From the NCBI GenBank assembly GCA_026874595.1, contig CM049315.1, positions 3,468,664-3,532,663 on the forward strand: 64,000 nt of DNA. The letters are read 5' to 3'. The notes below the pieces were generated by a model that had not been told where the DNA came from, did not search any database, and was given only the letters and a program-made list of their open reading frames with translations. Within the stretch, counting starts at the first letter, position 1, and the number at the start of each line of letters is the position of its first letter. The translations under genes were made by a program, and so were the position numbers. This DNA comes from Sipunculus nudus (Eukaryota; Annelida; Sipuncula; Golfingiida; Sipunculidae). This document shows, piece after piece, positions 1 through 64,000 of the stretch.

Positions 1-176
1 AGATCAATATATATATATATGTGACCATTATAATTCACCTGGCCTCGCCTTCAGGGCTCATCAATACGCCGGTATCACAGTCATATGTCATAATATGTCA
101 GACTTAATGATTGATGTCTCAGATGATGATAACCCTCCGTTTCAGTGCCTGTATAATTTTAGTTGCTCATATTTTT

Positions 177-3100
177 AGCTCAGCTGACTATAAGTCATCT
201 GAGCTATAGTCATGGTCCATTGTCCGTCGTCCGTCCGTCTGTCTGTCCGTCCGTACGTCCGTCTGTCTGTCTGTCCGTCTGGATGTTCATCCGTAAGACT
301 GGCACGTTTCGACACCATTGGACCTACGAATCTGAATTTCGGCATACAGTTAGATGTCCCGATAATCTTCTACCATGCCAAAAATTGGGTCAATAGGACT
401 TCGTTCCTTTGAGATATTAAGGAAAAACCTCAATTTTTATTAGAAATCTATTTTCACACTTCAGGACTGCCTAATATCAAAACCACACATCTGGTTTTCT
501 TCATATTTACCATAAATATTCCTCTATATAGTTCCTATGTACATGCCAGATATTAAGTCAGTATTATATAATTTAAAAAAGTTATGGGCCCAAACATAAT
601 GGACTTTGTAAAAAAAATCAGGAAGATATTTGGTCACTTAAGACCAAAAGTGTTAATACCAAAAATTAGATCAAAATCTGTTAAATTTTTTTAAATATTG
701 GCAAAAATATAAAATTGGTACCTTAAATTTTGGCCAACTTTGGCCATGGCACGTTTTTTTCCTGTAAGTACTGTGGATTTAATTTTCACACCATATATAC
801 ATAAGGTTTTAATCTTTAAAAATCTGAAATTTGAAAATAAAAGCTGCAAAATTAGGCTAGTTATTGAATTTTTTTTGGAGGCTCTTGTTGTATTCCCTTA
901 CATTGTCAAGCAGTCCACTTTGATGACTGTAGGTCATTCAGTGCACATCTCTATGCTCCCCTGCCTGTTGACATAATTTTAGATGTCCCCAAAATCTCCT
1001 ACCATACCGAAAATTGGGTCATTAGGACTTTGTTACTTCAAGATATTAAGGAAAAAAAACTCCGTTTTCCATAAAAAAAAGCCATTGTTACACTTCAAGG
1101 CTGCCTAATATCAAAACCACCAATCTGTTTTTGATCGTATTTAGTATTCACATTCTTTTATACATTTTCTATGAACATACCAAAAATTAGGTCAGTATTG
1201 GGTATTATTTTGAAGTTATGGGCCAAAACATAATGCAATTTTTTAAAAAATCAGGAAATATATTTACTCACCTAACATGAGAATTGCTGAACCTAGAGAC
1301 TTTTTTTCAGGAATATAACTTTATTTAATCAAGATTCAATTGTTTACCCAAAATTAGATCTGAATTTTGCAAATTTTCAAGTTATTAGCATAAATAAAAA
1401 ATCAATACCTTAAATTTTGTCCAACTTTGGCACTGTTGATTTAATTTTCCCAGCATATATGCATAAGGATTTAATCTTTTAAAATCTGAACTTTCAAAAG
1501 AAATTGATTGGAATGAATAGCTTTTATTCATGTTTTCATACACCATGTCAAGTGTTGTTTACATCTAGCCCACCTAGTACGTAGTACAGCCTTCACTTGC
1601 ATTATGTAACCCACCCCAGGCAGCTTGCCTTGGCCCAGCTTGGCCACTACTAGCAGGCTTCCCCTCTGCCCTGCACTCATCCCCCCAGCTGGTGCATAAA
1701 CTAGATGAATGTTATAATTTTTCTGTATTTTATTTTATTCTTGGACATGCTACATTTTAAATTTTGTATTGAACCACCAGGGTTACAATGATTAAAGTGT
1801 ACATTTATTTGTGTCCACAAAGTGGTGTATTGCTGTGAAAGTGTGGATGTTCATGAGATAAGTAATTCCTTACTTCAGAAGAGTAAAAACTTCACCAGGT
1901 GTGAAATTGACTATTAATTCCAGTAATTAATTAAAACTGGGATAGTAATTAGCACAATGATATTGTTTGTCCCTCATTCAACCAACAGTGTGTATACTTT
2001 ATTTGAAAAGATGTTTTATTTTATCAAATTTACTTTTATTTTATTTTGGTGAATAAAAAAATTAAGCATGTCCTGAAAACTCCAATGTGCAAAACTTTTT
2101 AATAGTGATTCAAGGAATATTCTTGTAGATGCCATGTTGTGGCATTATTTTCTTTTAAAATCAGTTTAAACATTTATGATTTGAAAATAATAAAATATAT
2201 GTGTATGCATAATATGACCCAATGTTTTTTACTCTGTATATATAATGATTGCAACTTTTGCAACAATTCTAATATTTTAACTTATATTTTCAGGTTTTTA
2301 ATTAAAAATTTATAAACCTGTAAATAAAAAAATGATTCAGATAAAAACTTCTTAATGGAAAAAGTGGATCTGCTTAAAAAAAATAGTATTATATATAAAC
2401 TTAAATGCATTATTCTCTTGAAAGTGAAATAAAGGTATTAGTCTATTCTGTCCACTTGCCTGTCCATCTGTAAATTTTCGTATGCAACACAGTATCTCAA
2501 AACTTTTACTGTTTTTCTTCATGACAGTCTTGTCAGAGTATTAGTTTGCAATCATATATTTAGAACTTAACTATAACCAAGTAGGAGGGCCCCTTTCCTC
2601 TTAGCTTTTCATATTCTTATATAAATGAAAAACATTACAATAGAATATTTCTACATCCACCTTCGTGCTGCCCTCACTTTTCCCTTCTCCGAACCCCATC
2701 CCAAAGTTAGCCTCGGTAAGCAAAAACAAGATGAATCAGATATATTCATACTTTAATATTTTGTATAACTATTCGTCCATAGGTACCTATGTACATGCCA
2801 GAAATTATGTCAATATTGTGTAATATGTAGACATAGTGGGCATCACAATAATGTACCTTGTCAAGACTAAAGAGATATTGTGTCATACAGTCACATATTC
2901 ATAAATCACTTCATCAGCATAGTTAATCATAACATCATATCTGTCAAATTGAACGCTTGCAGACTACCATACACTTTAGATCCTTCAACAAATAGCCTTA
3001 TCATCATTCTACTACTGCTTATTACTGCTGTCATTGCATTCATATTTGCTCAAATATATCACAATTTTCAACCCCTCCTAAATAAATAAAAAATAAACTA

Positions 3101-3299
3101 CTTTATTTGACCCTATTAATCCATCAGTCAGGTAATTTCATTTATCATTTACTCACATATTACATTACATTCCTTTATAATAGCCCAACATGTACATGAT
3201 ATTCATAAGCTTTATCGACTCGATATAGTATCACAGTGGAGAAACATTTATAGTCCAATCATGATCAGCTGAGCGCCGTGACCCATGGGTCCCTTGTTT
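177..3299 (+). mobile_element. F1 Helentron/HINE-like non-autonomous element, full-length copy
   Basis: The element starts directly after a TTTTT tract (172-176). Its first 27 bases (178-204) form a near-perfect palindrome, followed by a CCGT/CTGT microsatellite (about 222-285). Inside are diverged repeated blocks: the segments near 340-760, 970-1420 and 2760-2880 share phrases such as ACATGCCAGA and TTATGGGCC. The right end has TCAGCTGAGC (3265-3274), the exact reverse complement of GCTCAGCTGA at 178-187, then the perfect 12-bp palindrome GACCCATGGGTC (3280-3291) and CCTTGTTT. The same ends recur at 55137-57768. No transposase or helicase frame is present, so it must depend on an enzyme encoded elsewhere. 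The T-tract target, 5' palindrome, microsatellite, subterminal inverted repeat and 3' hairpin are known features of Helentron-derived HINEs; membership of that class is inferred. Confidence 0.7.
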
Positions 3300-5152
3300 C
3301 TACATCTGAGTTTAACTTCTGCAGCCATTAGCTAAAAAATTCTTATATTGGTGTTCACTTATTTCATGATTTTTATTGCTTCAGTTATGTATGTGAAAAC
3401 ACCATAAATGTGAATTAATTAATATTTAAAAATATGTACCATTTACATATAGATTAAATGTTGCTTCAATACAGTACGTAACATCATCTTCTTTTATTTT
3501 CTTTAAAGTGCCTCTATAAGTATGCAGTCAAAATCACTTTTGCACTCAGACTGTCCATATATATATATTTAATCTTAGTATTGTAAAAACTACATATCAT
3601 GACTGAAAGACTGGCTGGATTGTTCTTAAAACTGTATTATTGACTAATATTTTAAATAGTTGTGTTTTGTATGGAAGACACATGGCATGCATGCACCATC
3701 CTGAATCTTTGTTTTCTGTTTTTGTGCTGTTTTATACCCACATCACTGCCACCTTTCAATTGTGTAAACTATAATTAAAATAGTGGGTAATTTTTTTTCA
3801 TATATGGTGCATATGCATAGATATTTGCATTGGTGAAATAACATGCAATAAATTTTGGTCATGAACATAAGTATTTTGATACAGTCACACAAAAAATAAG
3901 ATAATTTTTTCAGAAATAGGTAGCTGGATTGTTCTGGAAATGAAAATTGTCCAAGATCTTGGATGGTAAATTCTGGTCTGATTGAATTTCAGTTAAAACT
4001 AACCATTTGACAAATGGTACACACATACACAAAGTGTGAAACAATATAAGAATCAGAGTGTTTATGCCCTAAAAAACTTTAGTAATTAAATTAAAAATAA
4101 ATAAACCTTCAGACTTGATTAATTTACTTATCTTGACAACAGAGAAGGGTGAAACATGCAGAGCCAGTAGTGCAGGTACAGATCAATGAAATAAAGTGTG
4201 TGCCTGTCCTAATTTGTTTTTTTATGCATTCATTTAGATTCTCCTTTCTTATTAGGAGAAAATCTTTTTTCTGGAGAGTTTCAACCATAATTTACCACAC
4301 CTGAATCCTAGTGTAGACTGATTAGGTACAACAAGTTACTTTCCCCATATGAGGTAACCTAAGTGCAGAAAAAAGTGGTCATTAGGAGCTCATTAAGCCA
4401 TTAAATGCCCCATCAGTAGTCATATAAATCGGCCTGATCTCAAATAATGGTTTCTTAAATGACGGGTTGAATTAAGCTGGGCACTACGGTAGTAAACCAC
4501 ACTGCACTAAGCACCTTCTTCCAGATTTATGCTTTATTATGGTAAACACATTAGATAAGAAAATTACTTCTTGGATAAGTCCTAGTGGTTCCTAAATAAA
4601 TTGGTAATTTGATTTATGTTTTATGGATCCATTAATGAATTTCCCTGTGGCATACTTTTTGCCAAATTGATTGTATGATAAATATAAAAATATAGTCAGC
4701 CAAAGACTTTCTCTTTCATTTGCCTTCAAGTTTAATTCAGTATATCATGAAAATTTCAGTGTTTGAAGTATAGTTTTGCTATATCAATAACAACCAAACA
4801 AAGATTGATTGGTTGATGGTTCAGAAGACCTAATTGTATTGGTTAAGCAGGTTGTATGTTAAACTACTTGTGTACTAAAAAGCTTGGTTTATGGTCCTCA
4901 TTTGATTTTAACCAAAGAATAGTCTTAACCTAATCCAACAAATAAATTTACCAGTTTTACTTTGAACATTTATTGAATTTTCTAAATATTTCAAATACAA
5001 GTCCCTTTGGCATAGCATAATTTTATTTCCTAATTAGATTATCCTTAAACATCACTCTCATTTTAGTTTCACAGTTTGATGTTGCAACAAGGAAACAGTA
5101 TACCCAGAAGGCTCATAGTGAATAAAATATCCTTGAGAATTAAAAGTTTTAC
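3300..5152. other. AT-rich spacer without recognisable genes
   Basis: Both strands are interrupted by frequent stops and no long frame or clear splice-bounded island is visible. The content is low-complexity AT-rich DNA with short A and T runs. It is probably intronic or intergenic. Confidence 0.5.
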
Positions 5153-5262
5153 CATGGATTTGGGGCTTCTTGCTGATCTAACCGTAACCATCAAGAATTC
5201 ATGCATTTCGCTTTCATGTTTAACCTTGTCATTTTCATGCAGGCACTCGTCAAGTCCATTAA
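5153..5262 (-). CDS. Candidate internal coding exon, protein unknown
   Basis: Read on the minus strand, a pyrimidine-rich acceptor (TTTTGTTCTTACATCAG) is followed by 110 nt that stay open. Two bases complete a codon, then 36 codons run NGLDECLHENDKVKHESE... to ...RSARSPKSM, ending at a donor ATG|GTAAAAC. The product is rich in Glu, Asp, Lys and His, which favours coding over chance AT-rich sequence. The opposite strand is also open through this stretch but reads as a Ser/Leu-rich shadow. I do not recognise the family. The exon faces away from the plus-strand candidate start at 7684, so the two may belong to divergent genes. The donor could instead lie a few codons earlier. Confidence 0.42.
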
Positions 5263-5804
5263 CTGATGTAAGAACAAAACTGGTCAGTTTACCAACTCTA
5301 GGCATCTAACCTTGTCCTGTTTATTGATCTATTAACTTAAATGAATAGCCTTTTCAGTTCAGTTTGGTGCAAGTAAGGAGTTTAATTAACATCATAAAAA
5401 CAGTAAGTGCATTCAATCAGAATATCTTACTCTTATGTTTCAAATGCTGATTTTGCTTTGTATTTATAGCTTTGCTATACGTATGTTTTAGGACCCCTGT
5501 TGTAAAACTAAGCCCATTTCATATCATGTTGAGTCATAAAAATGGTTCTTTTTCTGCAATTGTTCTATTCAGCTCAGCAAGTTTGCCAGTAGAAAGGCAT
5601 AAATTGTAAGCATTAGGGCTAAGAGTTCTAATTTGATATATTAGCAGATCTGGCATACATGTTCCCGTAAGATCTTTCTCACTGATTGACCTTTATCCAA
5701 TTAACTTTATCTAATTCAGGGATTTCAGCTTCAGCACTATTAGTGTTTTATTCCTGGAAACTATCCCATTATATTTAAATGGTTGCAAGAAAATCTATGA
5801 ACTA

Positions 5805-5855
5805 GGCAGGCACACTTATACAGGCCAGCAGGCAGACTTATACAGGCCAGTAGGC
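5805..5855. repeat. Short two-copy tandem repeat, about 22 bp
   Basis: Two adjacent copies of a unit containing CTTATACAGGCCAG follow one another, with a partial third (GTAGGCA). Copies differ at one or two positions. There is no sign of function. Confidence 0.6.
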
Positions 5856-6452
5856 ATGGACATGTGCACAAACTTTCACAGAGATGAGGTTCAGGTTTGT
5901 CAAAATCTTAAAGAAGACACACATTTTGGACCAAATGGTCATGGCAATATTAATTCCCAGCCATTGTCAAACAGGGAAAACATGGAAAATGAGTTGCCTG
6001 TTTTCCAGGAAAATCAGTGCCTCAGATCTTGAAGACGTCAGGGAATTTGAAAAAAATCAGTGTCTCCTGGAAAAATCATGAAATTTGATAATCCTAAAAG
6101 AGAAGGTGGTGAGTTTGTTATAAAATTTGTCTCAGCACATCCACTTGATGATTGGCCATAGTGGCTGTTTTAGTTGGAATTTTGATAACTCTTTGTTTAT
6201 CTGTAGCCACAGAGCTTACTTGTCTACATACAGTGGTCATACATAATATAAAGTACTGTTTAGTTTCATCATGTTCATGGCAAATTTTACATGTAATTTA
6301 TTGCAAGGAACATTGACAAAAAAAACCACAATTAAGTACAAAGCTATCCCCTCATAAGCCTCATTTCCTGCTTAGTTTTACAGTCACCCTTTGGTGGAAT
6401 CCTGCAGGGAGTTAACTGTACAACACCACTACATGTTTACCAGTAACAAGAG

Positions 6453-6600
6453 ATGTTCCCAATTCATCAGGAAAAACTTGGTGAACATAAAATTAACCTT
6501 GAAAGGTTATGTCAAATTTATACTGATGGAAAGCAATTTAGAATGACATACTTCAATTATTATAAATTAAATGAACAACTGATTTTGTCTTGGAATAATT
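6453..6600 (+). pseudogene. Protein-like open frame cut off by an F2 element
   Basis: An ATG at 6453 opens 49 codons beginning MFPIHQEKLGEHKINLERLC and ending SWNN, with many charged and aromatic residues. The frame then runs straight into the 5' palindrome of the F2 element at 6601. Beyond the element (from 7120) no matching continuation is visible. It may be an exon or small gene broken by the insertion, or a chance frame in AT-rich DNA. I do not recognise the peptide. Confidence 0.22.
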
Positions 6601-7119
6601 GTATCCCCAGACAAAGTCGGGGGATATTATGTTTTCATACCGGTCCTGCCGCCGCCGCATATACATCTTGTTGCCACGATAACTTAAAAAATATTTCACA
6701 GATCTTTACCAAACTTGGTATATGTATATACATATGGGTGAGAAGACGATGCTTATTCAAATGAGGTCATGACTTTACAAGGAGCTCGAGTGTCCTTGAC
6801 CTTGAATAGGTCCAATTTTGGGGAAAATCACACAAATTCTGTGATGTTATACTTGTTTAGTGCTGTTTAATACTGTAAGCATTATAAGTAAAAAACTAAT
6901 GGACATATTTCTTTCATATTATGCATATACATAGACATGTGTTAGGGGATGATTTATATTGAAATTGGGGTCATGACCTTTTCTGTGAGAGAGACCTTTT
7001 CTATGAGAGTGGTCTGATATTAATTGTTGCTGAAGATAGGGGGCCTATTCTTAAAGGGGGGGGGGGATTAATTGTCTGGGGATACTATGGCACCTGCGAT
7101 GCCCAGAAATATCCAGTTA
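6601..7119 (+). mobile_element. F2 HINE-like element, short copy
   Basis: It begins after TT with the palindrome at 6601-6626 (GTATCCCCAGAC / GTCGGGGGATA with an ACAAAGT core). The right end carries GTCTGGGGATAC (7074-7085), the exact reverse complement of the first 12 bases, then an imperfect hairpin (GGCACCTGCGATGCC) and TATCCAGTT. An 11-G run (7056-7066) precedes the right terminus, as in the other F2 copies. Inside are AGGTCATGAC and GGGTCATGACCT palindromic half-site pairs. There is no coding capacity. Sister copies at 38990-39652 and 54355-58374 confirm both ends. Confidence 0.72.
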
Positions 7120-7683
7120 TATACTTCTGTCATTTGCTAATGTGTGTCACAAGTAAACATGATTGACACGGTATTTACGTAAAAAAAAATCCATCAGTAT
7201 TAATTGATTAGGAATTACTGGATGTCATCTTTGGGGGAAAAACTGGCCATGAGTGATATGATTTAACTCATGAATATGACAAGTTTGTCCACAGGTAATT
7301 AAAATAATTCCACTGAGGGGTGTTCAGCATCCAGTGAAAAATAATCAGTGCTGAGCTGTGTTAGAAAGACATGGCGGGGCAATCAAACTTGACAAAGGGG
7401 GATCAAAATTACCAAAGTACATAGGACCATGGTTGCCCATGGTTGTGAGGAGTAAGCATTACTAATTATTGCCAGGTAGGATGATGGGGTATTGATTAGC
7501 ATTTGGTGGTTTGGGTGTGTCACGTCCTATTGATCATTGCAGTGTTTGTGCTGGTGGACCTACCAGGAAACTCTGTCATCTCAGCATGTAGTCTTGTGTA
7601 TCAGCTGTGTGATGTGACTTCTGAAGCTGCCATCGGGGGATCGTTGACAGCTGCTGGTAACTGCGAGGGTTGCTGAAGGGGCC
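7120..7683. other. Spacer ending in a less AT-rich stretch, possible 5' untranslated region
   Basis: Sequence to about 7540 is AT-rich and featureless. From about 7540 to 7683 the base composition becomes visibly less AT-rich and lies directly before an ATG in a strong start context at 7684. This would suit the leader or promoter-proximal region of a plus-strand gene. I see no clear TATA box. Confidence 0.25.
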
Positions 7684-7702
7684 ATGGGCAGTGCCACAAT
7701 AG
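7684..7702 (+). CDS. Candidate first coding exon (MGSATI...), protein unknown
   Basis: GGGGCCATGGGC gives an ATG with G at -3 and G at +4, a good animal start context. It is followed by six codons (MGSATI), one extra base, and a donor ATAG|GTATGTT. The preceding ~140 bases are less AT-rich than their surroundings, as expected of a 5' leader. With so few codons the call rests on the start context and donor alone. The exon would end in phase 1. The next strong plus-strand candidate, 9504-9564, starts in phase 0 from its better acceptor but in phase 1 from an internal AAAG acceptor at 9528, so joining is possible but unproven. Confidence 0.25.
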
Positions 7703-8062
7703 GTATGTTACCTTAAATCATGACCTTCACCCACAAATGTTGCTTTGGTTCATGTGATCAGTGTTGTTTGTAGGAAATGAACCTTAAGCCAAGAAAATTT
7801 GGACAACATTTTGGAATAGATCAGTAAAATTGAAATGTGGACCTGAATCTATCCAAGTTCAGCCTTTTTTGTCTTCTGCTAACTAAAGCCTCGCTAAGAT
7901 ATAATGATCTGATCCAAAAAAGTGATAACTTCTTCATCGGCCAGAAGTCCACTCTTCTTTAAAACTTTGGAAGAATTAAAAACTTTTGAGGTATTTTTTG
8001 GAAAATTATTTATTTCAGCTTTAAGGTGCAATAATTACATTCAAGCGATGGAGTTTTTTTTT

Positions 8063-9214
8063 AGCTCATCTGACTAGAAGTCTTAATTAAGATTCAATTG
8101 TATACCCAAAATTAGAACTGAATTTTGTATTTTTTTAAAGTTATTAGCATTAAAATGCTATAGTAATCACCCTGTCTGTCTGTTTGTTAATCTGTCTGTC
8201 TGTCTGCCCTTCTGTCCATCCACACAAATTTGTTTCCAGATGATAACTCAAGGTTGGATTGACATATGGAAGAACCTGTATGATTTTTGGGTCATGAGGT
8301 CAAAGGTCAAGGTCACAGTACTCGCTTATTTAAAAAGATTATGGCTGCATTTTAAGCTAAGCTTTTCATCCCAAACTTTCCATCTAGCAAATTTAGCTGA
8401 CTTGCCAGTATAGGGAGAGTGTAAATTAATTTTGGGTCACAAGGTCAAAGATCAATGTTACAGGGGCCATCTGTTCACAAATTAGTTTCCATATGATAAC
8501 TCCAGTTTAGTCTGACATATTGGTTTCAAACTTGACTTATAAATGGCTCAACACTAAAGTAAGAACCCTGAGGATTTTAGGGTCAAGGTTACAGGACCCA
8601 TTTCTTTAAAAGGAATGTGTATTAATTTCAAGTTTTCATTACAAACCTTTTATCTTTGAGATATTACTCACCTGCCAATAGGGGAAGATTCTTTTTGATT
8701 TGGGGTCATAGGGTCAAAGGTCAAGGTTACAGGGCCCATCCATTCAAAAACTAGTTTATGGATGAAAATTCTTAGTTCTTTGCCTAGACAGATTGGCTTC
8801 AAAATTGATTTGGTAATAACCCAACACTTAAGTAAAAAATGACTGATTTTCAGGGTCCCCAGGTCAAAGGTGAAGGTCACAGGAGCCATATCTTTCAGGT
8901 GATTGTGGATGCTATGTAAATCAAACTTTTCATCCCAAACTTTCCATCTTTCACACAAGGCTTACTTGCCCAAAATGGAAGAATTCTGTAGATTTTGAGG
9001 TTACCTGGTTAGAGGTCAAGGTCACTGGACCCACATTTTTAGAAGATTGTTACAATAATCTAAATGCTGCAAGTTCAAGGATTATGAATTTCTCAGATTT
9101 TTTTTCACAAGGTCATTTGTTAAGATCACAGGACCGTCATTCATAAAAATTTATTTAAAAATATCCTCATAGACAAATACAGCTGAGCATCGAGGCCCAT
9201 GGGTCCCTAGTTTT
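8063..9214 (+). mobile_element. F1-type HINE-like element with nuclear-receptor-like repeats
   Basis: It starts after a run of nine T (8054-8062) with AGCTCATCTGACTAGAAGTC and ends with CAGCTGAGCATCGAGGCCC, ATGGGTCCCTAG and TTTT, matching the F1 ends. The 5' palindrome is interrupted: 8085-8150 is a patch resembling the interior of the copy at 177-3299 (about 1325-1405), after which CTATAGTAATCACC resumes the usual 5' sequence and a CTGT microsatellite (8170-8205) follows. The interior holds diverged units, each with an AGGTCA-type cluster (near 8297, 8445, 8711, 8861 and 9013). Open frames here are shadows of the repeat and it encodes nothing recognisable. Confidence 0.62.
8297..8315 (+). 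promoter_or_regulatory. Triple AGGTCA array (DR1 plus DR0)
   Basis: AGGTCAAAGGTCAAGGTCA contains three perfect AGGTCA half-sites: the first pair spaced by one A (DR1) and the second pair directly abutting. DR1 of this form is the idealised site for HNF4, RXR heterodimers and COUP-TF, and TCAAGGTCA fits monomer binders such as ERR. The sequence match is direct; binding in this genome is inference. It lies in the F1-type element at 8063-9214. Confidence 0.45.
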
Positions 9215-9503
9215 GTTTAGTATATAACATCCATCTGGCTATCAAGTAAGAAACAGGAATTTATATCAGAGACACTTCCTTTAATTGGCAGTGGGGCTGT
9301 CAGGCTCCATGTTGTATATTTTGCCAATATTTCCATTTTTTAAATGTTAATTTAGATGACATTTTATTGAAGGTAGGTCAGTTGGTTACTAAACAATAAA
9401 ATGACTGTTGGGTACATAAGGTTCAGGGCACTGGTGGATGTATGTGTATTCATGTCAGTTTTCTGTGAATGTTCACTAGTTCCTGCTGTTTTATGTCATT
9501 TAG

Positions 9504-9564
9504 CTCATTTGGCATTGTCTTATTAAAGAATACCAGAATGAGATCAGCCAAATTTCATTGCTAG
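9504..9564 (+). CDS. Candidate internal coding exon, protein unknown
   Basis: A pyrimidine-rich acceptor (TTCCTGCTGTTTTATGTCAT then TTAG) precedes 61 nt open in phase 0, reading LIWHCLIKEYQNEISQISLL plus one base, and ending at a near-consensus donor CTAG|GTGAGT. The other two frames contain stops. A second possible acceptor inside (AAAG at 9524-9527) would leave a 37-base exon. The peptide has no motif I can name. It lies 1.8 kb downstream of the candidate start exon at 7684 and could belong to the same plus-strand gene. Confidence 0.42.
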
Positions 9565-9672
9565 GTGAGTTTATTCGTAACATTGTACTGATGCAGGTGA
9601 AAACTTGTAAATTGAAAGCTATCCACTTTATATTGATACTATTTCATTGTCAAGGTTGTAAATATTTGTTTT

Positions 9673-11000
9673 TATGCCCCTGCCACAAAGTGGCCGGGGC
9701 ATATAGTTTTACCCATGTCCGTCATTCCGTCATTCCGAAATCAAACAGTTGTACGGACTTTTTTTCGCAATGCCTGCAGATATTGGCCTGTTTTCTTTTG
9801 TGTGGCCAGAAAATTACCAGTTACAGATAAAGTTCACGTTTCCTCCCGTTTGACCTACTTTTGACTGTTTTACAGCTCCTAAACTTAGAAAATTTCATGA
9901 AAAATAGAAATTTTCATGACAAATACACATGTACGGACTTTTTACGCAATGCCTGCAGATATTGGCCTGATTTTTGGTGAGTAGGCAGATAATGACCAGT
10001 TACAGATTGAGTTCGTGTTTCGTCCCAGTTGACCTACTTTTGACCGTTTTACACTTCCTGAACTTAGAAAATTTCATGAAAAATAAAAATTTTCATGACA
10101 AATACACATGTACGGACTTTTTTTCACAGTGCCTGCAGATATTGGCCTGATTTTTGGTGTGTGGGTAGATATAGAACAGTTACAGATCGAGTTTGCGTTT
10201 TGTCCCAGTTGACTTACTTTTGACCATTTTACGGCTCCTGAACATTGAAAATTTCATGAAAATAGAAATTTTCATGACAAATACACATGTACGGACTTTT
10301 TTTCGCAATACCTGCAGATATTGGCCTGATTTTTGGTGTGTGGGCAGATAATGACCAGTTACAGATCGAGTTCACGTTTTGTCCCAGTTGACCTACTTTT
10401 GACAGTTTGACGGTGCTCTAACATAGAAAATTTCATAAAAAAGTGCACATGTACGGACTTTTTTTCGCAGTGCCTGCAGATACGGGCCTGATTTTTGGTG
10501 TGTGGGCAGATAATGACCAGTTACAGATCGAGTTCTTGTTTTGTCGCAGTTGGCCTACTTTTGACCATTTGACTGCTCCGGAACATAGAAAGTTTCATGA
10601 AAAATATAAATTTTCATAACAAATGCATATGTACTGACTTTTTTTCCTCAATGCCTGCAGATACCACCCTGATTTTTTATGTGTGGGCAGATAATGACAG
10701 TTACAGATCGAGTTCTCGTTTTGTCCCGGTTGACCTACTTTTGATTGTTTTACGGCTCCTAAACATAGAAAATTTCATGAAAGACAGAAATTTTTATGGA
10801 AAATGCACATGTATGGACTTTTTTTCACAATGCCTGCAGATACTGGCCTGATTTTTGGTGTGTTGCTTGTTAATGACCCTAACAGATCGAGTTTGCATTT
10901 TGCCCTTGTTGACCAACTTTTGACCATACGACACCTCCTGAACTTTTTTCAAAATTTTTCAAAATTTAACAAATGTTTATACATTTTGAACCCCATGATG
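9673..11000 (+). mobile_element. F4 HINE-like element with ~180-bp tandem units
   Basis: After a T run the palindrome at 9673-9703 pairs TATGCCCC..GCCAC with GTGGC..GGGGCATA around an AAA loop. A short GTCCGTCATTCCGTCATTCC microsatellite follows. Seven tandem units are then marked by TACGGACTT or close variants at 9752, 9932, 10111, 10290, 10452, 10632 and 10812 (spacings 180, 179, 179, 162, 180, 180). Each unit carries TGACCTACTTTTGACC or a variant. The last unit decays after about 10930 and no subterminal inverted repeat or 3' hairpin is visible, so the right end is missing or decayed and the end coordinate is approximate. Small open frames inside are repeat shadows. Confidence 0.65.
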
Positions 11001-12519
11001 TTTATGAATAGTTATTCTGTTAGCCTTTTTTTTGGACATCAGAACTAAAGAGCCTATTAAGAATAAATGTGAAATTTCAGTGTTGTGAAGGGTCATCTCT
11101 CAAAACAATCAATGCATGATTAAATAATTAAAAGTGACTGGATATGAATATTTCTATTGATTTAGAAATTATAATGAAAATAAGATACTACACCAACATT
11201 TTTTCATTGGTTTATTATCCTTACACAGAGTGCACCCTCTGTACAATATCCACCTGCACAAAAGAAAATGTAAATGCAAACCTGCACCTGTGCACCCTTT
11301 ATTTCACATCCTGAATTCACGTTGAGTCAGGTGTGCTGGCCTGGTCTTTTGAGACTTTGTACCAAAATCATCTGAACAACAGCAGTTTACAGCAATAGAG
11401 TAAATTTTACAAAATACAAATGGAATATAATAGGTTGTTGTATGTGAAAAAATTAATGGCTAAATGCATTCTGAGATGGTACAATTCGAACTCATATTTA
11501 TAGAGGCTCTTCTGACATGATAAATGTGCTCATATGATTGACACAATACTGTGAGATGATGCCACTGATTACTAACATCACTTGCTTCTTTGGAACATCA
11601 TAGGTCATTCACTATTGTAATCCATAATAGTCAGGTGGTCATATTTCACAGGGTTTATCTATAGCAGATTTAAAGGATTTTTGAAAGGGACTGATATCCA
11701 GTGGTGGTAACAGCCAGTTGGCCATATTTGACAGGTGGTGGTTCAGACAGGTTGGATTGTGGTATCAAAAATTGTTCAAGGCTAATCTCTATCAATCAGA
11801 AGTTCTTGCAAACAGCATAAACTGAACTTCCAAAGGTTGCATCTTCACAACTGTAGTAACACAGTGTCATTCATGCAGCAGGAGATCTGGTATTGATCAG
11901 CATTATTGAATTCCATCTCAGCAGCAGATAACACGTGATTTCAATTTGGTCTTGAATTCTAAAAGGTGATAAAAAAGTTTTCTCTGTATTTGGAAACCAG
12001 TCAATGTTACTGCTAGCAAGCATGAAGTAACAATTGAACAAGAAGTGAACTAGCACGTACTGCTAATATAATCAAAAGGAGATGCTCTTAGCTTGAGCAG
12101 TGTTATTGATATATCTTTACAAAGCTGCATATTTTTTACCTAGTGCTGCTTTACAGTGAACATTGACTGGATGTGTCTGTATTGTTGGCAGTAAAAAGGA
12201 ATGATTGCTGTTCTTTACATTATATCAGAAAGTCTGTTAAATCAAGTTTCATCCATTTAACTCAATTATTGAAGAAGACTGAGGTGAACTTTTAGCAATA
12301 AATAAGTGCTGTTGTTTAGAATTTGAAGTCTTCACCTACTATCACTGGAATTCTTCTAAAACTGGAGATGTAATGGTCAGTAAATATAATGGGATCATTC
12401 CATGATTATAATGAGCATTTCTGACCTTACCTGAATAAACTGGACTAAGAATCCCAAATTGGTTTCATTTCACAACTCTATCACCTTATGTTGTGTTGGT
12501 AGAAAAATTTGCATGGAGT
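11001..12519. other. Spacer without recognisable genes
   Basis: AT-rich unique-looking sequence. A minus-strand frame at 11871-12056 is hydrophobic, lacks supporting splice sites and is not accepted. Nothing else stands out. Confidence 0.45.
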
Positions 12520-12723
12520 TTAAGATAAATATAACTGGTCATAAATATTAGTGATATAGTTCTTGAGAGCAAGGTATCTGTTCTCTGACAGTTCAGGTGC
12601 ATGCAGCTTTTGTTCAATGAAGGGACACATTGTTCCGATTTTACTCCTCCACTTTTTTTCCAAGGAAGTTGCTCTTTTTCTGGAACAGTTGTAATTTTTT
12701 AGGTGCTCATTCAGCTTTGACAT
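12520..12723 (-). CDS. Small ORF or exon, 67 codons, protein unknown
   Basis: On the minus strand an ATG at 12723 (G at -3, in-frame TGA three codons upstream) opens 67 codons ending at a TAA. The peptide begins MSKLNEHLKNYNCSRKRATS and ends ALKNYITNIYDQLYLS. It is basic in its first half, with clusters of Lys and Arg, and rich in Asn, Tyr and Leu near the end. There is no signal peptide or membrane segment. The plus strand has frequent stops here, so the signal is strand-specific. It could be a complete microprotein gene, a last exon, or a fossil fragment of a larger coding sequence. I do not recognise a family. Confidence 0.38.
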   Translation of the reverse strand: MSKLNEHLKNYNCSRKRATSLEKKWRSKIGTMCPFIEQKLHAPELSENRYLALKNYITNIYDQLYLS

Positions 12724-15700
12724 GCCGCATCAGTAACTTTGATTGATCTGCTTGATCCCCTGATGATTTCCTGAGTGTTTAGGAAGGGGGGATTTCTCTG
12801 TTTGCGTCCTTCCACGCTGACAGACTCACTAACTTAGCATTACATCAGGTACCAGACTCATATATCCAAGGAAACATGGTCCGGGGGCATTAAGTGTTCG
12901 ATTAATGGAAGCTGGACAGCTATTTCCTAACACCTTGTATATAATGATCTTCAGTGGTGGATCCAGAACAGAATGTCAGGGGGGAGGTTGGTTTAAACCC
13001 TAATTAGAGGGAAGCTCTAGCTTAGTACCCAAGACAGAGAGTGTGGGAGAGGGTTTTGTTGAATATTATTGAATATTGGATGATTTATATACCAGCCAAG
13101 CAAACTTTTAGGTACATAGGCAAAAACTTTATGTTTCAGTGGATTTGTTAAAATATAGCATCACTATTCATGCTTCACCATTTTCTTCATGCCATGCCCT
13201 AGTCATGTTAATATTGTACATATGTATCACAGTGCTAATTCTCTTTGTATGTAATCCTTTACTTATCTGAAGTGAAGATTATCAGTACAGAGATAAAACA
13301 CTACACTTGTTTGCCAACATTGATAATATTTACAATTTTTAAAAAGCAAAACATTCCTGTAGTCTAAAAATTCTAAGGGGGCGAACGACCCCTTTGTCCC
13401 GCCCAGTATCAGCCATTTCTCATCCCTTTCACAATATAGTCACACCCATATAGATTATAGATGTTGGGCCTATAAGGGTTTACGTGCTTGTCTGTTGGTT
13501 ACCCTTATGTACTTGTCATAATCAGCTAATCCTCATTAACTTCTCAAATTTCAAATTTAACACTTGGGTAGGTTGCTTTGTCACCATCGTAGGGAAGGAA
13601 AACCAGTCTGGGATTGAAATGGGTGTAGGATTGGTAAATAGATTATTGGGAAGATAGTTCTTGTAAAATTTTGGCATACAGGGGAGAGTGAAAGCTTCAA
13701 TGTATTCATGGGAATAATCTTTGTTAAATTTAGAAAAAAAATGTTGATCTTTCAGCACTCCTCATATTATTGCACATTTATGACGCATGATCAGTGTGAG
13801 AAGAAGAAAGTGAAATTGTTTTAGATAGTCATATGGTTTTTTTTTACTGTCATATGTTTGTTTTTTACTAAGAGATGTCAAATTTTGGAGTGTACTGGGA
13901 GATTAGCTTGATGATTAACAGAAATCTGTGTTTAATAATTTGTATTTTTAAATCTATATATTGAATTTTTTAAGTTTTGACAGTTTAAATCTACCATCTT
14001 TTCTAGTATATCTTTTTCAACTCAATTTATTATTTTTTACCTGAACTTCTTTCTTTATTAAATGATTAATATTTTATTTTTTCCTTATATTTTCATTCTT
14101 AAGTCCTGCATCTGTTTTCTTTCTGGTTTTGCTTGGGATTTATCTGTATCAAGTACAACTTCCTTATTTTATCTGTATCAATCAAGTACATCAGCCTTGC
14201 CTTGTGTCTGCAAGTCACGTTTCACCCATATCCCATGCATGTTACCTTTGCTTTCCCTCTATAAATAGCTTACATCAGGCATCCAGATCAAGCTCATGAT
14301 CAAGTACAGCTATAATTATCAACAGGATCCAGGCTTATAAGGCGTGGCTCTCTGGGATCCATACCTTAATCGTCTTGTATATTCCAGCCACAGTAACAGG
14401 ACAGGCTTTGTTCAGGTTCATGCTTGATTTTACATCATATTGATATCAGCTTCCTCTAAAGGCCTGGCTTAAAGAGTGATAGATAGATGTGTTATTTGTT
14501 TATTGTTTAATGATCAGTCACATGCAGAACTGATTTTGGTTTAATTTTATGTACTGTGTAGGGTTGTAATGTTTCACTTGTTTACTGATATATGGTGATA
14601 TCCAGTAAAAGCTTGTTTCTGGATCATGAGACGTCTTTGTATTGGTACATTTACAATACTTAACTAGTCCGAGATAGCCCATTATTTGACTTGCAACCTC
14701 TGGTATTTTTCAATAGTCACCAGCCCACCATGTGTAAAGTGAAACATGATCGACCAAAAATCAGTTAATAAGCATCTGAAGCAACTGTCCTACAATCAAA
14801 CCAATAGAAAGGGCTGTTTCATTATTTTATCTGATGGCGGCGTTGGCATGGTGAACATGATGAGTAAAGAGCAGTGTCTTGGATTCTGAACTGATACTAC
14901 TTGCATGTATTGTATCTATCATGAGTGGAGTAACATAATTAGTATTGTATCTTGAGATTATCTGTCTGTCGTATCTTTCCTGAACAACAAACCACAAAGC
15001 AAAATTGGTTCCACAACACTTTATTCCACCTAAAATTTACACTTCTCAGGATGACTTCTGCGCTATCATGTTCTTGCGAGAGCTCCACAAAAAAACTAGT
15101 TCTAGATGTGTCTGTTGGGAGATATCACCAGCAGATACCTTAGTATTGTTACAGCCCTAGTACAGTGTTTATAAATAAAAAGAAACTTTTTATAGTCTGT
15201 TCAACAGTGGGGTGCCCATTGAAATTTGGCATTATTTTCATACACTAACAAATTAATTCCAAATTGTATGCAGCAATGAAAGAATAATTAAGGCTTAGGC
15301 CTTATTAAATATAATGAAATTAAATACATAACCTGCAAAATATTTAAGTAATTCAATAAAATCTATATCTGAGTAAACAGTCTAATTTTTGCAACATATC
15401 AACCCTATTTAGGAAGGTCAAAGGCATTGGTCACATGCTCAAACAACTACACTCTTAAACTCCTGATTGGTTCATTAGAGTCATTAATATTCTAAAAAAG
15501 TAACTATCAAAATGAGGCTGGGAACACATTGCAGACACTATGACACTTGGATATAGTGTCATAGGGGGTGATAATATTTAAGTTTAACATTTTTATTGCC
15601 AAACATAAATGGGCACCTACTGGTGGAACAGACTATAGTAAAGATTTGCTGTAAAATAAAAGAACATGAAGTAGATGTTAGTGAACTCAATTTGAACATC

Positions 15701-16050
15701 CTTCTCTATATGATGGTTAAAAAACTTTAATGGTTTACTCTGTACCATGGCAGGTTTCTCAGTCAAAGATTGAAGTGCTTTCCATTAATGTCAGTGACCA
15801 ATTTCTGAGACCATTTATATTTATACAAATGTTTCATATTGCACTGAAAACTTGCATGTTACAAAATCCATGTATCTGATCCCTGTGCTGAAAACTGACA
15901 TTTCCAGTTAATCAGAGCCTTTCCTGCTTTTGCATGCTTTCAGTTTTCCCATGAAATGTCACTTTAAAGGGACAGATCTGCTGAAACCTGTATAAGGTAA
16001 GTGGATTATTTTGAAGATGGTTATAAAACATTTCTGGTCTGTGTCACCAG
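12724..16050. other. Spacer without firm genes
   Basis: AT-rich DNA. A minus-strand frame at 13522-13758 is open for 78 codons but starts at GTG and has no clear splice support. At 15964-15995 a sequence TTTAAAGGGACAGATCTGCTG leads to a strong donor-like TAAG|GTAAGTGG (GT at 15996), but no frame from the preceding acceptor (TGCTTTCAG, about 15950) stays open to it; a non-coding exon is possible. Confidence 0.35.
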
Positions 16051-16082
16051 TACTCGCAGGGAGTTATCAAAGATTGCCTCAG
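16051..16082 (+). CDS. Possible micro-exon
   Basis: A pyrimidine-rich acceptor (TTTCTGGTCTGTGTCACCAG) is followed by 32 nt open in phase 0 (YSQGVIKDCL plus two bases) and a donor CTCAG|GTGAGA. A shorter alternative starts after TCGCAG at 16060 (23 nt). Both acceptors and the donor are plausible, but such a short island can occur by chance. Confidence 0.2.
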
Positions 16083-17647
16083 GTGAGAGATGTAACTTTA
16101 TTATGATTCCATAAAGCTGAATTAACTGGCTGTGGCTGTCTGCCGGAGGGTACTATTTTGTTTCACATTCTCCGTTAGATAAGGATAGGACTAGACTGGT
16201 CGTGAATTATAGCGTCGCCAGCTGAAAGCTTTCTTCAGCCACTGAGATAGCTCATCCTCTGCTGACCTTCTATCCAGCCTTCAAGCCATCCATCAGCAGG
16301 CCATTTTCATCCACTTTAGGACCAAAAAACTCCTAATTTGTGAATGGTGCATGTGTGATTTACTACTATATATAGGCAGGAAAGTAGCTCAAGGTGGAAA
16401 CTTTGAATGAAACCTAGAAAATGTACCGATTTAATGTTATATTAACAGTGATTATACCTGTTTTTTAAGTGGGGGGAAATCGCCCATTCAAAGCACATAT
16501 TTTGTTCCAATAATCTGTGGAAGAATGAGTTTATTTTTTGCTTAATTTTATTGAGAGTGATTATGGTTTTATTTTTATAAACAGATGGTATCTTCTGGAA
16601 ATTTTTCGTTATGCTTGATTCATAGTCCACTACTGGTTTTGAAATTTTATTCGCCTACAGGTCGAAGGTTTGCATTTCATTTTTTACTTTAGCTTTGCTT
16701 TGTAAAGAAGTAAGCCTTGCAGGAGTAATGTGCTTCTGGCAGGAAATCCTCCTTTGATGTACCATTTTGAATGTGAGTCTAAAAAATATCACAAACTGAA
16801 GCCAGATATCAAGTCACACTAGACAGAGCGTGTAAGCAGCTTTTGTTAAATCTTTATTCTTCATGTCTGATCAGCAATAAAGGTGCTATATCTGTAGGGT
16901 TTTACCAGCAAGTGAGGATTGTTGCTGTGGTGTGTCCCGCATGGTGGACTTTCTAAACATAAGGATATTGCTGTTAACAGCTGTTGTATCCTTTATGTAT
17001 GTGGCACATATGGCAACATGTCTGTATATTTCAAGGCAAGCCTGGCTGTGAAATGCATAAGCCCAAGGCCATGCTTGTCTGCAACTTTTTATCCAAATTT
17101 CAAACCCTAGCTGCTTTAGCAATCTATGTCACTGTTGTGTTAGGCTATATACAAAAAAAATGTTCTTTGGATTCTCCTCTCAAATTTTTTTATTTGCTAA
17201 TGGAGATCAGGTCCTTGGTATTGTTGCTAATTTGGCACAAATTCTTGAAAAAAACTTTTAAATGTGTGGAAAATTAACTGAACTTTGTGTTTATCATGTA
17301 CACTATGACACGCTTGCAAAATTCTTTTTTTTGTGATTTGACTAATAAGAAAAAAAAAGGGGGGGGGGGTGAAATTGCCTGCTGACATTATACTTTTTGT
17401 TCCCATAGTTTGTAGAACAAGAAACATGTGTGGCCTATTGACTGGTGTCAAAGACCGGCCATAGGTGTCATGTAAGTAGTCTCATATCAATCATGGGTCA
17501 TTGATCGTGACCCGGAAGGTGAAGGTTAATTGTGTTTGTATATTAATGATATAATGCCAGGTGTATGGATCAAGGTAAACATCCTAGGTTATGTTACTGG
17601 CTACTTTATGGTGTCATATAGGACATGTTTAAATCATTTATTGACAG

Positions 17648-17795
17648 GGTGAGATACGGATATTCAAGGGCAAATGTCCTTCGGGGGACAATCAATGGAC
17701 GTGTTATATTTACTCGTCTGGGACCTGTCGCTGCTTGTTTCCTTCAAGATCAAATTTGTTCCTGTCAAAATGATTTATGTCTGGCTTTTTCTTAA
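17648..17795 (+). CDS. Possible coding island with two open frames, unresolved
   Basis: Following ATTTATTGACAG, two plus-strand frames look protein-like. One (from 17649) runs VRYGYSRANVLRGTINGRVI then FTRLGPVAA to a TAA at 17793. The other begins GEIRIFKGKCPSGDNQWTCY with several cysteines. The minus strand of the first half has stops. GTGAGATACG at 17649 could itself be a donor for a preceding 27-nt frame (DMFKSFIDR), which would make this stretch intronic. No good donor is seen downstream, so a decayed exon is also possible. No family is recognised. Confidence 0.24.
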
Positions 17796-18550
17796 ATTTA
17801 AAAATGAATGATTTGTAAAAATTTATCAGATTTTTTTTCTCTTGGCAGCTACAGTGCATGTATGTAAATGTTTTGCCTTTTGTGTATGTGACGTGCAAAC
17901 AGTATCCAACATGCTTATTTCCTGGTTACAAATTAAAATTTGTCACTTAGCTGAAGTAACTGAGGAACAAATAATGGACAACACTTGATAAGTGAGGGCC
18001 CTGGGAAAATTAATTCATGCCAATTCAATTGTGCATAGGAGAACGTTTGGTTATGGCATTCATTAAGGATAAATTCTTAATTGCTAATATGTAAACCAGA
18101 AATTGATAATTAGATAAATAATCAAGTGTGAATGTTACAATTACCCCAAAATTTGCGAAAAGACCAAAGCTGGACCTTATTTACTTTATAACATTAATAG
18201 AGTCAATCAGGCCATCATGTAAATTGTAAGGTTTCATTAAAATGGGACCTGCAGTAATTTAGCTCTTAAGATTAAACTGCATCTATACATTTAATGTGTT
18301 AATAATAAGACGTGATGGAAAATGATAAAGAATTAAGCCTACACTACAGTGTTAATAAAGTGGAGTGTGTTTGGTTAAAACCAGAAATTTTTCAGTTGTT
18401 TGTTGAATTTTTCTAAAAGATATTCTTGTGTAGGCTTTGTTTCCCCTGAGTACTAGATAAGAACATGTATGGAAGACCACCTTTCTAATAAGACCACCTG
18501 TCTGTGTAGACCACTCTGAGTGAACCAAACTCTCACATTGGTAATAACTT

Positions 18551-21500
18551 ACCTGTCTAATAAGGCCACCTGAGTGGTTGATCCAGAGAGATAACTAACC
18601 TGTCTAATAAGGCCACCTGAGTGGTTGATCCAGAGAGATAACTAACCTGTCTAATAAGGCCACCTGAGTGGTTGATCCAGAGAGATAACTAACCTGTCTA
18701 ATAAGGCCACCTCAGTGGTTGATCCAGAGAGATAACTTACCTGTCTAATAAGGCCACCTCAGTGGTTGATCCAGAGAGATACCTAACCTGTCTAATAAGG
18801 CCACCTCAGTGGTTGATCCAGAGAGATAACTTACCTGTCTAATAAGGCCACCTAAGTGGTTGATCCAGAGAGATAACTTAACTGTCTAATAAGGCCACCT
18901 CAGTGGTTGATCCATAGAGATAACTAAGCTGTCTAGTAAGGCCAACTAAGTGGTTGATCCAGAGAGATAACTTAACTGTCTAATAAGGCCACCTCAGTGG
19001 TTGATCCATAGAGATAACTAACCTGTCTAGTAAGGCCAACTCAGTGGTTGATCCAGAGAGATAACTAACCTGTCTAATAAGGCCACCTCAGTGGTTGATC
19101 CATAGAGATAACTAACCTGTCTAGTAAGGCCACCTCAGTGGTTGATCCATAGAGATACCTAACCTGTCTAATAAGGCCACCTCAGTGGTTGATCCAGAGA
19201 GATAACTAACCTGTCTAATAAGGCCACCTAAGTGGTTGATCCAGAGAAATAACTTACCTGTCTAGTAAGGCCACCTTAGTGGTTGATCCAGAGAGATAAG
19301 TAACCTGTCTAGTAAGGCCACCTCAGTGGTTGATCCAGAGAGATAAGTAACCTGTCTAATAAGGCCACCTAAGTGGTTGATCCAGAGAGATAACTTACCT
19401 GTCTAATAAGGCCACCTCAGTGGTTGATCCAGAGAGATAACTAACCTGTCTAATAAGGCCACCTCAGTGGTTGATCCAGAGAGATACCTAACCTGTCTAA
19501 TAAGGCCACCTCAGTGGTTGATCCAGAGAGATAACTTACCTGTCTAATAAGGCCACCTCAGTGGTTGATCCAGAGAGATAACTAACCTGTCTAATAAGGC
19601 CACCTAAGTGGTTGATCCAGAGAAATAACTTACCTGTCTAGTAAGGCCACCTTAGTGGTTGATCCAGAGAGATAACTAACCTGTCTAGTAAGGCCACCTC
19701 AGTGGTTGATCCAGAGAGATAAGTAACCTGTCTAATAAGGCCACCTAAGTGGTTGATCCAGAGAGATAACTTACCTGTCTAATAAGGCCACCTCAGTGGT
19801 TGATCCAGAGAGATAACTTACCTGTCTAATAAGGCCACCTGAGTGGTTGATCCAGAGTGATACCTAACCTGTCTAATAAGGCCACCTCAGTGGTTGATCC
19901 AGAGAGATAACTAACCTGTCTAATAAGGCCACCTGAGTGGTTGATCCAGAGAGATAACTAACCTGTCTAATAAGGCCACCTCAGTGGTTGATCCAGAGAG
20001 ATAACTTACCTGTCTAATAAGGCAACCTCAGTGGTTGATCCAGAGAGATAACTTACCTGTCTAATAAGGCCACCTCAGTGGTTGATCCAGAGAGATAACT
20101 AACCTGTCTAGTAAGGCCACCTCAGTGGTTGATCCAGAGAGATAACTAACCTGTCTAATAAGGCCACCTCAGTGGTTGATCCAGAGAGATACCTAATCTG
20201 TCTAATAAGGCCACCTCAGTGGTTGATCCAGAGAGATAACTAACCTGTCTAATAAGGCCACCTCAGTGGTTGATCCAGAGAGATAACTTACCTGTCTAAT
20301 AAGGCCACCTCAGTGGTTGGTCCAGAGAGATAACTTACCTGTCTAATAAGGCCACTTCAGTGGTTGATCCAGAGAGATAACTAACCTGTCTAATAAGGCC
20401 AACTAAGTGGTTGATCCAGAGAGATAACTAACCTGTCTAGTAAGGCCAACTAAGTGGTTGATCCAGAGAGATAACTTACCTGTCTAATAAGGCCACCTCA
20501 GTGGTTGATCCAGAGTGATACCTAACCTGTCTAATAAGGCCACCTCAGTGGTTGATCCAGAGAGATAACTAACCTGTCTAATAAGGCCAACTAAGTCGTT
20601 GATCCAGAGAGATAACTTACCTGTCTAGTAAGGCCACCTCAGTGGTTGATCCAGAGAGATAACTAACCTGTCTAATAAGGCCACCTTAGTGGTTGATCCA
20701 GAGAGATAACTAACCTGTCTAGTAAGGCCACCTCAGTGGTTGATCCAGAGAGATAACTAACCTGTCTAGTAAGGCCACCTCAGTGGTTGATCCAGAGAGA
20801 TACCTAACCTGTCTAGTAAGGCCACCTCAGTGGTTGATCCATAGAGATAACTAACCTGTCTAATAAGGCGAACTAAGTGGTTGATCCAGAGAGATAACTT
20901 ACCTGTCTAGTAAGGCCACCTCAGTGGTTGATCCAGAGAGATAATTTACCTGTCTAATAAGGCCACCTTAGTGGTTGATCCAGAGAGATAACTAACCTGT
21001 CTAATACGGCCACCTCAGTGGTTGATCCAGAGAGATAAATAACCTGTCTAGTAAGGCCACCTCAGTGGTTGATCCAGAGAGATAAATAACCTGTCTAGTA
21101 AGGGCAACTAAGTGGTTGATCCAGAGAGATAACTTACCTGTTTAGTAAGGCCAACTAAGTGGTTGATCCAGAGAGATAACTAACCTGTCTAGTAAGGCCA
21201 ACTAAGTGGTTGATCCAGAGAGATAACTTACCTGTCTAATAAGGCCACCTCAGTGGTTGATCCAGAGAGATAACTTACCTGTCTAATAAGGCCACCTCAG
21301 TGGTTGATCCAGAGAGATAACTAAACTGTCTAGTAAGGCCACCTCAGTGGTTGATCCAGAGAGATAAATAACCTGTCTAGTAAGGCCACCTCAGTGGTTG
21401 ATCCAGAGAGATAACTAACCTGTCTAATAAGGCCACCTCAGTGGTTGATCCAGAGAGATAAATAACCTGTCTAGTAAGGGCAACTAAGTGGTTGATCCAG

Positions 21501-24500
21501 AGAGATAACTTACCTGTTTAGTAAGGCCAACTAAGTGGTTGATCCAGAGAGATAACTAACCTGTCTAGTAAGGCCAACTAAGTGGTTGATCCATAGAGAT
21601 AACTTACCTGTCTAATAAGGCCACCTCAGTGGTTGATCCAGAGAGATAACTTACCTGTCCAATAAGGCCACCTCAGTGGTTGATCCAGAGAGATAACTAA
21701 CCTGTCTAGTAAGGCCACCTCAGTGGTTGATCCAGAGAGATAACTAACCTGTCTAATAAGGCCACCTCAGTGGTTTATCCAGAGAGATAACTTACCTGTC
21801 TAATAAGGCCACCTCAGTCGTTGGTCCAGAGAGATAACTAACCTGTCTAATAAGGCCACCTTAGTGGTTGATCCAGAGAGATAACTAACCTGTCTAATAA
21901 GGCCAACTAAGTGGTTTATCCAGAGAGATAACTAACCTGTCTAATAAGGCCACCTCAGTGGTTGATCCAGAGAGATAACTTACCTGTCTAATAAGGCAAC
22001 CTCAGTGGTTGATCCAGAGAGATAACTTACCTGTCTAATAAGGCCACCTCAGTGGTTGATCCAGAGAGATAACTAACCTGTCTAGTAAGGCCACCTCAGT
22101 GGTTGATCCAGAGAGATAACTAACCTGTCTAATAAGGCCACCTCAGTGGTTGATCCAGAGAGATAACTTACCTGTCTAATAAGGCCACCTCAGTGGTTGG
22201 TCCAGAGAGATAACTTACCTGTCTAATAAGGCCACTTCAGTGGTTGATCCAGAGAGATAACTAACCTGTCTAATAAGGTCAACTAAGTGGTTGATCCAGA
22301 GAGATAACTAACCTGTCTAGTAAGGCCAACTAAGTGGTTGATCCAGAGAGATAACTTACCTGTCTAATAAGGCCACCTCAGTGGTTGATCCAGAGAGATA
22401 ACTAACCTGTCTAGTAAGGCCACCTCAGTGGTTGATCCAGAGAGATAAGTAACCTGTCTAATAAGGCCACCTAAGTGGTTGATCCAGAGAGATAACTTAC
22501 CTGTCTAATAAGGCCACCTCAGTGGTTGATCCAGAGAGATAACTTACCTGTCTAATAAGGCCACCTCAGTGGTTGATCCAGAGTGATACCTAACCTGTCT
22601 AATAAGGCCACCTCAGTGGTTGATCCAGAGAGATAACTAACCTGTCTAATAAGGCCAACTAAGTCGTTGATCCAGAGAGATAACTTACCTGTCTAGTAAG
22701 GCCACCTCAGTGGTTGATCCAGAGAGATAACTAACCTGTCTAATAAGGCCAACTAAGTGGTTGATCCAGAGAGATAACTTACCTGTCTAGTAAGGCCACC
22801 TCAGTGGTTGATCCAGAGAGATAATTTACCTGTCTAATAAGGCCACCTTAGTGGTTGATCCAGAGAGATAACTAACCTGTCTAATACGGCCACCTCAGTG
22901 GTTGATCCAGAGAGATAAATAACCTGTCTAGTAAGGCCACCTCAGTGGTTGATCCAGAGAGATAAATAACCTGTCTAGTAAGGGCAACTAAGTGGTTGAT
23001 CCAGAGAGATAACTTACCTGTTTAGTAAGGCCAACTAAGTGGTTGATCCAGAGAGTTAACTAACCTGTCTAGTAAGGCCAACTAAGTGGTTGATCCAGAG
23101 AGATAACTTACCTGTCTAATAAGGCCACCTCAGTGGTTGATCCAGAGAGATAACTTACCTGTCTAATAAGGCCACCTCAGTGGTTGATCCAGAGAGATAA
23201 CTAACCTGTCTAGTAAGGCCACCTCAGTGGTTGATCCAGAGAGATAAATAACCTGTCTAGTAAGGCCAACTAAGTGGTTGATCCAGAGAGATAACTTACC
23301 TGTTTAGTAAGGCCAACTAAGTGGTTGATCCAGAGAGATAACTAACCTGTCTAGTAAGGCCAACTAAGTGGTTGATCCATAGAGATAACTTACCTGTCTA
23401 ATAAGGCCACCTCAGTGGTTGATCCAGAGAGATAACTTACCTGTCCAATAAGGCAACCTCAGTGGTTGATCCAGAGAGATAACTAACCTGTCTAGTAAGG
23501 CCACCTCAGTGGTTGATCCAGAGAGATAACTAACCTGTCTAATAAGGCCACCTCAGTGGTTTATCCAGAGAGATAACTTACCTGTCTAATAAGGCCACCT
23601 CAGTGGTTGGTCCAGAGAGATAACTAACCTGTCTAATAAGGCCACCTTAGTGGTTGATCCAGAGAGATAACTAACCTGTCTAATAAGGCCAACTAAGTGG
23701 TTTATCCAGAGAGATAACTAACCTGTCTAATAAGGCCACCTCAGTGGTTGATCCAGAGAGATAACTTACCTGTCTAATAAGGCAACCTCAGTGGTTGATC
23801 CAGAGAGATAACTTACCTGTCTAATAAGGCCACCTCAGTGGTTGATCCAGAGAGATAACTAACCTGTCTAGTAAGGCCACCTCAGTGGTTGATCCAGAGA
23901 GATAACTAACCTGTCTAATAAGGCCACCTCAGTGGTTGATCCAGAGAGATACCTAACCTGTCTAATAAGGCCACCTCAGTGGTTGATCCAGAGAGATAAC
24001 TAACCTGTCTAATAAGGCCAACTAAGTGGTTGATCCAGAGAGATAACTTACCTGTCTAGTAAGGCCACCTCAGTGGTTGATCCAGAGAGATAATTTACCT
24101 GTCTAATAAGGCCACCTTAGTGGTTGATCCAGAGAGATAACTAACCTGTCTAATACGGCCACCTCAGTGGTTGATCCAGAGAGATAAATAACCTGTCTAG
24201 TAAGGCCACCTCAGTGGTTGATCCAGAGAGATAAATAACCTGTCTAATAAGGGCAACTAAGTGGTTGATCCAGAGAGATAACTTACCTGTTTAGTAAGGC
24301 CACCTCAGTGGTTGATCCAGAGAGATAACTAACCTGTCTAGTAAGGCCAACTAAGTGGTTGATCCAGAGAGATAACTTACCTGTCTAATAAGGCCACCTC
24401 AGTGGTTGATCCAGAGAGATAACTTACCTGTCTAATAAGGCCACCTCAGTGGTTGATCCAGAGAGATAACTAAACTGTCTAGTAAGGCCACCTCAGTGGT

Positions 24501-27050
24501 TGATCCAGAGAGATAAATAACCTGTCTAGTAAGGCCACCTCAGTGGTTGATCCAGAGAGATAACTAACCTGTCTAATAAGGCCACCTCAGTGGTTGATCC
24601 AGAGAGATACCTAACCTGTCTAATAAGGCCACCTCAGTGGTTGATCCAGAGAGATAACTAACCTGTCTAATAAGGCCACCTCAGTGGTTGATCCAGAGAG
24701 ATAACTTACCTGTCTAATAAGGCCACCTCAGTGGTTGGTCCAGAGAGATAACTTACCTGTCTAATAAGGCCACTTCAGTGGTTGATCCAGAGAGATAACT
24801 AACCTGTCTAATAAGGCCAACTAAGTGGTTGATCCAGAGAGATAACTAACCTGTCTAGTAAGGCCAACTAAGTGGTTGATCCAGAGAGATAACTTACCTG
24901 TCTAATAAGGCCACCTCAGTGGTTGATCCAGAGTGATACCTAACCTGTCTAATAAGGCCACCTCAGTGGTTGATCCAGAGAGATAACTAACCTGTCTAAT
25001 AAGGCCAACTAAGTCGTTGATCCAGAGAGATAACTTACCTGTCTAGTAAGGCCACCTCAGTGGTTGATCCAGAGAGATAACTAACCTGTCTAATAAGGCC
25101 ACCTTAGTGGTTGATCCAGAGAGATAACTAACCTGTCTAGTAAGGCCACCTCAGTGGTTGATCCAGAGAGATAACTAACCTGTCTAGTAAGGCCACCTCA
25201 GTGGTTGATCCAGAGAGATACCTAACCTGTCTAGTAAGGCCACCTCAGTGGTTGATCCAGAGAGATAACTAACCTGTCTAATAAGGCCAACTAAGTGGTT
25301 GATCCAGAGAGATAACTTACCTGTCTAGTAAGGCCACCTCAGTGGTTGATCCAGAGAGATAATTTACCTGTCTAATAAGGCCACCTTAGTGGTTGATCCA
25401 GAGAGATAACTAACCTGTCTAATACGGCCACCTCAGTGGTTGATCCAGAGAGATAAATAACCTGTCTAGTAAGGCCACCTCAGTGGTTGATCCAGAGAGA
25501 TAAATAACCTGTCTAATAAGGGCAACTAAGTGGTTGATCCAGAGAGATAACTTACCTGTTTAGTAAGGCCACCTCAGTGGTTGATCCAGAGAGATAACTA
25601 ACCTGTCTAGTAAGGCCAACTAAGTGGTTGATCCAGAGAGATAACTTACCTGTCTAATAAGGCCACCTCAGTGGTTGATCCAGAGAGATAACTTACCTGT
25701 CTAATAAGGCCACCTCAGTGGTTGATCCAGAGAGATAACTAAACTGTCTAGTAAGGCCACCTCAGTGGTTGATCCAGAGAGATAAATAACCTGTCTAGTA
25801 AGGCCACCTCAGTGGTTGATCCAGAGAGATAACTAACCTGTCTAATAAGGCCACCTCAGTGGTTGATCCAGAGAGATAAATAACCTGTCTAGTAAGGGCA
25901 ACTAAGTGGTTGATCCAGAGAGATAACTTACCTGGTTAGTAAGGCCAACTAAGTGGTTGATCCAGAGAGATAACTAACCTGTCTAGTAAGGCCAACTAAG
26001 TGGTTGATCCATAGAGATAACTTACCTGTCTAATAAGGCCACCTCAGTGGTTGATCCAGAGAGATAACTTACCTGTCCAATAAGGCCACCTCAGTGGTTG
26101 ATCCAGAGAGATAACTAACCTGTCTAGTAAGGCCACCTCAGTGGTTGATCCAGAGAGATAACTAACCTGTCTAATAAGGCCACCTCAGTGGTTGATCCAG
26201 AGAGATAACTAACCTGTCTAGTAAGGCCACCTCAGTGGTTGATCCAGAGAGATAACTAACCTGTCTAATAAGGCCACCTCAGTGGTTGATCCAGAGAGAT
26301 AACTTACCTGTCTAATAAGGCCACCTCAGTGGTTGGTCCAGAGAGATAACTTACCTGTCTAATAAGGCCACTTCAGTGGTTGATCCAGAGAGATAACTAA
26401 CCTGTCTAATAAGGTCAACTAAGTGGTTGATCCAGAGAGATAACTAACCTGTCTAGTAAGGCCAACTAAGTGGTTGATCCAGAGAGATAACTTACCTGTC
26501 TAATAAGGCCACCTCAGTGGTTGATCCAGAGAGATAATTAACCTGTCTTATAAGGCCAACTAAGTGGTTGATCCAGAGAGATAACTTACCTGTCTAGTAA
26601 GGCCAACTAAGTGGTTGATCCAGAGAGATAACTTACCTGTCTAATAAGGCCGCCTCAGTGGTTGATCCAGAGAGATAACTTACCTGTCTAATAAGGCCAC
26701 CTTAGTGGTTGATCCAGAGAGATAACTTACCTGTCTAATATGGCCACCTCAGTGGTTGATCTAGAGAGATAACTAACCTGTCTAATAAGGCCACCTCAGT
26801 GGTTGATCCAGAGAGATAAGTAACCTGTCTAATAAGGCCACCTCAGTGGTTGATCCAGAGAGATAACTAACCTGTCTAATAAGGCCACCTCAGTGGTTGA
26901 TCCAGAGAGATAAGTAACCTGTCTAATAAGGCCAACTCAGTGGTTGATCCAGAGAGATAACTTACCTGTCTAATAAGGCCAACTAAGTGGTTGATCTAGA
27001 GAGATAACTAACCTGTCTAGTAAGGCCACCTTAGTGGTTGATCCAGAGAG
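18551..27050. repeat. Giant 47-bp minisatellite, 181 tandem units
   Basis: The unit begins ACCTGTCTAATAAGGCCACC, continues TCAGTGGTTGATCCAGAGAG and ends ATAACTA. The first unit starts at 18551 and the last at 27011, exactly 180 x 47 bp apart, so about 181 units carry no net insertion or deletion. Variation is confined to a few positions (TAATAAGG or TAGTAAGG; CCACCTCAG or CCAACTAAG; TAACTTACC, TAACTAACC or TACCTAACC). Rare variants recur at whole-unit spacing, showing higher-order blocks. A degenerate precursor (TCTAATAAGACCACC, about 18484) lies upstream. At 47 bp it is not a multiple of three and encodes no protein. Confidence 0.97.
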
Positions 27051-28590
27051 GGAGGCCAGGGGGTACTTTTAAGCCAGTGGAACCTTTTCTAAGGGGTTTA
27101 AACCAATTGTTTAAAACATTTTTTTTCAAATTTTCACCAGACCTGTGGATCTTTTCTAAGGATTTCTGTTTAGTCTTCCTATGTTGGGCCATCCCCTTTC
27201 CAAAATCCTGGTATCCTGCACCTGTGAACGGAGATGTCTCATTTCACAAGTTTCACTGTACTATAAAGAAGAATTAAAGTTTATCTTGCACATGTTAAAC
27301 ACATGGGGATTTAAAAAGCCACCTTTCCTAAAATATCCCTCTATAGAAAGTAGTAGTAAGAACTACTTGTAAAGTCTCATTTTATGATTGAAAGAAAAAA
27401 CTTTCATAACTAATAGGTATCTTCCATATTTCCTGTGAAATATACTAAGATAATTAATTTTTTTTTGTACAGACTGAATAAATCATGCCATGATAATAAT
27501 TGTTCACATAGTGAGGTGTCATCCAATTTGAATGTTAGCTGATGCAGGCAGGTGCTCAATTTTAAAACAGATGGTGAAAACAGGTTGCATTTAATGGTTT
27601 GCTCTGGAAGATCAAGCTAACAGCTTGTTTTCACTTGTCCACTCCTGGAAGTTCAGTTTTAATGTCTTTAATTTTATCTGTTCTAGATAATATGACTTTT
27701 TACATGTCTTTATTGAACAATTATACAAAGATGCGGCCATTTTAATTGATTATGAGTCATTGATGTAAATTATGAATCAGCAGAACACTGAGGGATACAC
27801 ACACTCTGCTCACAGCATGGAACAACCAGCTGACCTTAGAACTGACAAGCTTGATATCATGAGCCTTTATTCAGTAGCAGTTTTTGAAGAAAAAAACTTG
27901 ATCCACTTCCTTATAATCAAACTTCAGTGTTCATTGTCAGTGTAGAGTTCAAAGAATTTATTTATATTGGCAAAGAAGTATGTTATTAAAATAATAACAA
28001 ATAAGGAGGAGCATAGGTTACTATATCATCACCAGGCAGAAGTGTGTAGTATATCGGTTAGCAATGTAAACGTTTGAATGGACATTCTCATTTTTCAGCA
28101 TTTGATTTTTGTTAGGAAATACAGACCAATAGCACCTACCTTTTCAAGGTTTAATTTGGCAGCAGGAAATTTACAAGCCTGCTTGTAGATTTATATTTTG
28201 TATCAAGTGTGGAATAATTCAGTAAAGGGAGGAAATCTGAAGGTATAATCTGATTTATGGTTATTCAGTAGATAGAATTAAATGGAAACTTGTATGCCAA
28301 TGTCTTAAAATTTATTGATCAAAACAAGCTTAATGTCTTTGCTGTACGTATGAGGAAGGAGGTGGCCAGCCATGTGAAGTTGTATACAATCTTGAATTCC
28401 AGAGATATAGGAACATTTTTTGTGTTCCCAATTTGTGGTATCAAAGTATACAAATTTAAATGCATGATAGAATATTTTTCATACATTTTAATATTCTTAA
28501 AAGAGATCATATGAATCAGTGGCTTCAGGATATTGGATTGTTGGTTTATAGGATTAACTAACCTCCTGCTATGCCTTCTTCTTTTTGAAG
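27051..28590. other. Spacer between the 47-bp array and a candidate exon
   Basis: AT-rich sequence with no convincing frame. The array ends abruptly in GAGAGGGAGGCCAGG at 27045-27060. Short hydrophobic frames at 27038-27372 and 28290-28514 have no splice or start support. Confidence 0.4.
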
Positions 28591-28742
28591 TACAGACCTC
28601 AGCCAGGAAATGCAGTTTGGCTCTAAGTTGGAAGTTGCTCTTAAAGTTACTTTTTTAATCACCTGCTCTTATACAAACCACATATCACATCATCGTGGTT
28701 CCATTTCATTTTTTTCAAGTAACAGATTCATTGCCATTTCAG

Positions 28743-28864
28743 TCTGTTTTGGTGAAACCCACCAGGAAGTATTCTGACACATCTATTAAAAATATAGATG
28801 TGGTCGGACAATGGTCTTCAGAGGACCCCACGTTTCTGCAAGTGCTGGACCAGTTTACATATGG
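28743..28864 (+). CDS. Probable internal coding exon, protein unknown
   Basis: This is the clearest exon in the window. The acceptor TTCATTGCCATTTCAG leads into 122 nt open in phase 0, reading SVLVKPTRKYSDTSIKNIDV then VGQWSSEDPTFLQVLDQFTY plus two bases of a Gly codon. The donor is ATGG|GTGAAA, which is acceptable but not ideal. Charged, Ser/Thr and aromatic residues are balanced, as in a folded domain, and the opposite frame is hydrophobic, as expected of a shadow. A pyrimidine-rich acceptor at 28573-28590 followed by TDLSQEMQFGSKLEV may mark another, less certain, exon just upstream. I cannot name the family. Confidence 0.58.
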
Positions 28865-29035
28865 GTGAAAAATTAAGTAAAATTTGAAAAATATGACAAA
28901 CAGAAACAGGTTTTTGTCCATATGCATGAGGGAAAAAATCCTACTGAATCAAATGATATTAAAGAAGATGTCTGAAATAATGTGTGCAATAGAAAATCAC
29001 CAAATGTAATCTGTTTGCCATATTTGATTTTAAGC

Positions 29036-29929
29036 CAGTATGTAATTCAATAAGTCTGGAGCCCTCATAGGCACCAATGATCCCTGTGAAATCGGGAAAG
29101 CTGCAGTAAGTTGTTGTTGAGTTATCAACGAAAGAAAGTCAGCGATTGGGCTGTGGTGGCCATATTGGAATTCCAACAAGTGTGTAATTCTATAGGTCTG
29201 GAGCCCTCATAGATGTGAATCATTCTTGTGAATTTGGGAAAGCTGCAGGATGTTGTTGTTGAGTTATGGTGCACGAAAAAAAATCAGCGTTTGGGCTGTG
29301 GTGGCCATATTGGAATTCCGATAAGTCTGTAATTCGATAGGTCTGGAGTCCTCATAGATACCAATCAACCCTGTGAATTTGGGAAAGCTGCAGTATGTTG
29401 TTGAGTTATCAACGAAAGAAAATCAGAGATTGGGCTGTGGTGGCCATATTGGAATTCCAACAAGTCTGTAATTCTATAAGTCTTGAGCCCTCATAGGTGC
29501 GAATCATTCCTGTGAATTTGGGAAAGCTGCAGTATGTTGTTTTTGAGTTATTGCGCGCGAAAGAAAATCAGGGTTTGAGCTGTGGCAGCCATATTGGAAT
29601 TCCGACAAGTTTGTAATTCGATAAGTCTGGAGCCCTCATAGATACCAATCAACCCTGTGAATTTTGGAAAGCTGCAGTATGTTGTTGTTGAGTTATCAAC
29701 AAAAGAAAATCAGCCTTTGGGCTGTGGCGGCCATAATGGAATTCCGACAAGTCTGTAATTTGATAGGTCTGGAGCCCTCATAGGTGCGAATCATACCTGC
29801 GAATTTAGGAAAGCTGCAGTATGTTGTTGAGTTATCGCACGCAAAAGAAAATCAGCGTTTGGGCTGTGGCGACCATATTGGAATTCCTACAAGTCTGTAA
29901 TTCAATAGGTCTGGACACGGTGATCACTA
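29036..29929. repeat. 142-bp tandem repeat, six full units
   Basis: TGTAATTC(A/T/G)ATA(G/A)GTCTGGA or a close variant recurs at 29041, 29183, 29329, 29467, 29612, 29754 and 29896 (spacings 142, 146, 138, 145, 142, 142). Each unit includes GGGAAAGCTGCAGTATGTTG, GGGCTGTGG, GGCCATATTGGAATTCC. Units differ by scattered substitutions and a loss or gain of GTT. The block ends in the hairpin at 29930-29959. This may be the core of another HINE-like element whose left end is not recognisable. Confidence 0.85.
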
Positions 29930-29959
29930 TAGGGCACCCACTTGTCAAGTTGGGCCCTA
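29930..29959. other. Hairpin closing the 142-bp array
   Basis: TAGGGC (29930-29935) pairs with GCCCTA (29954-29959), and the arms continue inward through ACTTG and CAAGT with mismatches. Its position directly after the last tandem unit resembles the 3' hairpins of F1, F2, F3 and F5. Confidence 0.5.
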
Positions 29960-31130
29960 ATAATATATTTGCAAGGGTATATGAAGCAGGACTCTAGCCT
30001 CTGAAATATATAAGATAGTCTATTGAGATGACAGAGTACCTGGCATCATATGCCATGTCAAAAACTGTACTGAAAATATCAGTGAGGAAATGTACATGTT
30101 TTCACCTCCTCACTTACAAGTATTTTGTAAATTAAAATGAACCAAACCAGCTGTTTATTGTATACTATTTAGCAACACCCTGCATATATGAAACAAATCC
30201 TGTAATAACTGAGCCAGTTGATCAAACTCCCACCCTGTTATTTACCACATACAAGCAAGTCTTCTGTGTGATTGACAGGTAATTATGGCAAAGAGAAGGA
30301 AAAATATGGTGATCTTCTAAGGAACAGGATTAACACTAGTGTAGTTTGTACTACTGGTGTATACTTTTGTATTTATTAAATATTTTTACCAATTTTGTGA
30401 GAAGGTTATACAAACTGGTCACATACATTCACACAATATAAAAAAAAATCTTGATTTTTTATTACTTTTGAGGACTGGGTAAAAAATTTGGTGCGATTCA
30501 TGTGGAACCTTTTACAAGCATTGGTTGTTCACCTTGATGTGCTGGACATGCACCAGTGGAAATTGATTAAACTTATCCATTCTTCTGTTTGTATGGAGCA
30601 AACGGAGTAGGTAACGGCTTACAAAAAGTTGTGTAGGTTTTGTTGAATTGCCTACCAGGCTGCTCACCCCCAGTGACAGACACAGATGTATATATACATA
30701 AAGCCGAAATGATGTGTCATGCTATACACTGTGGAAATTGGGTAATCAAGAAGGGAAGAAAAAAGGGACTCAAAGGATTTAGTTTCCATTAGTTTATACA
30801 ATACAATTGGAGATTGGTTGGAAGTATAACAACCCCTGGCTGTAAGAATATCAATGAGACATGTTTCTGTAAGTGGCTGTAAGAGCTTGTGTTTAGGTCC
30901 AAAGCATTTCTGAGAAAATACCAGTTCTAAAAATTTGCTTTTACCATCCCAATGATGACATAAAAAAAAATGAAGGTTTTCTTTCCTTTATCTTTTCATC
31001 CTGTCTATGTGTAGCAGGGATGGCAAAAATTATTCTAAAAAAAAAATGATGTTATAGTTAATTGCTTATTTGTATATCATACAATAGTATATCCTGTTTA
31101 ATTGTTTAAAATGATGAAAACCTAAACCTT

Positions 31131-31665
31131 TTCATATGCCCTTCATATGATGGGAGTATTATGGTATACCCACCATCAGTTGGTATATCCGTCTGTCCAT
31201 TAACTTTTAGTGTCGCCACGATTACTTACCAGGGCTTTGATGGATTTTCACGAAACTCACCATAACTACTAACCAAGAGATTATCTCCCCCAATTTCAAT
31301 TATGGACAACACCCACACATGTTTAATAAGGTCACCGGTCACTAGGCTGCTTTGTGGTGATGCTGCTATAACTTACAAAGAATATGAAGGATTATAATTA
31401 AACTCATCAGAAATGTTAATCAATAAAATATCTCACCTAAGTTCGATTTCCAGCAAAATCAATGCATATCTAATGAGGAAAGAGGTGTACTTTTGAGGCA
31501 CCTTGGTGACTTACCAAAAATTGTATGGATTTTCATGAAACTCATTATACATATTGACAAATAAAGTTTCTCACCTGAATTATCTTCTCATCAAAATTCA
31601 CGCATATTTAATGAGGTCAGAGGTCACCAGATAATCTGGGCATTTTATGCAAGTTTGCGGTGCTG
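31131..31665 (+). mobile_element. F6 HINE-like element, decayed copy
   Basis: It starts after TTTT with CATATGCCCTTCATATGATG and GGAGTATTATG, an imperfect palindrome, then TATCCGTCTGTCC. Three diverged units follow, each with GATGGATTTTCACGAAACTC-like and TCTCACCTGAATT-like phrases ending in AATGAGGTCA. A related block lies at 50251-50745. No right end is recognisable. It contains a perfect DR1 at 31614-31626. Confidence 0.5.
31614..31626 (+). promoter_or_regulatory. Perfect DR1 motif in F6
   Basis: AGGTCAGAGGTCA holds two AGGTCA half-sites spaced by one base. The equivalent site in the second F6 copy (about 50549-50561) reads AGGTCAGAGATCA, one change from perfect. Function is inferred only from the motif. 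Confidence 0.35.
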
Positions 31666-32354
31666 CTGCATGTTATATGTTGTTTTAATTAAATTCTCTC
31701 TTTCTGTGAATATATGATATATGTATGTTTTGGTTAATTGTATGGTATAATCCATATAACTGGTAAGCTGTCAGCTATTTGTGGTAAAATTGTATTTATA
31801 AATAACAAACACAAACAGGTAATTATACAGTGTCTTTTCGAACAAGGTGCAAAAACTATAAATAAATCTGTTTAAACTAATGAATGGAAACAACTTTAAA
31901 ACAATCCAAAAACAGATCATCTGAAAAATCAGAAAACACACCAGCCATCAGATTGCTGTTTATAGTGGTGGCTACAGCCTTGAAGATTAACACCCCATCT
32001 ATTTGAATAGCTGGCTTAAATTAATATTAACAGCTGACAAATATTCAATTAAACAGGACCAACTGTATATGCTTCATAAGAGGAGGCCTATTTAAAAAGG
32101 GGTATGCCCAGTCTGGGATACTATGGCTTCTCTGATATAAGAAATTCTAGTTTTCAAAATGATGTTTCCACAGAACTTTGAACTGTGCTGGATGTAAAAA
32201 TTGTACCATTTAACATCTTTGTCTATATAGTGCAAGGTCTGCTACCTTTCATCTCATGACCTGCTACACCAGTGATTGGCAGATTCGTAATATCCTGTGG
32301 TTGCCTTTTTATTCGCGAGGGTTTTAATTTCATGATATTCATGAATGTAACATA

Positions 32355-33773
32355 GTCACCAACCAGTCACAGAGAGTGCCTGTATTAGAGAGGTAATCAA
32401 CCAGTCACAGAGACGTGCCTGTATTTGAAAGGTTACAAACCAGTAACAGAGGTGCCTGTATTAGAGAGGTAACCAACCAGTCACAGAGAGGTGTCTGTAT
32501 TAGAGAGGTAACCAACCAGTCACAGAGAGGTGCCTGTATTAGAGAGGTAACCAACCAGTCACAGAGAGGTGCCTGTATTAGAGAGGTAACCAACCAGTCA
32601 CAGAGAGGTGCCTGTATTAGAAGGATTACCAACCAGTCACAGAGAGGTGCCTGTATCAGAAAAGTTACCAACCAGTCACAGAGAGGTGCCTGTATAAGAG
32701 AGGTAACCAACCAGTCACAGAGAGGTGCCTGTATAAGAGAGGTAACCAACCAGTCACAGAGAGGTGCCTGTATTAGAAAGGTTACCAACCAGTCACAGAG
32801 AGGTGCCTGTATTAGAAAGGTTACCAACCAGTCACAGAGAGGTGTCTCTATTAGAAAGGTTACCAACCAGTAACAGAGAGGTGCCTGTATTAGAGAGGTA
32901 ACCAACCAGTCACAGAGAGGTGCCTGTATTAGAGAGGTAACCAACCAGTCACAGAGAGGTGCCTGTATTAGAAGGATTACCAACCAGTCACAGAGAGGTG
33001 CCTGTATCAGAAAAGTTACCAACCAGTCACAGAGAGGTGCCTGTATCAGAAAGGTAACCAACCAGTCACAGAGAGGTGCCTGTATTAGAAAGGTTACCAA
33101 CCAGTCACAGAGAGGTGCCTGTATTAGAAAGGATACCAACCGGTCACAGAGAGATGCCTGTATTAGAGAGGTAACCAACCAGTCACAGAGAGGTGCCTGT
33201 ATTAGAGAGGTAACCAACCAGTCACAGAGAGGTGCCTGTATTAGAGAGGTAACCAACCAGTCACAGAGAGATGCCTGTATTAGAGAGGTAACCAATCAGT
33301 CACAGAGAGGTGCCTGTATTAGAGAGGTAACCAATCAGTCACAGAGAGGTGCCTTTATTAGAGAGGTAACCAACCAGTCACAGAGAGGTGCCTGTATTAG
33401 AAGGATTACCAACCAGTCACACAGAAGTGCCTGTATTAGAGAGGTAACCAATCAGTCACAGAGAGGTGCCTGTATTAGCAGGATTACAAACCAGTCACAG
33501 AGAGGTGCCTGTATCAGAAAAGTTAACAACCAATCACAGCTAGAGAGGTGCCTGTATTGGAGAGGTCACCAACCAGTCACAGAGAGGTGCCTGTATTGGA
33601 AAGGTTACAAACGAGTCACAGCTAGGGAGGTGCCTGTACTATAAAGGATACCAACCAGTCACAGAGAGGTGCCTGTATTGGAGAGGTCACCAACCAGTCA
33701 CAGCTAGGGAGGTGCCTGTACTATAAAGGATACCAACCAGTCACAGAGAGGTGCCTGTATTAGAAAGGTTAAC
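32355..33773. repeat. 39-bp minisatellite, about 36 units
   Basis: The unit begins ACCAACCAGTCACAGAGAGG and continues TGCCTGTATTAGAGAGGTA. Later units (from about 33530) carry a short CTAG-containing insertion (CACAGCTAGAGAGG, CACAGCTAGGGAGG). Because 39 is 13 codons, both strands give long false frames (32405-33295 minus; 32415-32873 plus) that repeat a 13-residue phrase such as TSLIQAPLCDWLV. Those frames follow the repeat and lack any other coding sign. The CCTGTATTAGA core resembles ACCTGTCTAATA of the 47-bp array. Confidence 0.93.
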
Positions 33774-34902
33774 ATCCTCTTATTTTACAGGACCAACCAT
33801 TGTTCATAGTAGGCAGGCATTTCAAAAAGAGAGGTACCAAAATTTGAAGGTTTGATTGTATGTACAACCTTTTGATTACACATTAATTAATAATCAATTA
33901 TACATGTGAATTTATATAATCCTTCCACATCCTTTGCATCATTATTATGAGGAATGTTCAAGGAAAAAATGTTTGTCACAAAAAATTTGATCTCAACTCT
34001 AAAACCTAATTAATGCTATATTTTAGAAATGTTCACTCCAGCTATTTGTACTTTAGTACTCAGAAGCAGATGAATATGAAACCATGAATATTTGAACATA
34101 CACAGATGTTTATAGGATCTGGGTGCCATAAATTATCTCAAAATGAAACACAACATAATAGCACATCACTCATCTGTTTCATACATGGTGATATTTTACA
34201 AAGACAATTTTTGAAAGCAAAATATAAAAACGAAAAATAACCAAGACGCTACCACATGTATTTTAGTTTAACTGTGGACAGTAAAAAATAATTTTAAAGT
34301 ATAATGGTTCTAAATAAAATATAAAAATAGAATATTGATGCAAAATTTTCCTATAGCAAATGGGACCCAGCTTTTGTATGGTTCTCTATATCTCTAGCTT
34401 CCTCAACTCTGATTCCCCAGTTTATCTGCCGGAAGGGCTGAGGTAGGGATATAGCCATTGTCTTAAGACCAATTCCTCAACAATATCCCTAACCAATTGG
34501 TATGGATCCAGTGACCCTTAATGACAGCGATTGTATATAGTGAGCTATGGCTGATAAACGAGGTCATGAATACTAAACATTACCTGTACAAGGTGATGGT
34601 GGTGGGAACACTAACACATTGAGTTAATTATTTTATTGCCATATTAAACAAGGTGACAAAAAATGTTATGACTGGATGAGGGTGCCATCATACTGCCGGG
34701 AAGACAATTCAGTTTCTCTATATTCCAGGAATTGACATGAACAGTTAACTACTTTCCCAGGGAAAGTAAAAGTTACAGATATCTGTGGTAGAGCAGCCAA
34801 AAGTCACCTTATACCTGCCTAACTGAGCAAGTGGGTCTGATATAAACCTTCACCCAAAAGCCTGAATCTTTACTTATTATTTTGTTTTATTTTGCCGTTA
34901 TT
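33774..34902. other. Spacer without firm genes
   Basis: AT-rich. One weak exon-like island at about 34760-34820 (after ACTACTTTCCCAG, reading KVKVTDICGRAAKSHLIPA then TAA) is noted but not called. Nothing else stands out. Confidence 0.35.
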
Positions 34903-36332
34903 GTATCTGCCAAAACAAAGTTTTGCAGATACTATGTTTTTGACCAGGTTCCGCAGCTGCCGCTGCGTTCATTTCCGGAGTACTCCTCTGAGACTACTGG
35001 ACAGATTTTTCCGAAACTTACACCAATTATCGGGTCACATGTGAACTGGTGCCTAACCAATTTGCATTGACCTCTGACCCTTCCTCTCTGCCCAGAGTCC
35101 ATTTGTGTGTCTGTTTCCATACATAAAGCCACATATCTCGGGAACCATTTGACCGATCAGGAAAAAAATGTTGTACAAATTTAGCCCTTGGATAGCTTTA
35201 TAACATACACAAAAAATGACGGCGACACCTGCAACCATGTTTGCACAGTGTCTATCTGTTCATCTGCCTTAGGTTAAAATCACTCATATTTCTGCAGTGG
35301 TTTGACTAATTCACCTGAAATTGGACATCCTGGATAGCTTTCTTGATTTTATGACAGGTGGCGCCACCTACATTCACGTTCACATTGCAGACATCCAAGC
35401 TCACATCTCAAGAACCGTTTAACTGATTGGGCCTAAATTGTGCATGTGTATAGATCTCACATAGCTCTTTATCATACACAAAACTGGTGGCACCACCTGT
35501 AACTATTTTTGCACAGCCTCTTTCTGTTTGTCTGCCATGGGATAATATCACTCATTTCTCAGCAGTGGTTTGACATATCTGCCTAAAATGTTGCAGTTTT
35601 ATACATCCTGGACAGCTTTCTTGATTTTATGACAGGTGGCGCCACCTACATACTAGTTAACGCTGCAGACATCCAAGCTCATATCTCTGGAACCGTTTGA
35701 CCGATTGGGCCAAAATTTTGCATGTGTATAGATCTCACATAGCTCTTTATCATACAAAACTGGAGGGGCCATCTGCAACCATTTTTGCATAGTGTCTGTC
35801 TGTTTGTCTGCCATGGGCTTAAATCACTCATATCTCTGTAGTGGTTTCACTTATCTGCCTAAAAATTTTATGTGTTTATACATCTTGGATAGCCTTCTCG
35901 ATTTTTTTGGCAGGTGGCGCAACCTTCATTTATGTTAACGCTTCAGACATTTAGGCTTATATCTCAGGACTCGTTGGACATGTGTATAGATCTCACATAG
36001 CACTTAATCATACACAAAATTGGTGGCCCCACTTGCCACCATTTTTGCACAAGTCCTTCTGTTTGTCTGCTGTGGGATAAAATCACTCATATACATGTAG
36101 TGGTTTGACTTTTCTGCCTAAAATTTTGCATATGTATACAACTTGTACAGCTTTTTGGATTTGTGGTAGGTGGCACAACCTACATACACATTTATGCTGC
36201 AGACATCCATGCTAATATGCAACACACCTCACTCTATTTCCCCTTGCCAATCAATCCATGCCTCACTTCACCTGTTCAACTCTGATTTTGGCAGATACAC
36301 ATAGTCCCTTGTCGACTACACGTATTCTAGTT
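34903..36332 (+). mobile_element. F3 HINE-like element, full-length copy
   Basis: It starts after TT with the palindrome at 34903-34932 (GTATCTGCCAAAAC paired with GTTTTGCAGATAC around a CAAA core). Several tandem units of about 278 bp follow, containing AACCGTTTGACCGATTGGGC, TTTTGCACAG, TCTGTTTGTCTGCC and GGTGGCGCCACC (perfect at 35357 and 35635, 278 bp apart). The right end has TTGGCAGATAC (36288-36298), the exact reverse complement of the first 11 bases, then a TAGTC..GACTA hairpin and CGTATTCTAGTT. It has no coding capacity. Other copies are at 40425-41076, 42532-43430 and 62940-64000. Confidence 0.75.
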
Positions 36333-37978
36333 CACATTTTTATTTTATTCTGCCACTTTTGTCATCTGATCACAGTCATATTTTTACTGGATGTACCTTG
36401 CTATGGTCTAAGTAGTTTGATTTCGTTTCAGTGACCGTGACCAATTTTTCAGTGTCACAGGAGTCGAAAAGTGTTTTTTTTCTCCAGATTTTCAATATTA
36501 ATTTTCTTCTAAACTATAAGACAAATGGATGAAAAATCATCTGTAATATCTGGTTCCCAACATCCCTGGGGGTATTGATTTGAATTCACATAAGAGCTAG
36601 GTGACTCAGCACTTTTCAGTTACGCTACATTTTCAGATAAATCTTATGACCGAGAAAGTTCAAATCTTTACTGTCATATGCCATTTACAACAGAGTGCAG
36701 TGGCAAGTTTTAGTAGTGATATCTTCAATATTTTTAAATAATATGCAAATTACAAAAATGTGATGTCAGCATTTTCAGCTCATCAGTGAAAGCTCAAAAT
36801 GTAAAGATAACATTTCATTTGTTTTTACTGAATCAGTGGGATAATCAGGGTGGGGCTGGTGGTTGGGAGTAGGGGAGGGGGGGGGGGTTTGGAAGGGGAG
36901 GGAGGAAGGTGGAGATCAAAGAGTGTCCTATGACAGTTACAAGAAGTCTAGTCATTAGTTTGCCATTCTTTTTCTTGAAGAATAGAAATTATCTTTATCT
37001 TAGTTACCTTAATTTTTATCTGTACAAATAATAAAGATAAATATAATTTACAAAGAAATATTTGAACATATTCATTATTCAGCATGAAAAAAATCATGCA
37101 ACACAAATCTGAATTTGTGGGACAGTTAAAACTCTTGAAAGGCAAGTAAAATTTAGAGGTAACTGCTGCCTCACTGGGCAATGGCTCACATGAGTTAATG
37201 CAAGTTCAAGCCCCTGATTCCAGCAGAATATTCATTCTTAAGGACCTACATGGGCATCCTTGATTTATCATTATACATTGCTGGCCTCTTGCCATCTTCA
37301 AGATGGTGATTTTAAGCTTTTTACACCTGTTATTTCATAATTTTGTGAGAGGATTAGATATGTGGTCAGTGTTTCATAATAATTGTATTTAAGTGAACAG
37401 AGATTTTGTGTAACCTTGTATATTGTGTAAATGTTGATAAAAAAAAGACTGAACAGAAGCAGGTAGAGACAAAACACTTTTTTAATAGTTTAATGTCTTT
37501 TAATATTAGCCCAGTAAAAGTGGCTTGCTCTCCCTATAGCACTTAAAATTATTCACTTTTAAAAATAATTTCAAGCATAACACAGAGACAGAAAACAATT
37601 TCATTTATACATGTGCCATAAGAGAAAACCAGGTATAAAATGATATATACTTTATTGGTGCTTTTATAAAATAAAAACAGACAGGGATTTTTGACAAGGA
37701 TGCTACCACAGACAATAAACCTTACTCAATCCACAGTTCTTCTGTAACTGCCTTAGTGGCACAATAACTTGATATGTCATATCATGAATATGCAAATTGC
37801 TCACCTAATCAGAATGAAGTACAGCAAGAAAGGTGCTAAGTGATGTATACCACAATAGGCAATTTGCAGCAATCAGCAAGAACGCCGTACAGGTAAGGCT
37901 GCTGTTTCAAAGACAAATTAGTCTCACTGTGCCTACCTGTGGAAGCTTAAGCTGATGTCATTTGGATACAGTTACAGT
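36333..37978. other. Spacer, possibly the 3' untranslated region of a minus-strand gene at its right edge
   Basis: It contains a purine-rich G tract (36840-36910) and otherwise AT-rich DNA. TTTATT at 37651-37656, read on the minus strand as AATAAA, lies 323 bp beyond the stop codon of the candidate last exon at 37979-38296 and could be its polyadenylation signal. Confidence 0.35.
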
Positions 37979-38296
37979 CTATGTGTATTGATTACCACGT
38001 GGGGCATAATTCAAGGGTGTGGCTCTAAGGCTCTGAGGTACCGCAACGTCTGGTCCACCGTCTCTGCCGTCAGTTGGCTGCTGTTCCACGGGCTTTCTTG
38101 ATGTGTTGTGAATAAGGATCGGATGCATCTCCAGAATTTTTATTTCTCGCTGGTGAGTACAGATATTATCCATCAGAGGCTGATTTCTGTCACGGAGCTT
38201 ACATATATCAAAGGTCTGGTTTTGGAATGGACTGACAGTTTGATGAGCTTTCTCCATCTTTTCAGTTTCTTGATAGATATATTCAGTGAAAGAGGC
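37979..38296 (-). CDS. Probable last coding exon, protein unknown
   Basis: On the minus strand an acceptor (ACTACTCCAG) leads into 105 codons plus TAG, open in phase 0. The peptide starts ASFTEYIYQETEKMEKAHQT, continues with a charged stretch (ICKLRDRNQPLMDN, QREIKILEMHP) that could be helical, and ends in a Pro/Gly/Arg-rich tail (TDGRDGGPDVAVPQ ... LNYAPRGNQYT). The region is clearly richer in GC than both flanks. There is no signal peptide or membrane segment. A minus-strand AATAAA lies 323 bp downstream. Shorter plus-strand frames also exist but are hydrophobic shadows. The small candidate exon at 40190-40237 would lie upstream in the same direction and joins in phase 0. I cannot name the protein. 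Confidence 0.52.
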   Translation of the reverse strand, partial: ASFTEYIYQETEKMEKAHQTVSPFQNQTFDICKLRDRNQPLMDNICTHQREIKILEMHPILIHNTSRKPVEQQPTDGRDGGPDVAVPQSLRATPLNYAPRGNQYT

Positions 38297-38989
38297 CTGG
38301 AGTAGTCATATGCAGTGAGTTAAGAAATTTTTATTAATGTGAATTTTGACATTTGATAGATCTATATTTAATGACATCTGATGCATAAGTTTTCTTAAAA
38401 AATTTGTGTATGTTAAAAAAAATGGGTGTCAGATAAGTGTATACATGTATTCTACTTGCCATGTTTTAGATTTGATACTTCTTAAATTAGAATATGTAAG
38501 AAGTCTTTGAGTTACCCATGCAGACAGTGGAAGTGACCATAATAACAACATTATTCTTTAAAAATACCCAATGGTGACTAACAAAATAACTGCTTTTACA
38601 AGTTAATTTACATCAGTGATTTACTGGCACATTCTGTGACATAATTAAATTTTTTTTTTATTTAATGAATTTTGTGTAATTTTAATGCAGGCATAGTGTG
38701 ATGTGTTCTCTGTTCTTTTAGAGTCCTTATAATTTTTAAAGCTCTTTAAAAAACTGATGAAAAGGTAGAGAACTTTTGACCATCTGATAGTGATGGAATT
38801 GTGGGATTACAGACAATTTCTGCAGATTTCTTTTATTCTTTGAAGAACAGTCTGCTGTTGTACATACTTTTTTCCTTCTCATATTTGCACTTAATTGTCA
38901 ATATATCTAATTTAAGAAAAATGGGTCTTGGTATTATGGTAGTTATTAGTAGCAGTAGCTGACAGATTTACTCCTGATTTATAATTATT
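38297..38989. other. Spacer, possible intron of the minus-strand gene
   Basis: Very AT-rich with long A and T runs; no open frame of note on either strand. Confidence 0.4.
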
Positions 38990-39652
38990 GTATCCCCAGA
39001 CAAAGTCGTATCCCCAGACAAAGTCGGGGGATACCATGTTTTCATACCATTCCCTCCGCCGCCACGCCGCTGCATATAAATCTTGTTGGCGCGATAACTC
39101 AAAAAATATTTCACGGATCTTTACCAAACTTGGTATATGTATAGATATGGATGAGAGGATGACGCCTATTTAAAAAGAGGTCATGACCTTGACTAGGAGA
39201 GTGTCCTTGACCTTGAATATGTCCAATTTGGGGGAAAATCACACAAATTCTTAAATATCTCAAGAAATCTTGCATGGATTGATCCCAAAATCAAGTTGAT
39301 CGAAGATCATGGATAGAGTTGTCAAGTTCCTGAAACTGGTGGCGCCACCTATTATGCTTTTACTTGTTTTCGTGCCGTTTAATACCCCCATCATTGCCAC
39401 TTAACAGTACTGTGAGCATTATAAGTCAAAAACTATCGGACAGATTTCTTTCATATTATGCATATACATAGACATGGGTTATGGGATGATGTATATATAA
39501 ATTGGGGTCATGACCTTTTCTATGAGAGTGACCTTTTCTATGAGTGTGGTCTGATATTAATTGTTGCTGAAGATCGGAGCCTATTCTTAAAGGGGGGGAT
39601 TAATTGTCCGGGGATACTTTGGCACCTGCGGTGCCAAGAAATATCTAGTTTT
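38990..39652 (+). mobile_element. F2 HINE-like element with a duplicated 5' end
   Basis: The first 18 bases (GTATCCCCAGACAAAGTC) are present twice in tandem, at 38990-39007 and 39008-39025, before the palindrome is completed by GGGGGATAC. The interior contains AGGTCATGACCT (39178-39189), TGACCTTGA and one perfect GGTGGCGCCACC (39338-39349). The right end is a G run, ATTAATTGTCCGGGGATAC, the hairpin TGGCACCTGCGGTGCCA and TATCTAGTTTT. One base in the subterminal repeat has changed (GTCCGGGG for GTCTGGGG). There is no coding capacity. Confidence 0.73.
39178..39189. promoter_or_regulatory. Palindromic AGGTCATGACCT in F2
   Basis: Two AGGTCA half-sites are inverted with no spacer, the idealised palindromic thyroid-hormone-type response element. 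The site recurs perfectly at 54530-54541, and as GGGTCATGACCT near 6965, 39506 and 54846. Mollusc receptor binding is not shown. Confidence 0.35.
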
Positions 39653-40189
39653 CAATTAAATTTTTTTCAAAGTCATGACCTACTTAGCCTTTTTTACTAA
39701 TAATTTCATTTAATATAAAACCACATTTGTATCTATGGAGAGTATGGTCCTTAGTATCATTTCATTAGATCAAATAATACTACCCAGAAAAATGAAAGTT
39801 CAAGGTCATACAACCTCCCTCCTGTCGACGTTGGAGTTGCCCAAGAGGAGAGATACTTCCCTTGCAATCACTCAGTGGCTGTAGACCTTTAGTTCATCTG
39901 ATATATTAGCTGACCTTACGAGTTTTAGTCTCTCCACTTTGATGTACACAACCAAGCTTCCAATATGCAGGTTTTAGTCGGTATAGAAAATGGGTTTAGG
40001 GTTTGATAAGTGTGCTGGGGTGGGACTGGAAGTACTCAGAGAACATTGTCCAGGCAGGAATGAATACATTTGGAGAGAGTTTGCATGGTGACAGTGGGAT
40101 GTGTATCAGCGGAATTTGGAGGGAAATCACACTGTTCTGCTAGCATGCCCAAAACTGCAAATTTTAAAAGGATGAGAAAACTGTCTTAC

Positions 40190-40237
40190 CTTAGACAACA
40201 TGTCCATCAAACCTCTGGCAATCTCTGTCATTGGTCT
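40190..40237 (-). CDS. Candidate small internal exon (16 codons)
   Basis: Read on the minus strand, a strong acceptor (TTTGTTTTTTTTTTCAAG) precedes 48 nt reading RPMTEIARGLMDMLSK in phase 0, and a near-consensus donor AAG|GTAAGACAG follows. The peptide would form an amphipathic helix. Its phases fit both the candidate exon at 51649-51717 upstream and the last exon at 37979-38296 downstream. The caveat is that the plus strand is also open across 40070-40279 and reads as plausible protein, so strand choice rests on the two splice signals. Confidence 0.4.
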
Positions 40238-40424
40238 CTTGAAAAAAAAAACAAATATGTAGAGCTCTTCATTATATGATCTCATGTGAAAACTGCAGAA
40301 TCAGCTGATTGAAAAGTGGCTTCTAATGCAGGGAAACAACATTTTATTAATAACAAGGAGTCTAGAAAGAGGTAAAATATATTATACATGGAATCTCTAA
40401 ATAAATAATTGTAAAATGATTGTA

Positions 40425-41076
40425 TTCACACATAAAACCACATATCTTTGGACTTGTTTGACTGATTAGGCTGAAATTTTGCACCAGTGTAGCTTTTGGG
40501 TTGTTCTATATCATGCTCAAAACTGGTGGTGCCACATGCAACAATTTTTGCACAGCATCTATCTGTCTACTGTGACATGAAATCGCTCGTATCTCAGTAG
40601 TGGTTTGACCTATCCACTGAAATTTTGCATATGTATACATCTTGGATAGTTTCTCTTTTAAGTAACAAGTGGTGCCACCTACATTCACGTTCACACTGCA
40701 GACATCCATGCATATATCTCTCCTGACTGGTTTGGTGTATCTTCCTGAAATTTTGCAGGTATTTAGATCTTACATGGCTCTTTATCTTACACAAAATTGT
40801 TTTTCTGCTGTGAGATAAAATCACTCATATCTCGGCAGTGGTTTGACTTATCCACCTGAAATTTTGCATTTGCATATGTATACATCTTTGATAGTTATAC
40901 TTTTAAATAACAAGTGACACCACCTACATTCATGTTTATGTGGCAGACACCCATGCTAATATGCAACACATCTCACTCTATTTCCCCTTGCCACTCAATC
41001 TATGCCTCACTTCTCCGGTCCTACTCTGACTTTGGCAGATACATGTAGTAGCTTGTCGACTACCCGTATTCTAGTT
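40425..41076 (+). mobile_element. F3 element, 5'-truncated copy
   Basis: Internal F3 units (TTTGACTGATTAGGCTGAAA, TTTTGCACAGCATC, GTGGTGCCACCTAC) run without the 5' palindrome and end in TTTGGCAGATAC, a GTAGT..ACTAC hairpin (41045-41063) and CGTATTCTAGTT. The GGTGGCGCCACC sites have decayed here (GGTGGTGCCACC). The left boundary is approximate. Confidence 0.65.
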
Positions 41077-42531
41077 AAAGCTGTATTTGGTTGTCATTCC
41101 TATGTGCAGTTTAAAAAAAAAGTATACAGAAATACAAGATTTTCTGGAAATCAAAGCTTTTCAAAAGTGGACATGGGCCATAGTACTGATGAATATAATG
41201 GGTGCTGAAATGTCATGCTGTGTCAGTTAAGGAGTGAAAATGAAGGAAAATAATAAAACATACAGTGAATTGTCATTCATCCTGAATTCATGAATCTAAC
41301 TGCCAAGTGATAATTTTTTTTTTAAATATTTTTTTGTTGGAGGTTACCACCCCATTTTTAGCGAACCTGTGAGCTTATGTGATGGTGCTGCGTCGTCCGT
41401 CGTGCGTCGTGTGTTGTGCGTTGTGTGTCATCTGTACGTTAACCATAGCTAATATGCAACAGCAGGAGCTAGCCTCCCCAATTTTTTGCAAATAATCAGT
41501 CATCCAAAAAACTATATCAGATTTTATTTATTTTTTCTAACTCCATTTTCTTAGATTTTATAGGGAAAAAACTAAAAATGCTTTAAAAATCTTCTTCTGC
41601 AAAACTTTCCAGCCAAAATGTCCAATATTTCACAGAAATGATCCTTGGAACAATCTTTCTCAAGTTTGTTTGAATGGTTCCAGTTCGGAGATTTTTGGCC
41701 GAGTTACAGGAGGTTGAACTTTGTTAATTGTGCAAAAAAGCATATTAAAATTTAAATCTCAGAAACGGCTGGAGCTATCATCATCAAATTTTATGCCAAT
41801 GTTGGTCACATAGGTCATATCTGAAATTGAGGTATTGGTGGCGCCAGCTGCATCGGCCTTTTTTGTACGGGGTCATCAGTGCCTGTATCACACTGAGGGC
41901 TACAAAAAACTTCTTCTCTGAAACCATATGGCCAAAATGTTTAATATTGCACAGAAATGATCCTAGGGTAGTGCTTTCTGAAGTTTGTTCAAATGGTCTC
42001 TTTTCAGTGACTTGTGGCTAAGTTATGGGAAGCTGAATTTAGTCATATGCCATAACAGCCCATTTTAGCTCAGTGGCTACAAAGATCTTCTTCTCAAAAA
42101 CCACTGGGCCAAATTCTTTAATCTCATACATTAATTATCCTCAGATGTTGATAATTCAAGTTTTCAGCCAGGTACAGGTCAAAAGTTCACTCAGTCTATC
42201 CAGGTGCAGGTAAAGAGTTCACTCAGTGCAGTAGCTTGAGGCAGCAATTTGTCACAGGTCACTCAGGGGCAACTGCCTTATTCACCTAGGCCTTGTCAGC
42301 CCAGTGCATCAAACTCTGGGAAAGTTTGATGTATTGGACTGATATTTTGACCTGTCTATGCGTCTTTGATGGTATTCTTATTTACAAGACAGATGGTGCC
42401 ACCTACATTGACTTCTGCAGTGTATGTGCCTGCTTATTTCTAAGGAGGGGATTGACATATCAGTCTGACATTGGGCATATTTATATATCTCTTTGTTGTA
42501 TATAAGACTAGTGGTACCAGCTACAATCATT

Positions 42532-43430
42532 GTATCCACCAAAACAGAGTTTTGCGGATACAATGTTTTCAGTCAGACGCCGACACTGCAGCCATCGCCG
42601 CAAAGGTTTCCGGAGAACTCCTCCATAACCACTGGGCAGAATTTTTTAAATTTGGAATTATGATCGTTCACATGTGAACTGCTGAGCCCTCATTTTTGGT
42701 TGACCTCTGACCTTTCCTCTCTGCTCAGCGTCCATTTGTGCGTCTGTTTCCACACATAAACCCACATATTTCGGGAACCGTTTGACAGATAAGGCTAAAG
42801 ATTTTGCACAAATATAGCCCTTGGAAAGCTATATAACGTACACTAAAAATGGTGGCCCCACCTGCAACCATTTTTGCACAGCATCCATCTGTTCATCTGC
42901 TTTTGGGATAAAAGCATTCATATCTCGGCAGTGGTTTGACTTATCCACCTGATATTTTGCAGGTTTATACATCCTTGACAGCTTTCTTGTTTTATGACTG
43001 GTGGCGCCACCTACATTCAAATTTAAGCTGCAGACATCCAAGCTCATATCTCAGGAACCATTTAACTGATTTGGCAAAAAATTTGCATGTTTATCGATCT
43101 CACTTAGCTCTTGATCATACTCAAAACTTGTGGCGCCACCTGCAATCATTTTTGCTCAGCATCCGTCTGTTTATTTGCCGTGGGATTATATTACTTATAT
43201 CTCGGCAGTGGTTTGACATATCTGCCTAAAATTTTGCAGGTTTATACATCTTGGATAGCTTTCTGGATTTTGTGGCAGGTGGGGCCACCTACATTTATTT
43301 ATACGCTGCAGACATTCAGGCTCATATCTCAGGACTGGTTTGACATATCCCTCTGAAATTTTGCATGTGTATATATCTCACAAAATTGGTGGTGCCACCT
43401 GCCACCATTTTTGCACAGCATCTGTTTAGT
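42532..43430 (+). mobile_element. F3 element, 3'-truncated, nested in older F3 and F5 sequence
   Basis: The 5' palindrome at 42532-42561 (GTATCCACC.. / ..GCGGATAC) follows ACAATCATT. The sequence before it (about 42330-42531) is itself decayed F3 interior, where an intact unit would read ACAATCATTTTTGCACAGC, so one F3 appears to have entered the T tract of another. Units carry GGTGGCGCCACC at 43000 and near-matches at 43130 and 43279. No F3 right end is present. Confidence 0.62.
42701..42713 (-). promoter_or_regulatory. Perfect DR1 motif in F3
   Basis: TGACCTCTGACCT is AGGTCAGAGGTCA on the minus strand. The equivalent position in other F3 copies reads TGACCTCTGACCC at 35068-35080 and TGACCTCTGACCT at 63097-63109, so the motif is part of the family. 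Confidence 0.38.
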
Positions 43431-43559
43431 GTTTAGTACTTGCATTGTTCATATACATGTTACACTTGTTCTTGAAAAGTAATGGTCCAGCATTGAAGCA
43501 TTATACCTGGTGTAATGTCGTTGCACAGGTTCGCATTAGGCCTGTAGGCCTTGTTTTTA

Positions 43560-43912
43560 ATGCTAGCTTAACTAAGGATATGTACATCTGCAGATTTCCA
43601 TTCCGGTTTCGGACTACATGACAGGGCAGTATCACACGCTTCCTCTCATTTTATATCCTGGCGTTAACCAGGCCCAGTGACTTCTGCACCTGCGGGCCCT
43701 GGGTTGGTAATTATCCCACTGAGGACCCTGGAAAGGCGCATTTGTTTGTGAGTGAAATACGGCCGTTGGGCACGACCTTCCCATTAAGCCTGCAGAGTGC
43801 TCACCCTGGGTTGGGGCCGACCATGAAAAACCTCGCCGCCTCGGCTGAAATTCGAACTCACGATCTCCCGGCTTTGAATCTTGCGCTCTACCCCTGAGCC
43901 ACAGAAGCCGGT
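43560..43912 (-). mobile_element. tRNA-derived SINE
   Basis: Read on the minus strand, the head from about 43910 begins CCGGCTTCTG and contains an A-box-like TGGCTCAGGGGTAGAGC (43885-43901) and a B-box-like GAGTTCGAATTTC (43847-43859), the internal promoter of RNA polymerase III tRNA-derived SINEs. A GC-rich body follows (GGTCGGCCCCAACCCAGGGT, AACGGCCGTATTTCACTCAC). The whole 350-bp block is much richer in GC than its surroundings. The tRNA-like head cannot fold as an intact tRNA. The left edge abuts the right end of the F5 element and is approximate. Confidence 0.72.
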
Positions 43913-44636
43913 TGATAATTTTATGATCTGTCTTTATATTATTTTGTAAAAGTAATTTATTTTAGTGCTTGCATATACAAGTATAAACTCTGTCACCCAA
44001 TTGTTTGGGTAATTTGGTGTTGGACTGAAAATATTTAATTCCTGGTGAAAGTGATATACCAGTATATATGTTATCTTCTGTTTGTTACTGGTAAATTTAA
44101 TGCCTTTTCTCAGCAATTTTTTTAGGTACATGCCAAAATCACCATAGGAAAATCAGTCAAAATCGAAGCAAAAGTATATATATTGTTTTAGAAGCATAAA
44201 TAACCTTTAAAGGTCAGAGGACCATTGAAGAATTTGTTCAGTACCACATCATGCACTGTTGGTTTTTAAGTCACTTAGATAGGGTCCTGGTACAGCCCGG
44301 ATGGATGCTCTTTAGGTTAAAGGTCAACAGTATCTGGTTCTGACTGGTCATTCTATATTATTGCTGATTGGCTGATATTCACTCCCTCTCTCTGCCAGTG
44401 CTTTACTGCGCATGTTCAAAACCTTAATCGTTACCCCAGTGCTGCATCACTGGTCATCCAGCTCCTGGCTTCCAGCAGAACCAGTCGCCACCTCCCATCC
44501 TCCACCCATTGTGTGTATATAAATTATTAATTTGCACTTGTTTGTAATAAGCCTCCTTAACGCTTGTGCGCCATTTTAGAATTCCCCCCATCACTTTTAT
44601 CACATGTGCTTTGTCCACTTTGTATACATGTATATA

Positions 44637-44843
44637 TGTTGTGATGTAGTTAAATTGGCGGTGCTCCTCTTAAATCTGTTTCAGTTGTTGTATGTTATGC
44701 ATCAGCATCCAGGCCATCAAACCAAGGACTCTGTGTATAAAGACTTTTGAGTCTCAGACTGGATTGTAGACTTGTGTTATGGCACTGCCAAGTATTATTT
44801 CATATTTCTTAGGTCATTTTAATAAATGACATTATAGACAACA
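44637..44843 (+). mobile_element. Possible solo LTR
   Basis: The stretch begins TGTTGT and ends ACAACA (6-bp inverted termini), with TATAAA at 44736-44741 and AATAAA at 44821-44826 in the order expected of an LTR. No target-site duplication is visible and no LTR partner or internal retroelement region is present. It could equally be a 3' gene end or chance. Confidence 0.2.
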
Positions 44844-45414
44844 TCTGTCTCTTTGTTTGCATAGCATTGCGTGTGTGTGTGGCTGGATAAATATATTTAT
44901 TTTATTTATATCGTAAAATAAGTGCATATACGTGAAACAACAGGAATATTTTTCTGAAATTAAATTAAAGAAAGTCCAAGTAATACACAAAAGGAAACAT
45001 TACAACTTTCACTAAAAAAAACGAATCCATTACTTATTTATAAAAGGAATTTGAATATTTGTGAACAGATTAAAAAATAAACAAGACCAGATCTATTTAA
45101 TCTTGTTCAGTATTACACTCTTCCATTTCCTTGTTTTATATGCTGCTGATTTTTAGATTTTCTATTTTGAAATCATAAGTGTGTACAAGCTTAGCAGTAA
45201 TTTAACTTGATTGGCAGTTTGAATGATTAATTTTTATTTGACTGACATTTCACCTCATTAGAATGTGATTATACAACTGGACTTACCAGGATTTTGCACA
45301 CATTCACTGGTTCATAGCTTATCAAGGTAATTTGTTCATTGGCATTTTATAAGCAGAGTAATTACTCTCTCCTGTGTCAGCTATGAAGACTTGCTTGTAA
45401 GTTTTAATATATGT

Positions 45415-45560
45415 ACTGGTGTCTGTGGTCTAGGGTTGAGCAAAGGACTCATAACCAGGACCTTGTGAGTTTGAATCTCAGCCGAGCTCTCAGAGTTTTC
45501 ATGGTGATTGGACTCACATATAAAGCACTGCCGGCTTACTAGGATGATTGTGTTGTGCTA
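45415..45560 (+). mobile_element. Degenerate tRNA-derived SINE head
   Basis: TGTGGTCTAGGGTTGAGC resembles a tRNA A box and GTGAGTTTGAATCTC a B box, about 36 bp apart, followed by CAGCCGAGCTC, which parallels CAGCCGAGGC of the SINE at 43560-43912. The body is short and AT-rich. Confidence is moderate because both boxes are diverged. Confidence 0.45.
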
Positions 45561-45958
45561 CACTTTTTTTTACTGCATTTAAAATATTGCAGTTCTGAGG
45601 ATATTTGGCAGAGAAGTGCATGCTTTATGTATCTTTAATGTATAAACCATATGGTGTACACAGGGTTCCATCTTCTATATCAATATCAACAGTATGACAA
45701 TAGACAGTGATACCTGAAAAAAAGTAATACCAGCGCACTTACTTGAAAAGGAATGAAATGGTGATTATAAATAGGTTCATATCCAGGTAACATGAAGTAA
45801 TATTGTGACATTATAAATCATGCAATGAAGGCATTGGTATTACTAATAATCCAGACTAGCCCTCTCACCTGGTTTCTGACCTTGTGAACCACATGAACAT
45901 GAGTGGTAAGAGTCCAGGTGTATGATGTGGCTTATCTGATGAAGTAGCATACAGCTGT

Positions 45959-46667
45959 CTGAAGATGCTGGTGGCTGGGCAGTTTAAACAGACTGATACA
46001 TTACTTACACAATATAAGAACCCTGGATTTGTAATTAATACACCTGAAGTAAATAAGGTACATGTATGATGTTGAGGTACACATGTAAGGTACAGATAGA
46101 AAGAAAAAAAATCCCCCCTGTTATAACTCCTTGACACTCATAAGACATGATCACTGGGGGTGTGGGGGCTAAAATCATTGTTGGCGCACAGAATGTCAGT
46201 TAACTGCTCCTATTTGTAACTATCTGTTACATTTTCTGCAAAGTGTGGGCTGCAGTGTACAAGGTTCTGATAATAAGAGTGTAAATATTCCATAAAAAAT
46301 TATAGGAAATTATAACCACAATCAGTACTGATTAGCAGTATACCCATAATATAATGAGGCGACCTCTGAAATCTTTGGTTCATTGTGTACGTAAAATGGC
46401 AGCCCCATGAGCAGTTTTGAGAAACCGGGAGAAATAAACCTGTCAGGGTTTAATATGGGCATGGAATGATGGGGATTCAACACAAAAGTACTCCAAGGCC
46501 CAACCATTTCATTTAAAATATTAATTGTTTCATAATTGTATTTCAAAGATGTGATAAATTTAATGCTTGTCCTGAATGTAGCACATGTAACTGACAAATC
46601 CAGGGTTCTTATATTGTGTAAGTAATGTATCAGTCTGTTTAAACTGCCCAGCCACCAGCATCTTCAG
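45959..46667. repeat. Perfect 74-bp inverted repeat around a 561-bp spacer
   Basis: 45959-46032 and 46594-46667 are exact reverse complements over 74 bp (starting CTGAAGATGCTGGTGGCTGG). Identity stops abruptly on both sides. The right arm runs into the 57-bp array, whose units share its last bases (CTTCAG). A minus-strand frame in the spacer (46322-46597, containing MPILNPDRFISPGFSKLLMG) is open for 91 codons but does not resemble a transposase I know. It may be a fold-back or TIR element, or an inverted duplication made during array formation. Perfect arms indicate recent origin or conversion. Confidence 0.85.
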
Positions 46668-47480
46668 TCAATGCATATAGATCCCTAGTATGACAGCAAG
46701 GTTATGGGCCCTGTTCCCCTGCAGTCTCTGCATTAAGATCCCTAGTGTGACTGCAAGGTTATGGGCCCTGTTCCCTTCAGTCAATGCATATAGATCCCTA
46801 GTATGACAGCAAGGTTATGGGCCCTGTTCCCCTGCAGTCTCTGCATTAAGATCCCTAGTATGACAGCAAGGTTATGGGCCCTGTTCCCCTGCAGTCTCTG
46901 CATTAAGATCCCTAGTGTGACTGCAAGGTTATGGGCCCTGTTCCCCTTCAGTCAATGCATATAGATCCCTAGTATGACTGCAAGGTTATGGGCCCTGTTC
47001 CCCTGCAGTCTCTGCATTAAGATCCCTAGTGTGACTGCAAGGTTATGGGCCCTGTTCCCCTGCAGTCTCTGCATTAAGATCCCTAGTGTGACTGCAAGGT
47101 TATGGGCCCTGTTCCCTTCAGTCTCTACATTAAGAGCCCTAGTGTGACTGCAAGGTTATGGGCCCTGTTCCCCTGCAGTCTCTGCATTAAGATCCCTAGT
47201 GTGACTGCAAGGTTATGGGCCCTGTTCCCTTCAGTCTCTGCATTAAGATCCCTAGTGTGACTGCAAGGTTATGGGCCCTGTTCTCCTTCAGTCTCTGCAT
47301 TAAGATCCCTAGTGTGACTGCGAGGTTATTGGCCCTGTTCCCCTTCAGTCAATGCATATAGATCCCTAGTATGACTGCAAGGTTATGGGCCCTGTTCCCC
47401 TGCAGTCTCTGCATTAAGATCCCTAGTGTGACTGCAAGGTTATGGCCCAGTTCCCTTCAGTCTCTTCATTAAGACTCCTT
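46663..47480. repeat. 57-bp minisatellite, about 15 units
   Basis: The unit contains ATCCCTAGTGTGACTGCAAG, GTTATGGGCCCTGTTCCC, CTGCAGTCTCTGCATTAAG. ATCCCTAG or close variants recur at 46681, 46738, 46794, 46851, 46908, 46965, 47022, 47079, 47135, 47192, 47248, 47305, 47362 and 47419. Two unit types alternate irregularly: one with TGCAGTCTCTGCATTAAG and one with TTCAGTCAATGCATATAG. Confidence 0.95.
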
Positions 47481-50250
47481 GCCACTTAAGGTCTATCCCA
47501 GAAGTGTGTATACACTCATCACCCAGGAGTTCATGGGTAGTGGCCATGAGTGATAGGCTTACGAATTAACTCTGTAGGAATGAACAGGCCTGAAAGACCA
47601 TGCAGGAAACAAAGATGGCTGAGACTGACATCATTGGTGATATGTGACGATGTATGCACCACCTCTAAGACTGTTAAGAAATGCAGAGTGTTAAATAATG
47701 TTACTTTATTAAACACATATAAATAGCAGGGTTTTCATTATTTCCTATATTTTCCTATGAATAGTTGCCCTCTGTAATTCCCTATATTTTCAGCATTTAC
47801 ACCATAATCTCCTGTATTTTCTTATATTTTCACTGCACAAACTTTCTTCTGATATAACTGTTAATACTTCATAATTATTGTCACATAGACCTGTTATTAT
47901 TAAAAAAAGAAAAAAACATTCAGCTCCTTTGTGAAACCCTGCATGTAAGTGTTACAGCCATCCTGTCTATTAAACACTTTCAGAAACTGCTTGGAGATAA
48001 TTTGTATATTTCCCTGTGAAAATCCCTATTAACTTCTATATGTTTGCCTCAAGTGCTCATGTAAAATTCTTCAGTAGTATTACTGGTTCTGATAAGTGAT
48101 ATAGACCAGATCAGGGATTATTCAGGAGGATGGTGGAAGCAATAAAATATAGATGCAGTTAAAACATGAACTTTACTTACATATCATCTGTTATGAGCTG
48201 ATAGGATTCCTATATTGGCACTTTTTTTTTTATAGGGAACAAAGATATCTTGACGTAAACAGATTCATTATCAATGAACAACATACCATGCTAGATTGAT
48301 ATTTTCTTAGGCTAGTGATATTGGTTTCAGGTGTATGAGTAAAAGGGATATTGGAATTTATAAATATAATGATAAGTGCATGGAGCCCATAAAAAAACTT
48401 TTTTCACACTTAGGTTTTCATTTTCTGTCTTAATGTTCTATTTGCATTGCTTGTCACAACCAGGGAGTTGTAGCTGGGGAAACTGCTGAGACATACATTG
48501 ATTTCCATGGTGTTTAAAATTTGTCTTCTTGACATCACTATCACAGACGTAGCATTGTAACAAAAGTAGGTTTAGCAGTGGGTAATGATACTGGCTTCAG
48601 CATGTTCTGTTAGTTTGCTCTTTTTAAAATATAATTCATAATTCTTCCTCAGTTCTTAACCCTTTGTCAGGTCTGTTGTGTCTCTCTTCCACTCCATTGC
48701 CAATCAGGTAGAGATTCAGCAATTAAGTAAAATTATGCAAATATCTATTCTGTCAGGTTTTCAACATTCCACATATGTTAGTTTTCTCAAAGGTAATTGG
48801 TCACAGATTTGCTATAATGTGTATAACCATATGCTTTTAATATAACTGGCCAAGGAACCATAGGAATAGACGAAGTGTTTTGCCTTTTCTTTTTAGGACC
48901 AGGGATGGTTACAGTACATTTCTTACATCTCTGGCAGGCTGTCAAGCAATCCTTCTGTTCCTACGTGTCTGGTCTCAGTCCTATTTTTCCTACTTCTTCT
49001 TGAAAATTCCTACTTTTCCTAATTTTTTGTTTTGCACTGTAACATTCAGTGTCTTAAAACTGTTATTTACTGTGAAATCTTCCTTTTGTTGTTATTACTG
49101 GTGAATTTTTGGCACGACGCTGTCTCAGAAGTGTTGGTACCAGCTTGGTATAATGTAAAAGTTGTTTAAATATGTTCTCAGTAATATAACTTTTAGAGTT
49201 TCCACATTACTCCAGCAAAAATGAACATGAATCATGTTGTTTCTGGTGCAATTTCAGTCCTACTTTTTTCCTTGTATTTTCTTACTTTTGTTCTACTTCT
49301 TCATTTTGTCCTATTTTCTATGTTTACAGTCCTACATTCTTACTTTTCCTTGTATTTTCCTACTTTTGTCTTACTTTTTCTGCAATAGAATCTGCAAAAA
49401 TATAGAAAACTTTTACCATTTTGGTATTTATAGGGTTCTTCTGGACACATGGTCATAATAATTTTTGCCTTATACTTGAAATCCAGTAGGCTTAATGTGT
49501 TATAATATTTAGTTAATAGAGCTCATTTTGAAAGAAAAAAATGAGTTAATAAGGTGAAGATTTAATAACAATGATATATAATTCCTTTCATAGTTATTTA
49601 CATTGTAATAAGGTTGAATTTCAACTATGGTAATAAAGTGGCAAAATTCCAGGTAAATCACCTGCTATAAAAATAGTCCAAACAGAAAAACTGAAAATTC
49701 AAACAGGGCTAGATAATCAATTTAGGGGCAATAGTGTTATGAAAAAAAGATGCACTTAATTGGTGTTCAACAATTGAGTGACAGAGGAGGTTTAATTTTT
49801 ATCATTAGACACATTATGTAGTCAATAAAAATATCACTAATAGCTTTTGCATGTAATACTGGTGAGATAACGGTGATTTTGTCGATACCTGCAGTGTTAC
49901 ACAACAATATGCAGTTAACCATTAGATGAATTTACAGTCCTTGGGAGATTATTATTCAGTACCTAGTCACCTGCTAATGAACGAACAGAAATATTGATTT
50001 ATTGAAAGACATGCCTTGAAACCTCAGGCCACTCAAAGTAATGGTTCTGCTGACTCAAAGACCAAAATTATGTAACAGCATGGAAGTTTTCAAGAAGGAT
50101 AGAAAAAGAGGGACAATATTTGAAACAGTGCATGTATGAACAACACAAAGTTGAAACCCCTTTCAGTGAAAGCTTTATGGATGAAAATTCTACATAATGA
50201 AATTTATACATGTATATATTACATACTTTTTATTACTTTTTTTTATTATT
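47481..50250. other. Spacer with dispersed CCTATATTTTCC low-complexity blocks
   Basis: Pyrimidine-rich runs built from TTTCCTATATTTTCC and TCCTACTTTT-like words occur at about 47740-47850, 48980-49030 and 49255-49385, and again at 59125-59270. They look like a decayed dispersed simple repeat. No coding signal is accepted here. Confidence 0.4.
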
Positions 50251-50745
50251 ATTTGCCCATCTATGACAGGTAGTCTCTTATATCCACTGTTCGCCCTTTA
50301 ACTTTCAGTGTCTCTGCGATAAGTTTTACTGAGGCTTTTATGGATTTTCACAAAACACACCACAACTACTTACCAAAAGATTATCCATGTATATGCAATA
50401 AGGTCATGTGTCACTAGGCTACTTTGTGGTGTTGCCGCGAGAACTTACAAGGAATATGATGGATTTTGATAAAACTCAAAAGAAATATTAATCAGTGTAA
50501 TATCTCACATAAGTTAAATTTCAAAGCAAAATCCATGCATATTTAATGAGGTCAGAGATCACCAGACTTTGGTGGAACCATGATGGCTTGCCAAAAGTCT
50601 GATGGATTTTCAATAAATTCATTATGAGTATTATCCAAAACAGTTTGTCTCCTGAATTACATTCTTAGCAAAATTCACACATATTTAATGAGATCAGACA
50701 CCACAAAATATACAACAGGCATATTATGCACCATGCTTGGTGCTT
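50251..50745 (+). mobile_element. F6 HINE-like element, second decayed copy
   Basis: It begins in a T-rich tract with TTTGCCCATCTATGACAGG and continues with the same order of phrases as 31131-31665: TTTCAGTGTC, GATGGATTTT, TCACAAAAC, TTTAATGAGGTCAGAGATC. The terminal palindrome is degenerate and the right end is not visible. Confidence 0.45.
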
Positions 50746-51215
50746 TTGTCAATGATAAGTGTAGCAGTAAGACAAAAATTACACTGCCTGTTTGGTGCTG
50801 ATTCACAAAAAAAAAGTTTATTTTAACACTTCATAAGACACAAGTAACTGAGGTCTTTTCAGAGTCAACCATTTTGTAGGCTCTGATATTTCATCAATGA
50901 GGTCCAACTGAACATAATATTACCATTAATAAGTTACTGTCCCATCAGCAGGAAGTCTTATATTAAAGATCCATTAATCTTGCTTTGTATTCCTGAAGTC
51001 CCATCAGTGCTGCCCAGCAGTGAGCATGAATGGACCGCAGAAGAGAGTATTCAGGCAGACTTGCATGAACAAAAGACCATGCATAACAAAGATGTACCAG
51101 TCCTACACTTAGCTCAGCATTTAGTTTTGATCAGTCGTTAAGTATTTATTATATCAGTTTAATGAAACCCATAAATATCAGCTAGCTGCCACATTGGGTG
51201 TGGTTCAGCTTGCAG

Positions 51216-51393
51216 CTCTTGACTGCTGCAGGCGGGTCAGTGACTGTCTGTCAATACTTGTCAGCAGTGAAGCATGCTGGTGCAGCCGGTGAAGCATGCT
51301 GGTGCAGCCGTTCAGTAGGTGTACTCAGCACCTCCTGTCCTCTGATCTATACATCCAATCAGTCATTGCATCAAAGAGGCCTTCAGAAACAAG
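51216..51393 (+). CDS. Candidate internal coding exon, protein unknown
   Basis: An acceptor CAGCTTGCAG is followed by 178 nt open in phase 0 (59 codons and one base) to a donor ACAAG|GTAAAAC. The peptide starts LLTAAGGSVTVCQYLSAVKH and ends NQSLHQRGLQKQ. A 22-bp near-duplicate, AAGCATGCTGGTGCAGCCG, occurs twice in a row at about 51270-51312 and is read in two different frames. The block is less AT-rich than its flanks. Acceptor quality is modest. The protein is not recognised. Confidence 0.32.
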
Positions 51394-51648
51394 GTAAAAC
51401 CTCATGTATTAGGCCTGCTGATGTATGACACGGGGTCGACAGGTGACCAATAAAAAGGGTATCCATATTGATAGAGTTAACTAATGCAAAGATTCAGCAT
51501 CTAAATAGATTGATCATCTTCATACATTAGCTGAGATACACTGTGAATATGATTTGTTACTGTGTCAGTCCATTTGAAGAACAAATGACATACATGTTTG
51601 CGAGGTAATATACAGGAAAAGCTCACTGAATGAACTCAGTTCACTTAC

Positions 51649-51717
51649 CAGCTGCTTGCAAGGACCACCTTTACCACTTATGACCACCGGGGCAGTGACA
51701 CAATAACTAAAATTGTT
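51649..51717 (-). CDS. Candidate small internal exon (23 codons)
   Basis: On the minus strand, a pyrimidine-rich acceptor (CCTTCCCTGCTCTTAATTGG then TCAG) precedes 69 nt open in phase 0 only, reading NNFSYCVTAPVVISGKGGPC then KQL, with a consensus donor CTG|GTAAGTG. The other two minus frames contain stops. The plus strand is also open here (QLLARTTFTTYDHRGSDTIT) with a CAG acceptor but no donor before its stop. Two canonical splice signals favour the minus strand. The protein is unknown. Confidence 0.4.
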
Positions 51718-52567
51718 CTGACCAATTAAGAGCAGGGAAGGCTTATGATTTTTGATGGTTTTATTTAATTTTTTTCTTAGACTTTTACTATCTACAAAAT
51801 ACATCATTTCTATAAAATATAAGTTTATGTTTATTATAATGTTCTTTTGTAACTCAGAAGATTCTATGAAATTGTGTGTGGTAGGAAAACATTGATGACA
51901 CCAAAACAGAAGTGTAGTATGTGCATCAGACAAGTCTCCACAATAATGCCATAATCCATCTGAAATGATGCAAGTGGTACACAATGAGCCCACCCTGGCT
52001 TCAGAGTGGTTGTTGTTATTAATTTTAAAGATTTTCAATAAATTTTTAAAAAATTGTTTTTAAGGGTTGGCCATTAGGTTAAGTAAGAGTTGACTATATA
52101 TTTATGCTTGGACCTGGAGGAGGACGCAGACCTTGGCAGTGGTATGTGTCAGTATACATATTGTATACATATTTCCATCATTCCACTGTATATTGTTTTA
52201 TACTCACAAAATGTCAGTTGGCAAATTTCACAGAATTACAAACCCAATGTTTTACTTAATTTGGTCGCATTCTCAAAGGTGAATATTATTGTAAAAAAAT
52301 GTGACCAAGAACTTTAACAACTTTGGGATATCTTTGATCCATTAAAGTGTTGCATCACTCAAATTCAGTCATTTTTATATCCATCAGTGACATCAGTTTC
52401 ATAAATATTTGACATCAAAAGGAATATTGATTTGAGATGGTTTGAAACTGCAAATTGTCCCTTGGTGGTTCAGCATAATCAGAGTGGATTTTAACAAAGT
52501 CAGTGATTCCAGCTGGAGCACCAAAGGAAGAGAGAAAAGTGTGGCACTGATGACTTCCACATGACAG

Positions 52568-52690
52568 TCCCCCACAGTAGAACCATGTGATATAACAGAT
52601 CGTCAGCTCAGTGTAAAGAAGCAAAGTCGACCGGTGTGGAAGGAGATCAAGGAAAGATGCGCCCGTTATATGACCAGGGCAAATATATAG
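52568..52690 (+). CDS. Candidate last coding exon, protein unknown
   Basis: After ACTTCCACATGACAG, 40 codons read SPTVEPCDITDRQLSVKKQS then RPVWKEIKERCARYMTRANI, ending at TAG (52688-52690). The tail is strongly basic and looks helical. The minus strand is open too, but its translation is hydrophobic and reads as a shadow. The acceptor has a weak pyrimidine tract. A possible upstream partner is an acidic stretch ending DLEEDADLGS at about 52108-52141 before GTATGTG. I cannot name the protein. Confidence 0.35.
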   Translation, partial: SPTVEPCDITDRQLSVKKQSRPVWKEIKERCARYMTRANI

Positions 52691-53966
52691 GTGACAAGTG
52701 ATGGTATCATCCGGGCCTTTCCTTCCCTGGATTATTTATTTCTGTTCTTTTGTTTCTTCTTTGCCCTCCCGGGGGTCTCTTTACTGACGAAAATATTGTG
52801 TCCTTTGGCTTCAACCCTTGGTCAGGCTGGCTGATGTTGTTGTGAACATTGTTGCAGCAAATGGGTTTCTTTAGATGAGTACTATAAACAAGAATATGAT
52901 TTTAAGCTGTGTGGAGGTATAAACTAGAGCACCCAGAGGATTCACTTGATACACCATGCTTTCTCTTAGCTCAGAGATTCTCCTTTGTAATGGAGCAGTA
53001 ATGCATCTTTTTTTTCAATGTAAAGTCAAGATTTGAATGAGAAAAGACCAAACCTATGGATTCACCACTTCCATTTTTCATGGATCAAATTTCTTTTGCA
53101 AATGAAGACCAGGTCCTTCTTACCTTGGTTATTTTATAATTTGTGATTTTTTAAAGGTATATACCATTTCAAAAACTTCAGCAAATTATTGTATTGTCTT
53201 TGAAAGCTGGCAAAAATACTGTTCTGTCTCAACCAGTAAAAAAAGTTTGCTTGCTCAATACTATAAGACAATGTTCCCATAATCCATAGAGCAAAACCTT
53301 TTTTGGACTTTATGGTATGATATTCAGAGAATCATGTGTTAACTGAACAGCTCAGAAGACAAGGCTTTGTTTTGATAAGTAATTGTATGATCGATAAACA
53401 ATTTTTCATGGGATTGCAACAGGATGATTTCCATTGGTCAGCTTTTACATCATTGATTAGTAACAGAAACAGTAGATAATAAACACCATTGAAAAGTACA
53501 ATTCTGAATAAATTGACCAAATTTAGGACATCTGAAAATTTATGAAGTATATATCAATGTGTTAATTAGACATTTCAATCTATTTTTTCCATTATTAGAA
53601 GCTTTTATATTAACCATCTAATCAACAGCTGATATTTCCATTTTTAAATATAAAAAAAAATTTTTTTACTGTTTTTTTTATTGATATTTAAATACTGCAT
53701 GTACTACTAATGGTGCCTAATACATGACTTCATCAAGACTTTTTTTCCAAGGCATAAAAACTTCGGAAGTAAAACATTTTACTTTGTTAACCATAATGTG
53801 AAATAGACCAACAGGTATGGTTAAAAATCAGGATGATTACACAACTAGCGCTATCCGGCTAACTCAGGCAGCTCAATATGACCACACCCGGTTTTATATT
53901 GATTTCTACACCTTGCTCAGGTACTGGATGAATCAGAGTCATTAGGTAGACAACATCTCCACCCAC
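52691..53966. other. Spacer without firm genes
   Basis: AT-rich with long A and T runs (for example 53640-53700). No frame with splice support. Confidence 0.4.
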
Positions 53967-54113
53967 CTGTCTCAGACTTGTAACGGGATGCCTCAGGTGT
54001 GGTTGTACAGGAATCATACGCCACAGAAAGGAGCACAGCTTGGTTATCTTTTCTAAATACCCAAGCTGCAGAAACTGTGACACCATGGCCATCGGATACA
54101 TAATGATCATTTC
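53967..54113 (-). CDS. Possible coding exon, strand uncertain
   Basis: On the minus strand, after TCCTGTAATAG, 147 nt stay open (two bases, 48 codons, one base), reading NDHYVSDGHGVTVSAAWVFR then KDNQAVLLSVAYDSC and ending SRYKSET before a donor-like ACAG|GTGGGT. A second minus frame is open further, to about 53859, and a plus frame (containing TGCLRCGCTGIIRHRKEH) is also open. The pyrimidine tract is weak. The chosen frame has the most protein-like composition, but the call is tentative. Confidence 0.25.
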
Positions 54114-54529
54114 CTATTACAGGACATTTGTTCATACTCAGTATTAAGTAAAATGCTTACGGTCTACACCACTGGAATAATACACCTCTCAGGAAGAATG
54201 CGGTCAAGATCAGTCCCAGACAGCAAAATGAATGTTTAAAGATTTGATAATTGAAACAAAAATAAAGAATAGGTTCATGAATGTTAGGTAACTAATATTG
54301 ATAGACTTATATTGAATAAGAAAGTAACCACAACATGAGAATGATAGCATTATTGTATTTCCCAGACAAAGTTGGGGGATACATGTTTTCATGATGCCTC
54401 CGCTGCCCCCACCCCATATAAATCTTGTTGGCGCGATAACTCAAAAAATATTTCACGGATCTTTACCAAACTTGGTATATGTATAGATAATGGTGTGAGG
54501 ACGACGCCTATTTAAAATGAGGTCATGAC

Positions 54530-54541
54530 CTTTTCTAAGAG
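54530..54541. promoter_or_regulatory. Palindromic AGGTCATGACCT in F2
   Basis: A second perfect copy of the zero-spaced inverted AGGTCA pair seen at 39178, at the same place in the F2 body. It shows the motif is a family feature. Confidence 0.35.
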
Positions 54542-55136
54542 AGTGTCCTTGACCTTGAATTGTTCCAGTTTTGGGTAAAATCACACAAATTCTTTAATAT
54601 CTCAAGAAATCTTGTATGGATTGATCCGAAAATCGAGTTGATCGAAGATCATGGATAGGGTTGTCATGTTCCAGAAACTGGTGGCACCACCTATTATTCT
54701 TTACTTGTTTTTGTGCCTTTTGATACCCACAAAATTGCCACTTGACAGTACTGTGAGCATTATAAGTCAAAAACTAATTGACAGATTTTTTTTATATTAT
54801 GCATATACAAAGATATGGGTTATGGGATGATGTTTCTTAAAATTGGGGTCATGACCTTTCCTATGAGAGTGGCCTTGACGTTAAATATTCCCATATTTGG
54901 TGAAATTCACACGAAATCTTTAATATCTCAGTAAGGGATACATGGAATGATCCAAAAACAAATTGACCGAAGATCTTAGATAACTTTGTCTTTTGCAGAA
55001 GACAGGTAGCACTACCTTGTGTCGTTTTCTTGTTAAAATAATGTTAACGCAATAACTTTGTAAGAAACCCACAGGTTTGATGCATCTCATCAACGGCTAG
55101 GTCAAGTTTGAATATGGAAGACCTTGATGCATTTTT

Positions 55137-57768
55137 AGCTCAGCTGACTATAAGTCATCTGAGCTATAGTCGTGGTCCATTGTCCGTCGTCCGTCTGTCT
55201 GTCCGTCCGTCCGTCCGTCCATCCGTCCGTCCGTCCGTAGATGTGGCACGTTTTGAAACCGTAAGACCTAGGAATCCAAAATTCGGCATAATGTTAGATG
55301 TCCCCAAGATCTCCTACCAAGCCGAAAATTGGGTCTTTGCAACTTCGTTTCTTTGAGAAATTAAGGAAAAACCTCAATTTTTTATTAAAAACCTATTTTC
55401 ACACTTCAGGACTGCCTAATATCAAAACCACTCATCTGTTTTTCCTCATTTTTACCATAAATATTTCTCTATATATTTCCTATGTACATGCCAAAAATTA
55501 TGTCTGTATTATTTAATTTAAAAAAGTTATGGGCCCAAACATAATGCTTTTTGTAAAAAATCAGGAAAGATATTTGATCACTAAACACAAAACATGTTAA
55601 AGCTATGGACCTTTTTTCCAGTAATATAACTTTAATAAATCAAAATTAAATTGTACACCCAAAATTAGATGAAAATCTTTTAAATTTTTTAAAATATTAA
55701 TAAAAATAAAAAATTGGTACCTTAAATTTTGCCCAACTTTGACCATGGCACGTTTTTTTCCTGTAAGTACTGTGGATTTAATTTTCACAGCATGTTTTTG
55801 TTATCTTTTCAACTGTTAACACCAAAAATTTGAAACCAGTTGATCAAAAACTGTAGATTTTATTCAAGTTTTCAAGCACCATGTAACATATTGTTTACAT
55901 CGAGCTAGTGTTATGCAGTTTGCAAGGACTCAGCTCCCCAGCTTCAGCTCTTAGTTCCTTAAATTCGGCATACAGCTAGATGTCTCCAAAATCCCCTACC
56001 ATGCCAAGAATTTGGTCACTAGGACTTAATACCTTCAAGATATTAATGAAAAACTTCATTTTTCCATTAAAAACCCATTGTTACACTTCAAGACTGCCTA
56101 ATATCAAAACCACTGATCTGACTTTAATCATAAATAATATACATATTTTTCATTCTCTATGCACATGCCAGAATGATGTCAGTATTGCGTAATTGTTTTA
56201 AGTTATGGGCCCAAACATAATGCACTTTGTAAAAAATCAAGAAATATATTTACTCCCTTAACAAGGGCATTGCTGAAGCTAGAGATTTTTTTGTCAGGGA
56301 TGTAACATTATTTAATCAAGATTCAATTGAATACCCAAAATTAGTTCTGAATTTTTCAAATTTTATAAGTTATTAGTATAAATATAAAATTAGTACCTTA
56401 AATTTTGCCCAACTGTGACCACGGCACGTTTGTGTCCTGTGAGCACTGTTGATATAATTTTTATATCATGCACACATTAGGATTTCAGCTTTTTAGTTTA
56501 GAGAGCTGAAAGAAATTGGCCAAAAATTGAAGCTTTTATTAATGTTTTTTATGAGACCCTGTCAGACTTTGGCTCTCTCCAGCCCCTCTTGAGTCACCTG
56601 TATGTTGACCTTGTTGACCTTTCATCAAATTATGCACGCTTGAGGCGAGGCATACAGGAATCCAGGCAGCTTATGGCCAGCCACAGTTGATCCAGGTGTC
56701 CAACCCAACTCATCTAGTAGTTTTAACCAACAACATAACAATAAACAATAAATTAATAAATTTTTATTGGTTTTTAATAACAAATTTAAGAAAAATAGTT
56801 GTTAGTTTATAATAACAGGAAATTAACTTGCAGTTACTATGATATAAGAATCTTGTATCGATGGGTAGAATGTCACATATTCCAAATAACACCATGCGAT
56901 CACCTATGGCATTTTTCAGTTCAATTTTAATAATAAAGAAGTAAATCATATTATTCATTACTAATCATTAGGGATCATATGAAGGAAATTAATGATAGAC
57001 AAAGATGCAGTTGATAATATTAATCTAGATTCCTACTGTGTCTAGTGTGTACATTGATGTGAAATTAGTCCAAAATGAATTTTTTACAGTTATTTTTTAA
57101 TATAAATAAAAGCCATAAAACCAGGTACATATGATCATTATTTAAATGTGTGAATTTTGTATATTCTGGATTCTCAACATCATTGGTTGGTGAAACTGAA
57201 TAAATACCAGACATGGTGCGAATACTTTGTAATTGTATTTAAATACGAATATGATTAATACTCCATTATAAAATTTCTTGCATAAAGAATAGGAATTCAG
57301 GTAAAAATGAAAGTATATGAATACTCGTGCAAATACTTTCAAAATGTATTCATGAATGCATTCATGAATATATTCTTTAATATTATTTTAATAATCATAT
57401 CAGTTATATTTCATTTAAAAAATCATATGATTCTCTTATTATTTTTTATAAAAATTATATTTGGGACAATATTTGTAATTTTTTTAATAAATAGGTAAAC
57501 TCTTATATTATATGTTCTGCTAATAAGTTATATGGCCAAGTCAAAATCTGTGTGACAATAGTACTCCATTTGTTAATAAAATAAATGAAATCAATCCTCT
57601 TCCCTGTCTCCAAAGGTACTAACAAAATCATACATAAGTTAAACAACAACAACTCATAATACAGCTTATATATTATTACCACACAAAACCAGCATGTGCC
57701 TCATTTCTAAATAATATTTTTTTATCATATATAACAGCTGAGCGTCGTGACCCATAGGTCCCTTGTTT
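55137..57768 (+). mobile_element. F1 HINE-like element nested in F2
   Basis: The left flank is GATGCATTTTT and the right flank CAAGGTCACAGCAG. The uninterrupted F2 unit reads GATGCATTTTTCAAGGTCAC at 57904-57923, so the element entered the T tract with no duplication beyond ambiguous T bases. The left end has the F1 palindrome and a CCGT microsatellite (55181-55240). The right end has CAGCTGAGCGTCGTG, the hairpin GACCCATAGGTC (one mismatch) and CCTTGTTT. Internal blocks match 177-3299 closely (for example near 55260-55560 and 360-600). Confidence 0.78.
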
Positions 57769-58374
57769 CAAGGTCACAGCAGTGATTATGCTAAAATGAT
57801 ATTAGGGCAATAACTAAAAAAGAATTTGTGGTACAGTGACCAAACCTACAGTTTAGATGCATCTTATCAAGGGCTAGGCCAAGTTCGAATATGGATGACT
57901 TTGATGCATTTTTCAAGGTCACAGAGGCAATAACGCTGAAATGATGTTAACTATAATATCTCACTGAGGGATGCATGGATTGGTCCAAAAATCAAATTGA
58001 CATAAGATGTTTGATAGCATTGTTTTCTGCAGAAGACAGGTGGCGCCACCTTATGTTGTTTTCTTGCTAAAATGATGTTTAAACAGAATAACTTTGTAAG
58101 AATTTGAGGTACAGTCACCAAACCCACAAGTTGGATGCATCTTATCAACAGCTAGGTCAAATTTGAACATGGACGACCTTGATACATTTTTTCAAGGTCA
58201 CAGCAGCGATAATGTTAAAATGAAATTACGGCAATAACTCCAAAAAAAATTGTTGGTACAGTCACCAAACTTACAGGTTAGATGCATCTTATCAAGGGCT
58301 GGGGAGTGGGGGGGGGGGGGGGTTAATTGTCTGTGGATACTATGGCACCTGCGGTGCCAAGAAATATCTAGTTT

Positions 58375-60911
58375 TGATAAATAGAATGATAAGGTTTTCT
58401 ATGTAATGGGAATTGTGATCTGTAATTTTGACAGGAGATTTCAGGTTCATTTGAAATTTCATTATTTTATTTTGTATTGTTCTTCAGTTCTGAATTCCAA
58501 GCTGTGTCCTTATCTGCCCACCCACACCAAAAAAAAACATTACTGTTGTTTAAGTAAGCTTGTATATTCATGATTATAAACTGAAAAAAATTTGTCAATA
58601 TATGCAAAGTGTTAATTACAGATGATGTTGAAGCTGTAGCAGTTACAATATTTGTTAAAGCTGCAGTAAGGTCATAAAGTCATAGTCAGAGCAGGAATCA
58701 CAGATATCGCAAAGGATTTACAGTTACAGCTTGAGACAGTTCCAAAGTTGGAGTCACACCTTATATACTGGAGTCACAGTGATCAAAGCTGGAGTCTTAA
58801 TTATCACAGATTAGGTTACAGTTGCCTTTTGATCCATGCAGTTTAATAACTGGATTGGTGGCAAATATTGCTCCGCTTTTTCTACACTAAGAATCATGTA
58901 AACATGGGTATTTGACATCTAGGAGACACCACTCTTTTGAAGCATGATGAAGAGGACTTTTAGTGTAAATGATGTAACAGGGTGCCCTAAATATAGATGC
59001 TTTAGTATCAATCCTTTGAGGTCAGAAGAACCTGGATCGTCGTTTAAAAAGAACCTACCTGTCTTTAAACCTATACATATGTACTTCATCATTTATCTTT
59101 TATCCTGCACCTGCAGAGCTCCCACCAGCTCCTATATTTCCTATGAAAAAAATGTCTCTTTATAATTTCCTATATTTTTTTATATTTAGACTGTAATATC
59201 CCATATTTTTCCATATATTTTTTCAATGCATAACTGTGCTTCCATTATAATTTCCTATATTTTTTAATTGCCAATTTGTGCAATGTAATGATATAATTAG
59301 ATATTATTGTTATCTAAACCCATGATATGATACAGTCAAGGGTAATATTTCCCAGCAACTCCTGTTTCCTTCAATTCATGTCCAGCTATCATCACAATAC
59401 AACATGACTTTTAAACTAAACTTATTGTCTAAAACCCAGTCATATTGACAAAGAAACCTGGCTTCGAGAGTTTCCAAATAAAATGAAAAAACACTGTCAG
59501 GTAAAATTCTTGAACTGACAATGAGAACCACAGTATTTATATTCTCAATTAAAGAAAAAGCACAAGTCATAGCATTTACATTGAGTTATGTAGAAATCTT
59601 GTATTCCATGCCCCTTTTATGTATTTACAATTAAGAACTGCCATTCATATTTAATAATCAGGGAATGTTCATTATTTTTTTATAGTTCTGTGTCTACATG
59701 GTGATCCATCATGAATGAAAACTTGTGATTAATGATTGGTGGCTGTAATTGGCTGTGCACTTTACTGTAGGTGGACAAGTTATGTCTGAAACAATCTTTC
59801 ATAGTGAAGCCAGGAATGTGCTGGTTGTCTCATGGGCTCTGGTGATGTCTGTATCCTCATACATCAATGACAAATATAATCAGTGGACACAGCTTAAGTT
59901 GTCACCAGAATTGTAAGAAAGAGCAGTTTAGAACTCCAGCCATTTGAATATTTCTTTCAAGAAAATAAAATAAAATTTTGATACAATTATTTCCCTTTGT
60001 TAAGTTGTGCATTTACCTGTTTTGAAAAACATTAAAGTTATCATGTTTGGCATGATCATATGAAATTTTGACAAAAAAAAAACAAAAATGAAAAAGAACT
60101 AACAAAACCTCCTGCCAACACTGATTTCTCTAAAAGGTTATTTGTCTGTGTCAGAATTTTACAATTTAGGAGCAGATAATTCAGTCTATTGTTAATTTTT
60201 CCTTAAGGACAGATCTGGTTTCCTCATCTGTTAGTATTCTCATTTTAGTTTGATTGGACCGTCCTTTAACTGATGCCTGAGCAGTTGAGAACATATCTCC
60301 ATGTTGAGATCAGCATCACCTGATGCAGCAGATATTGTGTGTAGTCAGTTATCATGATTTCCCTGGTCATTCTTTAGGTTTTTTCTTATATACCTTGGTA
60401 ATCGTGAAGCCCTTGGAACCATTATAAACTCTTTTAAAGGAGATATTCTTTTTCTTTAGGTCTTATGAAAATTACACTGATTACTCTATTTTTAACTCTT
60501 TTTAGTTGAAGAATTTTTAGATCTACCAGTAAAATATTCTCCCTTATTTGATTCCTTTTAGAACAAAAATGTGACACTTCAACAATATTGTTCTGAGCAA
60601 GCATCCAGCATGTATCACTTCATGTTTAAAAAGCCCTTATCATCTTATGCAGGCAGTTCTATCATGCACATTTCCGACTCAGTTTCTGAGCTCTTCATTC
60701 TGTGATGTAAAGCAGGGTGGTGAGTGGTCAGTTCAGGCCTGCAACTCTTTTTAAAAAGAGTCACTCTTTTTCACTGAAAATTACTGATTTACTGAAAATG
60801 ACACTAATTACCCTTTTTTTTTACTCTTTTTAGTTGAAAAATTTTAAGATCTAATATATTCCCCTGTTTTTAATTCCGTTTAGAACAAAATGGGACACTT
60901 CAACAATTTTT
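58375..60911. other. Spacer with one doubtful open frame
   Basis: Mostly AT-rich. A plus-strand frame at 58944-59165 begins MMKRTFSVNDVTGCPKYRCF and looks protein-like for about 45 codons, after an acceptor-like CTCTTTTGAAG, but then runs into the CCTATATTTCC simple-repeat block and has no donor. At 60460-60550 and 60770-60860 a pair of blocks share AAAATTACACTGATTACTCT and TTTTTAGTTGAA phrases, an old duplication. Confidence 0.3.
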
Positions 60912-62939
60912 AGCTCAGCTGACTGAAAGTCATCTGAGCTATAGCGATCACTCTTTGTCTGTCGTCCGTCTGTTAGTCCGTCTGTCCGTCCGTTAACCAG
61001 GCACAAATCGTAACCGCTGGACCTAGAACCTTGTAACTTAGGATTCTGAGAGGTCCATTAAAAATCTCCATGGAAACCAGAAATTAGGTCTCTGTTACCA
61101 ATATCCTTTGAGCTGTGGGGCCCCAAAGTACCCCCCCAGAAAAGTAAAAAATTTCATACAAAAACTTCAATATCTCATTAACTACTTGACTGATGGTCAT
61201 GATTTTTGGCATACATATTGATCATGAGATGTTACATCACTTCCTGCAGACTGGTGGCGCCACCTGTATTTTTCGATTTTTTACGAATTTTCTTCTCTAT
61301 TTTTGAGAACTTTAAAATGTGAACATCTGTTAGCGTGGCACAAATCGTAACGACTAGACCTAGAATCTTCATTTTCAACACACCAAGAGACCTATGAAAA
61401 GTCTCCATGGAAACCAGAAATTAGGTCTCTGTTACCCATATCCTTTGAGCTATGGGGCCCCAAAGTACCCCCCCAGAAAAGTAAAAAATTTCATACAAAA
61501 ACTTCAATATCTCATTAACTACTTGACTGATGGTCATGATGTTTGGCATACATATTGATCATGAGATGTTACATCACTTCCTGCAGACTGGTGGCGCCAC
61601 CTGTATTTTTCGATTTTTTACAAATTTTTTTCTTTATTTTTGAGACCTTTAAAAATGTGAACATCTGTTAGCGTGGCACAAATCGTAACGACTGGACCTA
61701 GAATCTTCATTTTCCAAACACTGAGAGACCTATGAAAAGTCTCCATGGAAACCAGAAATTAGGTCTCTGTTACCCATATCCTTTGAGCTATGGGGCCCAA
61801 AAGTACCCCCCAGAATAGTCGAAAATTTCATACAAAAACTTCAATATCTCATTAACTACATCACTGATTGTCATGATTTTTGGCATACATATTGATCATG
61901 AGATGTTTCATCAGTTTCTGCAGACTGGTGGCGCCACCTGTATTTTTCAATTTTTACGAATTGTTTTCTCTATTTTTGAGACCTTTAAGAATGTAGTTAT
62001 CTGTCAACAGGGTACAAATCGTAACGACTGGACCTAGAATCTTCATTCTTGACACACAGGGAGACCCATGATAAGTCTCCATGGAAACCTGAAATTAGGT
62101 CTCTGTTACCCATATCCTTTGAGCTATGGCACTCCAAAGTAAAGCTCAGAATAATGGAAAATTTGATACAAAAGCTAAAGTATCTGAACAACTAATGCAG
62201 AGATAACCAAAATTGTTTGCATGGATATTGATCATGGAGTGTTTCATCAGTTTCTGCAGACTGGTGGCACCACCTGTATTTGTTTGGGTGTTTTAACGAA
62301 ATTTTTCTCAATTTTTGAGACCTTTAAAGATATGAACATCTGTTAACAGGGCACAAATAAAAAAAAACTGGACCTAGAAACTACTTTCTTGAAACACAGG
62401 GAGACCCATGAAAAGTCTCCATGGAAACCTGAAATTAGGTCTCTGTTACTCATATCTTTTAAGCTGTATGGCTCCAAAATACCCCCCAGGAATGGAAAAT
62501 TTGATACAAAACTGCAGTATCTCAATAACTAGAACACTGATGGTCATGATTTTCGGCATACATACTGATCATGAGCTGTTCCATCAGTTTCTGCAGACTG
62601 GGTGCGCCACCTCTATTTTTTTTCAAATTTTTACGAATTTTTTCTCTTTTTTTTTGAGACCTTTAAAGATGTGGTTATCTGGACCTAGAATCTTCATTCT
62701 TGTCATGCAAGGAGGCCCATGAAAAGTGCCTGTGGAAACTTGAAATTAAGTCTCTGTTACCCATATCCTTCAAGCTATAGGACTCCAAAGTATCCCTCAG
62801 AATAATGGACAATTTGATACAAAAGCTGAAGTATCTGAACAACTAATGCAGAGATCGATCACCATGATTCTTTGCATGGATATTGACCATTTAGTGTTTT
62901 TATTAGTTTCTGCAGACTGTTGGAGCCACCTGTATTTTT
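60912..62939 (+). mobile_element. F1-headed element with 337-bp tandem units
   Basis: After TTTTT an F1-type palindrome (AGCTCAGCTGACTGAAAGTC..) and CCGT microsatellite (60957-60995) lead into tandem units about 337 bp long. Each unit includes AATCGTAACGACT, TCCATGGAAACCAGAAATTA, GTCTCTGTTACCCATATCC, CTGCAGACTGGTGG. GGTGGCGCCACC is perfect at 61253, 61590 and 61927 (exactly 337 bp apart) and decays in later units (62263, about 62600, about 62920). The interior is unlike the other F1 copies, so only the head is shared. The array is cut by F3 at 62940 and no right end is seen. Frames at 61997-62722 are shadows of the repeat. Confidence 0.7.
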
Positions 62940-64000
62940 GTATCTGCCAAAACAAAGTTTTGCGGATACTATGTTTTTGACCGGGTTCCTCCGCCGCCGG
63001 TTTCCAGAGAGCTCCTCGGAGACTAATGGACCGATTTTTCCGAAACTTACATCAATTATCGGGTCACATGTGAACTGGTGCCTAACCAATTTGCGTTGAC
63101 CTCTGACCTTTCGAAATTCCTCTCTATCCAGTGTCCATTTGTGGGTCTGTTTTCACACATAAACCCTCATATCTCGGGAACCATTTGACCGATTAGGAAA
63201 AAAATTTTATATAAATGTAGCCCTTTGATTGCTTTATAACATACAAAAAAATGGTGGTGCCACCTGTAACCATGTTTGCACAGTGTCCATCTGTTCATCT
63301 GCCTTGGGTTAAAATCACTCATATCTCTGCAGTGAATTGACTAATTCAACTGAAATTTGTCATGCGTATACATCCTGGATAGCTTTCTTGATTTTATGAC
63401 AGGTGGCGCCACCTACATTCACTTTCACGCTGATGACATCCAAGCTCATATCTGGGGAACCGTTTGACCGATTGGGCCAAAATTTTGCATGTGTATAGAT
63501 CTCACATAGCTCTTTATCATACGCAAAACTGGTGGCGCCACCTGTAACCATTTTTGCACACCATCTGTCTGTTTGTCTGGCGTGGGATAATGTCACTCCT
63601 ATCTCGGCAGTGGTTTGACATATGTGCCTAAAATTTTGCAGTTTTATACATCCTGGACAGCTTTCTTGATTTATGACAGGTGGCGCCACCTGCATACTAG
63701 TTTATGCTGCAGACATCCAAGCTCATATCTCGGGAACTGTTTGAACGATTGGGCCAAAATTTTGCATGTGTATATATCTCTCACATAGGTCTTTATCATA
63801 CACAAAACTGGAGGGGCCACCTGTAACCATTTTTGCACATTTTGCACAGCGTCTGTCTGTTAGTCTGCCGTGGCCTAAAATCACTCATTTCTCTGTAGTG
63901 GTTCGACATAACTGCCTAAAATTTTGCAGGTTTATACATCCTGGACAGCTTTCTTGATTTTATGACAGGTGGGGCCACCTACATTCTAGTTAACGCTGCA
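62940..64000 (+). mobile_element. F3 HINE-like element, runs off the window
   Basis: The 5' palindrome (62940-62969) directly follows GCCACCTGTATTTTT. The sister 337-bp units read GCCACCTGTATTTTTCGATT, so the insertion is in the T tract. Body units carry GGTGGCGCCACC at 63402, 63531 and 63679 and a perfect DR1 at 63097-63109. The right end lies beyond the window. Confidence 0.75.
63097..63109 (-). promoter_or_regulatory. Perfect DR1 motif in F3
   Basis: TGACCTCTGACCT, the reverse complement of AGGTCAGAGGTCA, sits at the same place as in the other F3 copies. Retention as a perfect site in two of three copies is noted; binding is inferred. Confidence 0.38.

Follow-up and report, generated by a model that had tools for sequence, protein, structure and literature searches.

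A palindromic slot in a shared module of Helentron-type repeats of Sipunculus nudus: a putative protein-binding site

Why should the same 12-bp palindrome recur in repeat units whose bodies seem to have little in common? The question is raised by a stretch of 64,000 nucleotides from Sipunculus nudus (the window), for which a first-pass annotation had suggested selection, a shared recombination junction or a protein site as possible reasons. All eleven perfect copies of GGTGGCGCCACC that had been listed were verified (35357, 35635, 39338, 43000, 58039, 61253, 61590, 61927, 63402, 63531 and 63679), as were the near-matches at 41837, 62263 and 43129 (the position 43130 given for the last being the start of an 11-base match there). 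In total, the window holds 30 sites with at most two mismatches (11 perfect, 11 with one mismatch and 8 with two), a clear excess over the 0.37 expected from shuffled sequence (mean of 100 shuffles; sd 0.58, maximum 2).

The repeat families (Table 1) look like rolling-circle transposons, and the anatomy of F1 to F3 is that of Helentron-type non-autonomous elements (HINEs). Hairpin heads, formed by a 5' subterminal repeat and its adjacent inverted partner with 3 to 9 bases between the arms, are present in F1 (176, 55136, 60911), F2 (34903, 42532, 62940), F3 (6601, 38990/39008, 54371) and F4 (9673); none was found for F5. An inverted copy of the subterminal repeat recurs at the 3' side of F2 (36285, 41029) and F3 (7074, 39606, 58329), and in the form of CAGCTGAGC ahead of both F1 3' ends that were read; none was found for F4. 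The 3' dyads are GGCACCTGCGGTGCC in F3 (with a 3-base spacer), GACCCATGGGTC and GACCCATAGGTC in F1, and a short one, read by eye, in F2. A GTCY-type microsatellite follows the head in F1 and was not seen behind the F2 and F3 heads; in the left flank of HINEs it is common and not obligatory. One F1 element (55136-57768) sits inside a T5 run of an F3 element without target-site duplication, the paralogous sequence at 57901 and 58179 being uninterrupted, and constitutes the single clear case of T-rich insertion. The palindrome copy at 58039, which had been regarded as a separate unit type, belongs to the right part of the F3 element that was split by this F1 insertion.

The passages on HINE / DINE-1-like, Helentron-associated elements in PMC4067079 describe the same 5' subterminal repeat with inverted partner, 3' inverted copy, 3' dyad, internal repeats and insertion in T-rich sequence; unlike F1 to F3, the internal repeats are not described there as carrying a palindrome in fixed register. 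As for an autonomous partner, no Rep or helicase appeared in a Pfam scan of 19 of the 28 window ORFs of at least 90 aa. Only the ORFs 32405-33292 and 32874-33641 scored above the cut-off; both lie within a 39-bp minisatellite, and their matches were taken as artefacts. The element class is already known, and the interest lies in the palindrome slot.

Table 1. Positions of repeat elements, modules and palindrome sites in the window
Feature	Position	Strand	Details
F2, most complete copy	34900-36332	+	5' hairpin head 34903-34932; 3' inverted head copy 36285-36298; end ATTCTAGTT 36324-36332
Central half-units of this F2 copy	35357, 35486, 35635, 35762, 35913, 36022, 36169	+	motif sites
F2, copy without 5' head	40421-41076	+	decayed sites 40525, 40668; 3' inverted copy 41029-41042; end ATTCTAGTT 41068-41076
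F2, copy	42529-43440 (end approximate)	+	head 42532; sites 42851, 43000, 43129, 43278, 43388; 3' end not found
F2, copy running off the window	62940-64000	+	begins in T-run of F1 array; sites 63253, 63402, 63531, 63679, 63810, 63968
F1-headed element	60911-62939	+	hairpin head 60911-60941; GTCC-type microsatellite; 337-bp unit array; truncated by F2 copy
F1 337-bp array	61253, 61590, 61927, 62263, 62600, 62919	+	motif sites
Example module	61170-61264	+	ATATCTC box, its start 83 bp ahead of that of the motif (61253-61264)
F1, long body without motif	55136-57768 (T-run boundaries ambiguous)	+	near end: CAGCTGAGC (3' inverted copy), GACCCATAGGTC (dyad)
F3	38990-39652	+	head 38990-39034 (first arm duplicated); GGTCATGACC slots 39179, 39506; motif 39338
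3' part of this F3 copy		+	inverted copy 39606-39617; dyad 39621-39635; end ATCTAGTT 39643-39650
F3, left part	54349-55135	+	GGTCATGACC slots 54521, 54847; motif variant 54680; GGTAGCACTACC 55005; split by F1
F3, right part	57769-58375	+	perfect motif 58039; inverted copy 58329-58340; dyad 58344-58358; end ATCTAGTT 58366-58373
F3, copy without motif-bearing module	6601-7118	+	GGTCATGACC at 6969; variant near 6764
Alternative slot palindrome AGGTCATGACCT in F3	39178-39189, 54520-54531	+	
F5 module	41744-41848	+	one-mismatch motif GGTGGCGCCAGC at 41837; F5 known by module alone

The surrounding bodies had been described as otherwise dissimilar. A comparison of the families revealed instead that they are distant homologues, which share a module of about 95 bp in nearly fixed register. 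The module makes up the core of the internal repeats in F1 to F3, and F5 is represented by it alone. In F1, F2, F3 and F5 this module consists of an ATATCTC-type box, a diverged stretch of nearly fixed length and finally the palindrome slot, so that the motif forms its 3' box. The upstream box lies 83 bp ahead of the motif in F1, F2A, F3, the 58039 copy and F5, and 80-81 bp ahead in F2B; box and motif are the two best-conserved windows of the module. Cross-family identity amounts to about 45% within the module and falls to background level outside it (binned means over 14 of the 15 pairs, with F3-F3b left out). The homology is ungapped, is found upstream of the motif only and stops shortly 3' of it. 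Convergence on one motif in unrelated bodies was thus rejected, considering that the module is common to the families. For the pairs F1-F3b, F3-F5 and F3b-F5 the register is not unique, as another offset scores equally well or better. Weaker module-like matches in F4 and in the long F1 body contain no palindrome in the slot, and an additional first module within the F1 337-bp unit received weak support (score 52 versus 40.4 for shuffled sequence; sd 5.7, maximum 56, 300 shuffles).

Profiles that excluded the motif, and were trained without a given family, usually still put the slot on the motif of that family. The slot was exact in 4 of 4 F1 matches below E=1 and in the single forward match of F5. 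For F2, 15 of 21 matches placed it no more than 3 bases away, and the nine F3 matches comprised three exact motif slots and six GGTCATGAC slots. The matches at 39338 (E=2.1) and 54680 (E=5.7) were weak and 58039 was not recovered by this procedure. A match without slot on the reverse strand (422-357) reached E=3.3e-4, and the E-values of these leave-one-out profiles are therefore not fully trustworthy.

Whether the motif is conserved beyond its flanks, as the proposed selection would imply, depends on the level of comparison. Between families this is supported: in four representatives, one each of F1, F2, F3 and F5, the identity of the motif is 0.96 versus 0.45 for the rest of the module, and none of 20000 column shuffles reached the motif value, although this excess is open to ascertainment because each representative was picked for carrying the motif. 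Within families there is no general support for it. In a comparison of 7 F2A half-units, 9 F2B half-units and 6 F1 units (each F2 array taken without its first half-unit, and no rows from the copy at 40.4-41.1 kb), 57 of the 118 windows in F2A and 75 of the 314 windows in F1 were conserved at least as well as the motif; F2B was the sole one of the three in which the motif ranked among the top 3 (of 138 windows). Within families the motif mostly decays at the rate of its neighbours, chiefly at its central CpG. Of 22 unit positions, 12 retain this CpG, versus 27 of 63 for the other consensus CpGs (gaps counted as lost), which is no clear difference, and protection of the CpG by binding or methylation state was discarded as an explanation. 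Descent from one ancestral repeat with ordinary decay, the first-pass annotation's own counter-explanation, thus applies to the module as far as descent is concerned, but ordinary decay does not fit the motif at the level of the families. The persistence of the motif in a module that otherwise drifted apart suggests a putative protein-docking site on which the elements depend.

The slot itself does not always hold the same letters. The representatives of F1, F2, F3 and F5 carry GGTGGCGCCACC(T), and some other F3 modules hold a different perfect palindrome, GGTCATGACC. In two F3 slots it is extended to the 12-mer AGGTCATGACCT; the remaining F3 slots keep the inner 10 bases of this 12-mer or fewer, with the inner GGTCATGACC present at 6969, 39506 and 54847. 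The complete 12-mer at 39178 and 54520 matches, letter for letter, the IR0 hormone-receptor element given in PMC4074170, a resemblance in sequence.

The main competitor of a protein site is a passive origin, in which the palindrome is a functionless surviving stretch of one satellite-like monomer, helped by the homogenisation of arrays and by the attention paid to carrier families. The common descent of the module, the ordinary ranks of the motif within F2A and F1 and the unremarkable retention of its CpG are all in line with such a relic, as is the F3 copy at 6601-7118, which does without the motif module (aligned to 39008-39650 it skips 39252-39407). Yet a relic accounts poorly for the contrast in identity across the four representatives and for the different perfect palindrome in the slot of other F3 modules, and we regard it as rather unlikely. 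Selection for a hairpin or cruciform, formed in RNA or in the single strands of rolling-circle intermediates, would suit a perfect dyad within elements of rolling-circle-like anatomy. However, the two arms of the motif adjoin without a loop spacer, unlike those of the head hairpins and the F3 3' dyad, and paired (compensatory) changes are not in excess (1 observed versus 1.4 expected in 32 sites, a set without the decayed site near 40912), on which ground this selection was rejected; we give it the smallest chance of all. In addition, the base directly 3' of the motif is T in all 32 sites, so that the true conserved string is the 13-mer GGTGGCGCCACCT, and this invariant T lies outside the dyad; on the 5' side the adjoining base is T at 20 sites and A at the other 12. 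The lack of a spacer, the lack of a compensatory excess and the T outside the dyad together favour a protein that reads duplex DNA.

A specific candidate for such a protein is CTCF, the motif then being an insulator site for the chromatin-architecture protein of the host. The CTCF consensus is CCASYAGRKGGCRSY, and CTCF sites are not known to be palindromic. On the minus strand the motif reads AGGTGGCGC, a string that also occurs in a published HTLV-1 CTCF-site probe and in an oligo for the upstream CTCF site of EGR1. Scored against this consensus, 8 of 17 sites (out of the 32) reached 12/15, a score attained or exceeded at only 25 window positions. The other 9 sites stopped at 11/15, however, which 202 window positions reach, and conservation does not extend to the upstream half of the consensus. 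The protein site that had been put forward is thus plausible in that a CTCF-like core is present, and unproven in that the full consensus is matched at 11-12 of 15 positions only; CTCF itself appears improbable. A junction for the recombination or amplification of monomers, by which these are joined or exchanged, was the remaining proposal. It would agree with the end of the cross-family homology shortly past the motif and with two bivalve cases in passages of PMC5139131, i.e. the clam repeat phBglII400, where a 12-bp palindrome hosts most junctions, and the Pearl/DTC84 elements, where a conserved palindrome lies close to the repeat junction of DTC84. Against it, the contact of the F1 array with F2 is due to the start of F2 in a T-run directly behind the last F1 motif; judging from the letters, the F2 arrays seem to stop close to the upstream box and not at the palindrome; and the same passages report that junctions are not statistically linked to the conserved motifs of BIV160/Cg170. 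A junction is therefore not favoured and is, in our view, very improbable.

Searches elsewhere yielded no relatives of the module. The gapped module pattern hit one contig (L001) in a viral sequence collection, which was taken as chance because the similarity at the matched place covers 18 bases only and the module profile matched nothing there (best elsewhere on the contig E=0.21). Further scans of viral sequence collections returned no module relatives, and one bacterial contig (L002) contains a 19-base string twice, without the module; because the collections were viral and prokaryotic, this absence says little on animals. No known RNA family reached its gathering score in the window, nor was any seen up to E=1 in 60900-64000, and one window ORF compared with solved structures gave no match. 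Among 5.39 million papers searched, the letters of the 12-mer occurred in a single one, on an endochitinase, and the oligo matches in the excerpts of PMC7883824 and PMC13083895 were irrelevant. Among the matches listed for the CTCF-like core, GGTCATGACC, Helentron, satellite and bivalve repeats, the passages do not describe the palindrome slot.

Dissimilar HINE monomers with short conserved segments have already been published for the Pacific oyster. The passages on Cg_HINE in PMC7492417 describe monomers of about 166-168 bp, otherwise dissimilar but with two conserved segments in common, and a GTCY/GTCC microsatellite behind the head. Likewise, F1 has a microsatellite after its head and a unit of 337 bp, and the F3 modules are spaced by 161-166 bp (box to box 161, 166, 165 and 161). 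The conserved segments are candidate counterparts of the boxes found here, and these passages describe no shared 12-bp palindrome. The BIV160/Cg170 satellites, according to passages of PMC5139131, also consist of diverged monomers, about 160-170 bp long, in which two motifs are conserved, comparable to the two boxes and the spacing in F3, whereas the F2 half-units (129 and 149 bp) are outside this range. Sequence kinship with BIV160, judged by two published primers only, was not supported: they match the window at 17/25 and 14/21 positions, no better than shuffled sequence (maxima 16-17 and 14-15). Further oyster background is offered by PMC11136912 and PMC7348941.

On balance, we consider it probable that the motif is a putative protein-binding site, kept in active element lineages as the 3' box of an old module. 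Its maintenance would be due to selection acting on the active, parental elements, not to the host preserving every inserted copy, and it would most likely act as duplex DNA recognised by a zinc-finger protein or a symmetric one. This protein could originate from the host or from the autonomous partner of the elements and, once bound, might assist the elements in transcription, in replication or in gaining access to chromatin; the number of binding sites would grow with tandem repetition. A wider proposal, which we put forward only tentatively, is that Helentron-type elements possess an old 'landing slot': a module of fixed length with an exchangeable palindromic site at its 3' side (GGTGGCGCCACC in several families, AGGTCATGACCT in some F3 modules). 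Selection acting on the mobile lineage would preserve this site while single copies decay, and the elements would thereby seed protein-binding sites throughout the host genome.

Passages of the HINE literature leave the purpose of the internal repeats unexplained, and the motif offers a short, directly testable candidate binding site. With a motif that is fixed between diverged families and nevertheless erodes once copies are inserted, selection on the mobile lineage could be told apart from host selection. If a chromatin or hormone-receptor protein of the host binds it, the elements would act as vehicles of regulatory sites; if none does, the locus still shows common descent behind a motif shared by seemingly unrelated repeats.

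The palindrome GGTGGCGCCACC forms the 3' box of a module of about 95 bp that is common to the repeat families F1, F2, F3 and F5. The first-pass annotation had considered the bodies around it unrelated, a view that has to be given up considering their upstream identity, which exceeds that of shuffled sequences, and the results of profiles from which one family was left out. Over the 95 upstream bases (ungapped), pair identity was 0.38-0.51 among F1, F2A (one of the two kinds of F2 half-unit), F3, its copy at 58039 (F3b) and F5, with 0.62 for the pair F3-F3b, versus 0.27-0.29 for dinucleotide shuffles. The two weakest pairs, F3-F5 (p=0.04) and F3b-F5 (p=0.02), and also F1-F3b have an alternative offset that scores equal or higher, so that a unique register does not exist for all pairs. 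In F1, F2A, F3, the copy at 58039 and F5 the start of an ATATCTC-type box lies 83 bp upstream of the motif; the distance is 80-81 bp in most intact units of F2B, the other half-unit, which aligns with the other families once shifted 2 bp. In 15-bp bins (mean over 14/15 pairs) identity was 0.36-0.61 from -90 to -1, 0.97 on the motif, 0.41 directly 3' of it and 0.21-0.34 farther out on either side, against a background of 0.27.

The place of the palindrome, the slot, could usually be predicted with profiles built without the motif and without one family each, which were searched against the window. In all four matches of the F1-excluded profile with E<1 the predicted slot coincided with the motif to the base, and so it did in the sole forward match of the F5-excluded profile (E=0.004). 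With F2 excluded, 15 of 21 matches fell within 3 bases of the motif (five exactly), and the nine matches obtained with F3 excluded comprised three exactly on motif-type slots and six on the palindrome GGTCATGAC; 58039 was missed by this profile. The E-values need care, because a match of the F2-excluded profile without slot, on the minus strand at 357-422 inside an F1 element, reached E=3.3e-4. Weaker module-like matches in F4 and in the long F1 body have a slot without a palindrome; in F4 the module profile places the slot on GTCCCAGTTGAC, which falls short of a perfect palindrome.

All 11 perfect copies that had been annotated are indeed present at the positions given, and the motif far exceeds shuffled expectation, with 30 sites of at most two mismatches in 64 kb versus 0.37 expected. 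Its excess conservation relative to the flanks held between families and mostly failed within them. Among four representatives (F1, F2A, F3, F5) the motif was 0.96 identical versus 0.45 for the module, a comparison biased by their having been picked for carrying the motif; the next best separate window was the upstream box (0.74), and none of 20000 column shuffles gave a 12-column window as well conserved as the motif. Within F2A (7 half-units) 57 of 118 windows were at least as conserved, and within F1 (6 units) 75 of 314 equalled or exceeded it; in F2B (9 half-units) the motif was among the top 3 of 138 windows. We infer that the motif was conserved in the parental lineages and that largely ordinary decay followed insertion.

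Judged from its sequence, the motif would be recognised by a protein as duplex DNA rather than as a hairpin, since it lacks a loop spacer, shows no excess of paired changes (1 seen versus 1.4 expected in 32 sites) and is followed by an invariant T outside the dyad (32/32). The 5' base is T in 20 sites and A in 12, the central CpG takes 17 of the 33 substitutions, and only in GGTAGCACTACC (55005-55016), of the 32 sites, have two bases changed symmetrically so that the outer dyad is preserved. The window itself is CpG depleted (532 observed versus 2211 expected). The minus strand of the motif contains AGGTGGCGC, also found, in the portions of the literature consulted, in a published HTLV-1 CTCF-site probe and in an oligonucleotide that represents the CTCF site upstream of EGR1. 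The binding protein is left unnamed, because on a CTCF consensus the 17 sites tested score 11/15 (9 sites) or 12/15 (8 sites) and 202 window positions reach 11; 25 reach 12.

Perfect palindromes (at least 10 bp, at least 40% GC) number 55 in the window versus 28.8 expected (sd 7.5; 20 simulations, largest 46); 12 hold the core GTGGCGCCAC and five GGTCATGACC. The latter occupies the slot of several F3 modules, its centre 1 bp off that of the motif, and the full AGGTCATGACCT of F3 slots equals the IR0 hormone-receptor element in the consulted part of PMC4074170. Tandem and dispersed repeats are abundant throughout the window, which by these and by its CpG depletion has a eukaryotic look.

Features of the window
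Feature	Position	Description
F1 start		TAGCTCAGCTGAC and its inverted partner, then GTCC-type microsatellite
F1 end		CAGCTGAGC and dyad of type GACCCATGGGTC
F2 start		GTATCTGCCAAAAC-AAA-GTTTTGCAGATAC
F2 end		inverted copy of head sequence, then ATTCTAGTT
F3 start		GTATCCCCAGAC-AAA-GTCGGGGGATAC
F3 end		inverted copy of head, dyad GGCACCTGCGGTGCC, then ATCTAGTT
F1 element nested in F3	55136-57768	inserted in T5 run of F3
Uninterrupted equivalents of this insertion site	57901; 58179	
F4	9673-10943	hairpin head resembling F1-F3 heads, then 179-bp array
F3 motif-type slots recovered	55005; 39338; 54680	E=0.14; 2.1; 5.7
Boxes of F3 modules with GGTCATGACC in slot	39094; 39421; 54436; 54762	
Further GGTCATGACC	6969	
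Full AGGTCATGACCT	39178; 54520	
F3 copy	6601-7118	motif module absent altogether
F2 left-flank palindrome	35035-35044; 63064-63073; 42666-42679	TCACATGTGA (first two), GTTCACATGTGAAC (third); conserved in three F2 copies, out of module register
TGGGGCCCCA palindromes	61116-61125; 61453-61462	first half of F1 337-bp units
GGGATACTATGG then ATTCTAGTT	32102-32152	resembles 3' end of another F3-related element
47-bp minisatellite	18544-27050	~181 copies, 93% alike, 8.5 kb
39-bp minisatellite	32358-33769	~36 copies, open on both strands; translations yield spurious Pfam matches
77-bp inverted repeat	45956-46032 / 46594-46670	98.7% identity, ~560 bp between
57-bp tandem array	46665-47474	directly after 77-bp inverted repeat

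The ends of F1, F2 and F3 are of the kind listed for HINEs (Helentron-associated non-autonomous elements) in the consulted parts of PMC4067079 and PMC7492417, as is the insertion of F1 in a T run; among the families of the window, the GTCC-type microsatellite was observed in F1 alone. A search for the 3' end of F4 found none, for F5 neither head nor end was established in the window, and no autonomous partner was seen there.

The element class is already known, given the precedents in the sections consulted: oyster HINEs contain otherwise dissimilar monomers with two conserved segments in common (PMC7492417), two motifs are conserved across the BIV160/Cg170 repeats, and in DTC84 a palindrome close to the repeat junction is conserved (both PMC5139131). 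Kinship to BIV160 was not found with two BIV160 primers against the window. Within this one window and the open-access papers searched, the new detail is a palindrome in fixed register that is common to the families and whose slot can also hold a different palindrome.
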